Positions 1-64,000 of a DNA stretch of 64,000 bases are shown piece after piece. A program made the translations under genes and the position numbers. The notes under the pieces are model-generated. The model did not search any database. It was not told the origin of the DNA and saw only the letters and a list, made by a program, of their open reading frames with translations. Source of the stretch: Neoarius graeffei (lineage: Eukaryota; Chordata; Actinopteri; Siluriformes; Ariidae); NCBI RefSeq assembly GCF_027579695.1, contig NC_083571.1, forward strand, positions 38,390,943 through 38,454,942, read 5' to 3'. Numbering within the stretch: position 1 is the stretch's first letter; the number at the start of each line of letters is the position of its first letter.

Positions 1-360
1 CACTCCAAATCCAGCTGCCTTGATGTCAAGCTTACCATTATGTTTCAATTTGAAACCAAGAAACTGGGGCTCATTTGAGGAAGCGAACGGTATTTTACGT
101 CGCTGCAAATGTAACAATAGCGATTCGCGTGCCAGTTCTCTGACAGCTGTGTCATCATTGTTTAGCATGTTGATAAGATGAACTATTCTCGTAGAAGTGT
201 ACACCCATTCCACGATCAGGACACCTAGGCCCCCGTCTCTGCGTGATTGGAAAATAATGTCCCGTGTTGTGTGACTATTTAGTCCAATCCATTTTCTTAC
301 CAGCCTCACAGTTTCATTGTTTAACATTGCCAGCGTATTTTGGGCAATATGGACATTGGA
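1..360 (-). mobile_element. R2/NeSL-like LINE fragment, C-terminal part of ORF
   Basis: Read on the minus strand, a single frame stays open from about 360 off the left edge. It contains VRKWIGLNSHTTRDIIFQSR followed by RDGGLGV, which resembles the region just after the reverse transcriptase core in R2/NeSL-type non-LTR retrotransposons (a hydrophobic block, then GGLG). The downstream C-terminal part, where these LINEs carry a zinc knuckle and endonuclease, lies outside the window. The fragment stops abruptly at 360 against LTR-derived sequence, so its 5' side was cut off by rearrangement. Family assignment rests on this one motif block and is moderate; other LINE clades remain possible. Confidence 0.5.
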
Positions 361-452
361 AATTAGACACAAGTGTAACTCATCACACATTACCTGCCTG
401 TTCAAACTGACGCCTCACTCTTCACAGCCAACACTTAACCACACCCTTGCTG

Positions 453-505
<53 letters not shown>

Positions 506-711
506 AGGAGGAGCAATTTAATACAGTGCAGGAGTCAGACCCTCATTACAGCGCATGCATTCATCCTCATTCACCTCAGTTATCAGGACTGTACATGACC
601 CAGTGGGGAAGTACTTCCTTCTAATGCTCAAGTAATGATCTGTGTGTTTTCCCCACTCCAGATACATGCTCTGATGATGGACTCTCTCACTGGGAAGGAG
701 GAAAAGCTGCC
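361..711. repeat. Direct repeat copy 1 (LTR end, (CA)n, unique tail)
   Basis: This segment is nearly identical to 1457-1826. Each copy starts in the end of a Gypsy LTR (the block AATTAGACACAAGTGTAACT), runs through a (CA)n tract (about 451-501 here), then has about 200 bp of non-LTR sequence with a splice-acceptor-like TTTTCCCCACTCCAG near 646-660. The copies diverge at the last shared GAAAAGCTGCCA. The arrangement looks like a local tandem duplication that carried LTR debris with it. Confidence 0.75.
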
Positions 712-1005
712 ACTAAACCTAGCAGACTTTTATAACACTAAAATCCAACCAAGGCCAGTGTCTCTTAGGCCAGTAGCTTGTTCTGTAGGGTGTGCAGTTT
801 GGCTGAAAGCTTTAAGCCTTCAGTATCCACTAGAATATTCTGAAATGCCTCAAATGTGTACTTTAGCTCTTTGGGGTAGCTGAGGTTCAGTGTGTAGGTC
901 AGGCCAAGAAGAGTGGTACATACCCGGGCTACATTTCACACACCACTGATCACCCTGACACCCTCCAGGACGATTCCAACATCTTCTGGACTGTCAGCTG
1001 CTTAA
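712..1005 (-). pseudogene. Fragment of a fish multicopy protein (SAMD3-like C-terminus?), copy 1
   Basis: This stretch is about 95% identical by eye to 6556-6848. On the minus strand the intact reading in the other copy gives LGLTYTLNLSYPKELKYTFE, which resembles the C-terminal end of large, repeated teleost proteins annotated as sterile-alpha-motif 3-like. I recall that similarity from memory only. This copy has no start codon of its own and abuts Gypsy internal sequence at 1006, so it is a dispersed gene or transposon fragment and not a working gene. Confidence 0.4.
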
Positions 1006-1548
1006 CCAGCTGCAGAGCAATGCTGGCTTCAGGAGTGACCAGTGGAGTACCCGCAGACTGGACCCAGCTCCGCATCACCTACCGGTCCTTCGCCTGGATC
1101 TCGAGCATGGCCTGGATGCACTGCACCTCTTCATTGGACAGGCTGAGTAGCTCTTGGTGCTGGCCTTGGAGATGAACTGTGAGGGTCTGGAGGAGCTGGT
1201 GTGGACTCCGCGGTGGCATTCATTCCTTAGTCCCACGTTTTGGTACCAATGTAACAACTTTGTGGGAATGGGCAATGAGGAACTTGAGACAGGCGCTGCA
1301 ATTCGAGGTACATTTTAACTTTTATTGTCATTTTTCAGTGACTTTTACAATTATGGTACAGTAGAAACACACACATGCAATGTGGTGACACAGCACTCTC
1401 GCTCTTTCCTGGCTGTCTGAAAGACACACCGAGACACATGTTAATAGACAGCCAGAAATTAGACACAAGTGTAACTCATCACACATTACCTGCCTGTTCA
1501 ACCTGACTCCTCACTCTTCACAGCCAACACTGAACCACACCCTCGCTG

Positions 1549-1553
<5 letters not shown>
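1006..1553 (-). mobile_element. Ty3/Gypsy fossil: LTR plus start of internal region
   Basis: On the minus strand an LTR of about 303 bp (1553 to 1251) begins TGTGGCAGCGAGGGTGTGG and ends TTGTTACA. It is followed by a primer-binding-site-like stretch (1249-1232) and the first part of a gag-like frame. The fragment ends at 1006 where an unrelated repeat begins. LTR start and length match the other Gmr1-type Gypsy elements in this window, but the primer site looks different from the tRNA-Phe type. It is a broken remnant with only one end present. Confidence 0.65.
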
Positions 1554-1620
<67 letters not shown>

Positions 1621-1826
1621 AGGAGCAGTTTAATACAGTGCGGGAGTCAGACCCTCATTACAGCGCATGCATTCATCCTCATTCACCTCAGTTATCAGGA
1701 CTGTACATGACCCAGTGGGGAAGTACATCCTTCTAATGCTCAAGTAATGATCTGTGTGTTTTCCCCACTCCAGATACGTGCTCTGATGATGGACTCTCTC
1801 ACTGGGAAGGAGGAAAAGCTGCCAGC
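1457..1826. repeat. Direct repeat copy 2 (LTR end, (CA)n, unique tail)
   Basis: Second copy of 361-711, with a longer (CA)n tract (about 1551-1613). It continues rightward into sequence absent from copy 1 (CAAGCTGGACAGGACTCC onward). Because it runs unbroken from the LTR at 1251-1553, this copy is probably the source and 361-711 the derived one. Confidence 0.75.
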
Positions 1827-2454
1827 AAGCTGGACAGGACTCCAGCCCTGCATCCCTTACTGTAGAACACGCCCCCCTGCTTCACACCTCTGGATCCACT
1901 ACAGCTCCCCTGCCATGCTCACTGCACAACCTCACTCAGTGAAGGAAAGAATAAAAATCCCACCCGTTTTGCACCTCACACCTGTTGTCATGTGTCTGCC
2001 ACTGTTATGAGGGATCCCTCACTATATATCTATATATGACTCTCACAGCATGGTCTTTCATGTGCTAGTTCTTACTTATCATGTGTGTAGCTGTAGAGTG
2101 TATGTTGATAAATCCTACACATTCTAAACTGCTCTGTTTGTGCATGGTTACACTCACTTATATAAAGTCACACACCCCCAAATTGCCATTTATAGTAAAA
2201 TCCTTTCTTTATGAGGGATATTATAGTTACATATGTGTGATCTATTACCCCAGTTACATTCAGGAAACCTGTGATGGTGTTCTTCATCATTGGTGTCCTT
2301 TGCACCGCTGTAATGGAATATATTTCAGTGTAGGTGATAGGAAAGTGATTTGAAAGCATGCAGTTGGGGATGCACTGAAACCACTTTTTCACACAAAGAA
2401 TGCGTTCAAGTATTTATGTGTGTACTTGCTGATAACAAGTATCGACATGAGTAT
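1827..2454. other. No recognised gene
   Basis: A moderately AT-rich stretch with only short chance reading frames on both strands. I see no repeat partner elsewhere in the window and no splice or coding signature worth naming. Confidence 0.5.
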
Positions 2455-2728
2455 TTAACCCTTTGATGCAAAACATATGCACACCCCTTCTAATGCACAA
2501 CATGGGTCAAAAATGACCCACATTCATTTTCCAGGTTATTTGATGCTGACTGAGTTTTTCTTTGCTCTATCTTTTGAAATCAATTTATTTTATGATTGAA
2601 TATTCCAAGTATTCTTTAAATATCTTGTTTTTAATTACCACAAATCATTAATTTATTTTTTTTTCTTTCCTACTTTATGAACAAAAATAATTTTTATATT
2701 ACTATACATAGGTCATCCAAGTGTGATT

Positions 2729-2868
2729 TAAAATTAAATGTCTTAATACTATAATAATAATTTGTTTCAAGTTATTATTATAGTATTAACTTGAAACAAA
2801 TTATTATTATAGTATTAAGACATTTAATTTTAAATGTCTTAATACTATAATAATAATTTGTTTCAAGT
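2729..2868. repeat. Three-armed palindrome inside the piggyBac-like element
   Basis: The block AAATGTCTTAATACTATAAT followed by AATAATTTGTTTCAAGT occurs forward, then in reverse complement (about 2772-2826), then forward again (about 2830-2868). Any two neighbouring arms can form a long AT-rich hairpin. It may be a small MITE that duplicated in place, or a replication-slippage product. Confidence 0.8.
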
Positions 2869-3513
2869 AATTACTTTAGCAGTGAATGGGGCCAGTTATT
2901 TATTTATTAACTATGTAGTTAGCTAAGCCAACTACAATAAAATTAGCTAACTAAAGTAGAATATGTCAACAGCTCGGTAGCTAATAGTAATTACTTGTAA
3001 CTTTCTGACAAGTAATCTACTCACCCTCAAGGTAACCTAAACATCATCAAATTTTTTCTAAGGTAATGTTAGAACAATTGAAAAACATTACTTACATGTA
3101 TTAGATGGGCAAAGGGCGCTGTGCTGAGCTGTGAAATGTCTGACAAGCACAATTCACAGTTCCCACCAAACGCTGGAGTAAACGCACAGGGCCGTCGACA
3201 GGGGGGGACAACCGGGTATTTTGTCCCGGGCCCAAGCATAAGGGGGGGCCCAGAACTGGTCCCTCATGAAGATGCCATTAATCATTCTGTTTCATTTCAA
3301 AATGTGTTGATTTGGGGGAAGAAAAATGTGCTATATTTGCATTCAATGAATGATTTCTGGTTCTTTTCCCTTTACTGTCTTCGAAAATAGATTCAAGAAC
3401 CCACCTACCACCCCTAATGCAGAAATGGTTTGGTCTTTGATTAAGGCGCCAAATAACACGGCACTATTCCATCATAACGCTTCGACAATAAGCGTGCGAG
3501 CCCGTTTGCCAAC

Positions 3514-3650
3514 ATGCACAAGTCAGGAGCAAAGAAAAGAAAAGAGAAAAAGAGATGAAGAAGCCAAGAGCCTCAGGGGCTCACTGCATAGATATTTTAG
3601 AAAAGATTCAGATGATGTAGTGGGGCAGCTGAGCCAGGTAAGACACAGAT
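3514..3650 (+). pseudogene. hAT transposase N-terminal remnant
   Basis: The start MHKSGAKKRKEKK is followed, after a one-base frame slip in the A-rich stretch, by RDEEAKSLRGSLHRYFRKDS. From memory this lysine-rich start leading into LHRYF is typical of fish hAT proteins annotated as zinc finger MYM-type protein 1-like. A splice-donor-like GGTAAG follows at about 3636. The frame slip and loss of the downstream coding region make it non-functional. Confidence 0.65.
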
Positions 3651-4557
3651 AACTTTTTTCCAGCCCCATAATGTAACCCCAGCACGCGCGACGTGCCATT
3701 CATAATTATAAAGTAGGGGATAGCAGGGTACACTGAGTGAACACTGAAATGCACAGGGCATTGAATTATTTCATAAACATATCGGTTTAATAACACTGTG
3801 TTGCATATATCTCAATGAAGCAAAGAATAGCACATTGGCCCGCAATCATATCCAAATGTTTTAGGCACGCTTGCTGAGCTGCGCTGAGCTGGACTCCGGT
3901 TAGCTGATAGCCCGTGGAACGCTGCCTCTTGTTAATTAAACCTTATTTTGTTGGAAATCATCCCATGTAGATACGACGGAATGTGAAATTGCCAGCTAGA
4001 TAGAGTTTAATGTAACGAATGGGCTATAAATGGGGTGTTTTGGTTAGTCTGTTGCAAAACATTAAACTTTCGCTTAGACTGGATACTCTTCAAACAATTC
4101 CCTTGCTCAAGCGAAAAATGATAGGCCTGTATGAAAAGCGCAATTAATGAAAGTAGCCTAATAAGCCCTAAATGAATAAAACAACCTCTGTTTTATTGTT
4201 GTTGCTTACACGTTAAGATTTTGAAATCTTCTCGGTCCAGTTCTATATCCAGGGAACGTTGTAATCCTTTTGGTTTATCCGTAATAAACGTGTCAGCCCC
4301 CAGGTCAGATAGGCTAATGTTATGTGGTTGGGAGGGTGTCAATTTTTTTTGTAACATTCTAAATCGAGTACAGAAAGGACGTTTATGAAAAACAAGACAA
4401 AAAAATGCACTGAAAAACTCACTGTACACATCACTAGTGGTGATGCTTCTATGTTCAGATTTTGGGAAAGCCATAACTCCGTTCTCATTGAGGCCCAGTT
4501 CCATCCCGTAAACAATCATTTTGGTTTATCAACTACCTGCGCTCAAACATGTCACAG

Positions 4558-4680
4558 GAGAGGCTCAATGGGCTGGCTATGCTCTCTATAGAGCGCGAAC
4601 TTGCAAAGAAGCTGGACTTCAATGACCTTATTGACGACTTTGCCACAGTAAAAGTCCGGCGCATTGCATTTCGCACCTGA
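4558..4680 (+). pseudogene. hAT transposase C-terminal dimerisation remnant
   Basis: The frame ERLNGLAMLSIERELAKKLD continues with FNDLIDDFATVKVRRIAFRT and a stop at 4678-4680. The RLNGLAMLSIE block is the last helix region of the hAT dimerisation domain. It pairs with the N-terminal piece at 3514 as the two surviving ends of one transposase, with about 0.9 kb of unrelated or decayed sequence between them. Confidence 0.7.
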
Positions 4681-5375
4681 ATAGTTGCAGACTAAGGAAA
4701 TGTTCAAACTGTAAATATGTTGAAATAAAATGGTTGACTGTTATAATGGGCTTGGAATACCTGTTATTTAAGGGTTGGAGTGAATGGAGACTGTGAAAAG
4801 AGGGGTTAGGTGTGGGTGGTTGCTGTGTGGCGATGTGCGTGCGCGCGTATGTGTGTGTGTGTGGGGGGGCCCACTCAGATTATTTTGTCCCGGGCCCAGC
4901 CAAAGCTGTCAACGGCCCTGTAAACGCATGCGGGTCGTTTCTGACCCATGTGTGTAAACTTGATGTAGAATTACAAAAGCTGTGCTTGTTCATAACTTAA
5001 GAAAGGAAAAATAAAAATGATGATTTGTGCTAAACAAAAACAAGATATTTACTGCATATTTGGAAAAGTAAATGACAAAATGAATTTATTTCAAAAGTAT
5101 ATCATAGAAACACTCAGCCATACATGAAATACAACCTGGAAAATGAATGCAGGTCATTTTTGACCCATGTTGTGCATTAGAAGGGTAATGATACAAAAAG
5201 GGTTTTTATTCAAAAAGTAAGAAAGGTAAAATAAAATAAGGATGTATGATGATCAAAAACAAGTTAATTGAGGAATACCTTGAATACTGAATGATGGAAT
5301 TAATTTATTGCAAAGATATAGAAGATAAAAACCAGCCGGGTCACTTTTGACCCATGTTTTGCATCAAAGGGTTAA

Positions 5376-5925
5376 AACACTATTTCTACTTTACAAACTT
5401 AAGCTGGTGATTAAACATTTACTGAATCCTGTCAGGTGTGGAGCAAACATATTTAATGTTGACAAAGGTCTCAAGTGCAGTTGTTTGTTCTTCTGAGGAG
5501 ATACACTGCCCAGGAAATTTAAGACTGATATGATCAGCAGTAGCCATTGGTTGTGTACAAAAGTGCCTTCATGGTGCTTTTCTATTCATCGTCATCAAAA
5601 AGGCCACCCTATATTGGATAATTACTGGGCCTGGGAAAACCTGTTTCAATGGGAAAGGGCCAGACCCATTTTGCATTGTCAATCTGGGTCTGATTATACC
5701 AGGATAACAACTACCATCAATGTGCAATGAACTGGAAGACAGGTTTTATTTTCTTCATATGTGCTCTGGTTGTTATAATAAAATATAAACAATCATGAGC
5801 ATAAAAAAACCGCACAACAGGAGACAATTTTCAACCAAAAATAATCAACACTTCCTGTGTAAACCAAAAGCCTCCACACTGCCAATGTCTCCACCATTCA
5901 ATTAAACAGAATTAAACTATTTCAG
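5376..5925. other. No recognised gene
   Basis: Between the piggyBac-like element and the next hAT remnant I see no coding or structural signal beyond AT-rich runs. Confidence 0.5.
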
Positions 5926-6400
5926 TCAGCATACAGTGGTGTTGTCGCTAAGAACTAAACATTTTTTGAAAAGTGAGAGGCAGATTCTTTTTGATGAACA
6001 GAATCCTCTCTGCATGATCAGCTGTGAGCCTGTTTCTGTTTCATTCACAATATGTAACGTTGAACTGAACAGCCTTTCGTGGTCAACACTAAACAAGCAC
6101 AACGTAGAGCACAGCGTGGACAGAAGTTTTCGGCCTGCCCCAGGTCTTAAGCATATCATCAAATGCAACTGCAATGGCTCAGCTGGTGTGCGAGCACGGG
6201 AACTGCTTTGGTTGCAGTGTGACTTGGTGAAGAGTAAAATTCACATCAATCCACTGTACGGTTAAACTGAGGAGAGAATTTGGGGATACACTGCAAGTCC
6301 AAATATCACTCATGAAGCTGAAGGCTGAAACATCATGGAACAGGTCGCTAATGTGCTTTTTCACAACATCTAACACCTTTGCTAAAACAGCATCTGTTAG
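5926..6400 (-). pseudogene. hAT (ZBED-type) transposase remnant
   Basis: On the minus strand LDVVKKHISDLFHDVSAFSF, then MSDIWTCSVSPNSLLSLTVQ and WIDVNFTLHQVTLQ, match the catalytic region of ZBED/hAT-Ac transposases, where a conserved Asp-Ile-Trp follows a hydrophobic strand. Downstream, in shifting frames, are AIAVAFDDMLKTWG and other pieces. At least two stops and frame changes interrupt it, so it is dead. No terminal repeats were recognised. Confidence 0.7.
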
Positions 6401-6555
6401 CTAAACAAGCTTACAACCAATTCAGAATTGTGCGTTAAATTAAAAGACAGCATTACTTCACAAACACCACATGCATAGTCTCGAGCTACATATTCCTACA
6501 CTTATCCAAAAACACAAAAATTAAACACAACTTAAAAAAAAAAACTAAATAGACT

Positions 6556-6960
6556 ACTAAACCTAGCAGACTTTTATAACACTAAAATCCAACCAAGGCC
6601 CGTGTCTCTTAGGCCAGTAGCTTGTTCTGTAGGGTGTGCAGTTTGGCTGAAAGCTTTAAGCCTTCAGTCTCCACTAGAATATTCTGAAATGCCTCAAATG
6701 TGTACTTTAGCTCTTTGGGGTAGCTGAGGTTCAGTGTGTAGGTCAGGCCAAGAAGAGTGGTACATGCCCGGGCTACATTTTGCACACTGCTGATCACCCT
6801 GACACCCTCCAGGACGATTCCAACATCTTCTGGACTCTCAGCTGCTGAGGCATCAGTCTTCTTGATGACAGATTTTCATCAAATGCTGTACGACATCCTG
6901 CTGGACTCCGTCATCTTCTGCATCCTGTAAAAATTAGAAATTGCTGTTTTCACGACAACG
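6556..6960 (-). pseudogene. Fragment of a fish multicopy protein (SAMD3-like C-terminus?), copy 2
   Basis: On the minus strand an open stretch reads AAESPEDVGIVLEGVRVISS, VQNVARACTTLLGLTYTLNL, then SYPKELKYTFEAFQNILVET and a stop near 6609. Upstream in the same direction is LSIIGNILAALTTLNGVVVK with stops between. The final helix-rich block resembles the C-terminus of repeated teleost SAMD3-like proteins; I cannot confirm this without a search. The shared part with 712-1005 starts at the same base (CTAAACCTAGCAGAC), which suggests a dispersed repeat with a fixed 3' end. Confidence 0.4.
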
Positions 6961-7204
6961 CCGTTTAGTGTTGTAAGGGCAGCCAAAATGTTCCCAATGA
7001 TGGAAAGCACTTGACCAGAAGGTTTTCACACCTCAGGAATTTTATGGGACCACAGAATGCATTTGATGGTTAAATGCTGCAGAATGATACAATTAATCTG
7101 ACTCCATTAACTTACCAAGTGACCCACAATATAACCAGGCAGTATATAAGCTCATTATGCATAATAGCATGGCCCATGGGGAGTTGTAGGAATGTTTAAA
7201 TAAA

Positions 7205-7581
7205 TCTCATCTCATCTCATTATCTGTAGCTGCTTTATCCTGTTCTACAGGGTCGCAGGCAACCTGGAGCCTATCCCAGCTGACTACGGGCGAAAGGCGG
7301 GGTACACCCTGGACAAGTCGTCAGGTCATCACAGGGCTGACACATAGACACAGACAACCATTCACACTCACATTCACACCTACGGTCAATTTAGAGTCAC
7401 CAGTTAACCTAACCTGCATGTCTTTGGACTGGGGGAAACCGGAGCACCCGGAGGAAACCCACGCCGACACGGGGAGAACATGCAAACTCCGCACAGAAAG
7501 GACCTCGCCGGCCACGGGGCTCGAACCTGGACCTTCTTGCTGTGAGGCGACAGCGCTAACCACTACACCACCGTGCCGCCC
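7205..7581 (-). mobile_element. tRNA-derived SINE (ATGAGATGAG tail), full length
   Basis: In the element's own orientation it starts GGCGGCACGGTGGTGTAGTGG. It has a pol III A box (TGGTGTAGTGG) and B box (GGTTCGAGCCC), a conserved central body (AAAGACATGCAGGTTAGG), and a 3' end GATAATGAGATGAGATGAG. A perfect 13-bp target duplication ATGTTTAAATAAA flanks it (7192-7204 and 7582-7594). This copy is the reference for the other members listed here. Confidence 0.95.
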
Positions 7582-7594
7582 ATGTTTAAATAAA

Positions 7595-8909
7595 TTACCA
7601 GTTTATTAATGCAATAAACAGTAAGCTTCAGCGTTCCCAGTCAAACTGAATGTAAGCTAAAACCAAATGGATCAGTTAAATCATAACAAATAAAAGTGAA
7701 TAAACAGGTTGGATGCCAAATACACCAAATAACCTGATAAATCTGAATGCATGAGGTGGAAGATACCAAACCCACACTGGAAATCACAAACACCCTGAAT
7801 ATGGCATTTAGTTAGTCTCAGGACTCGCACAGGTAAAAAACAATGAGCTCACATGTGATACGAGTGCACAGAACAGCATCCGTAAGCAGAAAACCATTCT
7901 TACAAGGGAGTGTTTCTGCTCCAAAAGCACACAGAACAGTATTCCTGTGCTTGCGTAACAACAACATTTGTACAACTACATTTTTTTACAGTAATATCAG
8001 CCTTGAAATCACTGAAAGAATGAGGATTGTGGTTCTATTTCCTGCTCCTATATGTATGAAAAGTGCCATAAATGTTTGTTTTAAAGGTGCATCTTTCCAA
8101 TGGGCATTCAACTGTTTCATGATTCTTCAGAAGATATCCAACATGATGAAAAAAATCTTTCTCACTTGAAAAAGGGGTGCTACACTGTTGTATCTCGTAA
8201 CGGCTATTACATTTGATAAAAGAAAGATCACAAATGCTTGCATATTAACCTGTACTGAAAAATATATATCTAACCCATGTCAGTGTTCATCGGATGTGTG
8301 AGAAATGCGCAAAATAGGGTACCTCAGGATTAGCTGCAGAATTGTTCAGGCTGTGTCCAACTGACAATGCACATCTGTACAAAGATACAGGCCATATTAG
8401 ACATGTTGCATCAACATGACACTGTTATACAGACGACGTAAATTCAGTATTTTTAAAAGCCAAGAACATGCGCTTAATGTAGCTGCAAACCATCAAAATT
8501 TGAAAGAATACTGATACTGATGAACATTGCGAGCCCATGTGCCTGACTTTAAAAGAGAACAAAAGTGCTTTAACCAGGGTGTAAAAATATTCATTTTAGC
8601 TATTGTTAGCAATGTTTTTGTTGCTAGTCTGAGCTGGCTATGCTTTCCACCCAAGTATAGGTGTCCTATATTGTCATGATCACAACTAGCCCTGAATGAC
8701 ACAGTTAGGCTGGCATCAGCTTTCAAAAAATAAAACAATCAAACTGAATCAAAACCAACCGATGATGAGCCTGAATAAGTCAGCATCGTTCACCATCTAT
8801 ATAGCTAGCTAACGTTAGTCAGCCAATTAAACTAACAATGTAATATTCGCAAGTGATAAATCTGAAAGACAAACAGGTTGCAGATATTTTAATTCTTAGT
8901 TTTACATTT
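7595..8909. other. No recognised gene
   Basis: About 1.3 kb of AT-rich sequence with only short chance frames. I could not link it to any other part of the window. Confidence 0.5.
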
Positions 8910-9271
8910 GGCGGCACGGTGGTGTAGTGGTTAGCGCTGTCGCCTTACAGCAAGAAGGTCCTGGGTTCGAGCCCCGGGGCCGGCAAGGGCCTTTCTGTGT
9001 GGAGTTTGCATGTTCTCCCCGTGTCCGGGTGCTCCGGTTTCCCCCACAGTCCAAAGACATGCAGGTAAGGTTAACTGGTGACTCTAAATTGACCGTAGGT
9101 GTGAATGTGAGTGTGAATGGTTGTCTGTGTCTATGTGTCAGCCCTGTGATGACCTGGCGACTTGTCCAGGGTGTACCCCGCCTTTCGCCCATAGTCAGCT
9201 GGGATAGGCTCCAGCTTGCCTGCGACCCTGTAGAAGGATAAAGCGGCTAGAGATAATGAGATGAGATGAGT
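8910..9271 (+). mobile_element. SINE, same family, full length
   Basis: Complete from GGCGGCACGG to GATGAGATGAG, with a short internal deletion near 9030 (the GTGGGTTTCCTCC part is shortened). TTACATTTG is found on both sides and is probably the target duplication. Confidence 0.93.
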
Positions 9272-9949
9272 ATTACATTTGCAAAGCTTAATTTTTGAAG
9301 CGAACACAAGAAGTACTGGGAGCATGTGGTCTTGACTTCCCTCAGTAACTATACTAGGGCCAAGATTCATTTTTTACAGGGAACCTAAGCATGGAGATGT
9401 GTGATAACATTTCAATTAATTTCAAGCTTGGTTCTTGGGCATTAGATCCTTGATTAGATGGCCTCATTATACCCTCTTTACTGTGCCTTGGGTCATTGTG
9501 AAGTCTTGCCCATTGCATTTGTGCATTTCTAAGTGTGATAGCTCTGTGTTCTGGTGTCTCCTGGTCTCACTGCACATTACACTGTATTTATGGATTTAGC
9601 ACCAGTCAATTTCACTATAAGCAAATTCTCAAAGATGACAGACTGTTTATTCGCCGCTCTGAAGGACATTATATAAGTTACAGACTGACAGTACTCACCA
9701 TCCATCACCTCTGCAATGTCCAAACTCTGGTGCAGATATTGCAACAGATAGTGCAACAGAAATGATCCATTTCCTGATGAATTATGAGCTGAAGGCTTGG
9801 AGTAAACATTCTGCTCCTAAAACACACTCAGTTTGTAGCCATGAGTTTGGTACCTCATGACATTGTTGTCACAAGATACCAAAGTTTTGATTAAATAAAA
9901 AAAATGATCAAAGATAAAACTAATATTTGTCTACAACAAGAGCATCCTT

Positions 9950-9950
<1 letters not shown>
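9272..9950. other. Upstream region of intelectin, nothing else recognised
   Basis: No coding feature seen. The last about 50 bases before 10000 form a (CT)n(CA)n microsatellite that runs into the intelectin promoter. Confidence 0.5.
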
Positions 9951-9952
<2 letters not shown>

Positions 9953-9997
<45 letters not shown>

Positions 9998-10006
9998 ACT
10001 ATAAAA
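9953..10006 (+). promoter_or_regulatory. Intelectin core promoter: microsatellite joined to TATA box
   Basis: A (CT)n tract then a (CA)n tract end directly in CTATAAAAACC, giving a TATA box at 10000-10006. Transcription would start about 25-30 bases later, near 10030, and the first exon ends at a good donor (TTCTG/GTGAGT) at 10108. The repeat occupies the place where proximal factor sites would normally sit. Confidence 0.7.
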
Positions 10007-10029
10007 ACCCTGCTGAAATCCACTTCAGT

Positions 10030-10108
10030 GCCCGACGCTGCTGTTCAACCTTCTGTGTGTAAAATAACTGAAGATCTGAAAACTTCAGGACCAAAACAAC
10101 ACCTTCTG
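10030..10108 (+). other. itln: Intelectin non-coding first exon (5' UTR)
   Basis: The segment between the inferred start site and the donor TTCTG/GTGAGT holds no ATG that opens a useful frame. It joins to the acceptor CCCCACAG at 10480, two bases before the start codon. The 5' limit is inferred from TATA spacing only. Confidence 0.6.
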
Positions 10109-10482
10109 GTGAGTGACACCAATCTCCCTGGGACTGGTTTGGTTTCAGCAAATTTAATTTTTTTTATTTATTCATGGAAAAAAAGAAATAAAATAAAATA
10201 ACCTGTTTAATTCTTTTGGCCTGATAGACACTTAGCAGTGTGTTTAAAAGGCATTATTACAGTTTCTGATGGAATTATTCCACAGAAATATTGCACTTTA
10301 TAAGAACTGATAGTCTATCAAGAACTTTACATAAAATATTGCTGAACTTATGTTGTCTGATTGATAAGAGAGCATATATCTGAATTATATCTGTGTGTAG
10401 ATGCATGAAGCAAACAGTCGCTTGTTATTTACAGCCATTTCTTACTGAGAGTTCTGCATTTGATTTTATTTTCCCCACAGTG

Positions 10483-17570
<7,088 letters not shown>

Positions 17571-17965
17571 GAGAGAACGTTGCAGAACCAACAGCACACA
17601 ATACACACATCAGTATAGCCTTAATTACTGCATGACTGGGTGTGCAAAAGATTTATAAAGTTAATTCCCATAGAATTTACCAAATCTTTAAGAATTTATT
17701 TCCGGATGTTTGGTGCAGGTCATGTTTTTCTCTCTCTTCTGATTTGGATCAGATTTTAAAAAGTGATGCACTATTACAGGGTGAGAATCAAGTTCAATCC
17801 TCATTATATGATGAAAGTAATTACAGTTTCTTGTATTCTCTTGGATTTATCTGCATTTACTCCTTTCCATTTCTGCTGACGGAGCTGACACTGAGATGTG
17901 TGTCTCCTCAATTCTGCCCTGAATCCTGATGTTATGAAATAATAAAGTTTTGAGCATTGCTCTTG
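17571..17965 (+). terminator. itln: Intelectin 3' UTR and poly(A) signal
   Basis: After the stop at 17568-17570 a 3' UTR of about 0.4 kb leads to AATAAA at 17941-17946, followed by a GT-rich stretch (CTTGGGTGTTGGTC). This is a normal vertebrate cleavage and polyadenylation region. Confidence 0.7.
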
Positions 17966-18425
17966 GGTGTTGGTCAGTGATTTATTTACAGAATGATTTA
18001 ACTGGTGAAAGTTTTAGTAATTAACTTGATGTCTGTATTAATAATATTTCTCACCACATGCACAAGAACAAGCCTGTAATTATTTTAGATCGAGTAAATA
18101 TTGATCTTGTAGCTTGTCATGATGGTCCTGTAACTGATCATATCATTACAATAGCATTACATAAAACCATACAGGAGCTGTAAAACACTGCGTTCTTCTA
18201 AATAAAAGGGATCAAACACGGTTTTAGTAACTGGCCTCATCGTCGCATGGGTTGGACAGAAATAAATTTAAAAATAAAAATAGTCACCAATGAAGTCATG
18301 AACTCCTCTTCAGCGTGTTCATTATACTGAATGTCCAAACAGATTCAACATGTATCACCTAGACAACTCATAACCACAAGATGTCAGCAGCAAATCCTTT
18401 AAGTCCTGTAAGTTATCATGGATTA
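17966..18425. other. No recognised gene
   Basis: AT-rich spacer between the intelectin poly(A) site and a Tc1 relic. No feature supported. Confidence 0.5.
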
Positions 18426-18712
18426 GATTTGTTTGTCCAGAACATCCCACAGATGCTTCAGCACCTTGAACTCTTTGTCATGTTCCTCAAACCATTCCTG
18501 AACATTTTTACTTGGTATGTAACAGTGTTCAGGTAGGTGATAAGTGTCAAAGTAACGTCCAGATGAATACCGGGACCCAAAGTTTCCAGCAGAACATTGT
18601 CCAGAGAATCACACTGCATCCACCAGCTCGCCTTCTTCCTAGAGTGTATCCTGGTACCATCTCTTCTCCAGGTAAGTGATTCACACACACCCCACTGTCC
18701 ACATGATGGAAA

Positions 18713-18747
<35 letters not shown>

Positions 18748-19015
18748 AAGATTAATCAGACCAGGTCTCCTTCTTCTATTGCTCTTTGGTCCAGTTGTGA
18801 TGCTCACATGTCCAGTGTAGGTGCTACAGTGGTGCACAGGGGTCAGTATGGGCCCTCTGACTGATCTGCAGCTACGCAGCTCCAAATGCAGCAAGCTGTG
18901 ATACTCTGGGTGTTCTGACTCCTTTCTGTGAGAGCCAGCATTCACTTCTTCAGCAGTTTGTAGCTCTTCTGTGGGATCGGCTCAGACAGGCTAGCCTTCA
19001 CTCCCTATGTGTATC
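18426..19015 (-). pseudogene. Tc1-like transposase relic
   Basis: On the minus strand I recognise in order VNAGSHRKESEHPEYHSLLH, LRSCRSVRGPILTPVHH, FHHVDSGVCVNHLPGEEMVP, GYTLGRRRAGGCSVILWTMF, CWKLWVPVFIWT, and later FRNGLRNMTKSSRC. They match in order the second half of a common fish Tc1 transposase (HHVDGRVRVRRLPGEEM, GGGSVMLWAMFCWETLGPGI). Frames change several times and a (TAAA)n microsatellite of about 45 bp (18707-18750) has grown inside it. No terminal repeats were found. Confidence 0.75.
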
Positions 19016-19168
19016 AATGAGCCATGGTACAGAAATACTGTGTTTTACACAGTGCATCTCTTACACCACTGCCTGCATTTTACTGGAAAATACACAGAAG
19101 CTTAATGTTTGATGTGTATTAATAGCCCATATTTAACAGTAATATTATAAAAGCATACACAATACATA

Positions 19169-19520
19169 AGGCGGCATGGTGGTGCAGTGGTCATCATTGT
19201 CACCTCACAGCAAGAAGGTTCTGGGTTTGAACCCCATGGCTGATGGGGGCCTTTCTGTGTGGAGTTTGCATGTTCTCCCTGTGTCTGCCTGGGTTTCCTC
19301 TGGGTGCTCCAGTTTCCCTCAGAGACATGCAGATTAGTTAAAATACCCAGCCACTAGGGTTGCACAAGCCAGTGTATACTTCGTGCTGGTCTCAAGCCCA
19401 GATAGATTGGGGAGGATTGCATCAGGAAGGACATCCAGTTTAAAACCTATGTCAAATCAAATGCGGAAAAGATCTGCTGCAGTGACCCCGAACAGGAGCA
19501 GCCAAAAGAAGAAGAAGACT
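19169..19520 (+). mobile_element. Chimeric SINE: tRNA-type head with an RTE-type tail
   Basis: The first about 165 bases match the window's main SINE head (GGCGGCATGGTGGTGCAGTGG to AGACATGCAG). The rest is different: GGGTTGCACAAGCCAGTG, GGAAGGACATCCAGT, then GAACAGGAGCAGCCAAAAG and (GAA)n. That last part matches the 3' end of the RTE LINE at 60496 read on the opposite strand (CTTTTGGCTGCTCCCGATTA). Sharing a LINE's 3' end is how SINEs borrow its reverse transcriptase. Confidence 0.75.
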
Positions 19521-19527
19521 ATTGATG

Positions 19528-20506
19528 GGTTTCAGTCACATGACTTTTCTTAGCGGTTTTATCTGAAGTGAAATAGCTTGTGGTCTAAATGGCTGTCGTA
19601 GTGCAAACAACTAGCAATAACTTATCAGAGTATGCTCATAATCTAGAAACCACTGCTCACTTCAGATATATTCAGAAGATTGCTATGTGCAATGGAATAG
19701 ACCCCTACAGTCTAGGAAAGAAGGATTTGTCATTCAACATCAAAAACTACCCTTCAGTTGCGTTCCCTGACATCTCGAACTATCTGGTGCTGCAGACATC
19801 CTTCTACGCCACAAAACTGTGGAAAGCATGGAAGAGTGTGGAGGGCTGCAAGTTGAAGTGTAAACAAACAACAGTTCGCTTGATTCTCACATGTGTTCGC
19901 TCTTATTCACAAAGATCATCAGAAACCCCTTTAAAGACCTGGATCTTAGTTAAACAAGATGGAGAAGTGATCACGGATCATTGTAACTGTATGGCTGAGT
20001 AAGAATTTTGTCACGACCTTCATGCATATGGACTTTGTGAGGAGTGAGGAGTAAACAAAGAAACAGCTGGGGACATTAGTGCTTCATGACTAAAAAAGTA
20101 CTGTCAAGTAATGACACATAGCAAGAAAAGTAATTGGAAAACACTAAGGACATAGCTGAGAGGGATATACAAACCTTTCACGATGTGATCACTGCAAACC
20201 TGAGCATTCTTCGACTCGGGTCCCTTTGATTTCAGTGAGAGGTTCAAAAGCCACCCTTCTCAACATCTTTTTGTGAAATCCTGTGTTCGTTCACCCTTTT
20301 TATTAGTTCACGGGGAACCCTGAAGAAACTTTTATCAGTTTCACAGTTTGAGTGATTCAAACAACCTAAAACAACACAAGTGTAAGGCATTTTTCATGCA
20401 AGCAATGCACCTTCTCCATAAAAATGCTTTGTCAACTGAGCTTTGGTAGACCACCAGCTAAAGTTTTGAATAACTAATGAGGTGGAAGTGATGTCACGTG
20501 AAACCC
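19528..20506 (+). mobile_element. ISL2EU-type DNA transposon relic, copy 1
   Basis: Ends GGGTTTCAGTCACATGAC and GATGTCACGTGAAACCC form imperfect inverted repeats. The frame from 19589 reads MAVVVQTTSNNLSEYAHNLE, then YIQKIAMCNGIDPYSLGKKD and FPDISNYLVLQTSFYATKLW, with later [20 protein letters not shown] and CMA. This is the N-terminal and SWIM-like zinc (CNCMAG) region of the teleost YqaJ-nuclease proteins carried by ISL2EU elements. The segment between KSVEG and KLKCKQTT that is present in copy 2 (57830-57950) is missing here, and the YqaJ nuclease domain is absent. It is a non-autonomous relic. Confidence 0.7.
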
Positions 20507-20694
20507 AGCAATAAAAGCATACACAAGGGCTGGCTGTTAATTTTACAGCAAAAATATGACTGAGTGTCTTTCTGTTTTACTGAACATGACTGTAAATAAT
20601 CCACAGTCTGTAAAATATACAGACAGGGAATTCATGTGATAAACTGTGCTTAATGAACCTTTTATTGAGTCAGACAGTAAAACACGGAACCTTA

Positions 20695-21959
20695 TGGCCC
20701 TTTTCCACTACCCTTTTTCAGCTCACTTCAGTTCGCTTCAGCTCACTTCAGCCCGACACGGCTCGCATTTCGACTACCAAAAACCAGCACGACTCAGCTC
20801 GTTTCAGCCCTGCTTAGCCCCTAAAACTCGCACCGTTTTGGAGTGGGGCTGAAGCGAGCCAAGCCGTGCCGAGTGAGGCTGGAGGCGTGAGCAGACACTC
20901 CCCTGTGCACTGATTGGTGAGGAGGAGTGTCCTCACATGCCCACACACGCCCCGCGAGCGCGCTGGGATCTGTAAACACCGCAAACCCGGAAGAAGAATA
21001 ATTATGAATTACGAGAATTTCTGAAGCCTTATGCGCCTCGCCTCATCTATACGCTCTTGCCAGTATCTGTTGGCGTTGTCGGTGACAACAAGCCACAGCA
21101 CCAAGACCAGCAACACTAACGACTCCATGTCCTCCATGTTTATTGTTTACTATTCGGGTCGTGAGACTACCACTTAAAAGCTCACTGAATCAGTGACATA
21201 CAGAGCATCGTGGGAGTTCGCGGAGCGCAAGGCTTGTCGTATGCCCTTCAAATAATGCGCGCAGTAGGCTATTGATGTTTTATTATGAGCCATGTACAGT
21301 ATGTCGCCTAATGTTTTTTTGTTTCTGAGTTACATGTTCGTTTGAAGGACTTAATGTACAAAATAACATAGTTGCACCCCGGAGTGTTGAAATTGGTAAA
21401 CACAGTGCATTCAGTGAGGTTTGCACCGCCCTCCTTTTATTTCTGACTCTTCCTGTCACCGTTGCAACCTCTGAGCGCTCATTCGTATGCCATTCAAATA
21501 ATGTGCGCAGTATAGGCTATTGATGTTTTATTATGAGCCATGTACAGTATCCTAATGTTTTTTGTTTCTGAGTTACATGTTCGTTTGAAGGACTTGATGT
21601 ACTAAATAACATAGTTGCACCCGGTAGTGCTGAAATTGATAAACACCGCAGTTGCGGACATTTTGTAGCCTAAAATGATGTTATGATAAGCTTTAATAAA
21701 GGGCCTGGTCATTTGCCCCGCCCCCGGCCCGGCTCTGACTTGTTCCGCCACTGTCACTGATGTCACTGTTTGCGCTGCTTAACGACATCACGTGACGTCC
21801 ACCCACTTTCGCTAACTCCACCCAATGTGTCCACCCACTTCCAGCCAGCACGGTTCAGCGCGGTTGTAGTCGAAATGCAACTTCAATAGCCCCGCTCAGC
21901 TCGACTCAGCTCGACTCGGCACGGCACGGCTCAGCCGCGTTTGTAGTGGAAAAGCGGCA
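20695..21959. mobile_element. PIF/Harbinger-like non-autonomous element
   Basis: Ends TGGCCCTTTTCCACTAC and GTAGTGGAAAAGCGGCA are inverted repeats with two mismatches, flanked by TTA (20692-20694 and 21960-21962), the usual Harbinger target length. The paralogous block at 63355 lacks the whole 1.27 kb, which confirms both ends. Subterminal arrays of CTCRCTTCAGC-type motifs occur at both ends. No transposase is encoded. An internal direct duplication covers 21239-21403 and 21484-21650. Confidence 0.8.
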
Positions 21960-22175
21960 TTAGACAGACTCAAACCCTCAACCTCACTGAACCTCCCTGG
22001 TGCTTTATTTACTTTGGCATGCACATGACATAGCATGTGATCCTCACAACTTCCACTGCAGCAGCAGGAGGAGGAACCAGAAGTGTTTCTCATGGATGTG
22101 GAAAAAAAGGGGAAAAGACGAAATCTGTGGAACTGGAAAAGCAGGCCGGAAAATATGTGAACGATATGGGATCAA

Positions 22176-23782
22176 CAGTGGTGCTTGAAAGTTTGTGAAC
22201 CCTTTAGAATTTTCTCTATTTCTGCATAAACATAACCTAAAATCTCATCAGATTTTCACACAAGTCCTAAAAGTAGACAAAGAGAACCCGGTTAAATAAA
22301 TGAGATAAAAATATTATACTTGGTTATTTATTTATTGAGGAAAATAATCCAATATTACATATCTGTGAGTGGCAAAAGTGTGTGAATATTTGCTTTCAGT
22401 ATCTGGTATGATCCCCTTGTGCAGCAATAACTGCAACTGAACATTTCCAGTAACTGTTGATCAGTCCTGTACACTGGCTTGGAGGAATTTTAGCCCATTC
22501 CTCCATACAGAATAGCTTCAACTCTGGGATGTTGGTGGGTTTCCTCATATGAACTGCTCACTTCAGGTCCTTCCACAACATTTTGTTTGGATTAAGGTCA
22601 GGACTTTGACTTGGCCATTCCAAAACATTAACTTTATTATTCTTTAATGATTCTTTGGTAGAACAACTTCTGTGCTTAGGGTCGTTGTCTTGCTGCATGA
22701 CCCACCTTCTCTTGAGATTCAGTTCATGGACAGATGTCCTGACATTTTCTTTTAGAATCTGCTGGTATAATTCAGAATTCATTGTTCCATCAATGATGGC
22801 AAGCTGTCCTGGCCCAGATGCAGCAAAACAGGCCCAAACCATGATACTACCACCACCATGTTTCACAGATGGGATAAGGTTCTTATGCTGGAATGCAGTG
22901 ATTTCCTTTCTCCAAACATAATGCTTCTCATTTAAACCAAAAAGTTCTAATTTGGTCTCATCCATCCACAAAATATTTTTCAATAGCCTTCTGGCTTGTC
23001 CATGTGATCTTTAGCAAACTGCAGACGAGCAACAATGTTCTTTTTGGAGAGCAGTGGCTTTCTCCTTGCAACCCTGTCATGCACACCACTGTTGTTTAGT
23101 GTTGTCCTGATGGTGGACTTATGAACATTAACATTAGCCAATGTGAGAGAGGCCTTCAGTTGCTTAGAAGTTACCCTGGGGTCCTTTGTGACCTCACCGA
23201 CTATTACATGCCTTGCTCTTGGAGTGATCTTTGTTGGTCGACCACTCCTGGGGAGGGTAAAAATGGTCTTGAATTTCCTCCATTTGTACACAATCTGTCT
23301 GACTGTGGATTGGTGGAGTCCAAACTCTTTAGAGATGGTTTTGTAATCTTTTCCAGCCTGATGAGTATCAGCAAGCCTTTTTCTGAGGTCCTCAGAAATC
23401 TCCTTTCTTCGTGCCATGACACACCCACAAACATGTCTTGTGAAGATCAGGCTTTGATAGATCCCTGTTCTTTCAATAAAACAGGATGTCCACTCACACC
23501 TGATTGTCATCCCATTGATTGAAAACACCTGACTCTAATTTCACCTTCAAATTAACTGCTAATCCTAGAGGTTCACATACTTTTGCCACTCACATATATG
23601 TAATATTGGAATATTTTCCTCAATAAATAAATGACCAAGGATAATATTTTTGTCTCATTTGTTTAACTGGGTTCTCTTTATCTACTTTTAGGACTTGTGT
23701 GAAAATCTGATGATGTTTTAGGTCATATTTATGCAGAAATATAGAAAATTCTAAGGGGTTCACAAACTTTCAAGCACCACTG
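22176..23782 (-). mobile_element. Tc1-like transposon inserted in the duplicated exon
   Basis: Ends CAGTGGTGCTTGAAAGTTTG and CAAACTTTCAAGCACCACTG form inverted repeats of roughly 200 bp. A second repeat (GTGAGTGGCAAAAGT/ GTTCACATACTTTTGCCACT) lies about 190 bases in, giving the IR/DR layout of Sleeping Beauty-like Tc1 elements. The right side is flanked by TA; the left dinucleotide is now AA. The empty site in the paralogue reads GGGATCTAAAAGCC. Confidence 0.9.
22558..23417 (-). pseudogene. Tc1 transposase, split and catalytically dead
   Basis: The N-terminal part (23417 to 22980) starts MARRKEISEDLRKRLADTHQ with a paired-like helix-turn-helix (YKTISKEFGLHQSTVRQIVY) and an AT-hook-like SGRPTK. 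The C-terminal part (22983 to 22558) begins at MKNILWMDETKLELFG with the first catalytic Asp and has HGGGSIMVWACF and QQDNDPKH (second Asp). The two parts are in different frames. The third catalytic position reads SPDLNPNKMLW where SPDLNPIEMLW is expected, so the Glu is lost. The end of the protein is cut short. Confidence 0.88.
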
Positions 23783-24299
23783 TAAAAGCCAATGTGGAGC
23801 TGTTCTTCTAGCATTAATCGCGGTGATTTTCACCGTTTCCGTTTCATCTCTCTGGTCATAGCTGGATTGTAAGTAAACACCGTGCACGTGCGCTTCCCAA
23901 ATCCATAACATCAACACACACGGCTGTGTAAAATACTCTAAATTTACACACAGAGTGATATAAATAGAGAGGGAGGGCTTTATCACTGTGTGGCAGTGGG
24001 CTGTGTGGCTGAGCGTCAGTCTGTGAATGGAGGGCGTCGTCAGGGAAGGTGAGTGGTCATATCGTTACACCTGTTGTCAATTAACGTGTGTTTGTGTCTC
24101 CTCCAGTGACCATGCCCTGTAAAAGAGAGTGAGAAGGGGAGGTTGGCGCCGAGGGCTTGATCTTAGCCTGTGTGTGTGTGAGAGAGGGTTTGAGTTGTGT
24201 GCTGAAAAGGAACAACAAAGATAATTAAGACGCAAGCAACCGCCTGCCATGCTTCTGTCCTCCACCCATATCAGGGTCTCTCTACAGTGGTGCCGAAAC

Positions 24300-25270
24300 C
24301 CGGGAGAGTGCAGAATGGAACAGCCCCATGGAGTCCTCTCTGTTCAAGGACCTGATCCATGCTCTTGCCACACCCCAGCAGAACCAGCACCAAGTGCTGA
24401 TCGCCCTCTGAAAGGAGCAAGGACAATGGTTTGAAGCCTTGGTGCTGGCCCAACAGGAAGACTGCCAGGTATTCTGGCACCTGCTCACATCAGCAGGGTC
24501 CATGACCGCCACCGGAGTGGACCCTCCCCACCTCACCCTAACAAAAATGGGTCCGCATGATGATCTGGAAGCCTTCCTCGCACTCTTTGAGCAAGGCGTG
24601 GGGTTGGCCGGTTGACCAGCACGCAGCGTGCCTCCTCCCCCTACTGATGGGCGAGGCGCAGCTGGCTGCACTGCAGCTCCACGCCAACAACCAGCTCGTG
24701 TACGCAGACCTCCGACGAGCCATCCTCCAGCGTGTTGGCCGCTCCCCAGAGCAATAGTGGCAGTGCTTCCGCTCACTGTGCTTGGAGGAGGTCGGCAGAC
24801 CTTTCGCGTTCGGGCAACAACTCCGGTACACCTGCTGGCGGTGGCTGAGAGCAGACAATCACAATGCCGAGGGAGTGATCGACCTGGTGACACTGGAACA
24901 ATTCATCGCATGACTTCCGGAAGGAATAGCAGAGTGGGTCCAGTGTCATCACCCAGTGTCGCTGGACCAAGTTATCAAGCTGGCAGAGGACCACAGTGAC
25001 AGTTCCAATGGCAGGAAGGCGTGTCTCCTTTTCTCCTCTCTCTTCTCTCTCTCCCTCTCCCTCTGCTTCCCGTCCTTGCCCCTCCCCCCAGCTGGCCCGG
25101 CACACCTGTGGTGTCCTCCCATTTTCCACTTCCTTGTCTGCTTCTCCTCCCCTCTGGGTGAGTGATGTCCATAACACCGGTGCAGAGGGAGAGCCTGGGC
25201 CAGTGTGCCAGCGCTGCAGGGAGTCGGGACATCTCCAACATCAGTGCTCTGCGATGGAGGTGGGCGTGGT
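24300..25270 (+). pseudogene. gag region of Gypsy fossil A
   Basis: This part carries a gag-like region with a zinc knuckle of the C-X2-C-X4-H-X4-C kind near its end (VCQRCRESGHLQHQC). It is a decayed coding region belonging to the fossil retrotransposon at 23989-29619. Confidence 0.75.
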
Positions 25271-25299
25271 GGACACTCAAACTGGTGAAAAGATATCAC

Positions 25300-25838
25300 A
25301 GTTATTAATTCCAAAGAGCTGCTGGGAACTCATATTCCAGGTGCCTCACTTTAATCCCATGGCCGGACACTTAGGGCAGGATAAAACACTAGCCCGAATA
25401 ATGGTCCAGTTCTATTGGCCAGAGATTCACGGGGATGTCCGTCGATGCTGTGCGGCATGCTGCAAATGCCAATTAGTAAATCTTGTGGCTACTCCAAAAG
25501 CGCCTTTGCGCCCTCTCCCCTTAATCGAGACACCTTTTGAAAGAATTAGGATGGATCTCGTCGGGCCATTAGATCAGTCAGCATGGGGATATCGCTTTAT
25601 TTTAGTTCTGGTGGACTATGCAACGTGATACCCAGAAGCAGTGCCTCTCTGCAATATCTCAGCATGCAGTATTGCAGAAGGGCTCTTCCGCTTTATCTCC
25701 CAGGTCGGGATTCCGAAAGAAATCCTGACAGACCAAGGCACTTCATTCATGTCACGCACACTGCGCGAGCTGTATGGGTTACTGCGGATTAAGCCTATCT
25801 GCACCAGTGTCTATCACCCACAAACTGATGGCTTAGTG
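25300..25838 (+). pseudogene. Integrase region of Gypsy fossil A
   Basis: The region shows an HHCC zinc-binding part (MAGHLGQDKT, CAACCKCQLVN) and the start of the catalytic core (MDLVGPLDQS, FILVLVDYAT, ILTDQGTSF). It precedes the reverse transcriptase, the order seen in Gmr1-type elements. An inserted hAT interrupts it at 25839; further integrase sequence lies at 27281-28000. Confidence 0.85.
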
Positions 25839-26174
25839 CAGGGGTGGCCAACCAGTTGGAGACCAAGAGCCACATTTTTTTACTGTATTACCACAAAGAG
25901 CCACATCATACACATGGGCACACGAACATCACCCATCTCTTCCTCTCTCTCTCACACACACACACACGCACGCACACCTCTGCTCAGCCAGATTAATAGT
26001 AAATGTCACACACCAACATATTTACTCCTACAGTACTAAGACCACAGGCTGAGGCCAGTCATTTTTAACAATGAACGTTGTGTGCACTTACTATGCATGC
26101 TGCTTAGTGGGACTCATGGCATTACCAAAAAAAAGCCACACCATACACATGACCTCACATGAACATCGCCCCCC

Positions 26175-26212
<38 letters not shown>

Positions 26213-27272
26213 GACACACACACTCACGCACCTCTGCTCAGCCAGATTAATAGTAAATGTCACACGCCAACATGAGAGAAATTTACTCCTTCAGTCAGTA
26301 CTAATACCACAGGCCAGTCATTTACAGCAATCAATATTGTGTGCACTTACTATGCATGTTGCTTAGTGGGACTTCTGACATTCCTTGCCTTGAACAATCC
26401 TCTTCAAATCTGCCTTGTATTCCGTCGTTGCCACTCGAAGCAGTTCTTTCACATGGGTTTCAGTCAGAACAGAACGATGCTTTGACTTCACGTGTTTCAT
26501 GGTAGAGAACACAGACTCGCAGACGTATGTTGACCCAAACATTGACAGTATCTTAAGCGCAGCCTGTTTCACATTCGGGTATTTTTCCAATGGCACACTT
26601 TTCCAAAACTCAATGGTGCCTTCCCTCAAAACAGGTTTCAGTTGCTCTTCCTCACGAAGATCGATCATCTCCAACTCAGCCGCAGCCTCATCTGTGACAA
26701 GCGGGGCTTTCAAACAGTCCATCTCCGCATTGAATGGGTCGACGAGGAACGTAATCTGTGGCCTTTTCAGTTGTATATCACGGAACCGGGTTACAAAGCT
26801 TTCGTGCAGGTTTTCAATTAGTGTTGCATATCTGGCTCCTTGCTTATTCAGGGAGGCGGGAAGCTTTGAAATGAGCTAATGACAACTGACATATAAGGCA
26901 GAATGGCTTGCCATTATGTTCAACAAAAAAGTATAAACTCTCCCACTCTGTTAAAAATGTCCTATGTTCGTCTTCATATTTTCGTTTTGCTGTGCATTTT
27001 TTCATTGCCATTTTGAGAGGCTGCTTGACACAAGATACACCTTGCCCAAAAACTTAGCGATTATCTCACGCACATGCGCATTTGACATGGCCTGAAAATA
27101 CCGTAATATACCCAAGCAAAGCGAAGATGCATTTGACGAAAATACCATACTGAACTCAAGCAAAGCGCACACGCACATAAAAAAACCACAAACTTCGATA
27201 TGAATGTAAGAGCCGCATGACACCGGGCAAAGAGCCGCATGCGGCTCGCGAGCCGCGGGTTGGCCACCCAAG
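25839..27272 (-). mobile_element. hAT (Charlie-like) transposon inserted in Gypsy fossil A
   Basis: Ends CAGGGGTGGCCAACCAG and CGCGGGTTGGCCACCCAAG are inverted repeats. A perfect 8-bp duplication GCTTAGTG lies at 25831-25838 and 27273-27280. Further GAGCCRCAT-type motifs sit inside both ends. An internal direct duplication of about 240 bp (25893-26120 and 26137-26372) contains (CT)n and (CA)n tracts. Only the last third of a transposase remains. Confidence 0.9.
26363..26874 (-). pseudogene. hAT-Charlie transposase C-terminal part
   Basis: On the minus strand an open frame of about 170 codons reads LISKLPASLNKQGARYATLI, ENLHESFVTRFRDIQLKRPQ, ITFLVDPFNAEMDCLKAPLV, and then FGSTYVCESVFSTMKHVKSK with HRSVLTETHVKELLRVATTE. 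The FGSTYxCExxFSxMKxxKSKxRSxLT block is the hAT dimerisation domain, close to EPM2AIP1/GTF2IRD2-like hAT proteins. The upstream catalytic portion has been lost, and a stop precedes LISKL. It cannot transpose alone. Confidence 0.85.
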
Positions 27273-27280
27273 GCTTAGTG

Positions 27281-28060
27281 GAACGTTTTAATTGAAATCT
27301 CAAAAATATATTTTGGAAGTTCGTAAGCGAAGATGCACATAATTGGGATAAGTGGCTCGAGCCCCTGTTATTTGCAGTACGAGAGGTCCCGCAAGCCTCC
27401 ACAGGTTTTTCACCGTTTGAATTATTATATGGGCATAAGCCGCATGGCATTTTGGACGTGCTTACATGAAAATTGGGAGGAGGGACCTTCATCTAGGAAG
27501 AATGAAATTCAATATGTTCTCGACCTGTGTGCCAAACTCCATACACTCACGCACTTAACCCAGGAGAATTTGTGGCAGGCGCAAAACCATCAAGTCCGAC
27601 TGTATGACAGGGGCACGCACCTTAGGGAGTTCACACTGGGAGACAAAGTACTCGTATTACTGCCCACATCAAGCTCCAAATTGATCTCCAAGTGGCGAGG
27701 GCCCTTCGAGATCACACGGCGAGTCAGGGACGTCGACTATGAGGTGAGGCAAACGGACAGGGGTGGGGCATTGCAAATTTACCACCTAAATCTATTAAAA
27801 CGTTGGAATGAGGAGGTCCCCGTGGCGTTGGTGTCAGTAATCCCGGAGAAGGCAGAGCTGGGGTCAGAGGTTCAAAAAAGAAAATTGGCATCGCCCACCA
27901 CTCCGGTCCCCTGTGGAGACCACCTCTCCCTGGCCCAACTCACGGAGGTAGCCCAGTTGCAGAAAGAATGTTTTCATGTTTTCACCCCTGCCTGGCCGCA
28001 CCCACCTCATAGAACACCACATTGAGATGCCCCCAGGGGTGGTAGTGTGCAGCTGCCCTT
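27281..28060 (+). pseudogene. Integrase C-terminal region of Gypsy fossil A
   Basis: Contains the integrase tail with LREFTLGDKVLVLLPTSSS, KWRGPFEITRRVRDVDYEVR and LQIYHLNLLKRWNE, a known Gypsy integrase C-terminal pattern (GDKVxxxxP, then KxxGPFxI). Coding is decayed. Confidence 0.8.
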
Positions 28061-28085
28061 ACTGCCTGCCTGAACACAAAAAAAG

Positions 28086-29304
28086 GTGGTCCGGAATGAA
28101 CTTGAAGCCATGCTCGAAATGGGCATAATTGAGGAGTCCCACAGTGACTGGAGCAGCCCAGTCGGTCGATCCGGTTCTGTTTGGACTATAGGAAAGTCAA
28201 CGCGGTGTCTAAATTTGACACGTACCAAAATGCCTCGCATTGACGAGCTGCTCGATCGATTAGGCACTGCTTGTTTTTATTCAACACTGGATTTAATATT
28301 GGCAGATCCCCTTGACTCCTCTGTCCCGAGAGAAAATGGCCTTTTCCACACCGTGTGGCTTACACCAACTTGTCACACTTCCTTTTGGGTTGTTTAGGGT
28401 GCCCACTACATTCCAGAGGCTTATGGACAGGGTCCTCCACCCCCACATCACCTATGCAGTCGTGTATCTCGAAGATATTATCATCTACAGCAATAACTGG
28501 CCACGGCACCTTGAACACCTTAGGGCCGTCCTAAAGTCACTGAGGTGGGCGGGTCTCACAGCTAACCCAAAGAAGTGTACAATTGGGTGGGTGGAAGTGC
28601 GGTACCTGGGTTTCCACTTAGGCCATGGGCAGGTGCGTCCCCAAATTAATAAAACGGCAGCGATTGCAGCCTGCTCGAGACCAAAAACCAAAAAAGGGGT
28701 GAGACAGTTCCTGAGACTGGCTGGCTACTATCATAGGTTCATACCTAATTATTTGGATGTCACCAGCCTGCTGACTGATCTCACTAAAAAGGGAGCACCA
28801 GATCTGGTCCAGTGGATGGAGCAATGCCAACAGGCTTTCTCTAGGGTAAAGGCTGCACTGTGTGGGGGGCCACTGTTACACTCCCCTGACTTTTCTCTCC
28901 CCTATATTTTACAGACAGATGCATTGGACAGAGGGCTGGGGGCCGTTCTGTCCCAGAAGGTAGATGGGGAGGAGTGTCCTGTGCTGTACCTTAGCCGGAA
29001 GCTGTCAATGCAGGAAGGCAGGTACAGTACGATAGAGAAAGAGTGCCTAGCCATCAAGTGGGCGGTCCTCGCCCTCCCGTACTACCTCCTAGGATGCCCT
29101 TTCACCCTCTGTTCGGACCACGCGCCCCTCCAGTGGCTCCACTGCATGAAGGATGCCAACGTGTGGATCACCCGTTGGTATCTTGCCCTCCAGCCATTTA
29201 AATTCAAGGTGGTCCACAGGCCGGGGGCGCAGATGGTGGTGGCGGACTTCCTGTCCCATCAAGGGGGGGGAGTCTGCTGCGGGCCGGACGGCTCCCCAGC
29301 CTGA
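28086..29304 (+). pseudogene. Reverse transcriptase and RNase H region of Gypsy fossil A
   Basis: Reverse transcriptase motifs (HPHITYAVVYLEDIIIYSNN, LGFHLGHGQVRPQINKT) and the connection and RNase H region (LQTDALDRGLGAVLSQ, YSTIEKECLAIKWAV, FTLCSDHAPLQWL) occur in order. They lie downstream of the integrase. The region is decayed. Confidence 0.85.
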
Positions 29305-29734
29305 GTCGGGCGGTGGGGGTATGTGGCAGCAGGGGTGTGGCCGAGCGTCAGTCTGTGAATGGAGGGCAGAGTCAGGGAAGGTGAGTGGTCGTATCGCTAC
29401 ACCTGTTGTCAATTAACGTGTGTTTGTGTGTCTCTTCCAGTGACTGTGCCCTATAAAAGGAGAGTGAGAAGGGGAGGTCAGCACCGAGGGCTTGATAGTA
29501 GCCTGTGTGTGTGAGAGACAGTTTGAGCTGTGTGCTGAAAAGCAACAATAAAGATAATTAACATGCAAACAACTGCCTGCTGTGCTTCTGTGCTCCACCC
29601 ACATCAGGGTCTCTCTACACACTGTTTACACAGGAAGAAAGGAGCAGTTTACAGCACTGAGCTCTGAGCCGCGCTCTTGGGAGCTGTGGCTGTGACATCA
29701 CATGCGATGTTGAAAGTGTATTTCTGCATTCATG

Positions 29735-30780
29735 TCAGTCACATCACATTACATTACATGGCATTAATCAAATGCTCTTATCCAAAGCAACGTACAGTAC
29801 AATGCATGCAAAAGTCAGGTACATGAAGTGCTGAACTTCTAGACAAGAAAGTTCTAGTGCCAACTGAACAAATGACAGCAATCCTGAGTGTAATATTCCC
29901 TTGAAGTACCAATAGTCAAACAGCCAAGGAAACAAACCAACCATATAAAGTATAACTAAATAGAGAACTCAAAACAGCGAACCCCAGGCAAGATGGTACA
30001 CAGCCTGGATTGGTCTAGACCAAAATGCAGTGGGCAGGGAAGAAGGAGAGAAGTGCAGCTTGAAGAAGTGAGTCTTCAGTCTGCGCTTGAAGGTGGTCAG
30101 GGAGTCGGTAGTTCTGACCTCAGTGGGAAGGTCATTCCAGAAATGGGGAACCAGGACAGACAAGAGTCTTGAGGGGGCTGGGCAGGAGGAAAGATGAGCA
30201 GGAGCCAGGTGACCAGTAGTAATGGAGTGTAGGGATCTGGCTGGCGTGTAGGGGTGGAACAGACTCTGGAGGTATGCTGGACCTGACCCTTGACTGCCTG
30301 CTAAGCTAGCGCCAATGTCTTAAATTTGTTATGATCTGCAATAGGTAGTCAGTGCAGTTCAGCAAGCAGAGGGGTGACATGGGAAGAATGAGGGAGGTTG
30401 TTGACCAGGCAAGCTTCAACCTTCTGGATGAACTGCAGGAGTCTGATGGCAGAAGATGAAAGGCCAGCAAGGAGGGAGTTGCAGTAGTCTAAACAGGAGA
30501 GGATCAGTGCTTTGACCAGGAGCTGAGTAGAGTAGGTGGTAAGAAAAGGGCAGATACTTCGGATGTTGTACAGAAGGAATCTACATGTCCATTTCACTGC
30601 AGCGATGTTCACTGAGGAGGAGAGTTTGTCGTCGAACACGACTCCTAGGTTCTTCACATTTGGTGAAGGAGACCTAGAGATGTCCCCCATGGAGAGGACA
30701 ATGTCCAGTGACATTGCCACTTTGAAGAGTTCATTTAAAACATCTCCAGCGATTCTATAACTCACAGTAAAGTTTATGTG
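29735..30780 (-). mobile_element. L2 LINE fragment, 3' half
   Basis: On the minus strand VKNLGVVFDDKLSSSVNIAA, LLYNIRSICPFLTTYSTQLL and LSCLDYCNSLLAGLSSSAIR are the typical region after the L2 reverse transcriptase core. They are followed by VLVPHFWNDLPTEVRTTDSL and FKRRLKTHFFKL, the protein's C-terminus, in another frame. The 3' tail has AAGAGCATTTGATTAATGCC and ATGTAATGTAATGTGATG repeats, as in other fish L2 elements. The element is 5' truncated. Its tail is also present at 63900-64000, so the insertion predates the segmental duplication. Confidence 0.85.
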
Positions 30781-30926
30781 TGTAATGTATCTCCGATGCA
30801 TTGTAAGTTCCTCATGAGACTGAATCTAGTGACATTTCCACAGCAATGTCCCTGATTTCAGGGAATACAGTGTGGCTTTAAAAACTCAATTTCCCATAAT
30901 GCACAGGAGCATTTCACACTGAATAA

Positions 30927-31303
30927 CTCATCTCATCTCATTATCTCTAGCCGCTTTATCCTTCTACAGGGTCGCAGGCAAGCTGGAGCCTATCCCAGCT
31001 GACTACGGGCGAAAGGCGGGGTACACCCTGGACAAGTCGCCAGGTCATCACAGGGCTGACACATAGACACAGACAACCATTCACACTCACATTCACACCT
31101 ACGGTCAATTTAGAGTCACCAGTTAACCTAACCTGCATGTCTTTGGACTGTGGGGGAAACCGGAGCACCCAGAGGAAACCCACGCGGACACGGGGAGAAC
31201 ATGCAAACTCCACACAGAAAGGCCCTCGACGGCCATGGGGCTCGAACCTGGACCTTCTTGCTGTGAGGCGACAGCGCTAACCACTACACCACCATGCCGC
31301 CCC
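30927..31303 (-). mobile_element. SINE, full length
   Basis: Antisense copy flanked by a duplication of about 10 bp, ACACTGAATA, on both sides. The target site is unique AT-rich DNA just beyond the L2 fragment. Confidence 0.93.
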
Positions 31304-31707
31304 ACACTGAATATGTTTACATATATTTGAAGACTTTTCTTTCAATGAATATTTCTCTTCCTCATCCCTTCTGTAAAGTGACCATGGGATTGTCAAAAGT
31401 GCTATAGAAATTTCACTTCTTTCTTCTTCTTCTTTTTCTTCTAAGATATTATAAAATAGAGTATAAAAAATAAAGCAAGAACAAGTTGAAGGGCAGAAAA
31501 TAAAATCTGAAGAAGAAATACCAGGTACGTGTATGGGGACAGTCACATTATTCTAATCTCTTCTACTCTAAAGATGAATAAATGTATTGGATCAATAAAA
31601 AGTTGGAGGTGTCCAAATGTTTGGTGATAAAACCTGACATTTAGACTGATAGATATTAAAGGGAGCCTCTGTAGGGAGACTACTTACACCTGATAGAACA
31701 CCAGGGT
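31304..31707. other. No recognised gene
   Basis: Contains a TTCTTCTTCTT-rich tract near 31415-31440. No other feature seen. Confidence 0.5.
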
Positions 31708-32033
31708 TCCCGCTGACGCTCATCACGCTCATCACTGATGAATATAATCCATCAGTGAATTACTCGCAGTTGTCACAGTGACGAATGCATTTGTCATCTT
31801 TATCATGTCATCTTTTCTAGAAATCCCTCCACACATCCCTCCATTTGCCGAAATCCAACTGCAGTGAAAAGACGGCGAAACCAGAGTGTAAACTATAAGC
31901 ATGTGCTTGTGACCAATAAAAATTGTCTACACATAATGACTATGGCAGCGGGGGCATGGCCAAGCAGCAGTCTGTGAATGGAGGGCGGGGTCGGGGAAGG
32001 TAAGTGGCTAAGTCATTTCACCTGCTGTCAATT

Positions 32034-32088
<55 letters not shown>

Positions 32089-32312
32089 CAGGGATGGAGC
32101 ATAAAAGAAGAGAGAGCAGAGACAAGAGGTCTCTCCCCAACCACAATGCATGTGTGAGTGAGTGAGTGACTGAGTGAAAGAAAGAAAGCTGAAAAGCTCA
32201 ATAAAGAGTGTGTGTAAACATCAACTCTTGCCTGCCGTGCTTTTGTGCTCCACCCACATCAGTAACTGTTACAGTGGTGCCAAAACCTGGGAGCACAGAA
32301 GGGAACCACCCC

Positions 32313-33190
32313 ATGGAGTCCTCCCCATTTGAAGAGCTCATCCTTGCCCTCGCTACCGCCCAGCAGAACCAGCATCAAGCGCTGATCACCCTCCAAAAGG
32401 AACAGGAGCAATGCTTCAAAGCCTTGATGCTGGCCCAACAGGAAGCTCACCAGGCATTCTGGCACCTGCTCTCGTCAGCAGGGGAGTCAGCCACCACTGC
32501 CACCACCCTCACAAAGATGGTACTGCAGGATGATCCAGAAGTGTTCCTCGCTCTCTTTGAGCAAGCAGCCGAGGCGTGGGGGTGGCCGCTGGAGCAGCAC
32601 ACAGTGTGCCTCCTCCCACTCCTGACTGGCGAGTCGCAGCTCACAGCGCAGCAGCTCCCTGCTGACAGCTGACTGGTCTATGCTGACCTGAGGAAAGCCA
32701 TCCTGCAGTGGCTCGGCCGCTCCCTGGAGCAACATTGCCAGAAGACCGCAACACTGACGAGCTCATCAATCTGGTGGCACTGTAACAGTTTATCTCTCGA
32801 CTTCTGGAAGGAATGGTGGAATGGGTCCAGTGTCACCACCTGGCGTTGCTGGAATGAGCCATCGAGCTGGCGGAGGACCATCTGGAGGCGGCTCCGATGG
32901 CAGGCAGATGAGGCATCTCCCCTCACTTCTCTTCTCTCTCTCTCTTCCCCCCCGTCTCTTGTCCCCCTCTCCACCACGTTCCCCTGCCATGGAGGAGGCG
33001 GCAGCTGGCTCCTCCCCAGCCGGCCCATCACACCCATGGTGTCCTCCCATCTCCCTCTTCTGTGTCTGTGTTGTCTCCCCCTCAGGTGAGTGACACCCAT
33101 AACACCAGTGCAGAGGGAAAGCCTGGGCCGGTGTGCTGGTGCGGCAGGGAACTGGAGCATCTCCAGAGTCAGAGCTCTGCAAGGGAGGTG
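32313..33190 (+). pseudogene. gag region of Gypsy fossil B
   Basis: Similar along its length to the gag of fossils A and C (MESSPFEELILALATAQQNQ, then HQALITLQKEQEQCFKALML). A decayed zinc-knuckle region follows near 33135. Part of the retrotransposon at 31941-38032. Confidence 0.75.
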
Positions 33191-33194
33191 AGTG

Positions 33195-33710
33195 CTGTAA
33201 TCCGGATCCCCAACAAGCCAGAAACCGCCCCCAATCGGGCCGGAACATATCGCATACCAGTGAGTATTCAAGGGGATACATATCACGCTTTGGTGGATTC
33301 CAGTTGTAATCAGACCTCAATTCACCAACGCCTGGTGCAAGGTGAGGCATTGGGGGGAGCACAAGTGGTGAAAGTGTTGTGTGTACATGGGGATGTTCAC
33401 CATTACCCTCTAGTGTCTGTCCATATTCTATTCCGGGGCCAAATGCATAGAGTAAAGGCAGCGGTTAGTCCTTGTCTCACCCACTTGTTGATTTTGGGTA
33501 CTGATTGGCCAGGGTTTAAAAAACTGATGGAATATTTAACACATAGTTTGTCCTGCACTAGTAGGTCACAGGAAGATCCCAGTGTGGCACTGACTGGAGA
33601 AGCTGTCACAGAGCCGTCTACGTCAACACTGCGTCAGAGCGAGGAGCAGCCCGCTCCTTCTCCCTCTCTCGGCGATTCCCTTGGGGATTTCCCATTAGAG
33701 CAGTCGTGAG
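33195..33710 (+). pseudogene. Protease region of Gypsy fossil B
   Basis: Contains the aspartic protease-like stretch YHALVDSSCNQTSIHQRLVQ and LLILGTDWPGF, the same region seen in fossil C. Decayed and non-functional. Confidence 0.75.
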
Positions 33711-33859
33711 ACAAGACTCTGCAGCATGCATTTGACCAAGTGAGAGTAATCGATGGTCAAACTCTTCAGCCAAGCATGGCACCAACCTTCCTTTATTTTA
33801 CTATTATTAAAGATAGATTGCACCGAGTGACGCAGGACATTCAAACTAATCAATGAATA

Positions 33860-34770
33860 ACCCAGTTGTTAATCCCAAAGAGCTGTAGGGAACTCGTATT
33901 CCATGCGGCTCACTTTAATCCCATGGCTGGACACTTAGGGCAAGATTAAACACTAGCCCGAATGATGGCCGGGTTCTATTGGCCAGGGATTCGCGGGGAT
34001 GTCCGTTGGTGGTGTGCGGCATGCCGTGAATGCCAATTAGTCAATCCCGTGGCCACTCCAAAAGTGCCGTTGCGCCCGGTCCCTCTAGTCAAGACCCCGT
34101 TTGAGCAAATTGGGATCGATCTCGTCGAGCCATTAGATTGGTCAGCACGGGGATATTGCTTTATTTTAGTTCTGGTGGACTATGCAACACGATATCCGGA
34201 AGCAGTGCCTCTCTGCAATATCTCAGCACGCAGCCCCTGTTATTTGCCATATGAGAGGTCCTGTAAGCCTCCACGGGGTTTTCTCCCTTTGAATTATTAT
34301 ATGGACATAAGTCGTGTGGTATTCTGGACATGCTACGGGAAAATTGGGAGGATGAACCTTCACCTAGTAAAAACAAAATCCAGTATGTTCTTGACCTGCG
34401 CGCCAAACTCCACACCCTCACGCACCTAACCCAGGAGAATTTGTGGCAGGTACAAGAACATCAAAGCCGGCTGTATGACAGGGGCATCCGCCTTTGAGAG
34501 TTCATGCTGGGAGACAAAGTGCTCATATTATTGCCCACATTGAGCTCCAAATTAGTCGCCAAGTGGCAAGGGCCCTTCGAGGTCACATCGCGAGTCGGGG
34601 ACGTCGACTATGAGGTGAGGCAAATGGATAGGGGTGGGGCACTGCAAATCTACCACCTCAACCTTTTAAAACACTGGAATGAGGGGGTCCCTGTGGCATT
34701 GGCATCGGTAGTCCTGGAGAAGGCAGAGCTGGGGCCAGAGGTGAAAAATATAACATCTCGGCAGATCCCC
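33860..34770 (+). pseudogene. Integrase region of Gypsy fossil B
   Basis: Integrase parts in order: FYWPGIRGDVRWWCAACREC, IGIDLVEPLDWSARGYCFIL, and the C-terminal LGDKVLILLPTLSSKL with KWQGPFEVTSRVGDVDYEVR. It lies upstream of the reverse transcriptase. The coding is decayed. Confidence 0.82.
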
Positions 34771-34819
34771 TTGACTCCTCTATCCCGAAACGGTCTTTTC
34801 CACACCATTTGGTTTACAC

Positions 34820-36660
34820 CAGTGATTCTCAAACTGTGGTACGCGTACCACTAGTGGTACGCGGGCTCCATTCTAGTGGTACGCCAAAGAATCACTTAAT
34901 TAAATAAATTTTTTTAAAAAACGTGAAATACTATCCATAATATCCGAATGGATGGAAATATCTTATCAACCGATGACAAGAAAATGAAACGAGATACAAA
35001 TTAAGTTAATAATTTTAAAAAGTTTGCAAGTGCTTCTGGGTAGCCATACGTAGCGTACGTACGCATTCCCGCCGGTTCCGCTGACAGACGGTTATCCGCC
35101 ATTGGTAGACTAGGCTGTGATGGAAAAAGGTAGAGGTGGCTTTGCTAATTATGACGAGTACGACAAAATTACTGTCGTGGCTTAAATCCGTGAATGCGAG
35201 CGTGGATCTAGAGAGAGAGAGAACTGAAGAGGACGTGTGTGAGCTGGGCGCAGATGCTAACGACAGTGGCAAAACCAGCCCCAGAACTGCTAGCAAACAG
35301 CAGAAACCAGTGAGGAGGAAGTATGATGAAAAATACATAAAACTGGGATTCATTTGGAGCAGGACAGAGGAGCTGCCCAGGCCGCAGTGTGTTGTATGCG
35401 GGGACGTTCTGAGCAATGAGTCCATGAAACCATCGCATCTCAAACGGCATCTTACAACCAAACACACAGCATTAAAGGACAAACCAGTGGATTTTTTTTT
35501 TACGAAAACGTGATGAACTGAAGCAGTCCAAGTCCACCATTCTGTCCTATGGTACACCCATAGCCAAAGCACAGGAAGCTTCATATCGTGCCAGCCTCCT
35601 GATCGCCAGAGCTGGTAAGCTGCATACACTCGGGGAACTGCTGTGTTTACCATTAGCCAAAGAGATGACACGTATCATGTGTGGAAAGAAAGCTGCCAGA
35701 GAGTTAAACTTGGTGCACTTTCAAATGACACCGTGTCAAGGAGGATAAATGACATGGCTGACGATGTTAAAAAGACACTGATTGAGCGCATTAAGAACAG
35801 TAGATATTTTGCCATACAGCTTGATGAGACTACAGATGTTGCAGATTTGGCCAATTTATTGGTTTATGTGAGATATGAATATGACGGTGTGGCGCAGAAT
35901 GTTCTGTAAATCACTGGAGACCAGAACTACATCAGAGCAAATATTCCAGTTACTGAACAAGTTCATCCAGGAGCATGGCTTGGATTGGACGTTGCAGGAC
36001 TGTGTTCACAGAGGCATGCACACCCATCACATTAAGCTCAGTAAGTTGTCAATCAATAGTCAATCAGTCAATACTCTGTGTATATTTAACATTATAAGCT
36101 GTTATTCTTAATGCTTTTCCTCACTTTTGTTTTATTCTTAATCTTATTGTTCTTCCTCTGTTTGCGGGTGTGTGTTTCTGTTTCAGAAAGCAGTCACTGG
36201 AGTTACGGAACGGCAAGAATTGCAGCTATGCATAGCCTGTTTTGATTTTTTTCCAAGTACATCAATACAGTACTTTTTTTTACTTAACATTTAAGTACAG
36301 TACAGTTATTTAACTTTTAAGTACATTTTCATTTAATCTTTTAGAACTGTCTTTTAATATTTATTTTAGTACAATGTTTATTTCACTTTTATGTGCAATT
36401 AATTTTATTTGATTCATTATTTAAGTACAGTGTTTTATTTTCCTATATTTAAACACAGTGTTACTGTTCAAAGTACTGTGTGTAATGTTACAGTGGCCAA
36501 CAATATTAAATATACTTGTTAAATAAAACCTCTGCCTTGTTTTTAATGAATACTTAGGCCTACTACACTACTGTATTTTAATGTTGGTTATTATGGTGGT
36601 ACTTGGAGAGCCAAGTATTTTCTGAGGTGGTACTTGGTGAAAAAAGTTTGAGAACCACTG
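34820..36660 (+). mobile_element. hAT (ZBED5/SCAND3-like) transposon inserted in Gypsy fossil B
   Basis: Ends CAGTGATTCTCAAACTGTGG and AAAAGTTTGAGAACCACTG are inverted repeats, flanked by a perfect 8-bp duplication GTTTACAC (34812-34819 and 36661-36668). GGTAC-rich subterminal motifs (GTGGTACGC, GTGGTACTTGG) occur at both ends. Only the N-terminal half of the transposase remains; the catalytic end and dimerisation domain are deleted. Confidence 0.92.
35136..35930 (+). pseudogene. hAT transposase N-terminal half with BED-type zinc finger
   Basis: The frame from 35136 holds KPVRRKYDEKYIKLGFIWSR, CVVCGDVLSNESMKPSHLKR and HLTTKH: a BED zinc finger with C-X2-C and H-X4-H. A shift at the T run near 35495 moves the frame to KSTILSYGTPIAKAQEASYR. 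After further changes comes LSNDTVSRRINDMADDVKKT followed by LIERIKNSRYFAIQLDETTD, which includes the first catalytic Asp region. At least three frame changes are visible. The family is ZBED5/SCAND3-like hAT, where LDEttD is conserved. Confidence 0.85.
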
Positions 36661-36668
36661 GTTTACAC

Positions 36669-37604
36669 TAATTTGTCACGCTCCTTTTTGGGTTGTTTGG
36701 GGCACCTGCTATGTTCCAGCGGCTTATGGACAGGGTCCTCGCCCTCATGCTGCCTATGCGGCTGCCTATCTAGACAACATAATAATCTACAGTCATGATT
36801 GGCCACGGCACTAGGAACATCTGAGGGCCATTCTAAAGTCGCTGAGGTGAGCGGACCTCATAGCTAACCTGAAAAAGGGTGCGATTGGGCAGGTGGAAGT
36901 ACGGTATCTGGGGTTCCACTTGGGCCATGGGCAGGTGCGTCCCCAAATTAACAAGACTGCAGTGATTGCGGCCTGTCCGAGGCCCAAGACCAAAAAGGAG
37001 GTAAGATGGTTCTTGGGGCTGGCTGGCTATTATCGTAGGCTTCTACCTAATTATTCAGACGTCACCAACCTGCTAACTGATCTCACTAAAAAGGGGGCTC
37101 CAGATCCGGTCCAGTGGACGGAGCAGTGCCAACAAGCCTTCTCTGACGTAAAAGCTACACTGTGTGGGGGTCCACTTTTAAACTCCCCTGACTTCTCTCT
37201 CCCCTTTATTTTGCAGACTGATGCATTGGACAGAGGTCTGGGGGGCCATTCTGTCCCAGGAGGTGGAGGGCGAGGAGCGCCCCATGCTGTACATCAGCCG
37301 GAAACTGTTGATGCGTGAAAGCAAGTACAGCACAATTGAGAAGGAGTGTCTTGCCATCAAGTGGGTGGTCCTCACCCTCCGATACTACCTGCTGGGGCAC
37401 CCTTTCACTCTCTGTTCAGAGCACGTGCCCCTCCAGTGGCTCCACCGCATGAAGGATACCACTGCGCGGATCACCCGTTGGTATCTCACCCTCCAGCCAT
37501 TTAAATTCGAGGTGATCCACAGGCCGGGGGCACAGATGGTGGTGGCGGACTTTCTGTCCCGTTGGGGGGGAGTTGGCTTCAGGCCGAACAGCTCCCTGGC
37601 CTGA
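36669..37604 (+). pseudogene. Reverse transcriptase and RNase H region of Gypsy fossil B
   Basis: Reverse transcriptase end (EVRYLGFHLGHGQVRPQINK) and RNase H (STIEKECLAIKWVVLTLRYY, then HPFTLCSEHVPLQWLHRMKD) lie directly before the right LTR, as expected when integrase comes first. Decayed. Confidence 0.82.
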
Positions 37605-37712
37605 GTCGGGCGGTGGGGGTATGTGGCAGCGGGGTCGTGGCCAAGCATCAGTCTGTGAATAGAGGGCAGGTTTGGGGAAGGTAAATGGCTAAGTCATGCC
37701 ACCTGCTGTCAA

Positions 37713-37760
<48 letters not shown>

Positions 37761-37826
37761 AGGGATGGAGCATAAAAGGAGAGAGAGCAGAGAAAAGGGG
37801 TCTCTTCCTGACCACAACGCATGTGT

Positions 37827-37884
37827 GAGTGAGTGAGTGAGTGAGTGAGTGAGTGAGTGAGTAAGTGAGTGAGTGAGTGAGTGA

Positions 37885-37955
<71 letters not shown>

Positions 37956-37956
37956 C
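37827..37956 (+). repeat. (GTGA)n(GAAA)n microsatellite in the right LTR of fossil B
   Basis: The matching place in the left LTR (32155-32190) has only a few GTGA and GAAA units. The expansion accounts for most of the length difference between the LTRs and happened after insertion. Confidence 0.9.
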
Positions 37957-38119
37957 TCAATAAAGAGTGTGTGTAAACATCAACTCTTGCCTGTCATGCT
38001 TTTGTGCTCCATCCACATCAGGAACTGTTACAATGACCAAATGAGCACCAAGCTTTTGACCAATCGCAGTGAGTCTTAAGTGGCCTGGTGTGGTGGTGTA
38101 CCTGCATGAACCAAACAAT

Positions 38120-38352
38120 GGCACTGTCTAAAGCTGATGAAGTTTTTTGGGCCATCTTCTTCAAGTACTGAAGATGATTTAAGGGCTGAAGCAGCCATGA
38201 AGGAGGCACACTCAGGCCCCCGACCGTCCCTGAGCACATTGGACAGTGTCAGTAATACAGAGGTCAGGGGAAAAAAGAAACACCAAAGTGAAAGTGCTGT
38301 CAGCCGGCAGGTGACTGAAGGGAGCTATGTTTTGGACGGCATGCCGTGTTGA
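38120..38352 (+). pseudogene. hAT transposase N-terminal fragment
   Basis: The frame SLKLMKFFGPSSSSTEDDLR begins with the basic/aromatic motif (xLxxFFxP) common at the start of KIAA1586/ZNF862-type hAT proteins, followed by a serine- and acid-rich linker (RPSLSTLDSVSNTEVRGKKK) and a stop at 38350. It belongs to the outer hAT (31708-39337). The rest of the transposase is gone. Confidence 0.45.
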
Positions 38353-39510
38353 GTCCCTGTGGCTAATGTGGCGTTGTTAGACCCCATCACTCGGGGCTAT
38401 CACCCCCGGGTATTTTCACCCTCAAAAAAAGTAAGAGATTAATGGAAAACAACTAACTTGGATGTCATCTGGGATTTTGAATGTTGTAATACAATAATGC
38501 AGCTTAGAATTGATGTCTTTGTGATCCTAAATGTGAGTGAGAAATGATATTTTTATGAAAGTGATGATTAATTTTGCAAATGATATTTAAGTCAGTAGAC
38601 ATGTGCCTCAGTTTCCTGAGACATTATGGGTGTTGATTATAACTTAATGAGACAGAAACTGAAGTGAAGTACATAAATTTAAAAAGAGCAGTGTAAAAAT
38701 AACTAATAAATATGTCATAACCTTTGAATGTGTGTGTTGTAAAATTAGGTATAACCTCCCCAACCTATTGATGCCACTCTCCCTTAAAAAATACAAGCCC
38801 CAGGATAGCTGGACTTAGCCCCTGGTCTTTTTAATAGCTAGAATAGAAACGGTCCTGTGGCGAACTAACGCATGATGAAAAACGTGGTGCCATTCTGTGT
38901 TCGGTTCGTAAATCAACAGGAAACTCAGATTCCTTCACTGTTGGTTGTTCCCAGACTCTCCTGACTCTGTTCAATTGTAGATCAAGTTTTTTGTTGAAGT
39001 AAAGGCTAAAGAAAGTCCTAATACCTCTTTTGAATAATTCCATGCTAAAATAACCTTAAGTAAGCTCAAACTAAAGAGCTTTATTTGAGTTTGATGGTGC
39101 ACAAGCTGCCCAAAATCAAGTCTTTCTTATTAGATGCTGGAGTGGAGCCCAAATTTTATATGGAATGGAGAGGCCTAGCTGTATCTGGACAAATATTTGA
39201 ATTGTGCCAGTTTGGTTGGTACCGTACAAACCTGTATTAGGAAAAAATACAGACAAAAAAAAGTGAAGAATACTTATTTGAGTTTATTTTTCAAGGAAAA
39301 AATTGGAGAAATGTTTTCAGAACCCAGCGGGAACCCTGGAACACTGATGAGAATTTGAAAATCAGAAAAAAGTGTGCGCGCATGTGTGTGCGTGTGTGTG
39401 TGTGTGGGGGGGGGGGATCAGATGGATTACAGAAAGCATGTGACTGTATGAAACTCCTCAGTGCTGCGATTAGAAACGAGAGAATTAAATAAGAGCTACT
39501 GCCATTTTCA

Positions 39511-39714
39511 CACTGAAAAAAATGGCCTGTTAAATTAACACAAAAAAATCTTGTACATCGGTTGCACTTATTAAAATCATATCCACTAAGACCAATTAAG
39601 TCATATTCTGTTTGACTGAACATGACTTAATTGTTCTTAGTGGATATGATTTTAATAAGTGCAACCGATGTACAATATTTTTTTGTGTTAATTTAACAGG
39701 CCATTTTTTCAGTG
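39511..39714. mobile_element. Near-perfect 204-bp palindromic MITE
   Basis: The two halves CACTGAAAAAAATGGCCTGT ... and its inverse ... ACAGGCCATTTTTTCAGTG pair over almost the whole length, with only a few mismatches and a loop near 39610-39620. CA occurs on both sides but is too short to name a superfamily. It has no coding capacity and should form a long hairpin. Confidence 0.85.
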
Positions 39715-40138
39715 CAGGAAACAACAGTAACTCAGAGACACCTGACCTTTAACCTCTTAACACTCTTAACACACACACGAATATCACATTCTCTAAACAT
39801 GAAAATGTCTCATAAACCACTAAGAAAGACGTGTAGAATCAGTGATGTGGTGAAGTTTCCTGTCAGGAGAAATGTGTTTGTGTGAGATTTCTGGAAGGAG
39901 TCTCCAGTGTCAGCGTTCTGTAACAGTCAGAGATGAAGCTGGAGCTTTAAGTTTTCTGGAGTTTACACTTTGCAGTAACACTGCAGAAGCTGCGTTTTTT
40001 GAGAGGTGTTAATGATGATGCACTGAGGCAGTAAAGGTCAACTGAATTTGTTTATTAATGTTTCTGTTTCTGTTTATTATTAATGTTGATGAAAGAGATG
40101 TTAAAGTCTGTACTGAAGCAGATAGAGGAGGCGGTGTG

Positions 40139-40139
<1 letters not shown>
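39715..40139. other. No recognised gene
   Basis: Unique-looking sequence with no coding support, ending in an (AAT)n tract. Confidence 0.45.
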
Positions 40140-40169
<30 letters not shown>

Positions 40170-40550
40170 GGGGCGGCACAGAGGTGTAGTGGTTAGCGCT
40201 GTCGCCTCACAGCAAGAAGGTCCGGGTTCGAGCCCCGTGGCCGACGAGGGCCTTTCTATGCAGAGTTTGCATGTTCTCCCCGTGTCCACGTGGGTTTCCT
40301 CCGTGTGCTCCGGTTTCCCCCACAGTGCAAAGACATGCAGGTTAGGTTAACTGGTGACTCTAAATTGACCGTAGGTGTGAATGTGAGTGTGAATGGTTGT
40401 CTGTGTCTATGCATCAGCCCTGTGATGACCTGGCGACATGTCCAGGGTGTACCCCGCCTCTCGCCCATAGTCAGCTGGGATAGGCTCCAGCTTGCCTGCG
40501 ACCCTGTAGAAGGTTAAAGCGGCTAGAGATAATGAGATAATAATAATAAT

Positions 40551-40585
<35 letters not shown>
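40140..40585 (+). mobile_element. SINE inserted in an (AAT)n microsatellite
   Basis: A full SINE (about 40170-40535) is bordered by TAATAATAAT runs on both sides. The target duplication cannot be told from the microsatellite. Confidence 0.9.
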
Positions 40586-40586
<1 letters not shown>

Positions 40587-40859
40587 GGAAAAATAAAATT
40601 ATAATTCAGTAAAACGTGAACATGGTGAGTGACAGGTGATCCTGGGTCACAAAGGGGTGGGGCTTAGGTTAAATTTGTCCAGCCAATCAGAAGCTTGCTC
40701 ATGTGACATCATCACTCGTTGAACTGGTTTCTTCTCTCAGGGTCACGTCCCAGCAGGAAAACTCCAGTGATGAAGACGAACGAAGTGTTTCTGACCGTCC
40801 TGAACGAGATTCAGAATGATCTGATCCTCCTCATACTGTCAGACCAGTGTTACCAGGTT

Positions 40860-40890
<31 letters not shown>

Positions 40891-41144
40891 TAACACTAAT
40901 CACTGGAGCAGAACACTGAGGTGAGTATGATATTTTAACAGTGTTTTCTTTGTGTGTTTGTATGTGTGTGTGTGTGTGTGTGTGCGCAGTGTTTGCCTCA
41001 GCCAATGGGGACTGTACCATCAGTTTCAGAACTGGGGAATGTTTCAACAGTGAGCTTCACAGTGAGCACACAACATGTACTCACACTCCAACTAAACAGC
41101 ACACCGGCTAACACTGAGCACTGCAGGTCAGCTATACACACCTC

Positions 41145-41204
<60 letters not shown>

Positions 41205-41426
41205 CTTTGTAGGCTAAAATCTGCTGTTCTAGAGCAGTGTATAATGATTCCTGGACAGATCAGGGTGTAAATGAACTCCTCTGTATCTTCTCCTTTTTCT
41301 AATGCGCATTTCTCTTTAACTGATTCATTTATCATCTCCAAGCTTTTTTAACCAGCACTTGACTGTTCCAGCACTTCACTTAAATATTTTATTTATTTTA
41401 TATTTACTTACTTTATTTCCAGTTCT
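40586..41426 (+). other. Microsatellite-rich stretch with exon-like segments, no gene named
   Basis: Two stretches bounded by splice-like signals (CTTCTCTCAG/ near 40740 to CAG/GTTACA near 40857, and GTGCGCAG/ near 40989 to about 41126) show short open frames (TNEVFLTVLNEIQNDLILLI and VFASANGDCTISFRTGECF). I do not recognise the products and no further exons are visible. (CA)n is at 40860-40886 and (GT)n at 40962-40984 and 41148-41203. Confidence 0.3.
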
Positions 41427-41805
41427 GGGTGGCACGGTGGTGTAGTGGTTAGCACTGTCGCCTCACAGCAAGAAGGTCCGGGTTCGAGCCCTGTGGCTGG
41501 CGAGGGCCTTTCTGTGCGGAGTTTGCATGTTCTCCCCGTGTCCGTGTGGGTTTCCTCCAGGTGCTCCGGTTTCCCCCACAGTCCAAAGACATGCAGGTTA
41601 GGTTAACTGGTGACTCTAAATTGACCGTAGGTGTGAATGTGAGTGTGAATGGTTGTCTGTGTCTATGTGTCAGCCCTGTGATGACCTGGTGACTTGTCCA
41701 GGGTGTATCCCGCCTTTCGCCCGTAGTCAGCTGGGATAGGCTCCAGCTTGCCTGCGACCCTGTAGAACAGGATAAAGCGGCTAGAGATAATGAAATGAGA
41801 TGAGT
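41427..41805 (+). mobile_element. SINE, full length
   Basis: Flanked by TTCCAGTTCT on both sides (about 41417-41426 and 41807-41816). Close to consensus. Confidence 0.93.
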
Positions 41806-43099
41806 TTTCCAGTTCTTGACTCATATACGTATTGTCACACACGTAGAGATGACCATGAACTTTAACCTGAACGGCATGCTAATGGCGTTTAATCTGCACT
41901 TGATGAGGAAAATGTATTTTTTATTTCGCTTTGATGTGTTGAATCGATGAACTGATGAATCAGTGAATTGGTTCACTTTGTGTTTGTAATGATGAACACT
42001 GAATGAGGGCTCTTTTAATCTCTTAAACTTCTGATTGGCTTTTTATTGCTTGAGTATACATTGTAGGCATGTCCTGATAAATGACCTCATGTCCAGAAAA
42101 TGACACATGAAGAAGAAAGTTTCAGTGTAGAGAACAAATAGAAGAATCAACATTCTGGATCTGGATATTTTTTATTTATTTTATATTTATTTACTTTATT
42201 TCCAGTTCTTTTGTGATTGTGTCTAATTTATAACCATTAGGAGTTCTTCAATTGCCCTTTTGGAGGCTCTAAGTGGAACCAAGTGTTTCCTAATCAGAAA
42301 GGCTTTCAAAAAACCCAAGAAAAACTGTCCACAGATTCTCCTTTATCAGAGAGGATGAGATGAGTGAGATGGAAGTAATAAACACTGTGTTGCTGCTATA
42401 GTAAAATACTGAGTCACTGTTAGCATCCTGAAGTTGATTAATTTCCTCTAACAACACATCCTGAAGTGTTTTATTCCTCTTCCACTACAGCACTTCACCA
42501 ACAGTTACATTCCTTCTTTACAAAGCAATGACACTTCATGCTATTTTTCCATTTCTGATGACATTTAATGTTCTGTTCTTGTTCTCATGTATGTTATAGC
42601 AGCTGTAAACAGTTGTTCCCTCAACAGTCTTTCTTTATTCTCTCTCTTCAAGTTAATAAGACAAAAAAATCACAGCTTGTTACATCATGTTACTGAGAAA
42701 CCACAAAGAAGAAGCATAAACTCCTCTGTCCTGAAGATGTTTGAATATTTAAAGCTACACCTTTAATTAAACGTCTTTACTTTACAAAAACATCACATTG
42801 ATGATGTTTAATCGGTTTATATGACATGTTTGCTGTACACGTCCCTGTTAATGACCTGTTACTATAGAGACGATAACATATGAGAGCCAACACATTAATA
42901 TAAGCATAGACTATATCAATACTGTCTGACCAATCAGGATTCAACAGCTCAGTGGTGTAAAACTGTAATAATGAATCATTATGCAGGAGTTTTAAAAGCA
43001 TATGACACAGTTCTCAGAGCCTGTTAAAAACCATCATTTGTTTGGTTTATTTATTTTCTTTATCAGAAGTGTGCACTGCAAATCCATTCCTGAAGATTC
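41806..43099. other. No recognised gene
   Basis: A 1.3-kb stretch of AT-rich DNA. A 40-base block (ATATTTATTTACTTTATTTCC then AGTTCT, near 42185) repeats the SINE target region at about 41400-41426, so a small local duplication is likely. Confidence 0.45.
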
Positions 43100-43474
43100 G
43101 GGGCGGCATGGTGGTGTAGTGGTTAGCACTGTCGCCTCACAGCAAGAAGGTTCGGGTTCAAGCCCTGTGGCCGATGAGGGCCTTTCTGTGCGGAGTTTGC
43201 ATGTTCTCCCCATGTCCGCGTGGGTTTTCTCCGGGTGCTCCGGTTTCCCCCACAGTCCAAAGACATGCAGGTTAGGTTAACTGGTGACTCTAAATTGACC
43301 GTAGGTGTGAATGTGAGTGTGAATGGTTGTCTGTGTCTATGTGTCAGCCCTGTGATGGCCTGGTGACTTGTCCAGGGTGTACCCTGCTTTTCTCCTGTAG
43401 TCAGCTGGGATAGGCTCCAGCTTGCCTGCGACCCTGTAGAACAGGATAAAGCGGCTAGAGATAATGAGATGAGA
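43100..43474 (+). mobile_element. SINE, full length
   Basis: Somewhat more diverged copy; no certain target duplication was found. Confidence 0.9.
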
Positions 43475-43908
43475 ATACTTCGCGCCATCCTTTACTCGGC
43501 GCAGTCCTTAAATAGTCCAAACATAGTTCGTTGATTACTGACAGGTGCTCCTTGTTGATGGCGTGCATGCTGTAGCCCACTCGGCGCACCTTAAAGTGCA
43601 CGTGCCAAGGCGTACAGGACTGACAGAACCCCTCCCCCAAAGAGCTCCCTCTGGGAGCAAGAATACATAATAATAGGTCCCGTTGGGGGTTTAGGTTCAG
43701 GCTCTGGACACGACCTGGGTTCTTGGCTGGGTGTAGGCTTGGCCTCGGGACTTGACTCTGGGCTGGACTCGGACTCTGTGGATGATGAGGACTCTGGGCT
43801 GGATGTGGGCTGTGAAGACAACAAAGACTCTGGGCTAGACTCGTGTGGTGAAGACGACGGGGACTCTGGGCTGGACTGGTGGGCCAAAAGCTTCCCAGCC
43901 TTCTCCCC
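43475..43908 (+). other. Acidic repeat stretch (DSGLD units), origin unknown
   Basis: On the + strand a frame reads ASGLDSGLDSDSVDDEDSGL, DVGCEDNKDSGLDSCGEDDG and DSGLDW, that is five DSGLD units in about 45 codons (43750-43890). Upstream, GCGCACCTTAAAGTGCACG and similar GC-rich blocks look like the end of a retroelement or gene. It may be a piece of an LTR element's 3' region. I cannot assign it. Confidence 0.35.
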
Positions 43909-44276
43909 ATCTCATCTCATTATCTGTAGCTGCTTTATCCTGTTCTACAGGGTCGCAGGCAAGCTGGAGCTTATCCCAGCTGACTACGGGCAAAAGGCGG
44001 GGTACACCCTGGACAAGTCACCAGGTCATCACAGGGCTGACACATAGACACAGGCAACCATTCACATTCACACCTATGGTCAATTTAGAGTCACCAGTTA
44101 ACCTAACCTGCATGTCTTTGGACTGTGGGGGAAACCGGAGCACCCAGAGGAAACCCACGTGGACATGGGGAAAACATGCAAACTCCGCAAAGAAAGGCCC
44201 TCACCAGCCGTGGGGCTCGAATCCGGACCTTCTTGCTGTGAGGCGACAGCGCTAACCACTACACCACCGTGCCGCT
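43909..44276 (-). mobile_element. SINE, full length
   Basis: Antisense copy with a 13-bp target duplication GCCTTCTCCCCAT on both sides. It inserted just beyond the DSGLD stretch. Confidence 0.93.
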
Positions 44277-44518
44277 GCCTTCTCCCCATATTTATAATAA
44301 TTATATTGTCGTTTAGAGATCATATATTCAGCTTGGGGGCGGTACGGTGGTGTAGTGGTTAGCACTGTCACCTCACAGCAAGAAGGTCCTGGGTTCGAGC
44401 CCAGTGGCTGGCAAGGGCCTTTCTGTGTGAAGTTTTCATGTTCTCCCTGTGTCTGCATGGGTTTCCTCCGGGAGCTCTGGTTTTCCCCACAGTCCAAAGA
44501 CAAGCAAGTTAGGTTAAT

Positions 44519-45848
44519 TCAGACCCACCAGGATTTTGCGATGTTGCGATTTGCAACTTCGACACAAATTCAACCAAAACCCACAAATTCAGGGCGGTGT
44601 TGCAATTATATCCAATCACCGCAACTTTCCCGCAAATTCGAGCAATCATTGGCGTCATCTTGAGGTGATGTCGACAAACTAGCAAGCAGTGTTGCCAGAT
44701 TGGGCGGTTTCCTGCCCAATTGGGTGGTTTTAAGTGCATTTTGGCGGGTTTTGAACATATTTTGGGCTGGAAAACGTCAGCAGTATCTGGCAACACTGTG
44801 TGCGAGTCAGTGTTTATATAGGCTTAAATTCTGTTACTGAAAGTGTGTTATGTTTACAGTGAAGGACTGTGTGCACGTTACATTATTTTTTACTTAATAC
44901 AAGAAATTAATGGATGCCAACATTTTTTGCCAAAATGGTATTTTATTTTCCATTGTTTAGGCAACTTCAGCATCATACTGTGAGATTCTGTTCAAATTTT
45001 TTTTCTTCTATGAAGCCTGAGCCATTTATTTTATTAATTTATAATTATTGTTTAATTTAGTCTTCAGGAGAGACTGCCTGCACACAGTACTAGTATTAAT
45101 AGGTTTTTTTCTTACATGAAAGCTGAGGCATTTATATTATATTTTAAGGTAACTTTATGTTGTGCTGTGAGGTTCTATGCACTTTAACTTTTAAACCAAC
45201 AGGTGCATTTGGATAAGGAAAGCCTATTTTTCTGCATTTTTGCAGTCCTGGTAATCTTTTATATTGGTAAAGTTGTTTATAGGATGTGGCAGCGGGGGCG
45301 TGGTCTAGCATCGGTCTGTGACAGGAGGGCGGAGTCAGGGAAGTTAAGTGGCAGAATCACTACACCTGTTGTTAATTGATGTGTTTGTGTGTCTTCCCAG
45401 TGACCGCGCCCTTCTTAAGGAGAGAGAGTGAGAGCAGAGGGACTCTCTCCACAACCAGACGGCTGATGTGTGTGCGTGTGTCTGAGTGTGTGTTTGCAAC
45501 TGAAAAGTGCAAATAAAAGAGAGTTTTGTTAAAACAGTTCTGTCCTGCCATCCTTCTGTGCGCCACCCACCTACATGGACTGCTACATAGGACTATTTCT
45601 CAGTGTCTTTGTTTTTTTAATCAATAGTTTTTCAGTAATAACTTAATATTTAACATATCACTCAATTTTAATCACAAAAAGAGAAAATCGCAACAATTTC
45701 TCGCAACTTTCACTTCCTCCCACAATGTAATCACAACAAAAACCTAAAAAAAACACCGCAACTTTCATCGCAATTTTTTGAAAACCCCCCCGCAACATCA
45801 GACATTTTAGCCTGCAACAATCACAAAAAAGGCCCGCGAAATCCTGGG
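44519..45848. mobile_element. DNA element inside the SINE (TIR CAGnCCCnCCAGGATTTnGCG)
   Basis: Ends CAGACCCACCAGGATTTTGC and GCGAAATCCTGGGGGGACTG are inverted repeats of about 21 bp. TTAAT lies on both sides within the SINE. Inside are several GCAACTTTC / GCGATTTGCAAC motifs in both orientations and a solo LTR (45285-45587). No transposase. The superfamily is unclear: the CAG start suggests hAT, while the TTAA at the edges resembles piggyBac-type targets. Confidence 0.7.
45285..45587 (+). mobile_element. Solo LTR of a Ty3/Gypsy element
   Basis: Begins TGTGGCAGCGGGGGCGTGG, ends CTGCTACA, and is flanked by a perfect five-base duplication TAGGA (45280-45284 and 45588-45592). It is closely similar to the LTRs of fossil C. 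No internal region is left, as expected after recombination between two LTRs. Confidence 0.9.
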
Positions 45849-46059
45849 GGGACTGTTAATCGGTGACTCTAAATTGACCATGAGTGTGAATGGTTGTTTA
45901 TCTTTGTGTCAGCCCTGCAATCACCTGGTGACTTGTCCAGGGTGTACCCCGCCTCTTGCCCATAGTTAGCTGGGATAGGCTCCAGCTTGCCTGCGACCCT
46001 GTAAGACAGGATAAGCAGCTACAGATAATGGATGGATAGATGGATGGATATACTAAAAG

Positions 46060-46407
46060 GTTATATTCAGTTTGGAGTAGCATTCGCTGTTTGAGCAATG
46101 CTGACATGGGGTTATGACTATGTGACGAGTCCAGCTCCAGTATCTGATCTGATCGTTGTTTGAGGCGCTCATTCCTAACGCTCCTCTGGTGGACACAAAA
46201 CAAAATTATTTGGCCCCTTAAATATGTCTTCAAAGCCTCCCATACAGTTGATGGAGGCATTCCTGGGCTCCGATTAATACTAAGGAAGGATTCTATTTCA
46301 GACCTAATGTACTTCACAAAAGCTTCATTTGAAAGCAGCGCAGGATTGAACCTCCAGGGACAGTTTGGCTGTGTTGTGGTAAGGCATATTGTCATCGTCA
46401 GTGGCCT

Positions 46408-46410
<3 letters not shown>
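46060..46410 (-). pseudogene. L1 ORF2 segment between endonuclease and reverse transcriptase
   Basis: On the minus strand: CPWRFNPALLSNEAFVKYIR, SEIESFLSINRSPGMPPSTV, WEALKTYLRGQIILFCVHQR and LLKQRMLLQTEYNLL. This linker (WxxxKxxxRGxIIxxxxxxK) is characteristic of fish L1 ORF2. It stops at the SINE boundary and lacks everything downstream. Confidence 0.75.
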
Positions 46411-46467
<57 letters not shown>

Positions 46468-46470
46468 TAT
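46411..46470. repeat. (AT)n tract, left side of the Tc1/Gypsy nest
   Basis: About 45 bp of AT repeats ending in (AC)n. The matching right part is at 51404-51440. Gypsy fossil C landed inside this tract, so its target duplication is hidden in the repeat. Confidence 0.85.
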
Positions 46471-46805
46471 TGTGGCAGTTCGTAGGAGTGGGAGGAGCAC
46501 AGAAGATGGCAAGCCAGAACTGAGTTTCGTAACCCTTTTATTTTTAATACACTTTTCAGTGGTCTCTCATAAACATACATCCAGACAGACGCGCACACAC
46601 ACATCAGGTGTCTGGTTCGGGAGAGAGCTCTCCTCTGCTCTCACTCTCTCCTTAAATAGGGTGCAGTCACTGGGGAAGACACAAACACACATTACAACTC
46701 CTCCCACTCCACAAACAACATCAGGTGCAGTGATTCTGCCACTTACCTTCCATGACTCCGCCCTCCGGTCACAGACTGATGCTTGACCACGCCCCCGCTG
46801 CCACA

Positions 46806-48365
46806 TACCCCCACCGCCCGACTTCTACTTCCTTGATGGGAGAGGAAGTCCGCCATGACCATCTGTGCCCCCGGCCTGTGGATCACCTTGAAGGTAAAGG
46901 GTTGGAGTGCCAGATACCAACGCGTGACCCACACGTTGGCATCCTTCATGTGGTGGAGCCACTGGAGGAGCACGTGGTCCGAACAGAGGGTGAAAGGGCG
47001 TCCCAGCAGGTAGTAACGGAGGGCGAGGAGCACCCACTTGATTGCCAGGCACTCTTTTTTAATGGTCCTGTAGCGCCCCTCATGCACCGACAGCTTCCTA
47101 CTGATATATAGCACTGGGCGGTCCTCCCCCTCCACCTCCTGGGACAAAACAGCCCCCAGCCCTCTGTCCGACGCATCCATCTGTAACATAAAGGGGAGAG
47201 AAATGTCAGGGGAGTGTAACAGTGGCCCCCCACACAGTGCAGCCTTCACCTCAGAAAAAGCCCGCTGGCATTGCTCCATCCACTGGACCGGATCTGGTGC
47301 CCCCTTTTTAGTGAGATCAGTCAGCGGGCTGGTGACGTCCAAATAATTAGGTATAAACCTACGATAGTAGCCAGCCAGCACCAGGAACTGTCTCACCCTC
47401 TTTTTGGTCTTGGGCCTCGGGCAGGCCACAATTGCTGCTGTCTTGTTAATTTGGGGACACACCTGCCCGGTGCCCAAGTGGAAGCCCAGATACCATACTT
47501 CCACCCACCCAATCGCACACTTCTTCGGGTTGGCTGTGAGAACCGCTCGCCTCAGCGACCTAAGGACGGCCCTCAGGTGTTGTAGGTGCCACGGCCAGTC
47601 ATTACTATAAATAATGATGTCGTCGAGGTATGCGGCCGCATAGGTGGCGTGGGGGCGGAGGACCCTATCCATTAGCTGCTGAAACGTATCGGGTGCCCCA
47701 AACAGCCAAAAAGGAAGTGTGACAAACTGGTGTAAGCCGAATGGTGCGGAAAAGGCCGTTTTTTCTCGGGATAATGGAGTCAAGGGGATCTGCCAATAAC
47801 CCTTTGTCAAATCCAGTGTCGAGTAAAAGCGAGCTGTGCCTAGTCGATCGAGCAACTCATCAATACAAGGCATTGGGTACGCGTCGAATTTAGACACCGC
47901 GTTGACTTTTCTATAGTCTACACAGAACCGGACCGACCCGTCGGCCTTGGGTACCAAGACCACCGGGCTGCTCCAGTCACTGTGGGACTCCTCGACGATG
48001 CCCATTTTGAGCATGGCCTCGAGTTCTTCCCGAACCACTTTTTTCTTGTGTTCGGGTAGCCTGTAAGGGCGGCTACGCACTACCACCCCTGGGGGCGTCT
48101 CAATGTGGTGCTCTATGAGGTCAGTACGGCCGGGCAGGAGCGAGAACACGTCCGAAAACTTGGTCTGCAACTGGGCAACCTCCGTGAGTTGGGTCGGGGA
48201 GAGGTGGTCTCCAAAGGGGACCGGAGAGGTACGTGATGCCAAATGCTCCCTTTTGAACCTCCGGCCCCAGCTCATCCTTCTCCGGAGCCACCGACACCAA
48301 CGCCATGGGGACCTCCTCATTCCAGAGTTTGAGCAGATTGAGGTGATAAATCTGTAGCGCCCCAC
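46806..48365 (-). pseudogene. Reverse transcriptase and RNase H region of Gypsy fossil C
   Basis: Shows the reverse transcriptase core (VDYRKVNAVSKFDAYPMPCI, YSTLDLTKGYWQIPLTP, AAYLDDIIIYSNDW) and RNase H (MDASDRGLGAVLSQEVEGED, FTLCSDHVLLQWLHHMKD). The YLDD catalytic motif is visible. It is the last coding part before the 3' LTR, which fits the Gmr1-type order. Confidence 0.9.
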
Positions 48366-49270
48366 CCCTGTCCGTTCGCCTCACTTCATAGTTGACGTCC
48401 CCGACTCGCCGTGTGACCTCAAAGGGTCCTTGCCACTTGGCGATCAATTTGGAGCTCGATGTGGGCAACAGTACGAATACTTTATCTCCCAGTGCGAACT
48501 CCCTAAGGTGCGTACCCCTGTCATACAGGTGGGTTTGCCGTTCTTGGGCCTGCCGCAAATTCTCCTGGGTTAGGTGTGTGAGTGTGTGGAGTTTTGCGTG
48601 CAGGTCAATAACGTATTGAATTTCGTTTTTACTTGGTGAAGGTCCCTCCTCCCAATTTTCTCGCAGCACATCTAGAATGCCACGTGGCTTACGCCCATAT
48701 AATAATTCGAATGGGGAGAACCCCATGGAGGCTTGGGGAACCTCTCGCACTGCAAATAACAAGGGTTCGAGCCATTTATCCCAATTACATGCATCCTCAC
48801 TTACGAAATTTTTAATTATATTCTTGAGGGTGCGATTGAACCGTTCAACTAAACTGTCCGTTTGTGGGTGATACACGCTGGTGCGGATCGGCTTAATACC
48901 TAATAACCCATACAGTTTGTTCAGTGTACGTGACATAAACGAGGTGCCTTGGTCAGTCAGAATCTCTTTCGGGATTCCAACTCAGGAGATGATGCGGAAG
49001 AGTGCTTCCACAATACTGCGTGCTGAGATATTGCGCAGAGGCACTGCTTCCGGGTATCACGTTGCATAGTCCACCAGAACTAAAATAAAGTGGTACCCTC
49101 GTGTTGACCGATCTAATGGCCCGATGAGATCCATCCCAATTCTTTTGAACGGGGTCACAATTAATGGGAGAGGGCGCAAAGGCGCTTTTGGAATGGCCAC
49201 TGGATTTACTAACTGGCATTCGTGGCACGCCGTACACCACCTACGGACATCGCCGTGAATCCCTAGCCAA
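48121..49270 (-). pseudogene. Integrase region of Gypsy fossil C
   Basis: Contains IGMDLIGPLDRSTRGYHFIL, LVDYAT, ISVYHPQTDSLVERFNRTLK (the catalytic core end with Glu) and the C-terminal LGDKVFVLLPTSSSKLIAK with KWQGPFEVTRRVGDVNYEVR. It lies before the reverse transcriptase. Confidence 0.88.
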
Positions 49271-50100
49271 TAGAACCGGGCCATTAGTCGGGATAGTGTC
49301 TTATCCTGCCCTAAGTGTCCAGCCATGGGATAAAAGCGAGCCACCTGGAATACCAATTCCCGGTGGCTCTTTGCAATCAAAAGCTGTGTGACTTGCTCTT
49401 TAGTCTGAGTGTCCTGCGTCACTCTGTATAATCTATCCTTCATAATTGAGAAGTAGGGGAAGGACGGGGTGGCGTTTGGCTGGAGCGTTTGACCATCGAT
49501 TACTCTCACTTTGTCAAACGCATGCCGCAGAGTCTCATCTCGCGATTGCTCTAATGGAAAATCCGCAAGGGATTCCCCAATAGAAGGAGGAGGAGCTGGC
49601 AGCTCCTCACTCTGACGCGGAGATGACATAGACGGCTCTGTGACAGCTGCTCCCACCAATGTGACACCGGGACCTCTCCCTGCAGAACTATGGCAGGACC
49701 CACTCTTCACTAAATGACTCATTAATTCCCCAAATCCTGGCCAATCAGTCCCCAAAATGATCGAGTGGGTAAAGCGAGAATTAACCGCCGCCTTTACTCT
49801 AAATTTTTCCCCTCGAAAAAGAATGTGGACCGACACTAAAGGGTAGTTGTGAACATCCCTGTGCACACACAACACCTTCACCAATTGTGCTCCCCCCAAT
49901 GCCTCGTCTTGCACCAGGCTTTGGTGGATTGAGGTCTGATTACAGCCAGAGTCCACCAACGCCTGATATGTATCCCCTTGGACACTCACCCATATGCGAT
50001 ACGCTCCGGCCCGATCGAGGGCAGCTCCTGGCGCGTCGGGGATCCGAACCACCACGCCCACCTCCATTACCGAGCACTGCTGTTGGAGGTGGCCTGGCTC
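49270..50100 (-). pseudogene. Protease to integrase zinc-binding region of Gypsy fossil C
   Basis: The aspartic protease motif YQALVDSGCNQTSIHQSLVQ is followed by IILGTDWPGF and then by the integrase zinc-binding part (FYPMAGHLGQDKTLSRLMAR, WCTACHECQLVNP). Confidence 0.88.
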
Positions 50101-51061
50101 CCCGCAGCGCCAGCAAACTGGCCCGGGATTCCTCTCTGCACTGGTGCTCTGGGGCTCACTCACCTGAGGGGGGGAGACAGACACAGAAGGGAGAAACGGG
50201 AGGGCACCGCAGGTGAGGCGGGCCAGCTGGGGTGGCGCCGGCCCCCACCTCCGTGGCGGGGGAACGGGGCGAGGATGAGACACAGGAGGAGAGAGAGAGA
50301 GAGAGAGAGAGAGAGGGAAGAAGAGGTTGTCTGCTGTCCTGCCATCGGGACAGCTGCCAAATGGTCCTCCGCCAGCTTGATTGCCTGATCAAGCGACGCT
50401 GGGCAGTGGCACTGGACCCACTCTGCAGTTGCTGCTGGTAGGCAAGCGATGAACTGCTCCAGTACCACCTGATCGATGATTCAGCGTCGCGGTTGTCGGC
50501 CCTCAACCACTGCCAGCAGGCGTCCTGGAGTTGCTGGCCAAATGCGAACGGCCGGCCAACTTCCTCCAAGCACAAAGCACGGAAGCGCTGTCGCTGTTGT
50601 TCAAGGGTGCACCCCACACGCTGGAGGATGGCCCGGCGAAGGTCCGCGTAGGCCAGCCGGCGGTCGGCGGGGAGCTGTAGCATGGCCAGCTGCGCCTCTC
50701 CCGTTAGCAGGGGGAGGTGGCGCGCCGCACACTGTTCCACCGGCCAGCCCGAGGTCTCTGCTACCTGCTCAAAGAGCGTGAAGAAGGCCTCGGGGTCGTC
50801 TTGTGGGCCCATCTTCATTAGGGCGAGGGGGGAAGGGCCTGTGGCGGTGGAGGTGGTGGGCCCCGCCGACGCGAGGAGGTGCTGGAACGCCTGTCGATCT
50901 TCCTGCTGTGCCAACACTAGGGCCTCAAACCGTTGCTCTTGCTCCTTCCGGAGGGCAACTAGCGCCTGGTGCTGGCTCTGCTGGGCCGTGGCGAGGGCGT
51001 GGACCAGGTTGGCGAAAGGGGAGGACTGACTCCATGGGGCTGTTCTTCTTCTGTGCTCCAC
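50100..51061 (-). pseudogene. gag region of Gypsy fossil C
   Basis: Starts shortly after the primer site. SPFANLVHALATAQQSQHQA and LVALRKEQEQRFEALVLAQQ form a coiled-coil-like start; AETSGWPVEQCAARHLPLLT and LAYADLRRAILQRVGCTLEQ follow (capsid-like). A CCHC knuckle (VCWRCGEPGHLQQQC) ends the region near 50090. Confidence 0.85.
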
Positions 51062-51399
51062 GTCCCGGGTTTCAGCACCACTGTGGCAGTTCGTAGGAGT
51101 GGGAAGAGCACAGAAGACGGTAGGCCAGAACTGAGTTTCATAACCCTTTTATTTTTTATACACTTTTCAGTGGTCTCTCATAAACATACATCCAGACAGA
51201 CACGCGCACACACACACATCAGGTGTCTGGTTCGGGAGAGCGCTCTCCTCTGCTCTCGCTCTCTCCTTAAATAGGGCACGGTCACTGGGGAAGACACACA
51301 AACACATGTTAATCAACATCAGGTGCAGTGATTCTGCCACTTACCTTCCCTGACTCCGCCCTCCGGTCACAGACCGACGCTTGACCACGCCCCCGCTGC

Positions 51400-51442
<43 letters not shown>

Positions 51443-51443
<1 letters not shown>

Positions 51444-53042
51444 ACCCCGATTCCAAAAAAGTTGGGACAAAATACAAATTGTAAATAAAAACAGAATGCA
51501 ATGATGTGGAAGTTTCAAAATTCCATATTTTATTCAGAATAGAACATAGATGACATATCAAATGTTTAAACTGAGAAAATGTATCATTTAAAGAGAAAAT
51601 TTAGGTGATTTTAAGTTTCATGACAACAACACATCTCAAAAAAGTTGGGACAAGGCCATGTTTACCACTGTGAGACATCCCCTTTTCTCTTTACAACAGT
51701 CTGTAAACGTCTGGGGACTGAGGAGACAAGTTGCTCAAGTTTAGGGATAGGAATGTTAACCCATTCTTGTCTAATGTAGGATTCTAGTTGCTCAACTGTC
51801 TTAGGTCTTTTTTGTCGTATCTTCCATTTTATGATGCGCCAAATGTTTTCTATGGGTGAAAGATCTGGACTGCAGGCTGGCCAGTTCAATACCTGGACCC
51901 TTCTTCTATGCAGCCATGATGCTGTAATTGATGCAGTATGTGGTTTGGCATTGTCATGTTGGAAAATGCAAGGTCTTCCCTGAAAGAGACGTCGTCTGGA
52001 TGGGAGCATATGTTGCTCTAGAACCTGGATATACCTTTCAGCATTGATGGTGTATTTCCAGATGTGTAAGCTGCCCATGCCACACGCACTAATGCAACCG
52101 CATACCATCAGAGATGTAGGCTTCTGAACTGAGTGCTGATAACAACTTGGGTCGTCCTTCTCCTCTTTAGTCCAAATGACACGGCGTCCCTGATTTCCAT
52201 AAAGAACTTCAAATTTTGATTTGTCTGACCACAGAACAGTTTTCCACTTTTCTACAGTCCATTTTAAATGAGCCTTGGCCCAGAGAAGACGTGTGCGCTT
52301 CTGGATCATGTTTAGATACGGCTTCTTCTTTGAACTATAGAGTTTTAGCTGGCAACGGCGGATGGCACGGTGAATTGTGTTCACAGATAATGTTCTCTGG
52401 AAATATTCCTGAGACCATTTTGTGATTTCCAATACAGAAGCATGCCTGTATGTGATGCAGTGCCGTCTAAGGGCCCGAAGATCACGGGTGCCCAGTATGG
52501 TTTTCCGGCCTTGACCCTTACGCACAGAGATTCTTCCAGATTCTCTGAATCTTTTGATGATATTATGCACTGTAGATGATATGTTCAAACTCTTTGTAAT
52601 TTTACACTGTTGAACTCCTTTCTGATATTGCTCCACTATTTGTCGGGGCAGAATTAGGGGGATTGGTGATCCTCTTCCCATCTTTACTTCTGAGAGCCGC
52701 TGCCACTCCAAGATGCTCTTTTTATACCCAGTTATGTTAATGACCTATTGCCAATTGACCTAATGAGTTGCAGTTTGGTCCTCCAGCTGTCCCTTTTTCG
52801 TACCTTTAACTTTTCCAGCCTCTTATTGCCCGTGTCCCAACTTTTTTGAGATGTGTTGCTGTCATGAAATTTCAAATGAGCCAATATTTGGCATGAAATT
52901 TCAAAATGTCTCACTTTCGACATTTGATATGTTGTCCATGTTCTATTGTGAATACAATATCAGTTTTTGAGATTTGTAAATTATTGCATTCCGTTTTTAT
53001 TTACAATTTGTACTTTGTCCCAACTTTTTTGGAATCAGGGTT
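51443..53042 (-). mobile_element. Tc1-like transposon with intact-looking transposase
   Basis: Ends AACCCCGATTCCAAAAAAGT and ACTTTTTTGGAATCAGGGTT are inverted repeats that extend for about 200 bp. A second copy of the core (CTCAAAAAAGTTGGGACA) occurs about 185 bases inside each end (51635-51653 and about 52838-52856), an IR/DR arrangement like Sleeping Beauty. TA borders the right end; the left end meets a (AC)n/(AT)n tract. The two inverted repeats have diverged clearly from each other. Confidence 0.9.
51662..52711 (-). CDS. Tc1 transposase, 349 codons, catalytic triad intact
   Basis: Cuts and pastes its own element at TA sites. The N-terminal helix-turn-helix (residues about 20-60, ILPRQIVEQYQKGVQQCKIT, then SLNISSTVHNIIKRF) is followed by a basic linker (KGQGRKT, 65-71) and a second helix-turn-helix (75-125). 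Catalytic residues: Asp163 (LWSDKSKF), Asp253 (FQHDNAKPH), Glu288 (SPDLSPIENIW), spaced 34 residues apart, the DD34E pattern of Tc1. The length agrees with full-length Tc1 transposases (about 340-350). A downstream start MGRGSPI (residue 11) is the more usual one. No stop or frame break is visible, but activity is unproven and GGGSIMVWG is changed to TSLMVCGCI. Confidence 0.9.
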   Translation of the reverse strand: MEWQRLSEVKMGRGSPIPLILPRQIVEQYQKGVQQCKITKSLNISSTVHNIIKRFRESGRISVRKGQGRKTILGTRDLRALRRHCITYRHASVLEITKWSQEYFQRTLSVNTIHRAIRRCQLKLYSSKKKPYLNMIQKRTRLLWAKAHLKWTVEKWKTVLWSDKSKFEVLYGNQGRRVIWTKEEKDDPSCYQHSVQKPTSLMVCGCISACGMGSLHIWKYTINAERYIQVLEQHMLPSRRRLFQGRPCIFQHDNAKPHTASITASWLHRRRVQVLNWPACSPDLSPIENIWRIIKWKIRQKRPKTVEQLESYIRQEWVNIPIPKLEQLVSSVPRRLQTVVKRKGDVSQW

Positions 53043-53059
53043 ATATATATATACACCAA

Positions 53060-53640
53060 TGGTCAGATATAGTTACAGCTTCATGGTCACACTCCACCAC
53101 TGACAAAAGCAAGGCTATATCCGTAAAAAAAATTAATCTATTCGTGAATAAGAATTGTGCACTGGAGAGAAGAATGAATAGCCTCGACTGTTAGGGTTGC
53201 GAAACTGCCACACGTCAGCTATTCCGTGTGTTTTGAGGAAATATTGGATTAAGTCAGCAGATTTAGACGTGGGAATTTTCCTGGAGGAGCTATGGTCTAA
53301 GTTGGGAGAGATAGCACAGTTAAGTCTCCACCCAGAATACGATGATGTGTAACCATATTTGGCAGTTTAGAAAAGAAGGACCTAAAAAACAAGTGGTCAT
53401 CCAAGTTGGGTGCATAGACATTAGCTAGGATGACAGGGAGACCATATAGCCAGCCAACCACAATTATAAAACACCCACCAGAGTCAGATTCAATGCTAGT
53501 GGCAGTAAACTGTGTATTTTTACTGATTAATATAGCTACACCCCTGGCTTTTGAGTTGAAGTTAGAGTGAAATGTCTGGCCCACCCATCTGCCCTTTAAT
53601 CGACTGTGGTAAATTATAATTGATAAAATATAATGACACG
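53060..53640 (-). pseudogene. L1 ORF2 endonuclease part
   Basis: On the minus strand: MGQTFHSNFNSKARGVAILI, SKNTQFTATSIESDSGGCFI, IVVGWLYGLPVILANVYAPN and GGDLTV, then further on YSFFSPVHNSYSRID and VECDHEAVTISDHW. These are the APE-type endonuclease motifs of L1: RGVAILI, NVYAPN, GGDFN (Asn lost here), YSRIDYF, and SDH. Frames change between the parts and the GGDFN Asn is not kept, so it is dead. Confidence 0.85.
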
Positions 53641-53814
53641 AAGATGAGTTTGCTGAAGGAATGCAATGTCAGTGTTGAGTTTTCAGACGAGTGAATACTT
53701 TTTTACGTTTCACCAGATGATTAAGAGATTTAACTTTCCAACTCGCTAATTTGACTGAGCAACCACCTAACCGAGGTGATATATTGTTGTTATTATTGTT
53801 GGAAGTGAGAGAGG

Positions 53815-53876
53815 TGGCATAACATAACATAACATAACATAACATAACATAACATAACATAACATAACATAACACA
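53815..53876. repeat. (ACATA)n microsatellite
   Basis: About twelve CATAA units in the spacer between L1 ORF1 and ORF2. Confidence 0.95.
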
Positions 53877-54208
53877 TTTGCATTCCCTCCAAATACAAAA
53901 AACATGACAGTAAAATGTATTGAAAAAAATAAGGTCTAATCTGGCATTACCCCTTCCCACAACATATGCACAAATGTGCAAATCCCAAAATTCCTTGCCT
54001 AAATATCCACACATTGAGTGTTTACTTGGGTAGCTTGTACTTTAAGCCAACGTGAGCTCCTGCTCAACCCAACATGAACAAGTAATGAGGAAAACAAAAG
54101 CAACAAAGTTGTCATTATCATCTTAGTACTCCACAAGGAACAAAGGAAAATGAGAATAAGCCTGCAGTATTGCAGTGTTAAGTAATTGATAAAATATAAT
54201 GATGAGCC

Positions 54209-54580
54209 GGGCGGCACGGTGGTGTAGTGGTTAGCGCTGTCGCCTCACAGCAAGAAGGTCCTGGGTTCGAGCCCCGGGGCCGGCGAGGGCCTTTCTGTGC
54301 AGAGTTTGCATGTTCTCCCCGTGTCCGTGTGGGTTTCCTCCGGGTGCTCCGGTTTCCCCCACAGTCCAAAGACATGCAGGTTAGGTTAACTGGTGACTCT
54401 AAATTGACCGTAGGTGTGAATGTGAGTGTGAATGGTTGTCTGTGTCTATGTGTTGGCCCTGTGATGACCTGGCGACTTGTCCAGGGTGTACCCCGCCTTT
54501 CGCCCGTAGTCAGCTGGGATAGGCTCCAGCTTGCCTGCGACCCTGTAGAAGGATAAAGCGGCTAGAGATAATGTGATGTG
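54209..54580 (+). mobile_element. SINE inserted in L1
   Basis: Full length, close to consensus, flanked by AATGATGAGCC on both sides (about 54198-54208 and 54588-54598). It lies between L1 ORF1 and ORF2 in the opposite orientation. Confidence 0.94.
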
Positions 54581-54623
54581 TGAATGTAATGATGAGCCAC
54601 ATTAAATTTTTAGATCACAGAAT

Positions 54624-55598
54624 TCAACCATCAGTCAAAACTGAATGGAACTTAAACTGTAAAACCTGACAGAAATAAATGTGATTTTGTCCACCCTTAG
54701 TGTTCCCCGTCGTTTTGGTGATGTGTTTCTTAATGTAGGCCATGGCTTTATCGAGATCCAAAAATTCCTTGTCCACTCTGTTATAGGTGATACAGAGCCA
54801 GGCAGGAAAGAGTATGCCATAATGGTCATCTCGTTGATCTCGGAGTAAATTCCTGGCTTCCGTGAATGCATCACGAGCCTTGGAGACCTTCGTTGTGTAG
54901 TCCAGAAAGATGGCGATGGCTCCTCCCCTGTACCTGAGCGGGGCTTGGCTGCGAGTATGGTGCAGCACCTCCACACAGTCCTGATAATAATGTAGCTTCA
55001 CTACAATCACTTGTGGCTTTCCGCTGGTGTTTTTTGACACAGGGCTCTGATGTGAGCGATCAATGACAATGTCCTTTTGCAGTTTAAGCACCTCAGACAA
55101 TAATTTAGACACCGACTCTGTGGAACTAGACCTGGGCTCCTCTGCAACCCCCGGGATTCGGATGTTGCACCTGTGCATCCTCCCATGCATGTCTTCGCAT
55201 TTATCTTTTATCTCCCCCAGTTCTTTCGTCAGGGTGGATACAGTAGTTTGAAGCTCTGTCACTTCATCTGACCACGACAACATGCCACCCTCCATGTCCT
55301 TAATAGCAGACTTCATTTGGTCAATTTCGTTTTGCGCTAGTATGGCGTTGTTAGCTAGCTTGGCACTGACTGTCTGGCGCTCACTCCTCAGATGGTTAAA
55401 TTCGTCAGAGAGGGAGTTTTTCAGCTCCGTTCTAATGACAGCAGCAATATCAGCTTGTAGGTCCAAAAGGATCTGAGCTTTCAGGTTTTCCATGTTGATT
55501 TCCTCAGAGTCTTTGCGGGGGGGCGGCAGATGGGTGACTCTGGTCTGTAGATGTACTCCGTGCCGAAGAGGTGTCGGGCCTGGCAGTAGATGGTCCAT
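54624..55598 (-). CDS. L1 ORF1 protein (RNA-binding chaperone), 324 codons
   Basis: ORF1p coats L1 RNA and acts as a trimeric chaperone. After a linker, residues about 33-140 form a heptad-rich coiled coil (LKAQILLDLQADIAAVIRTE ... MKSAIKDMEGGMLSWSDEVT ... LTKELGEIKDKCEDMHGRMH), ending at the conserved RCNIRIPGVAE that begins the RNA recognition motif. It is followed by a C-terminal domain (RDAFTEARNLLRDQRDDHYG, then ILFPAWLCITYN) matching L1 ORF1 (Transposase_22). The stretch after MHR is slightly shorter than usual (RRNN is replaced by RCN). The frame is open to a stop at 54624, although ORF2 is broken, so this gene is stranded. Confidence 0.85.
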   Translation of the reverse strand: MDHLLPGPTPLRHGVHLQTRVTHLPPPRKDSEEINMENLKAQILLDLQADIAAVIRTELKNSLSDEFNHLRSERQTVSAKLANNAILAQNEIDQMKSAIKDMEGGMLSWSDEVTELQTTVSTLTKELGEIKDKCEDMHGRMHRCNIRIPGVAEEPRSSSTESVSKLLSEVLKLQKDIVIDRSHQSPVSKNTSGKPQVIVVKLHYYQDCVEVLHHTRSQAPLRYRGGAIAIFLDYTTKVSKARDAFTEARNLLRDQRDDHYGILFPAWLCITYNRVDKEFLDLDKAMAYIKKHITKTTGNTKGGQNHIYFCQVLQFKFHSVLTDG

Positions 55599-55651
55599 TG
55601 TACTTGAATTTGCGGATCCCTGAAGCTATTATGTTACAGGCCTCAGGATGA

Positions 55652-55735
55652 GTTACCTGTTTTGTACAGGAAAAGTACAGACAAGAGTCGTCAGTTGTGT
55701 TCATTCAGCAGGCAGTCCTCTGTCTTTAATAACAG
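55652..55735 (-). repeat. 75-bp repeat, copy 1 (L1 5' region?)
   Basis: The block TTTGTACAGGAAAAGTACAG, AGAGTCGTCAGTTGTGTTC, AGCAGGCAGTCCTCTGTCT reappears at 57052-57125. It lies just 5' of L1 ORF1 and on the minus strand ends in CAG followed by GTAACT, like a donor site. It may be L1 5' untranslated sequence. Confidence 0.7.
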
Positions 55736-55973
55736 GCTTTTACATTTCTTTTCACAATATTAAACATAATATCCACCAATACACAACTTCACAAATTAAC
55801 AGACATATTACTGTTAGCATAACATACATCTGGTACCTCTACATCTCTGTATATCATTACCAGTACCGACTAAACTACAAATCACTGTAAACAGACAATG
55901 TGCACTCAAACACATATTTTCCCCATGCTGCTTCAACCAGCATCAAAAGATATCCCACCAGTGATACAACACT

Positions 55974-56635
55974 CAGTGCGTTTACATGCACATCCAAATC
56001 AAACTACTGTCGGTAATCGAGCTAAGGGTCCCAGCAGGGGTGCCAGAGAAATCCAATCCTACATGCACACAAGGAAATCGAGCTATTGTGTGAGGTACAT
56101 TGTGCACCCGAGCCACAGGTGGCGCTACACGCCCCATCGTGTTGGTACACTTCCGGTTGTCGTCATGAAGAAGAGCTATTCAAGAGTATAAACAAAGTTA
56201 TCAGTTCCGTGTTCACAAGAAGAATGAGCTGATGAGCATGAAGCTGAATGAGCATGAACTCTGTCTCCTCATTGCTCCAGAAGTGCACGCTTCTGCTCGC
56301 CAATTTCTCTTCCTCCTGACCTCTTCTGCTGCTCGCTACTACTGCTGTTGTCATGCCGACCGAGGCTGTTGTGTTTCCGCTTGTGGTCTCGTCACTCGTC
56401 ACTTCCGGAAGGGGCAGTGCTGAAGTAAGTAGCTCGACTACGTAGCTCGATAGGATTTACATGCACTAAGTAGCTCGGCTACAATCACATAATCTAGGTC
56501 GCGTAGCTCGATTACGAGAAATCCAGTTCGGTTAGATTTCAGCCGAGCTAAGGTGTTGACATGGCATTTAGAACTTCGATTTCGGTCGAGCTACGGCAGA
56601 AATTTGATTTTCTCTATGTGCATGTAAACGCACTG
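55974..56635. mobile_element. Non-autonomous DNA element (TIR CAGTGCGTTTACATGCACAT)
   Basis: Ends CAGTGCGTTTACATGCACAT and ATGTGCATGTAAACGCACTG are inverted repeats of about 20 bp with one mismatch. Inside are many GTAGCTCGA / TCGAGCTA motifs in both orientations near the right end. No transposase frame and no convincing target duplication. The CAG start is hAT-like. Confidence 0.7.
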
Positions 56636-57480
56636 ACAGCTTGCTTGACATAGCTTTCCTATTCTACTGTATGCCTGAACACTTTTACACAATTTTTACA
56701 CAATGATGCAGACTTCCCAGTAACAAACGTCAGTCTTTTAACCATACAAATATATAAGATTGAACATTTTTACCTTATCAACACAGTACAATGAATTAAC
56801 GAGTTTAGTCTAAATCAAATTAATAAAATGAAATAGAAATGCTCAGGAGCTCTATACAGCCAAATGAAAACATCGACAGTACGGCCGCCATTTTGTTTAA
56901 TTGTTTCCCACGGTAAAGAAAACTCTGTTTTATGCTGTGTCCCTTAAAGTTCCCAACACCCCATTTTCTATCTTAAACTTTACTCAAACAACATCACAAA
57001 GGCTTTATAAGTCCTTCAGGATACATTGTGATAAATTAACACACATTACTAGCCTGCTTTGTACAGGAAAAGCACAGACAAGAGTCGTCAGTTGTGTTCG
57101 TTCAGCAGGCAGTCCTCTGTCTGAGGAACGTACGCCTGGCGCAGCTTACTACAACTAGCGCTCACTTTTGGTGATACTCCCTCTTGTGGTAGAGTTGGGG
57201 AAACGCACCTTACTAAAACCCATATAGAAAACACATTTAAATCTGGCCTTTTTCATAGAAAAATACACAATAATTCAAACAACTCAACAATTGTGACCAT
57301 ACATTTGTGGGTGTCACAATTACAGGCATCAAAAAATCATATCTCTGACGAACGGTGTACTTAATTATCACACCGGCTTTCTGTAGCAAAGATTATCAAA
57401 AAAGTGCAGCTTTTATTTTTGAAAAAATGCAACAGTTGAGCAGGAGCTCTGCAACACGTCTTACTCCACTGCTTGCTCAC
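56636..57480. other. No gene; holds second 75-bp repeat
   Basis: 57052-57125 repeats the block at 55652-55735. The rest (for example CTACCACAAGAGGGAGTATC on the minus strand) is unrecognised and may be another L1 5' region. Confidence 0.45.
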
Positions 57481-57548
57481 TAGCACACACACACACCACG
57501 TGACTTTTCTTAGCAGTTTTACCAGAAGTGAAATAGCTGGTGGTCTAA

Positions 57549-58110
57549 ATGGCTGTCGTAGTGCAAACAACTAGTGATAACTTATCAGAGTATGCTTGTA
57601 ATCTAGAAGCCACTGCTCGCTTTAGATATATTCAGAAGGTTGCTATGTGCAATGGAATCGACCCCTCCAGTCTGGGAAAGAAGGATTTGTCATACGATCT
57701 TGAAAACTACTCTTTAGTCAAGTTCCCCGACATCTCAAACTACCTGGTGTTGCAGACGTCCTTCTACACCGCAAAACAGATGAAAGCGTGGAAGAGTATG
57801 GAGGGTTACAACTTTTTTGTATGTGGCTGGGTAAAGGACCTCGGGATCAAGTCGCTGCTGAATGAATCCTGTATTGTTTTTGCCCGTGTAAGTATGTTTT
57901 TTTTTTAAGCTTTTCATACACGTCTTTACAACGAAGCGCTACAAATTGAAGTGTAAACAAACAACAGTTCACTTGATTCTCAATTGTGTTCACTCTTATC
58001 TCTCAGGTAAATCATTCACAAAGATCACCAGAAACCCCTTTAAAGACCTGGATTTTAGTTAAACAAGACGGAGAAGTGATCACGGCGCATTGTAACTGTA
58101 TGGCTGGGTA
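57549..58110 (+). pseudogene. ISL2EU YqaJ/SWIM protein N-terminal part
   Basis: MAVVVQTTSDNLSEYACNLE, YIQKVAMCNGIDPSSLGKKD, YLVLQTSFYTAKQMKAWKSM and FVCGWVKDLGIKSLLNESCI are in one frame to 57908, followed by a splice-donor-like GTAAGT (57889). In another frame lie [20 protein letters not shown] and [12 protein letters not shown] with a GTAAG donor after it. A two-exon reading with SWIM-like CxC is likely. This form lacks the downstream nuclease, so it is non-functional. Confidence 0.72.
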
Positions 58111-58371
58111 AGAATTTTGTCGCGACCTTCATGCATATGGACTTTGTGAGGAGTAAACAAAGAAACGGCTGAGGACTTTAGCGCTTCGTGAATTAAAAAA
58201 AAGTACCATAAAATAACGGCACATAGCAAGAAAAGTACTTGGAAAACACGAAGGACATAGCTGAGAGGGAAATACAAACCTTTCACCAAGTGATCACTGC
58301 AAACTCGAGCATGCTTCGACTCGGCTCCCTTCGATTTCAGTGAGAGGTTCAAAAGCCACGTTTCTCTTAGA

Positions 58372-59447
58372 CTTACTTTATTGTCATTCAGATTTGCATT
58401 AAACAATACACATCAGAACGAGAGGGCGGCACGGTGGTGTAGTGGTTAGCGCTGTCGCCTCACAGCAAGAAGGTCCTGGGTTCGAGCCCCGGGGCCGGCG
58501 AGGGCCTTTCTGTGTGGAGTTTGCATGTTCTCCCCGTGTCCGCGTGGGTTTCCTCCGGGTGCTCCGGTTTCCCCCACAGTCCAAAGACATGCAGGTTAGG
58601 TTAACTGGTGACTCTAAATTGACCGTAGGTGTGAATGTGAGTGTGAATGGTTGTCTGTGTCTATATGTCAGCCCTGTGATGACCTGGCGACTTGTCCAGG
58701 GTGTACCCCGCCTTTCGCCCGTAGTCAGCTGGGATAGGCTCCAGCTTGCCTGCGACCCTGTAGAAGGATAAAGCGGCTAGAGATAATGAGATGAGACATC
58801 AGAACGAGATTTTGTTGCTTTGGCTCAGTGTAGTGCAGAACGAAACAGCAAGTATATTACCTGAGAAAATATATATAAGAAAACTGTGTATAAAGTCCTA
58901 TATACAATATAAAGTGTATTGCCTGAATATAAAGTATATTGCCTAGGTGGTGGTGGTGGGGGGGATTAATTCGGTTCAACAGCCTTATGGCCTGTGGTAA
59001 AAAAACTGTTGTAGAACCTGGCTGTTCTACTCCAGAGGCTGCATCGCCTCTTTCCAGAAACCAGCAGCGAGAACAGTCCATAGTGGGGGTGGGAGGTGTC
59101 TCTGCTGATGTTGCGAGCCCTGGCCAGGCAGCGTTTTTCTGCAATATCCTGTATCGGAGGAAGTAAAGTCCTGATGATTTTCTCCGCTGTCTTCACCACC
59201 CTCTGCAGGGACTTCCAGTCAGAGGCCCTGCAGGCTCCTGACCAGACAGAGATGCAGCAAGTCAGTATGCTTTCTATAGTGCCTCTGTAGAAAGTGGTGA
59301 GAATTGGAGGGGGGAGATGTGCCTTCTTCATCCGGCGCAGAAAGTGCATGCACTTCTGAGCCCTCTTTACAAGGGCCCTGGTGTGATGGGACCAGGTCAG
59401 AGTGTCCGTTATCTGCACCCCCAGGAACTTTGTGCTGCTGATGTCTT
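58372..59447 (-). mobile_element. Rex1-type LINE fragment, 3' part
   Basis: The minus-strand frame 59418-58966 reads TDTLTWSHHTRALVKRAQKC, MHFLRRMKKAHLPPPILTTF, YRGTIESILTCCISVWSGAC, then LQRVVKTAEKIIRTLLPPIQ and RARNISRDTSHPHYGLFSLL. This is the C-terminal part of Rex1/CR1-like ORF2. The 3' end is GACAATAAAGTAAG-like (58378 side). The SINE at 58424-58796 lies within its 3' untranslated region. The element is 5' truncated. Confidence 0.82.
58424..58796 (+). mobile_element. SINE inserted in Rex1
   Basis: Full length, close to consensus, with a target duplication CATCAGAACGAGA on both sides (about 58411-58423 and 58797-58809). Confidence 0.95.
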
Positions 59448-59760
59448 GACGTCTTTTTGTGAAATCCTGTGTTCGTTCACCCTTTTTATGAGTTCACGGG
59501 GAACCCTGAAGAAACTTTCACCAGTTTCACTGTTTGGGCGATTCGAACAACCTAAAACAACGCAAGCGTAAGGCATTTTTCATGCCAGCAATGCACCCTC
59601 TCTGTACAAACGGTTTGTCAACTGAGCTTTGGTAGACCACCAGCTAAAGTTTTGAATAACTAATGAGGCGGATGTGATGTCATGTTAAACCCAGCAATAA
59701 AAGCATACACAAGGGTTGGCTGTTAATTTTACAGCAAAAATATGACTCAGTAATAAATAA

Positions 59761-59957
59761 ATAATAAATAATCCACAGTCTTTTAATCCACAGTTGACTT
59801 GCTGACTTTGGGACTGTGGTTGTCGTGAACGGTTTTGCGCTCGGGTTTTCCGTCGGTGGGGGGTTTATAGCATCAACGAAGCTGACTTTATGTTAGAACT
59901 GTTAAGGTTATAGTCATGTTGTCTGTTGTTGCCCAAATGAGGATGGGTTCCCTTTTG
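59761..59957. other. No recognised gene
   Basis: Short unique stretch (GTTTTGCGCTCGGGTTTTCC) between the duplicated block's left piece and the next SINE. Confidence 0.45.
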
Positions 59958-60320
59958 GCGGCATGGTGGTGTAGTGCTTAGCACGGTCGCCTAACAGCAA
60001 GAAGGTTCCGGGTTCGAACCCAGTGGCTGGCAAGGGCCTTTCTGTGTGGAGTTTGCATGTTCTCCCCATGTCTGTGTGGGTTTCCTCCGGGTGCTCTGGT
60101 TTCCCCCACAATCCAAAGACATGCAGTTAGGGCCGTGGGGTGGCCTTAGGCTGAAGTGCCCTTGAGCAAGGTACCTAACCCCTGACTACTCCCTGGATGC
60201 TGTAGTATGGCTGCCCACTGCTCTGGGTGTGTGTGTTCACTGCTTCAGATGGGTTAAATGCAGAGGATGAATTTCACTGTGCTTGAAGTGTGCATATGAC
60301 AAATAAAGGTTTCTTCTTCT
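59958..60320 (+). mobile_element. Chimeric SINE: same head, third kind of tail
   Basis: The head (GGCGGCATGGTGGTGTAGTG to AAAGACATGCAG) is shared with the main family. After that it reads GGCTGAAGTGCCCTTGAGCA, AAATGCAGAGGATGAATTTC and ends TGACAAATAAAGGTTTCTTC. This is a third tail type besides ATGAGATGAG and the RTE-like tail. Confidence 0.85.
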
Positions 60321-60920
60321 TCTTTGAGTCTGGTTCCTCTCGAGGTTTCTTCCTCATGTCATCTGAGGGAGTTTTTCCTTGCCACCGTCGCCACAGGCTT
60401 GCTCATTGGGGATAGATTAGGGATAAAATCAGGTCATATTTTAAGTCGTTCAAATTCTGTAAAGCTGCTTTGCGACAATGTTCATTGTTAAAAGCTTCTT
60501 CTCCTTCTTTTGGCTGCTCCCGATTAGGGGTCGCCACAGCGGATCTTTCGTCTCCATTGCTCCCTGTCTTCCGCATCCTTCTCTACCACACCTGCCACTT
60601 TCACGTCCTCTCTCACCACATCCATCTATCTCCTCTTTGGCCTTCCTCGTTTTCATTTGCCTGGCAGCTCCATCCTCAACATTCTCCTTCCAACATGCTC
60701 TGCATCTCTTCTCAGGATGTGTCCATACCATCTCAGTCTCATCTCTCTTAGCTTAATTCCCAAGCTCTCCACATGTGCTGTCCCTCTGATGTGCTCGTTC
60801 CTTATCCTGTCCAACTTCCCATCGCAAATCTTAACATCCTCAACTCCGCCACCTCCAACTTTGCCTCCTGTCTCTTCGTTAAGGGTACAGTCTCCAATCC
60901 ATACATCACAGCTGGTCTCA

Positions 60921-61770
60921 CTACTGTCTTATACTGTACATCTTACCTTTCACTTTTGCTGGGACTTTCCGATCGCAAATGACTCCCGAGATCTTTCTCC
61001 AACTGCTCCACCCTGCCCGCACTCTCTTTCTCACCTCACTATCGCAGCCCCCATTTTCCTGCACAGTTGACCCCAGGTACTTGAATTCACCAACTTTCTT
61101 TATGTCGCCTCCTTGCATCTTCACTACACTCTCATCCCCATTCTCATTGATGCACATGTATTCTGTTTTGCTCCTCTTCGTTCCAATGCATCCCTCCATC
61201 TCTCCAAACCCAACTCAGCCTCCTTTCTACTTTCACCGCATATCACAATATCATCCGCAAACATCATGTTCCATGGTGACTCTTGCCTCACTTCGTCCAT
61301 CAAGCTATCCATCACTATGGCAAACAAGAAAGGACTCAAAGCAGATCCTTGATGGAGTCCCACCTTCACCTTGAACCATTCAGTTGCTCCAGCTGCACAC
61401 CTCACTGCTGTTTCACTGTTCTCATACATGTCTTGCACCACTCTAATATACTTCTCATTCACTCCACTCTTTCTCATACAATACCATAACTCATCTCTCG
61501 GCACTCTATCATATGCCTTCTCCAAGTCTACAAACACACAATGTAGCTTTCTCTGGCCTTCCCTGTACTTCTCCATTAACGTTCTTGAAACAAAAATTGC
61601 ATCCGACATGCTCTTCCTTGGCATAAACCCGTACTGCTGTTCACAGATTGCTACCTCTCTTCTCAATCTCACCTCCAATACCCTTTCCCATAGCTTCATG
61701 GTGTAGCTCATCAATTTTATTCCTCTGTAATTACTGCAGCTCTGTACATCTCTCTTATTCTTGTATATAG
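60921..61770 (-). pseudogene. RTE reverse transcriptase, core and C-terminal parts
   Basis: Motifs in order: CSNYRGIKLMSYTMKLWERV, EQQYGFMPRKSMSDAIFVSR, LHCVFVDLEKAYDRVPRDEL (first catalytic Asp), VGLHQGSALSPFLFAIVMDS, and MMFADDIVICGESRKEAELG (FADD catalytic pair). The stretch continues in another frame with KRSKTEYMCINENGDESVVK, KVGEFKYLGSTVQENGGCDS and GVICDRKVPAKVKGKMYSIR. At least two frame changes after FADD make it non-functional. Confidence 0.9.
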
Positions 61771-61771
61771 A

Positions 61772-63176
61772 GATCTTGCAGTCACGTGACCGGAAAGTAC
61801 ACAACCGCCATCTTGTCGGTCAAAAACACCGCTGAATACTGCTGCACTCGTGTACAGAATGGATCAATTTCAACCGACGGACTACACGGCTCATTTTTCT
61901 AATGAACAGATAACTAGATATATGTCTAAAATAAACGATCTACAGATTTGTGACCCTTATGGCTTACCGGACGGAGTTTTCACGACCGGATTTTGAACTG
62001 CCCGCGGAATACCCAGACGTGTATAATTACCTCATTAACTTTCCCTCGCTGTTCAGTGGTGAAGCACTGCGTGCTTATAAATCTGTGGACAGTTATCTTT
62101 ACAGAAATTCAGGATTTGTCAGCGACTCAGATGTGGCATCTTGTAAACAAGAATCCTCATTGGATGGGTAAGTCACTTAAGTATTGAGTATAGCACTGAC
62201 CAGCCGATTATAGAATAGAATAAGGTAATTCCAAATCGTCCGTCTTGTTTACATGGATCTGGCGTTGGAGAGGTAGAGGCTTGGCAGTGGAGATTTGAGT
62301 GGCTGTTTTCTGAGCTTAGTCAACAGGCCGGCTCTGCAGCCTCGCTTTTGCTTCAGCTCCCGGCGCCGCCTCCTTCGCTTTGCTTCCGATAACAATCCAC
62401 GGAGACCCCGCTGGTCTCGCTATCTCGTCCGGAATGTGTTTTTTTTTTTTTCTCGTCCGGAATGTTGTGCATGCGATGGAAATCGCTACAAACCGTCATT
62501 TTCTGCTGGAAACCAATGTCCAGTAAGTCCATACGGTTGTAGTGGATATTGAAGTCCGGTACAGACGAACAACACGCAAAAATACACACAAAAAACATAA
62601 AAAACGTGCACAGGTAGGGAGAGCTTGTAGCCGCAGCCGTTGTAGTAGAATTGTATATAGTAGGGTTTTCCAGGGGCGGCACGGTGGTGTAGTGGTTAGC
62701 GCTGTCGCCTCACAGCAAGAAGGTTCTGGGTTCGAGCCCAGCAGCCGGCAAGGGCCTTTCTGTGCGGAGTTTGCATGTTCTCCCCGTGTCTGCGTGGGTT
62801 TCCTCCGGGTGCTCCGGTTTCCCCCACAGTCCAAAGACATGCAGGTTAGGTTAACTGGTGACTCTAAATTGACCGTAGGTGTGAATGTGACTGTGAATGG
62901 TTGTCTGTGTCTATGTGTCAGCCCTGTGATGACCTGGCGACTTGTCCAGGGTGTACCCCGCCTTTCGCCCGTAGTCAGCTGGGATAGGCTCCAGCTTGCC
63001 TGCGACCCTGTAGAAGGATAAAGCGGCTTGAGATAATGAGATGAGATGAGGGTTTTCCAGAAGAAAAGGTAGAAGTAAAAGCAGAAGTAGAAGTAGGAAT
63101 ATGGCGTTTGACCGACACGATGGCGTCTGTCACAATCTGGATCGGCTGTGACGTCACATGCAAGTGCTCCATTGGG
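61772..63176 (+). mobile_element. ISL2EU-type transposon inserted in the RTE, holding a SINE
   Basis: Left end AGAGATCTTGCAGTCACGTG and right end CACATGCAAGTGCTCC show inverted similarity (GAGnnCTTGCAnGT). AT borders both ends and is single in the uninterrupted RTE frame, fitting a two-base target. Coding starts at 61859 with MDQFQPTDYTAHFSNEQITR, YMSKINDLQICDPYGLPDGV; after one frame slip PDFELPAEYPDVYNYLINFP and GEALRAYKSVDSYLYRNSGF follow, ending at a GTAAGT donor (62168). This is the same protein family as at 19589 and 57549 but another subfamily. Confidence 0.78.
62674..63050 (+). mobile_element. SINE inserted in the ISL2EU
   Basis: Full length with target duplication GGGTTTTCCAG on both sides (about 62663-62673 and 63050-63060). 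The innermost and youngest layer of this nest. Confidence 0.95.
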
Positions 63177-63295
63177 ACTAGCACACACTTCCTCCATTCA
63201 TTTGGCATTTTCTCATTCTCTAGGATCTTATTAAACACTACGGCAAACAAGAAAATGCTTATTGTTAAAAGCGCTCTACAAATAAACTTGACTTT

Positions 63296-64000
63296 TATTG
63301 TAAAATAAACTGTGGTTAATGAACCTTAGTTTTATTGAGTCTGACAGTAAAACACTGAACCCTAGACAGAGCCGAACCCTCAACCTCACTGAACCTCCCT
63401 GGTGCTTTATTTACTTTGGCACGCGCATGACGTAGGGCGTGATCCTCGCGACTTCCACTGCAGCAGCAGCAGGAGGAGGAACCGGAAGTGTGTATCGTGG
63501 ATGGGGAAAAAAGGGAAAAAGAAGAAATCTGTGGAACTGGAAAAGCAGGCCGGAGAATCTGTGAACGATATGGGATCTAAAAGCCAGTATGGAGCTGTCC
63601 TTCTAGCATTAATCGCGGTGATTTTCGCCGTTTCCGGTTCCGCTCTCCGGTCACAGCTGGACTGTAAGTAAACACCGTGCACGCGCGTTTCCTAAATCCA
63701 TAACAATGCGACACACACGGCTGTGCAAAAATACTTTAAAATTTACACACAGAGTGATATAAATACAGAGGGAGGGATTAATCACTGGTTACACAGGAAG
63801 AAAGGAGCAGTTTACAGCTCTGAGCCGCGCGCTTGGGAACTGGGGCTGTGACGTCACATGCGATGCCGGAAGTGTATTTCTGTATTCATGCCAGTCACAT
63901 GACATTGCATTGCATTGAGCAGATGCTTTTATGTTCTTAGACAAGGAAGTTCTAGTGCCAACTGAACAAGTGACAGAAACCTTGAGTGTAATATTCTCTT
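63296..64000 (+). repeat. Segmental duplication, copy 2 (uninterrupted, runs off the window)
   Basis: Aligns with 20640-29905 minus three insertions. Empty sites are CCCTAGACAG (for the Harbinger-like element, about 63362), GGGATCTAAAAGCC (Tc1, about 63575) and AATCACTGGTTACAC (Gypsy fossil A, about 63784). The L2 tail is shared. This copy keeps the coding exon intact. Confidence 0.82.
63501..63663 (+). CDS. First coding exon of an unidentified small membrane protein
   Basis: ATG at 63501 opens 54 codons: MGKKGKKKKSVELEKQAGES, VNDMGSKSQYGAVLLALIAV, then IFAVSGSALRSQLD, with the donor ACT/GTAAGT at 63663-63664 in phase 1. The N-terminus is lysine-rich and cytosolic in character. Residues 31-48 are a hydrophobic helix without charges, which suggests a type II signal anchor in the ER membrane. 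The upstream CpG- and GC-rich context (GCGCATGACGTAGGGCGTGA, CRE-like TGACGT) fits a housekeeping promoter. Later exons lie outside the window. I do not recognise the product. The paralogue at 22092-23875 is broken. Confidence 0.55.

Follow-up and report, generated by a model that had tools for sequence, protein, structure and literature searches.

Duplications whose copies carry differential insertions are common. Segmental duplications are delimited by homology of more than 1 kb at more than 90% identity (PMC3878106, in excerpt). In the excerpted text of PMC4482050, paralogous empty site analysis of PHIS elements uses an element-free relative to reveal the target of an insertion and its duplication. 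We describe a pair of copies of this kind in a 64,000-nucleotide stretch of the Neoarius graeffei genome (the window; contig NC_083571.1). With direct segmental duplications on the same chromosome that carry private insertions, the pair shares collinear blocks, differential insertions and empty sites; it departs from the usual case in that each copy has received several insertions within ~2 kb of ancestral sequence, which is no difference in kind, so the locus records a real and ordinary kind of genome history. Compared with the PHIS empty sites (as presented in the same excerpt of PMC4482050), the empty sites here belong to a gene-like segment that has been duplicated, and the record runs both ways; each copy preserves the pre-insertion state of the other, so that the targets of the insertions are exactly readable.

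We compared 20.0–30.4 kb with 57.0–64.0 kb by BLASTN and the window with itself. Copy 1 (19.5–29.9 kb) and copy 2 (57.5–64.0 kb) are joined by eight collinear plus-strand blocks (E 1e-12 to 1e-145, 83–92% identity, 72 to 514 bits): 19537–19854 with 57497–57814, 19842–20261 with 57935–58366, 20263–20565 with 59449–59751, 20639–20694 with 63305–63364, 21961–22173 with 63363–63577, 23783–23988 with 63578–63787, 29620–29781 with 63783–63932, and 29840–29902 with 63938–64000. The best chance HSP among 100 shuffles of 57.0–64.0 kb scores 31.9 bits, and none of the 100 reaches 60 bits; when the shuffles are repeated under a length check (each keeps at least 6976 of 7001 bases), the best HSP scores 35.6 bits and again none reaches 60. 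The ordered landmarks that a sequence-only reading of the window had found in both copies are therefore borne out by blocks that lie far above the shuffles. The alignment covers ~1.69 kb, of which ~0.74 kb lies outside an old transposon-like fossil, that is, the homology exceeds 1 kb and includes non-repeat sequence; the identity, with an overall K of 0.107, is at or just under the 90% limit.

The homology is longer than the sequence-only reading had it. The small piece that it noticed near 59.7 kb forms the rightmost part of an additional 1.0 kb of homology that begins at 19537/57497, and copy 1, which it started at 20.5 kb, is homologous from there on and also for ~1 kb further left. This left limit coincides with the end of the older fossil. 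The flanks beyond it (17600–19536 and 55700–57496) have no mutual match at E 0.001; the first includes pieces of a SINE and of a LINE-like tail that recur elsewhere in the window, and the second includes a single arm of a 70-bp repeat. Immediately upstream of copy 1, at 17430–17570, is the terminal exon of an intelectin gene (46/46 residues aligned with embryonic epidermal lectin of Xenopus, E 1.5e-21). Together with the SINE and LINE types, this lectin would point to a teleost, perhaps a catfish. On the right, copy 2 reaches the end of the window (64000), so that the boundary of the duplication is not visible on this side. The starts of the two copies are now ~38 kb apart in direct orientation. 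When the whole window is searched under relaxed settings, each shared block finds its own partner, and three stretches of 16–22 bp are matched besides (one of these is collinear and one is a direct repeat at 19147), so that the window holds two copies; the ~740 aligned bp to the right of the older fossil likewise match only their own partner, apart from the three short stretches.

The left end of the shared segment is an older DNA-transposon-like fossil with a remnant ORF (19527–20507, plus strand, homologous to copy 2 from 19537), with imperfect inverted ends, read by eye, of GGGTTTCA..TGAAACCC. The ORF is open in copy 2, where it has a possible splice donor. In copy 2, the homologous fossil and its right flank occupy 57497–59751 (plus strand) and are split by a private LINE-like piece; ~133 bp at ~57803–57947 are absent from copy 1, and the 13-base overlap of two BLAST blocks in copy 1 suggests that they may have been lost there by a deletion between short similar stretches. 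We suspected the ORF to be the SWIM/YqaJ-type second protein of an ISL2EU element; no YqaJ domain match is found, an absence that counts for little in a fragment, and the flanks are not AT/AT. The likeness to the ISL2EU group of Harbinger-like transposons (PMC9179366 and PMC4482050, both in excerpt) lies in the inverted ends; the fossil differs in that its ORF matches no Pfam or NCBIfam model and in that it is flanked by AT at its left end and by AG at its right end, and for these reasons we leave it unclassified. In copy 1, a direct repeat, AAAAGCATACACAA (19149–19162 and 20513–20526), flanks a SINE together with the older fossil; only the right one of the pair has a counterpart near copy 2 (59699), and the repeat may be a former target-site duplication that the boundary of the duplicated segment has split.

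Three insertions are private to copy 1, and copy 2 shows the empty site of each, with a fitting target-site duplication, as the sequence-only reading had proposed. The uninterrupted segment of copy 2 (63305–64000, plus strand) contains all three sites and an open exon frame; its counterparts in copy 1 are the left flank of the first element (20508–20694, from BLASTN and junction reading; 20566–20638 aligns poorly with copy 2), the promoter region with the left part of a broken, frameshifted exon (21960–22175, plus strand), the right part of this exon, with a TAG, and intron (23783–23988, plus strand), and intron with a shared repeat tail (29620–29902). The first element (20695–21959) is flanked by TTA on each side, and CTA occurs once in copy 2 (63362–63364); its ends are TGGCCCTTTTCCACTAC and TGCCGCTTTTCCACTAC, of which 15 of the first 17 bases match by eye in inverted orientation. 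PIF/Harbinger transposons make 3-bp target duplications (PMC9179366, in excerpt), given as TWA in the excerpt of PMC4482050, and the element has both this duplication and inverted ends. It does not fully contain any stop-to-stop frame of 90 residues, and so neither a DDE transposase ORF nor a second ORF is found; lacking a long ORF, it is at most a non-autonomous relative, and we call it Harbinger-like.

The second insertion is a Tc1 element with a broken transposase (22176–23782, minus strand). TA is the target of Tc1 elements; here AA (a mutated TA) is found on the left and TA on the right, and TA occurs once in copy 2 (63578–63579). The element has the inverted ends CAGTGGTGCTTGAA and, in two broken ORFs, Pfam matches to HTH_Tnp_Tc3_2 and DDE_3, that is, the TA target, inverted ends and HTH plus DDE transposase by which Tc1/mariner elements are known. 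A Tc1-like transposase frame elsewhere in the window (51662–52744; 360 residues, no stop, Pfam match) is far better kept.

The third insertion is an LTR retrotransposon fossil, fossil A (23989–29619, plus strand), with LTRs at 23989–24286 and 29322–29619 and the termini TG..CA. LTR elements make target duplications of 4–6 bp; CACTG stands on each side of fossil A and once in copy 2 (63783–63787). Pfam matches to RT_RNaseH and RVT_1 are found, together with an integrase (rve) match of 27.9 bits, below the cut-off of 32.6; fossil A has these features of Gypsy elements and is probably of the Gypsy type, a label that comes from the sequence-only reading. Nested in it is a hAT sequence that the same reading did not mention (~25839–27272, minus strand), with a hAT dimerisation domain and the 8-bp target-site duplication GCTTAGTG on both sides; it is probably one element. 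Self-comparison of the window finds two further relatives of fossil A, at 46411–51443 (opposite strand) and at 31943–37848; the latter is broken around 34.8–36.6 kb, and an ORF at this break gives a BED-finger match below threshold.

Copy 2 has been interrupted as well, at 58367–59448 and at ~59787–63299, and both inserts are absent from copy 1. The one-sided account of the sequence-only reading thus holds for copy 1 and misses the private inserts of copy 2; the insertion record is reciprocal, and each copy keeps the unfilled state of the other. The first insert is a LINE-like fragment of 1.08 kb (58367–59448, minus strand) with a SINE inside it (58424–58796), and copy 1 is continuous at 20261/20263; its ORF matches the Pfam model ALKBH8_N (E 6e-17), presumably as a piece of LINE proteins. 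The second is a composite of ~3.5 kb that consists of a SINE piece, a reverse-strand LINE with a reverse transcriptase match (RVT_1, E 2e-31), a piece that resembles the older fossil (62004–62162; 30% identity over 53 residues, E 8e-7 with the window as search space) and a second SINE (62674–63046). It falls near 20611 of copy 1; no clean target-site duplication was found around it, and its edges are approximate. SINE-like repeats of ~375 bp occur across 7190–63050 as twelve nearly full copies, 88–98% identical pairwise, and at least four partial ones (self-comparison).

At the right, unique sequence passes into the same repeat tail at ~29745 in copy 1 and ~63901 in copy 2. Because the junction is identical in both copies, the repeat predates the duplication, in agreement with the sequence-only reading, from which we also take its putative assignment to L2. 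The ORFs of the repeat body extend to ~30825, and two of them have no Pfam match; the ORF at 30349–30825 aligns weakly with the private LINE-like ORF of copy 2 at 58966–59493 (25% over 117 columns, E 0.009). The LINE-like fragment at 58367–59448 is different from this shared tail and is private to copy 2.

The uninterrupted segment of copy 2 contains a putative first coding exon (63501–63663, plus strand) of 54 codons plus 1 base, with an ATG at 63501, a GTAAGT donor at 63664 and one hydrophobic helix (GAVLLALIAVIFAVSGSAL, mean hydropathy 2.43); CpG observed/expected is 1.16 over 63480–63700. The best that protein searches give is a Pfam match to RAMP4 (14.2 bits, below the cut-off of 24), the only one in that library, and three PDB matches (E 0.061 or worse); NCBIfam gives none. 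Pattern searches of viral contigs, a long shot in collections that are not of fish, returned 0 stretches for the exon and 4, of which 0 were confirmed, for relatives of the older fossil's ORF. The claim that the exon of copy 2 is intact therefore stands for the open frame and its donor, and no homologue was found in these searches; from the frame, the donor and the CpG content we infer that it belongs to a working gene. In copy 1, the exon has a one-base length change (frameshift) just after the start and a CAG to TAG change near the end, in addition to the interruption by Tc1. The sequence-only reading saw a clear loss of one paralogue by transposons; with a frameshift and a nonsense codon beside Tc1, any of which may have come first, destruction by transposons is one possibility.

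The two copies also differ in their CpG content. Copy 1 has 10 private CpGs and copy 2 has 43 (binomial p 5.6e-6), and 37 of the 43 read CA or TG in copy 1; the test compares the two copies only with each other, and changes at neighbouring sites may not be independent. Split by region, the numbers of CpGs found only in copy 1, only in copy 2 and in both are 8, 26 and 7 for the fossil blocks and 2, 17 and 13 for the others. The non-CpG differences lean the same way but more weakly (37 vs 54, p 0.09), and the bias differs between the two classes (Fisher p 0.003). The asymmetry offers a lead, in that it would fit either a methylated copy 1 or a copy 2 that is hypomethylated around its live promoter; because it is also present inside the fossil (8 vs 26), it is not purely a promoter effect. 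We tentatively suggest, as an idea that we consider rather unlikely, that copy 1 was methylated because of its mobile elements, over at least its promoter, exon and upstream fossil, and that its CpG loss is a germline scar; if true, the pair would record the transposon-driven epigenetic death of one paralogue, with its sister copy as an internal control.

The collinearity, empty sites, target-site duplications, lesions and CpG asymmetry are very probably explained by a direct duplication of the segment, at or after which each copy received different insertions while copy 1 decayed. The ancestral segment would have run from the old DNA-transposon-like fossil through promoter and first exon into the repeat tail. 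After its duplication in direct orientation, or at that event, copy 1 would have gained the Harbinger-like, Tc1 and Gypsy-type elements, the last of which was later entered by hAT, and copy 2 the LINE-like fragment and the 3.5-kb composite. Copy 1 would then have decayed as a gene fragment by frameshift, nonsense mutation, Tc1 insertion, CpG loss and small deletions, in an order that could have been any, possibly with methylation; copy 2 would have retained the open exon and the CpG-rich start region and may be an active gene. The pair can serve as an internal control for whether transposon load or point mutation comes first in the decay of a duplicate. Several observations sit less easily with this explanation: the end of the fossil coincides with the left edge of the homology, and more than half of the aligned sites (950 of ~1694) lie in the fossil; the composite has no clean target-site duplication; and the CpG asymmetry extends into the fossil, with non-CpG differences leaning the same way.

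The divergences bear on the order of events. Between the copies, K2P is 0.107 (1694 aligned sites; 0.077 without CpG sites, n=1548), and between the LTRs of fossil A it is 0.115 (295 sites; 0.094 without CpG sites, n=273). Poorly alignable or indel stretches were excluded (19843–19854, 20566–20638 and 29786–29839 in copy 1; 57803–57947, 59752–63304 and 63933–63937 in copy 2), as were gap columns. Of 5000 bootstraps, 38% give the copies a larger divergence than the LTRs (20% once CpG sites are removed); when the fossil is excluded, the share is 36% (31% once CpG sites are removed). The inverted ends of Tc1 differ by K 0.080, a loose bound because such ends need not start identical. A clearly later LTR element should have the smaller K; since it does not, the LTR clock cannot confirm the order, which then follows from empty-site logic. 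The claim that the duplication is older than all three insertions is accordingly supported by the empty sites and gains no help from the clock; it would hold provided that none of the insertions was still polymorphic at the time of the duplication. Such polymorphism is the substance of an alternative, unequal exchange between an empty haplotype and one that already had one or more of the insertions; the insertions, the LTR element especially, would then be no younger than the duplication. In its favour, the two K values are indistinguishable, and their point estimates are opposite to what the simple order would give. Against it, the 95% interval of their difference (−0.054 to 0.035) also permits a clearly younger LTR element, and LTRs may accumulate mutations more rapidly than an exon region under partial constraint. 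We regard unequal exchange as a minority possibility.

A direct duplication with later insertions is also preferred to two further explanations. The shared block might belong to a dispersed repeat family in which members have picked up a promoter-exon-like piece, given that ~970 bp of it consist of the transposon-like fossil, with its inverted ends and remnant ORF, and that a related piece occurs in the copy 2 composite; we think this improbable because the ~740 bp to the right of the fossil, which hold the open exon with its splice donor, match only their partner in the window, the three stretches of 16–22 bp aside. Ordinary allelic divergence is far below a K of ~0.107, and this value over 1694 sites, with private insertions in both copies, makes it most improbable that one locus was assembled twice, as haplotigs or by misassembly; judged from the sequence, an assembly artefact is unlikely. 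In addition to the empty sites already proposed, the analysis thus contributes the reciprocity of the insertions, the longer shared segment, the nested hAT, a clock that leaves the order undecided and the CpG asymmetry.

Two further features of the window lie outside the copies. The 70-bp direct repeat of which one arm was mentioned above (55656–55725 and 57053–57122, self-comparison) surrounds an element at 55977–56640; read by eye, its ends, CAGTGCGTTTACATGCACAT, are inverted relative to each other. At 12131–14214 and 15761–15907 lie arrays whose units are 11 bp long (TCTAACATTCA-like) or a multiple of that length.
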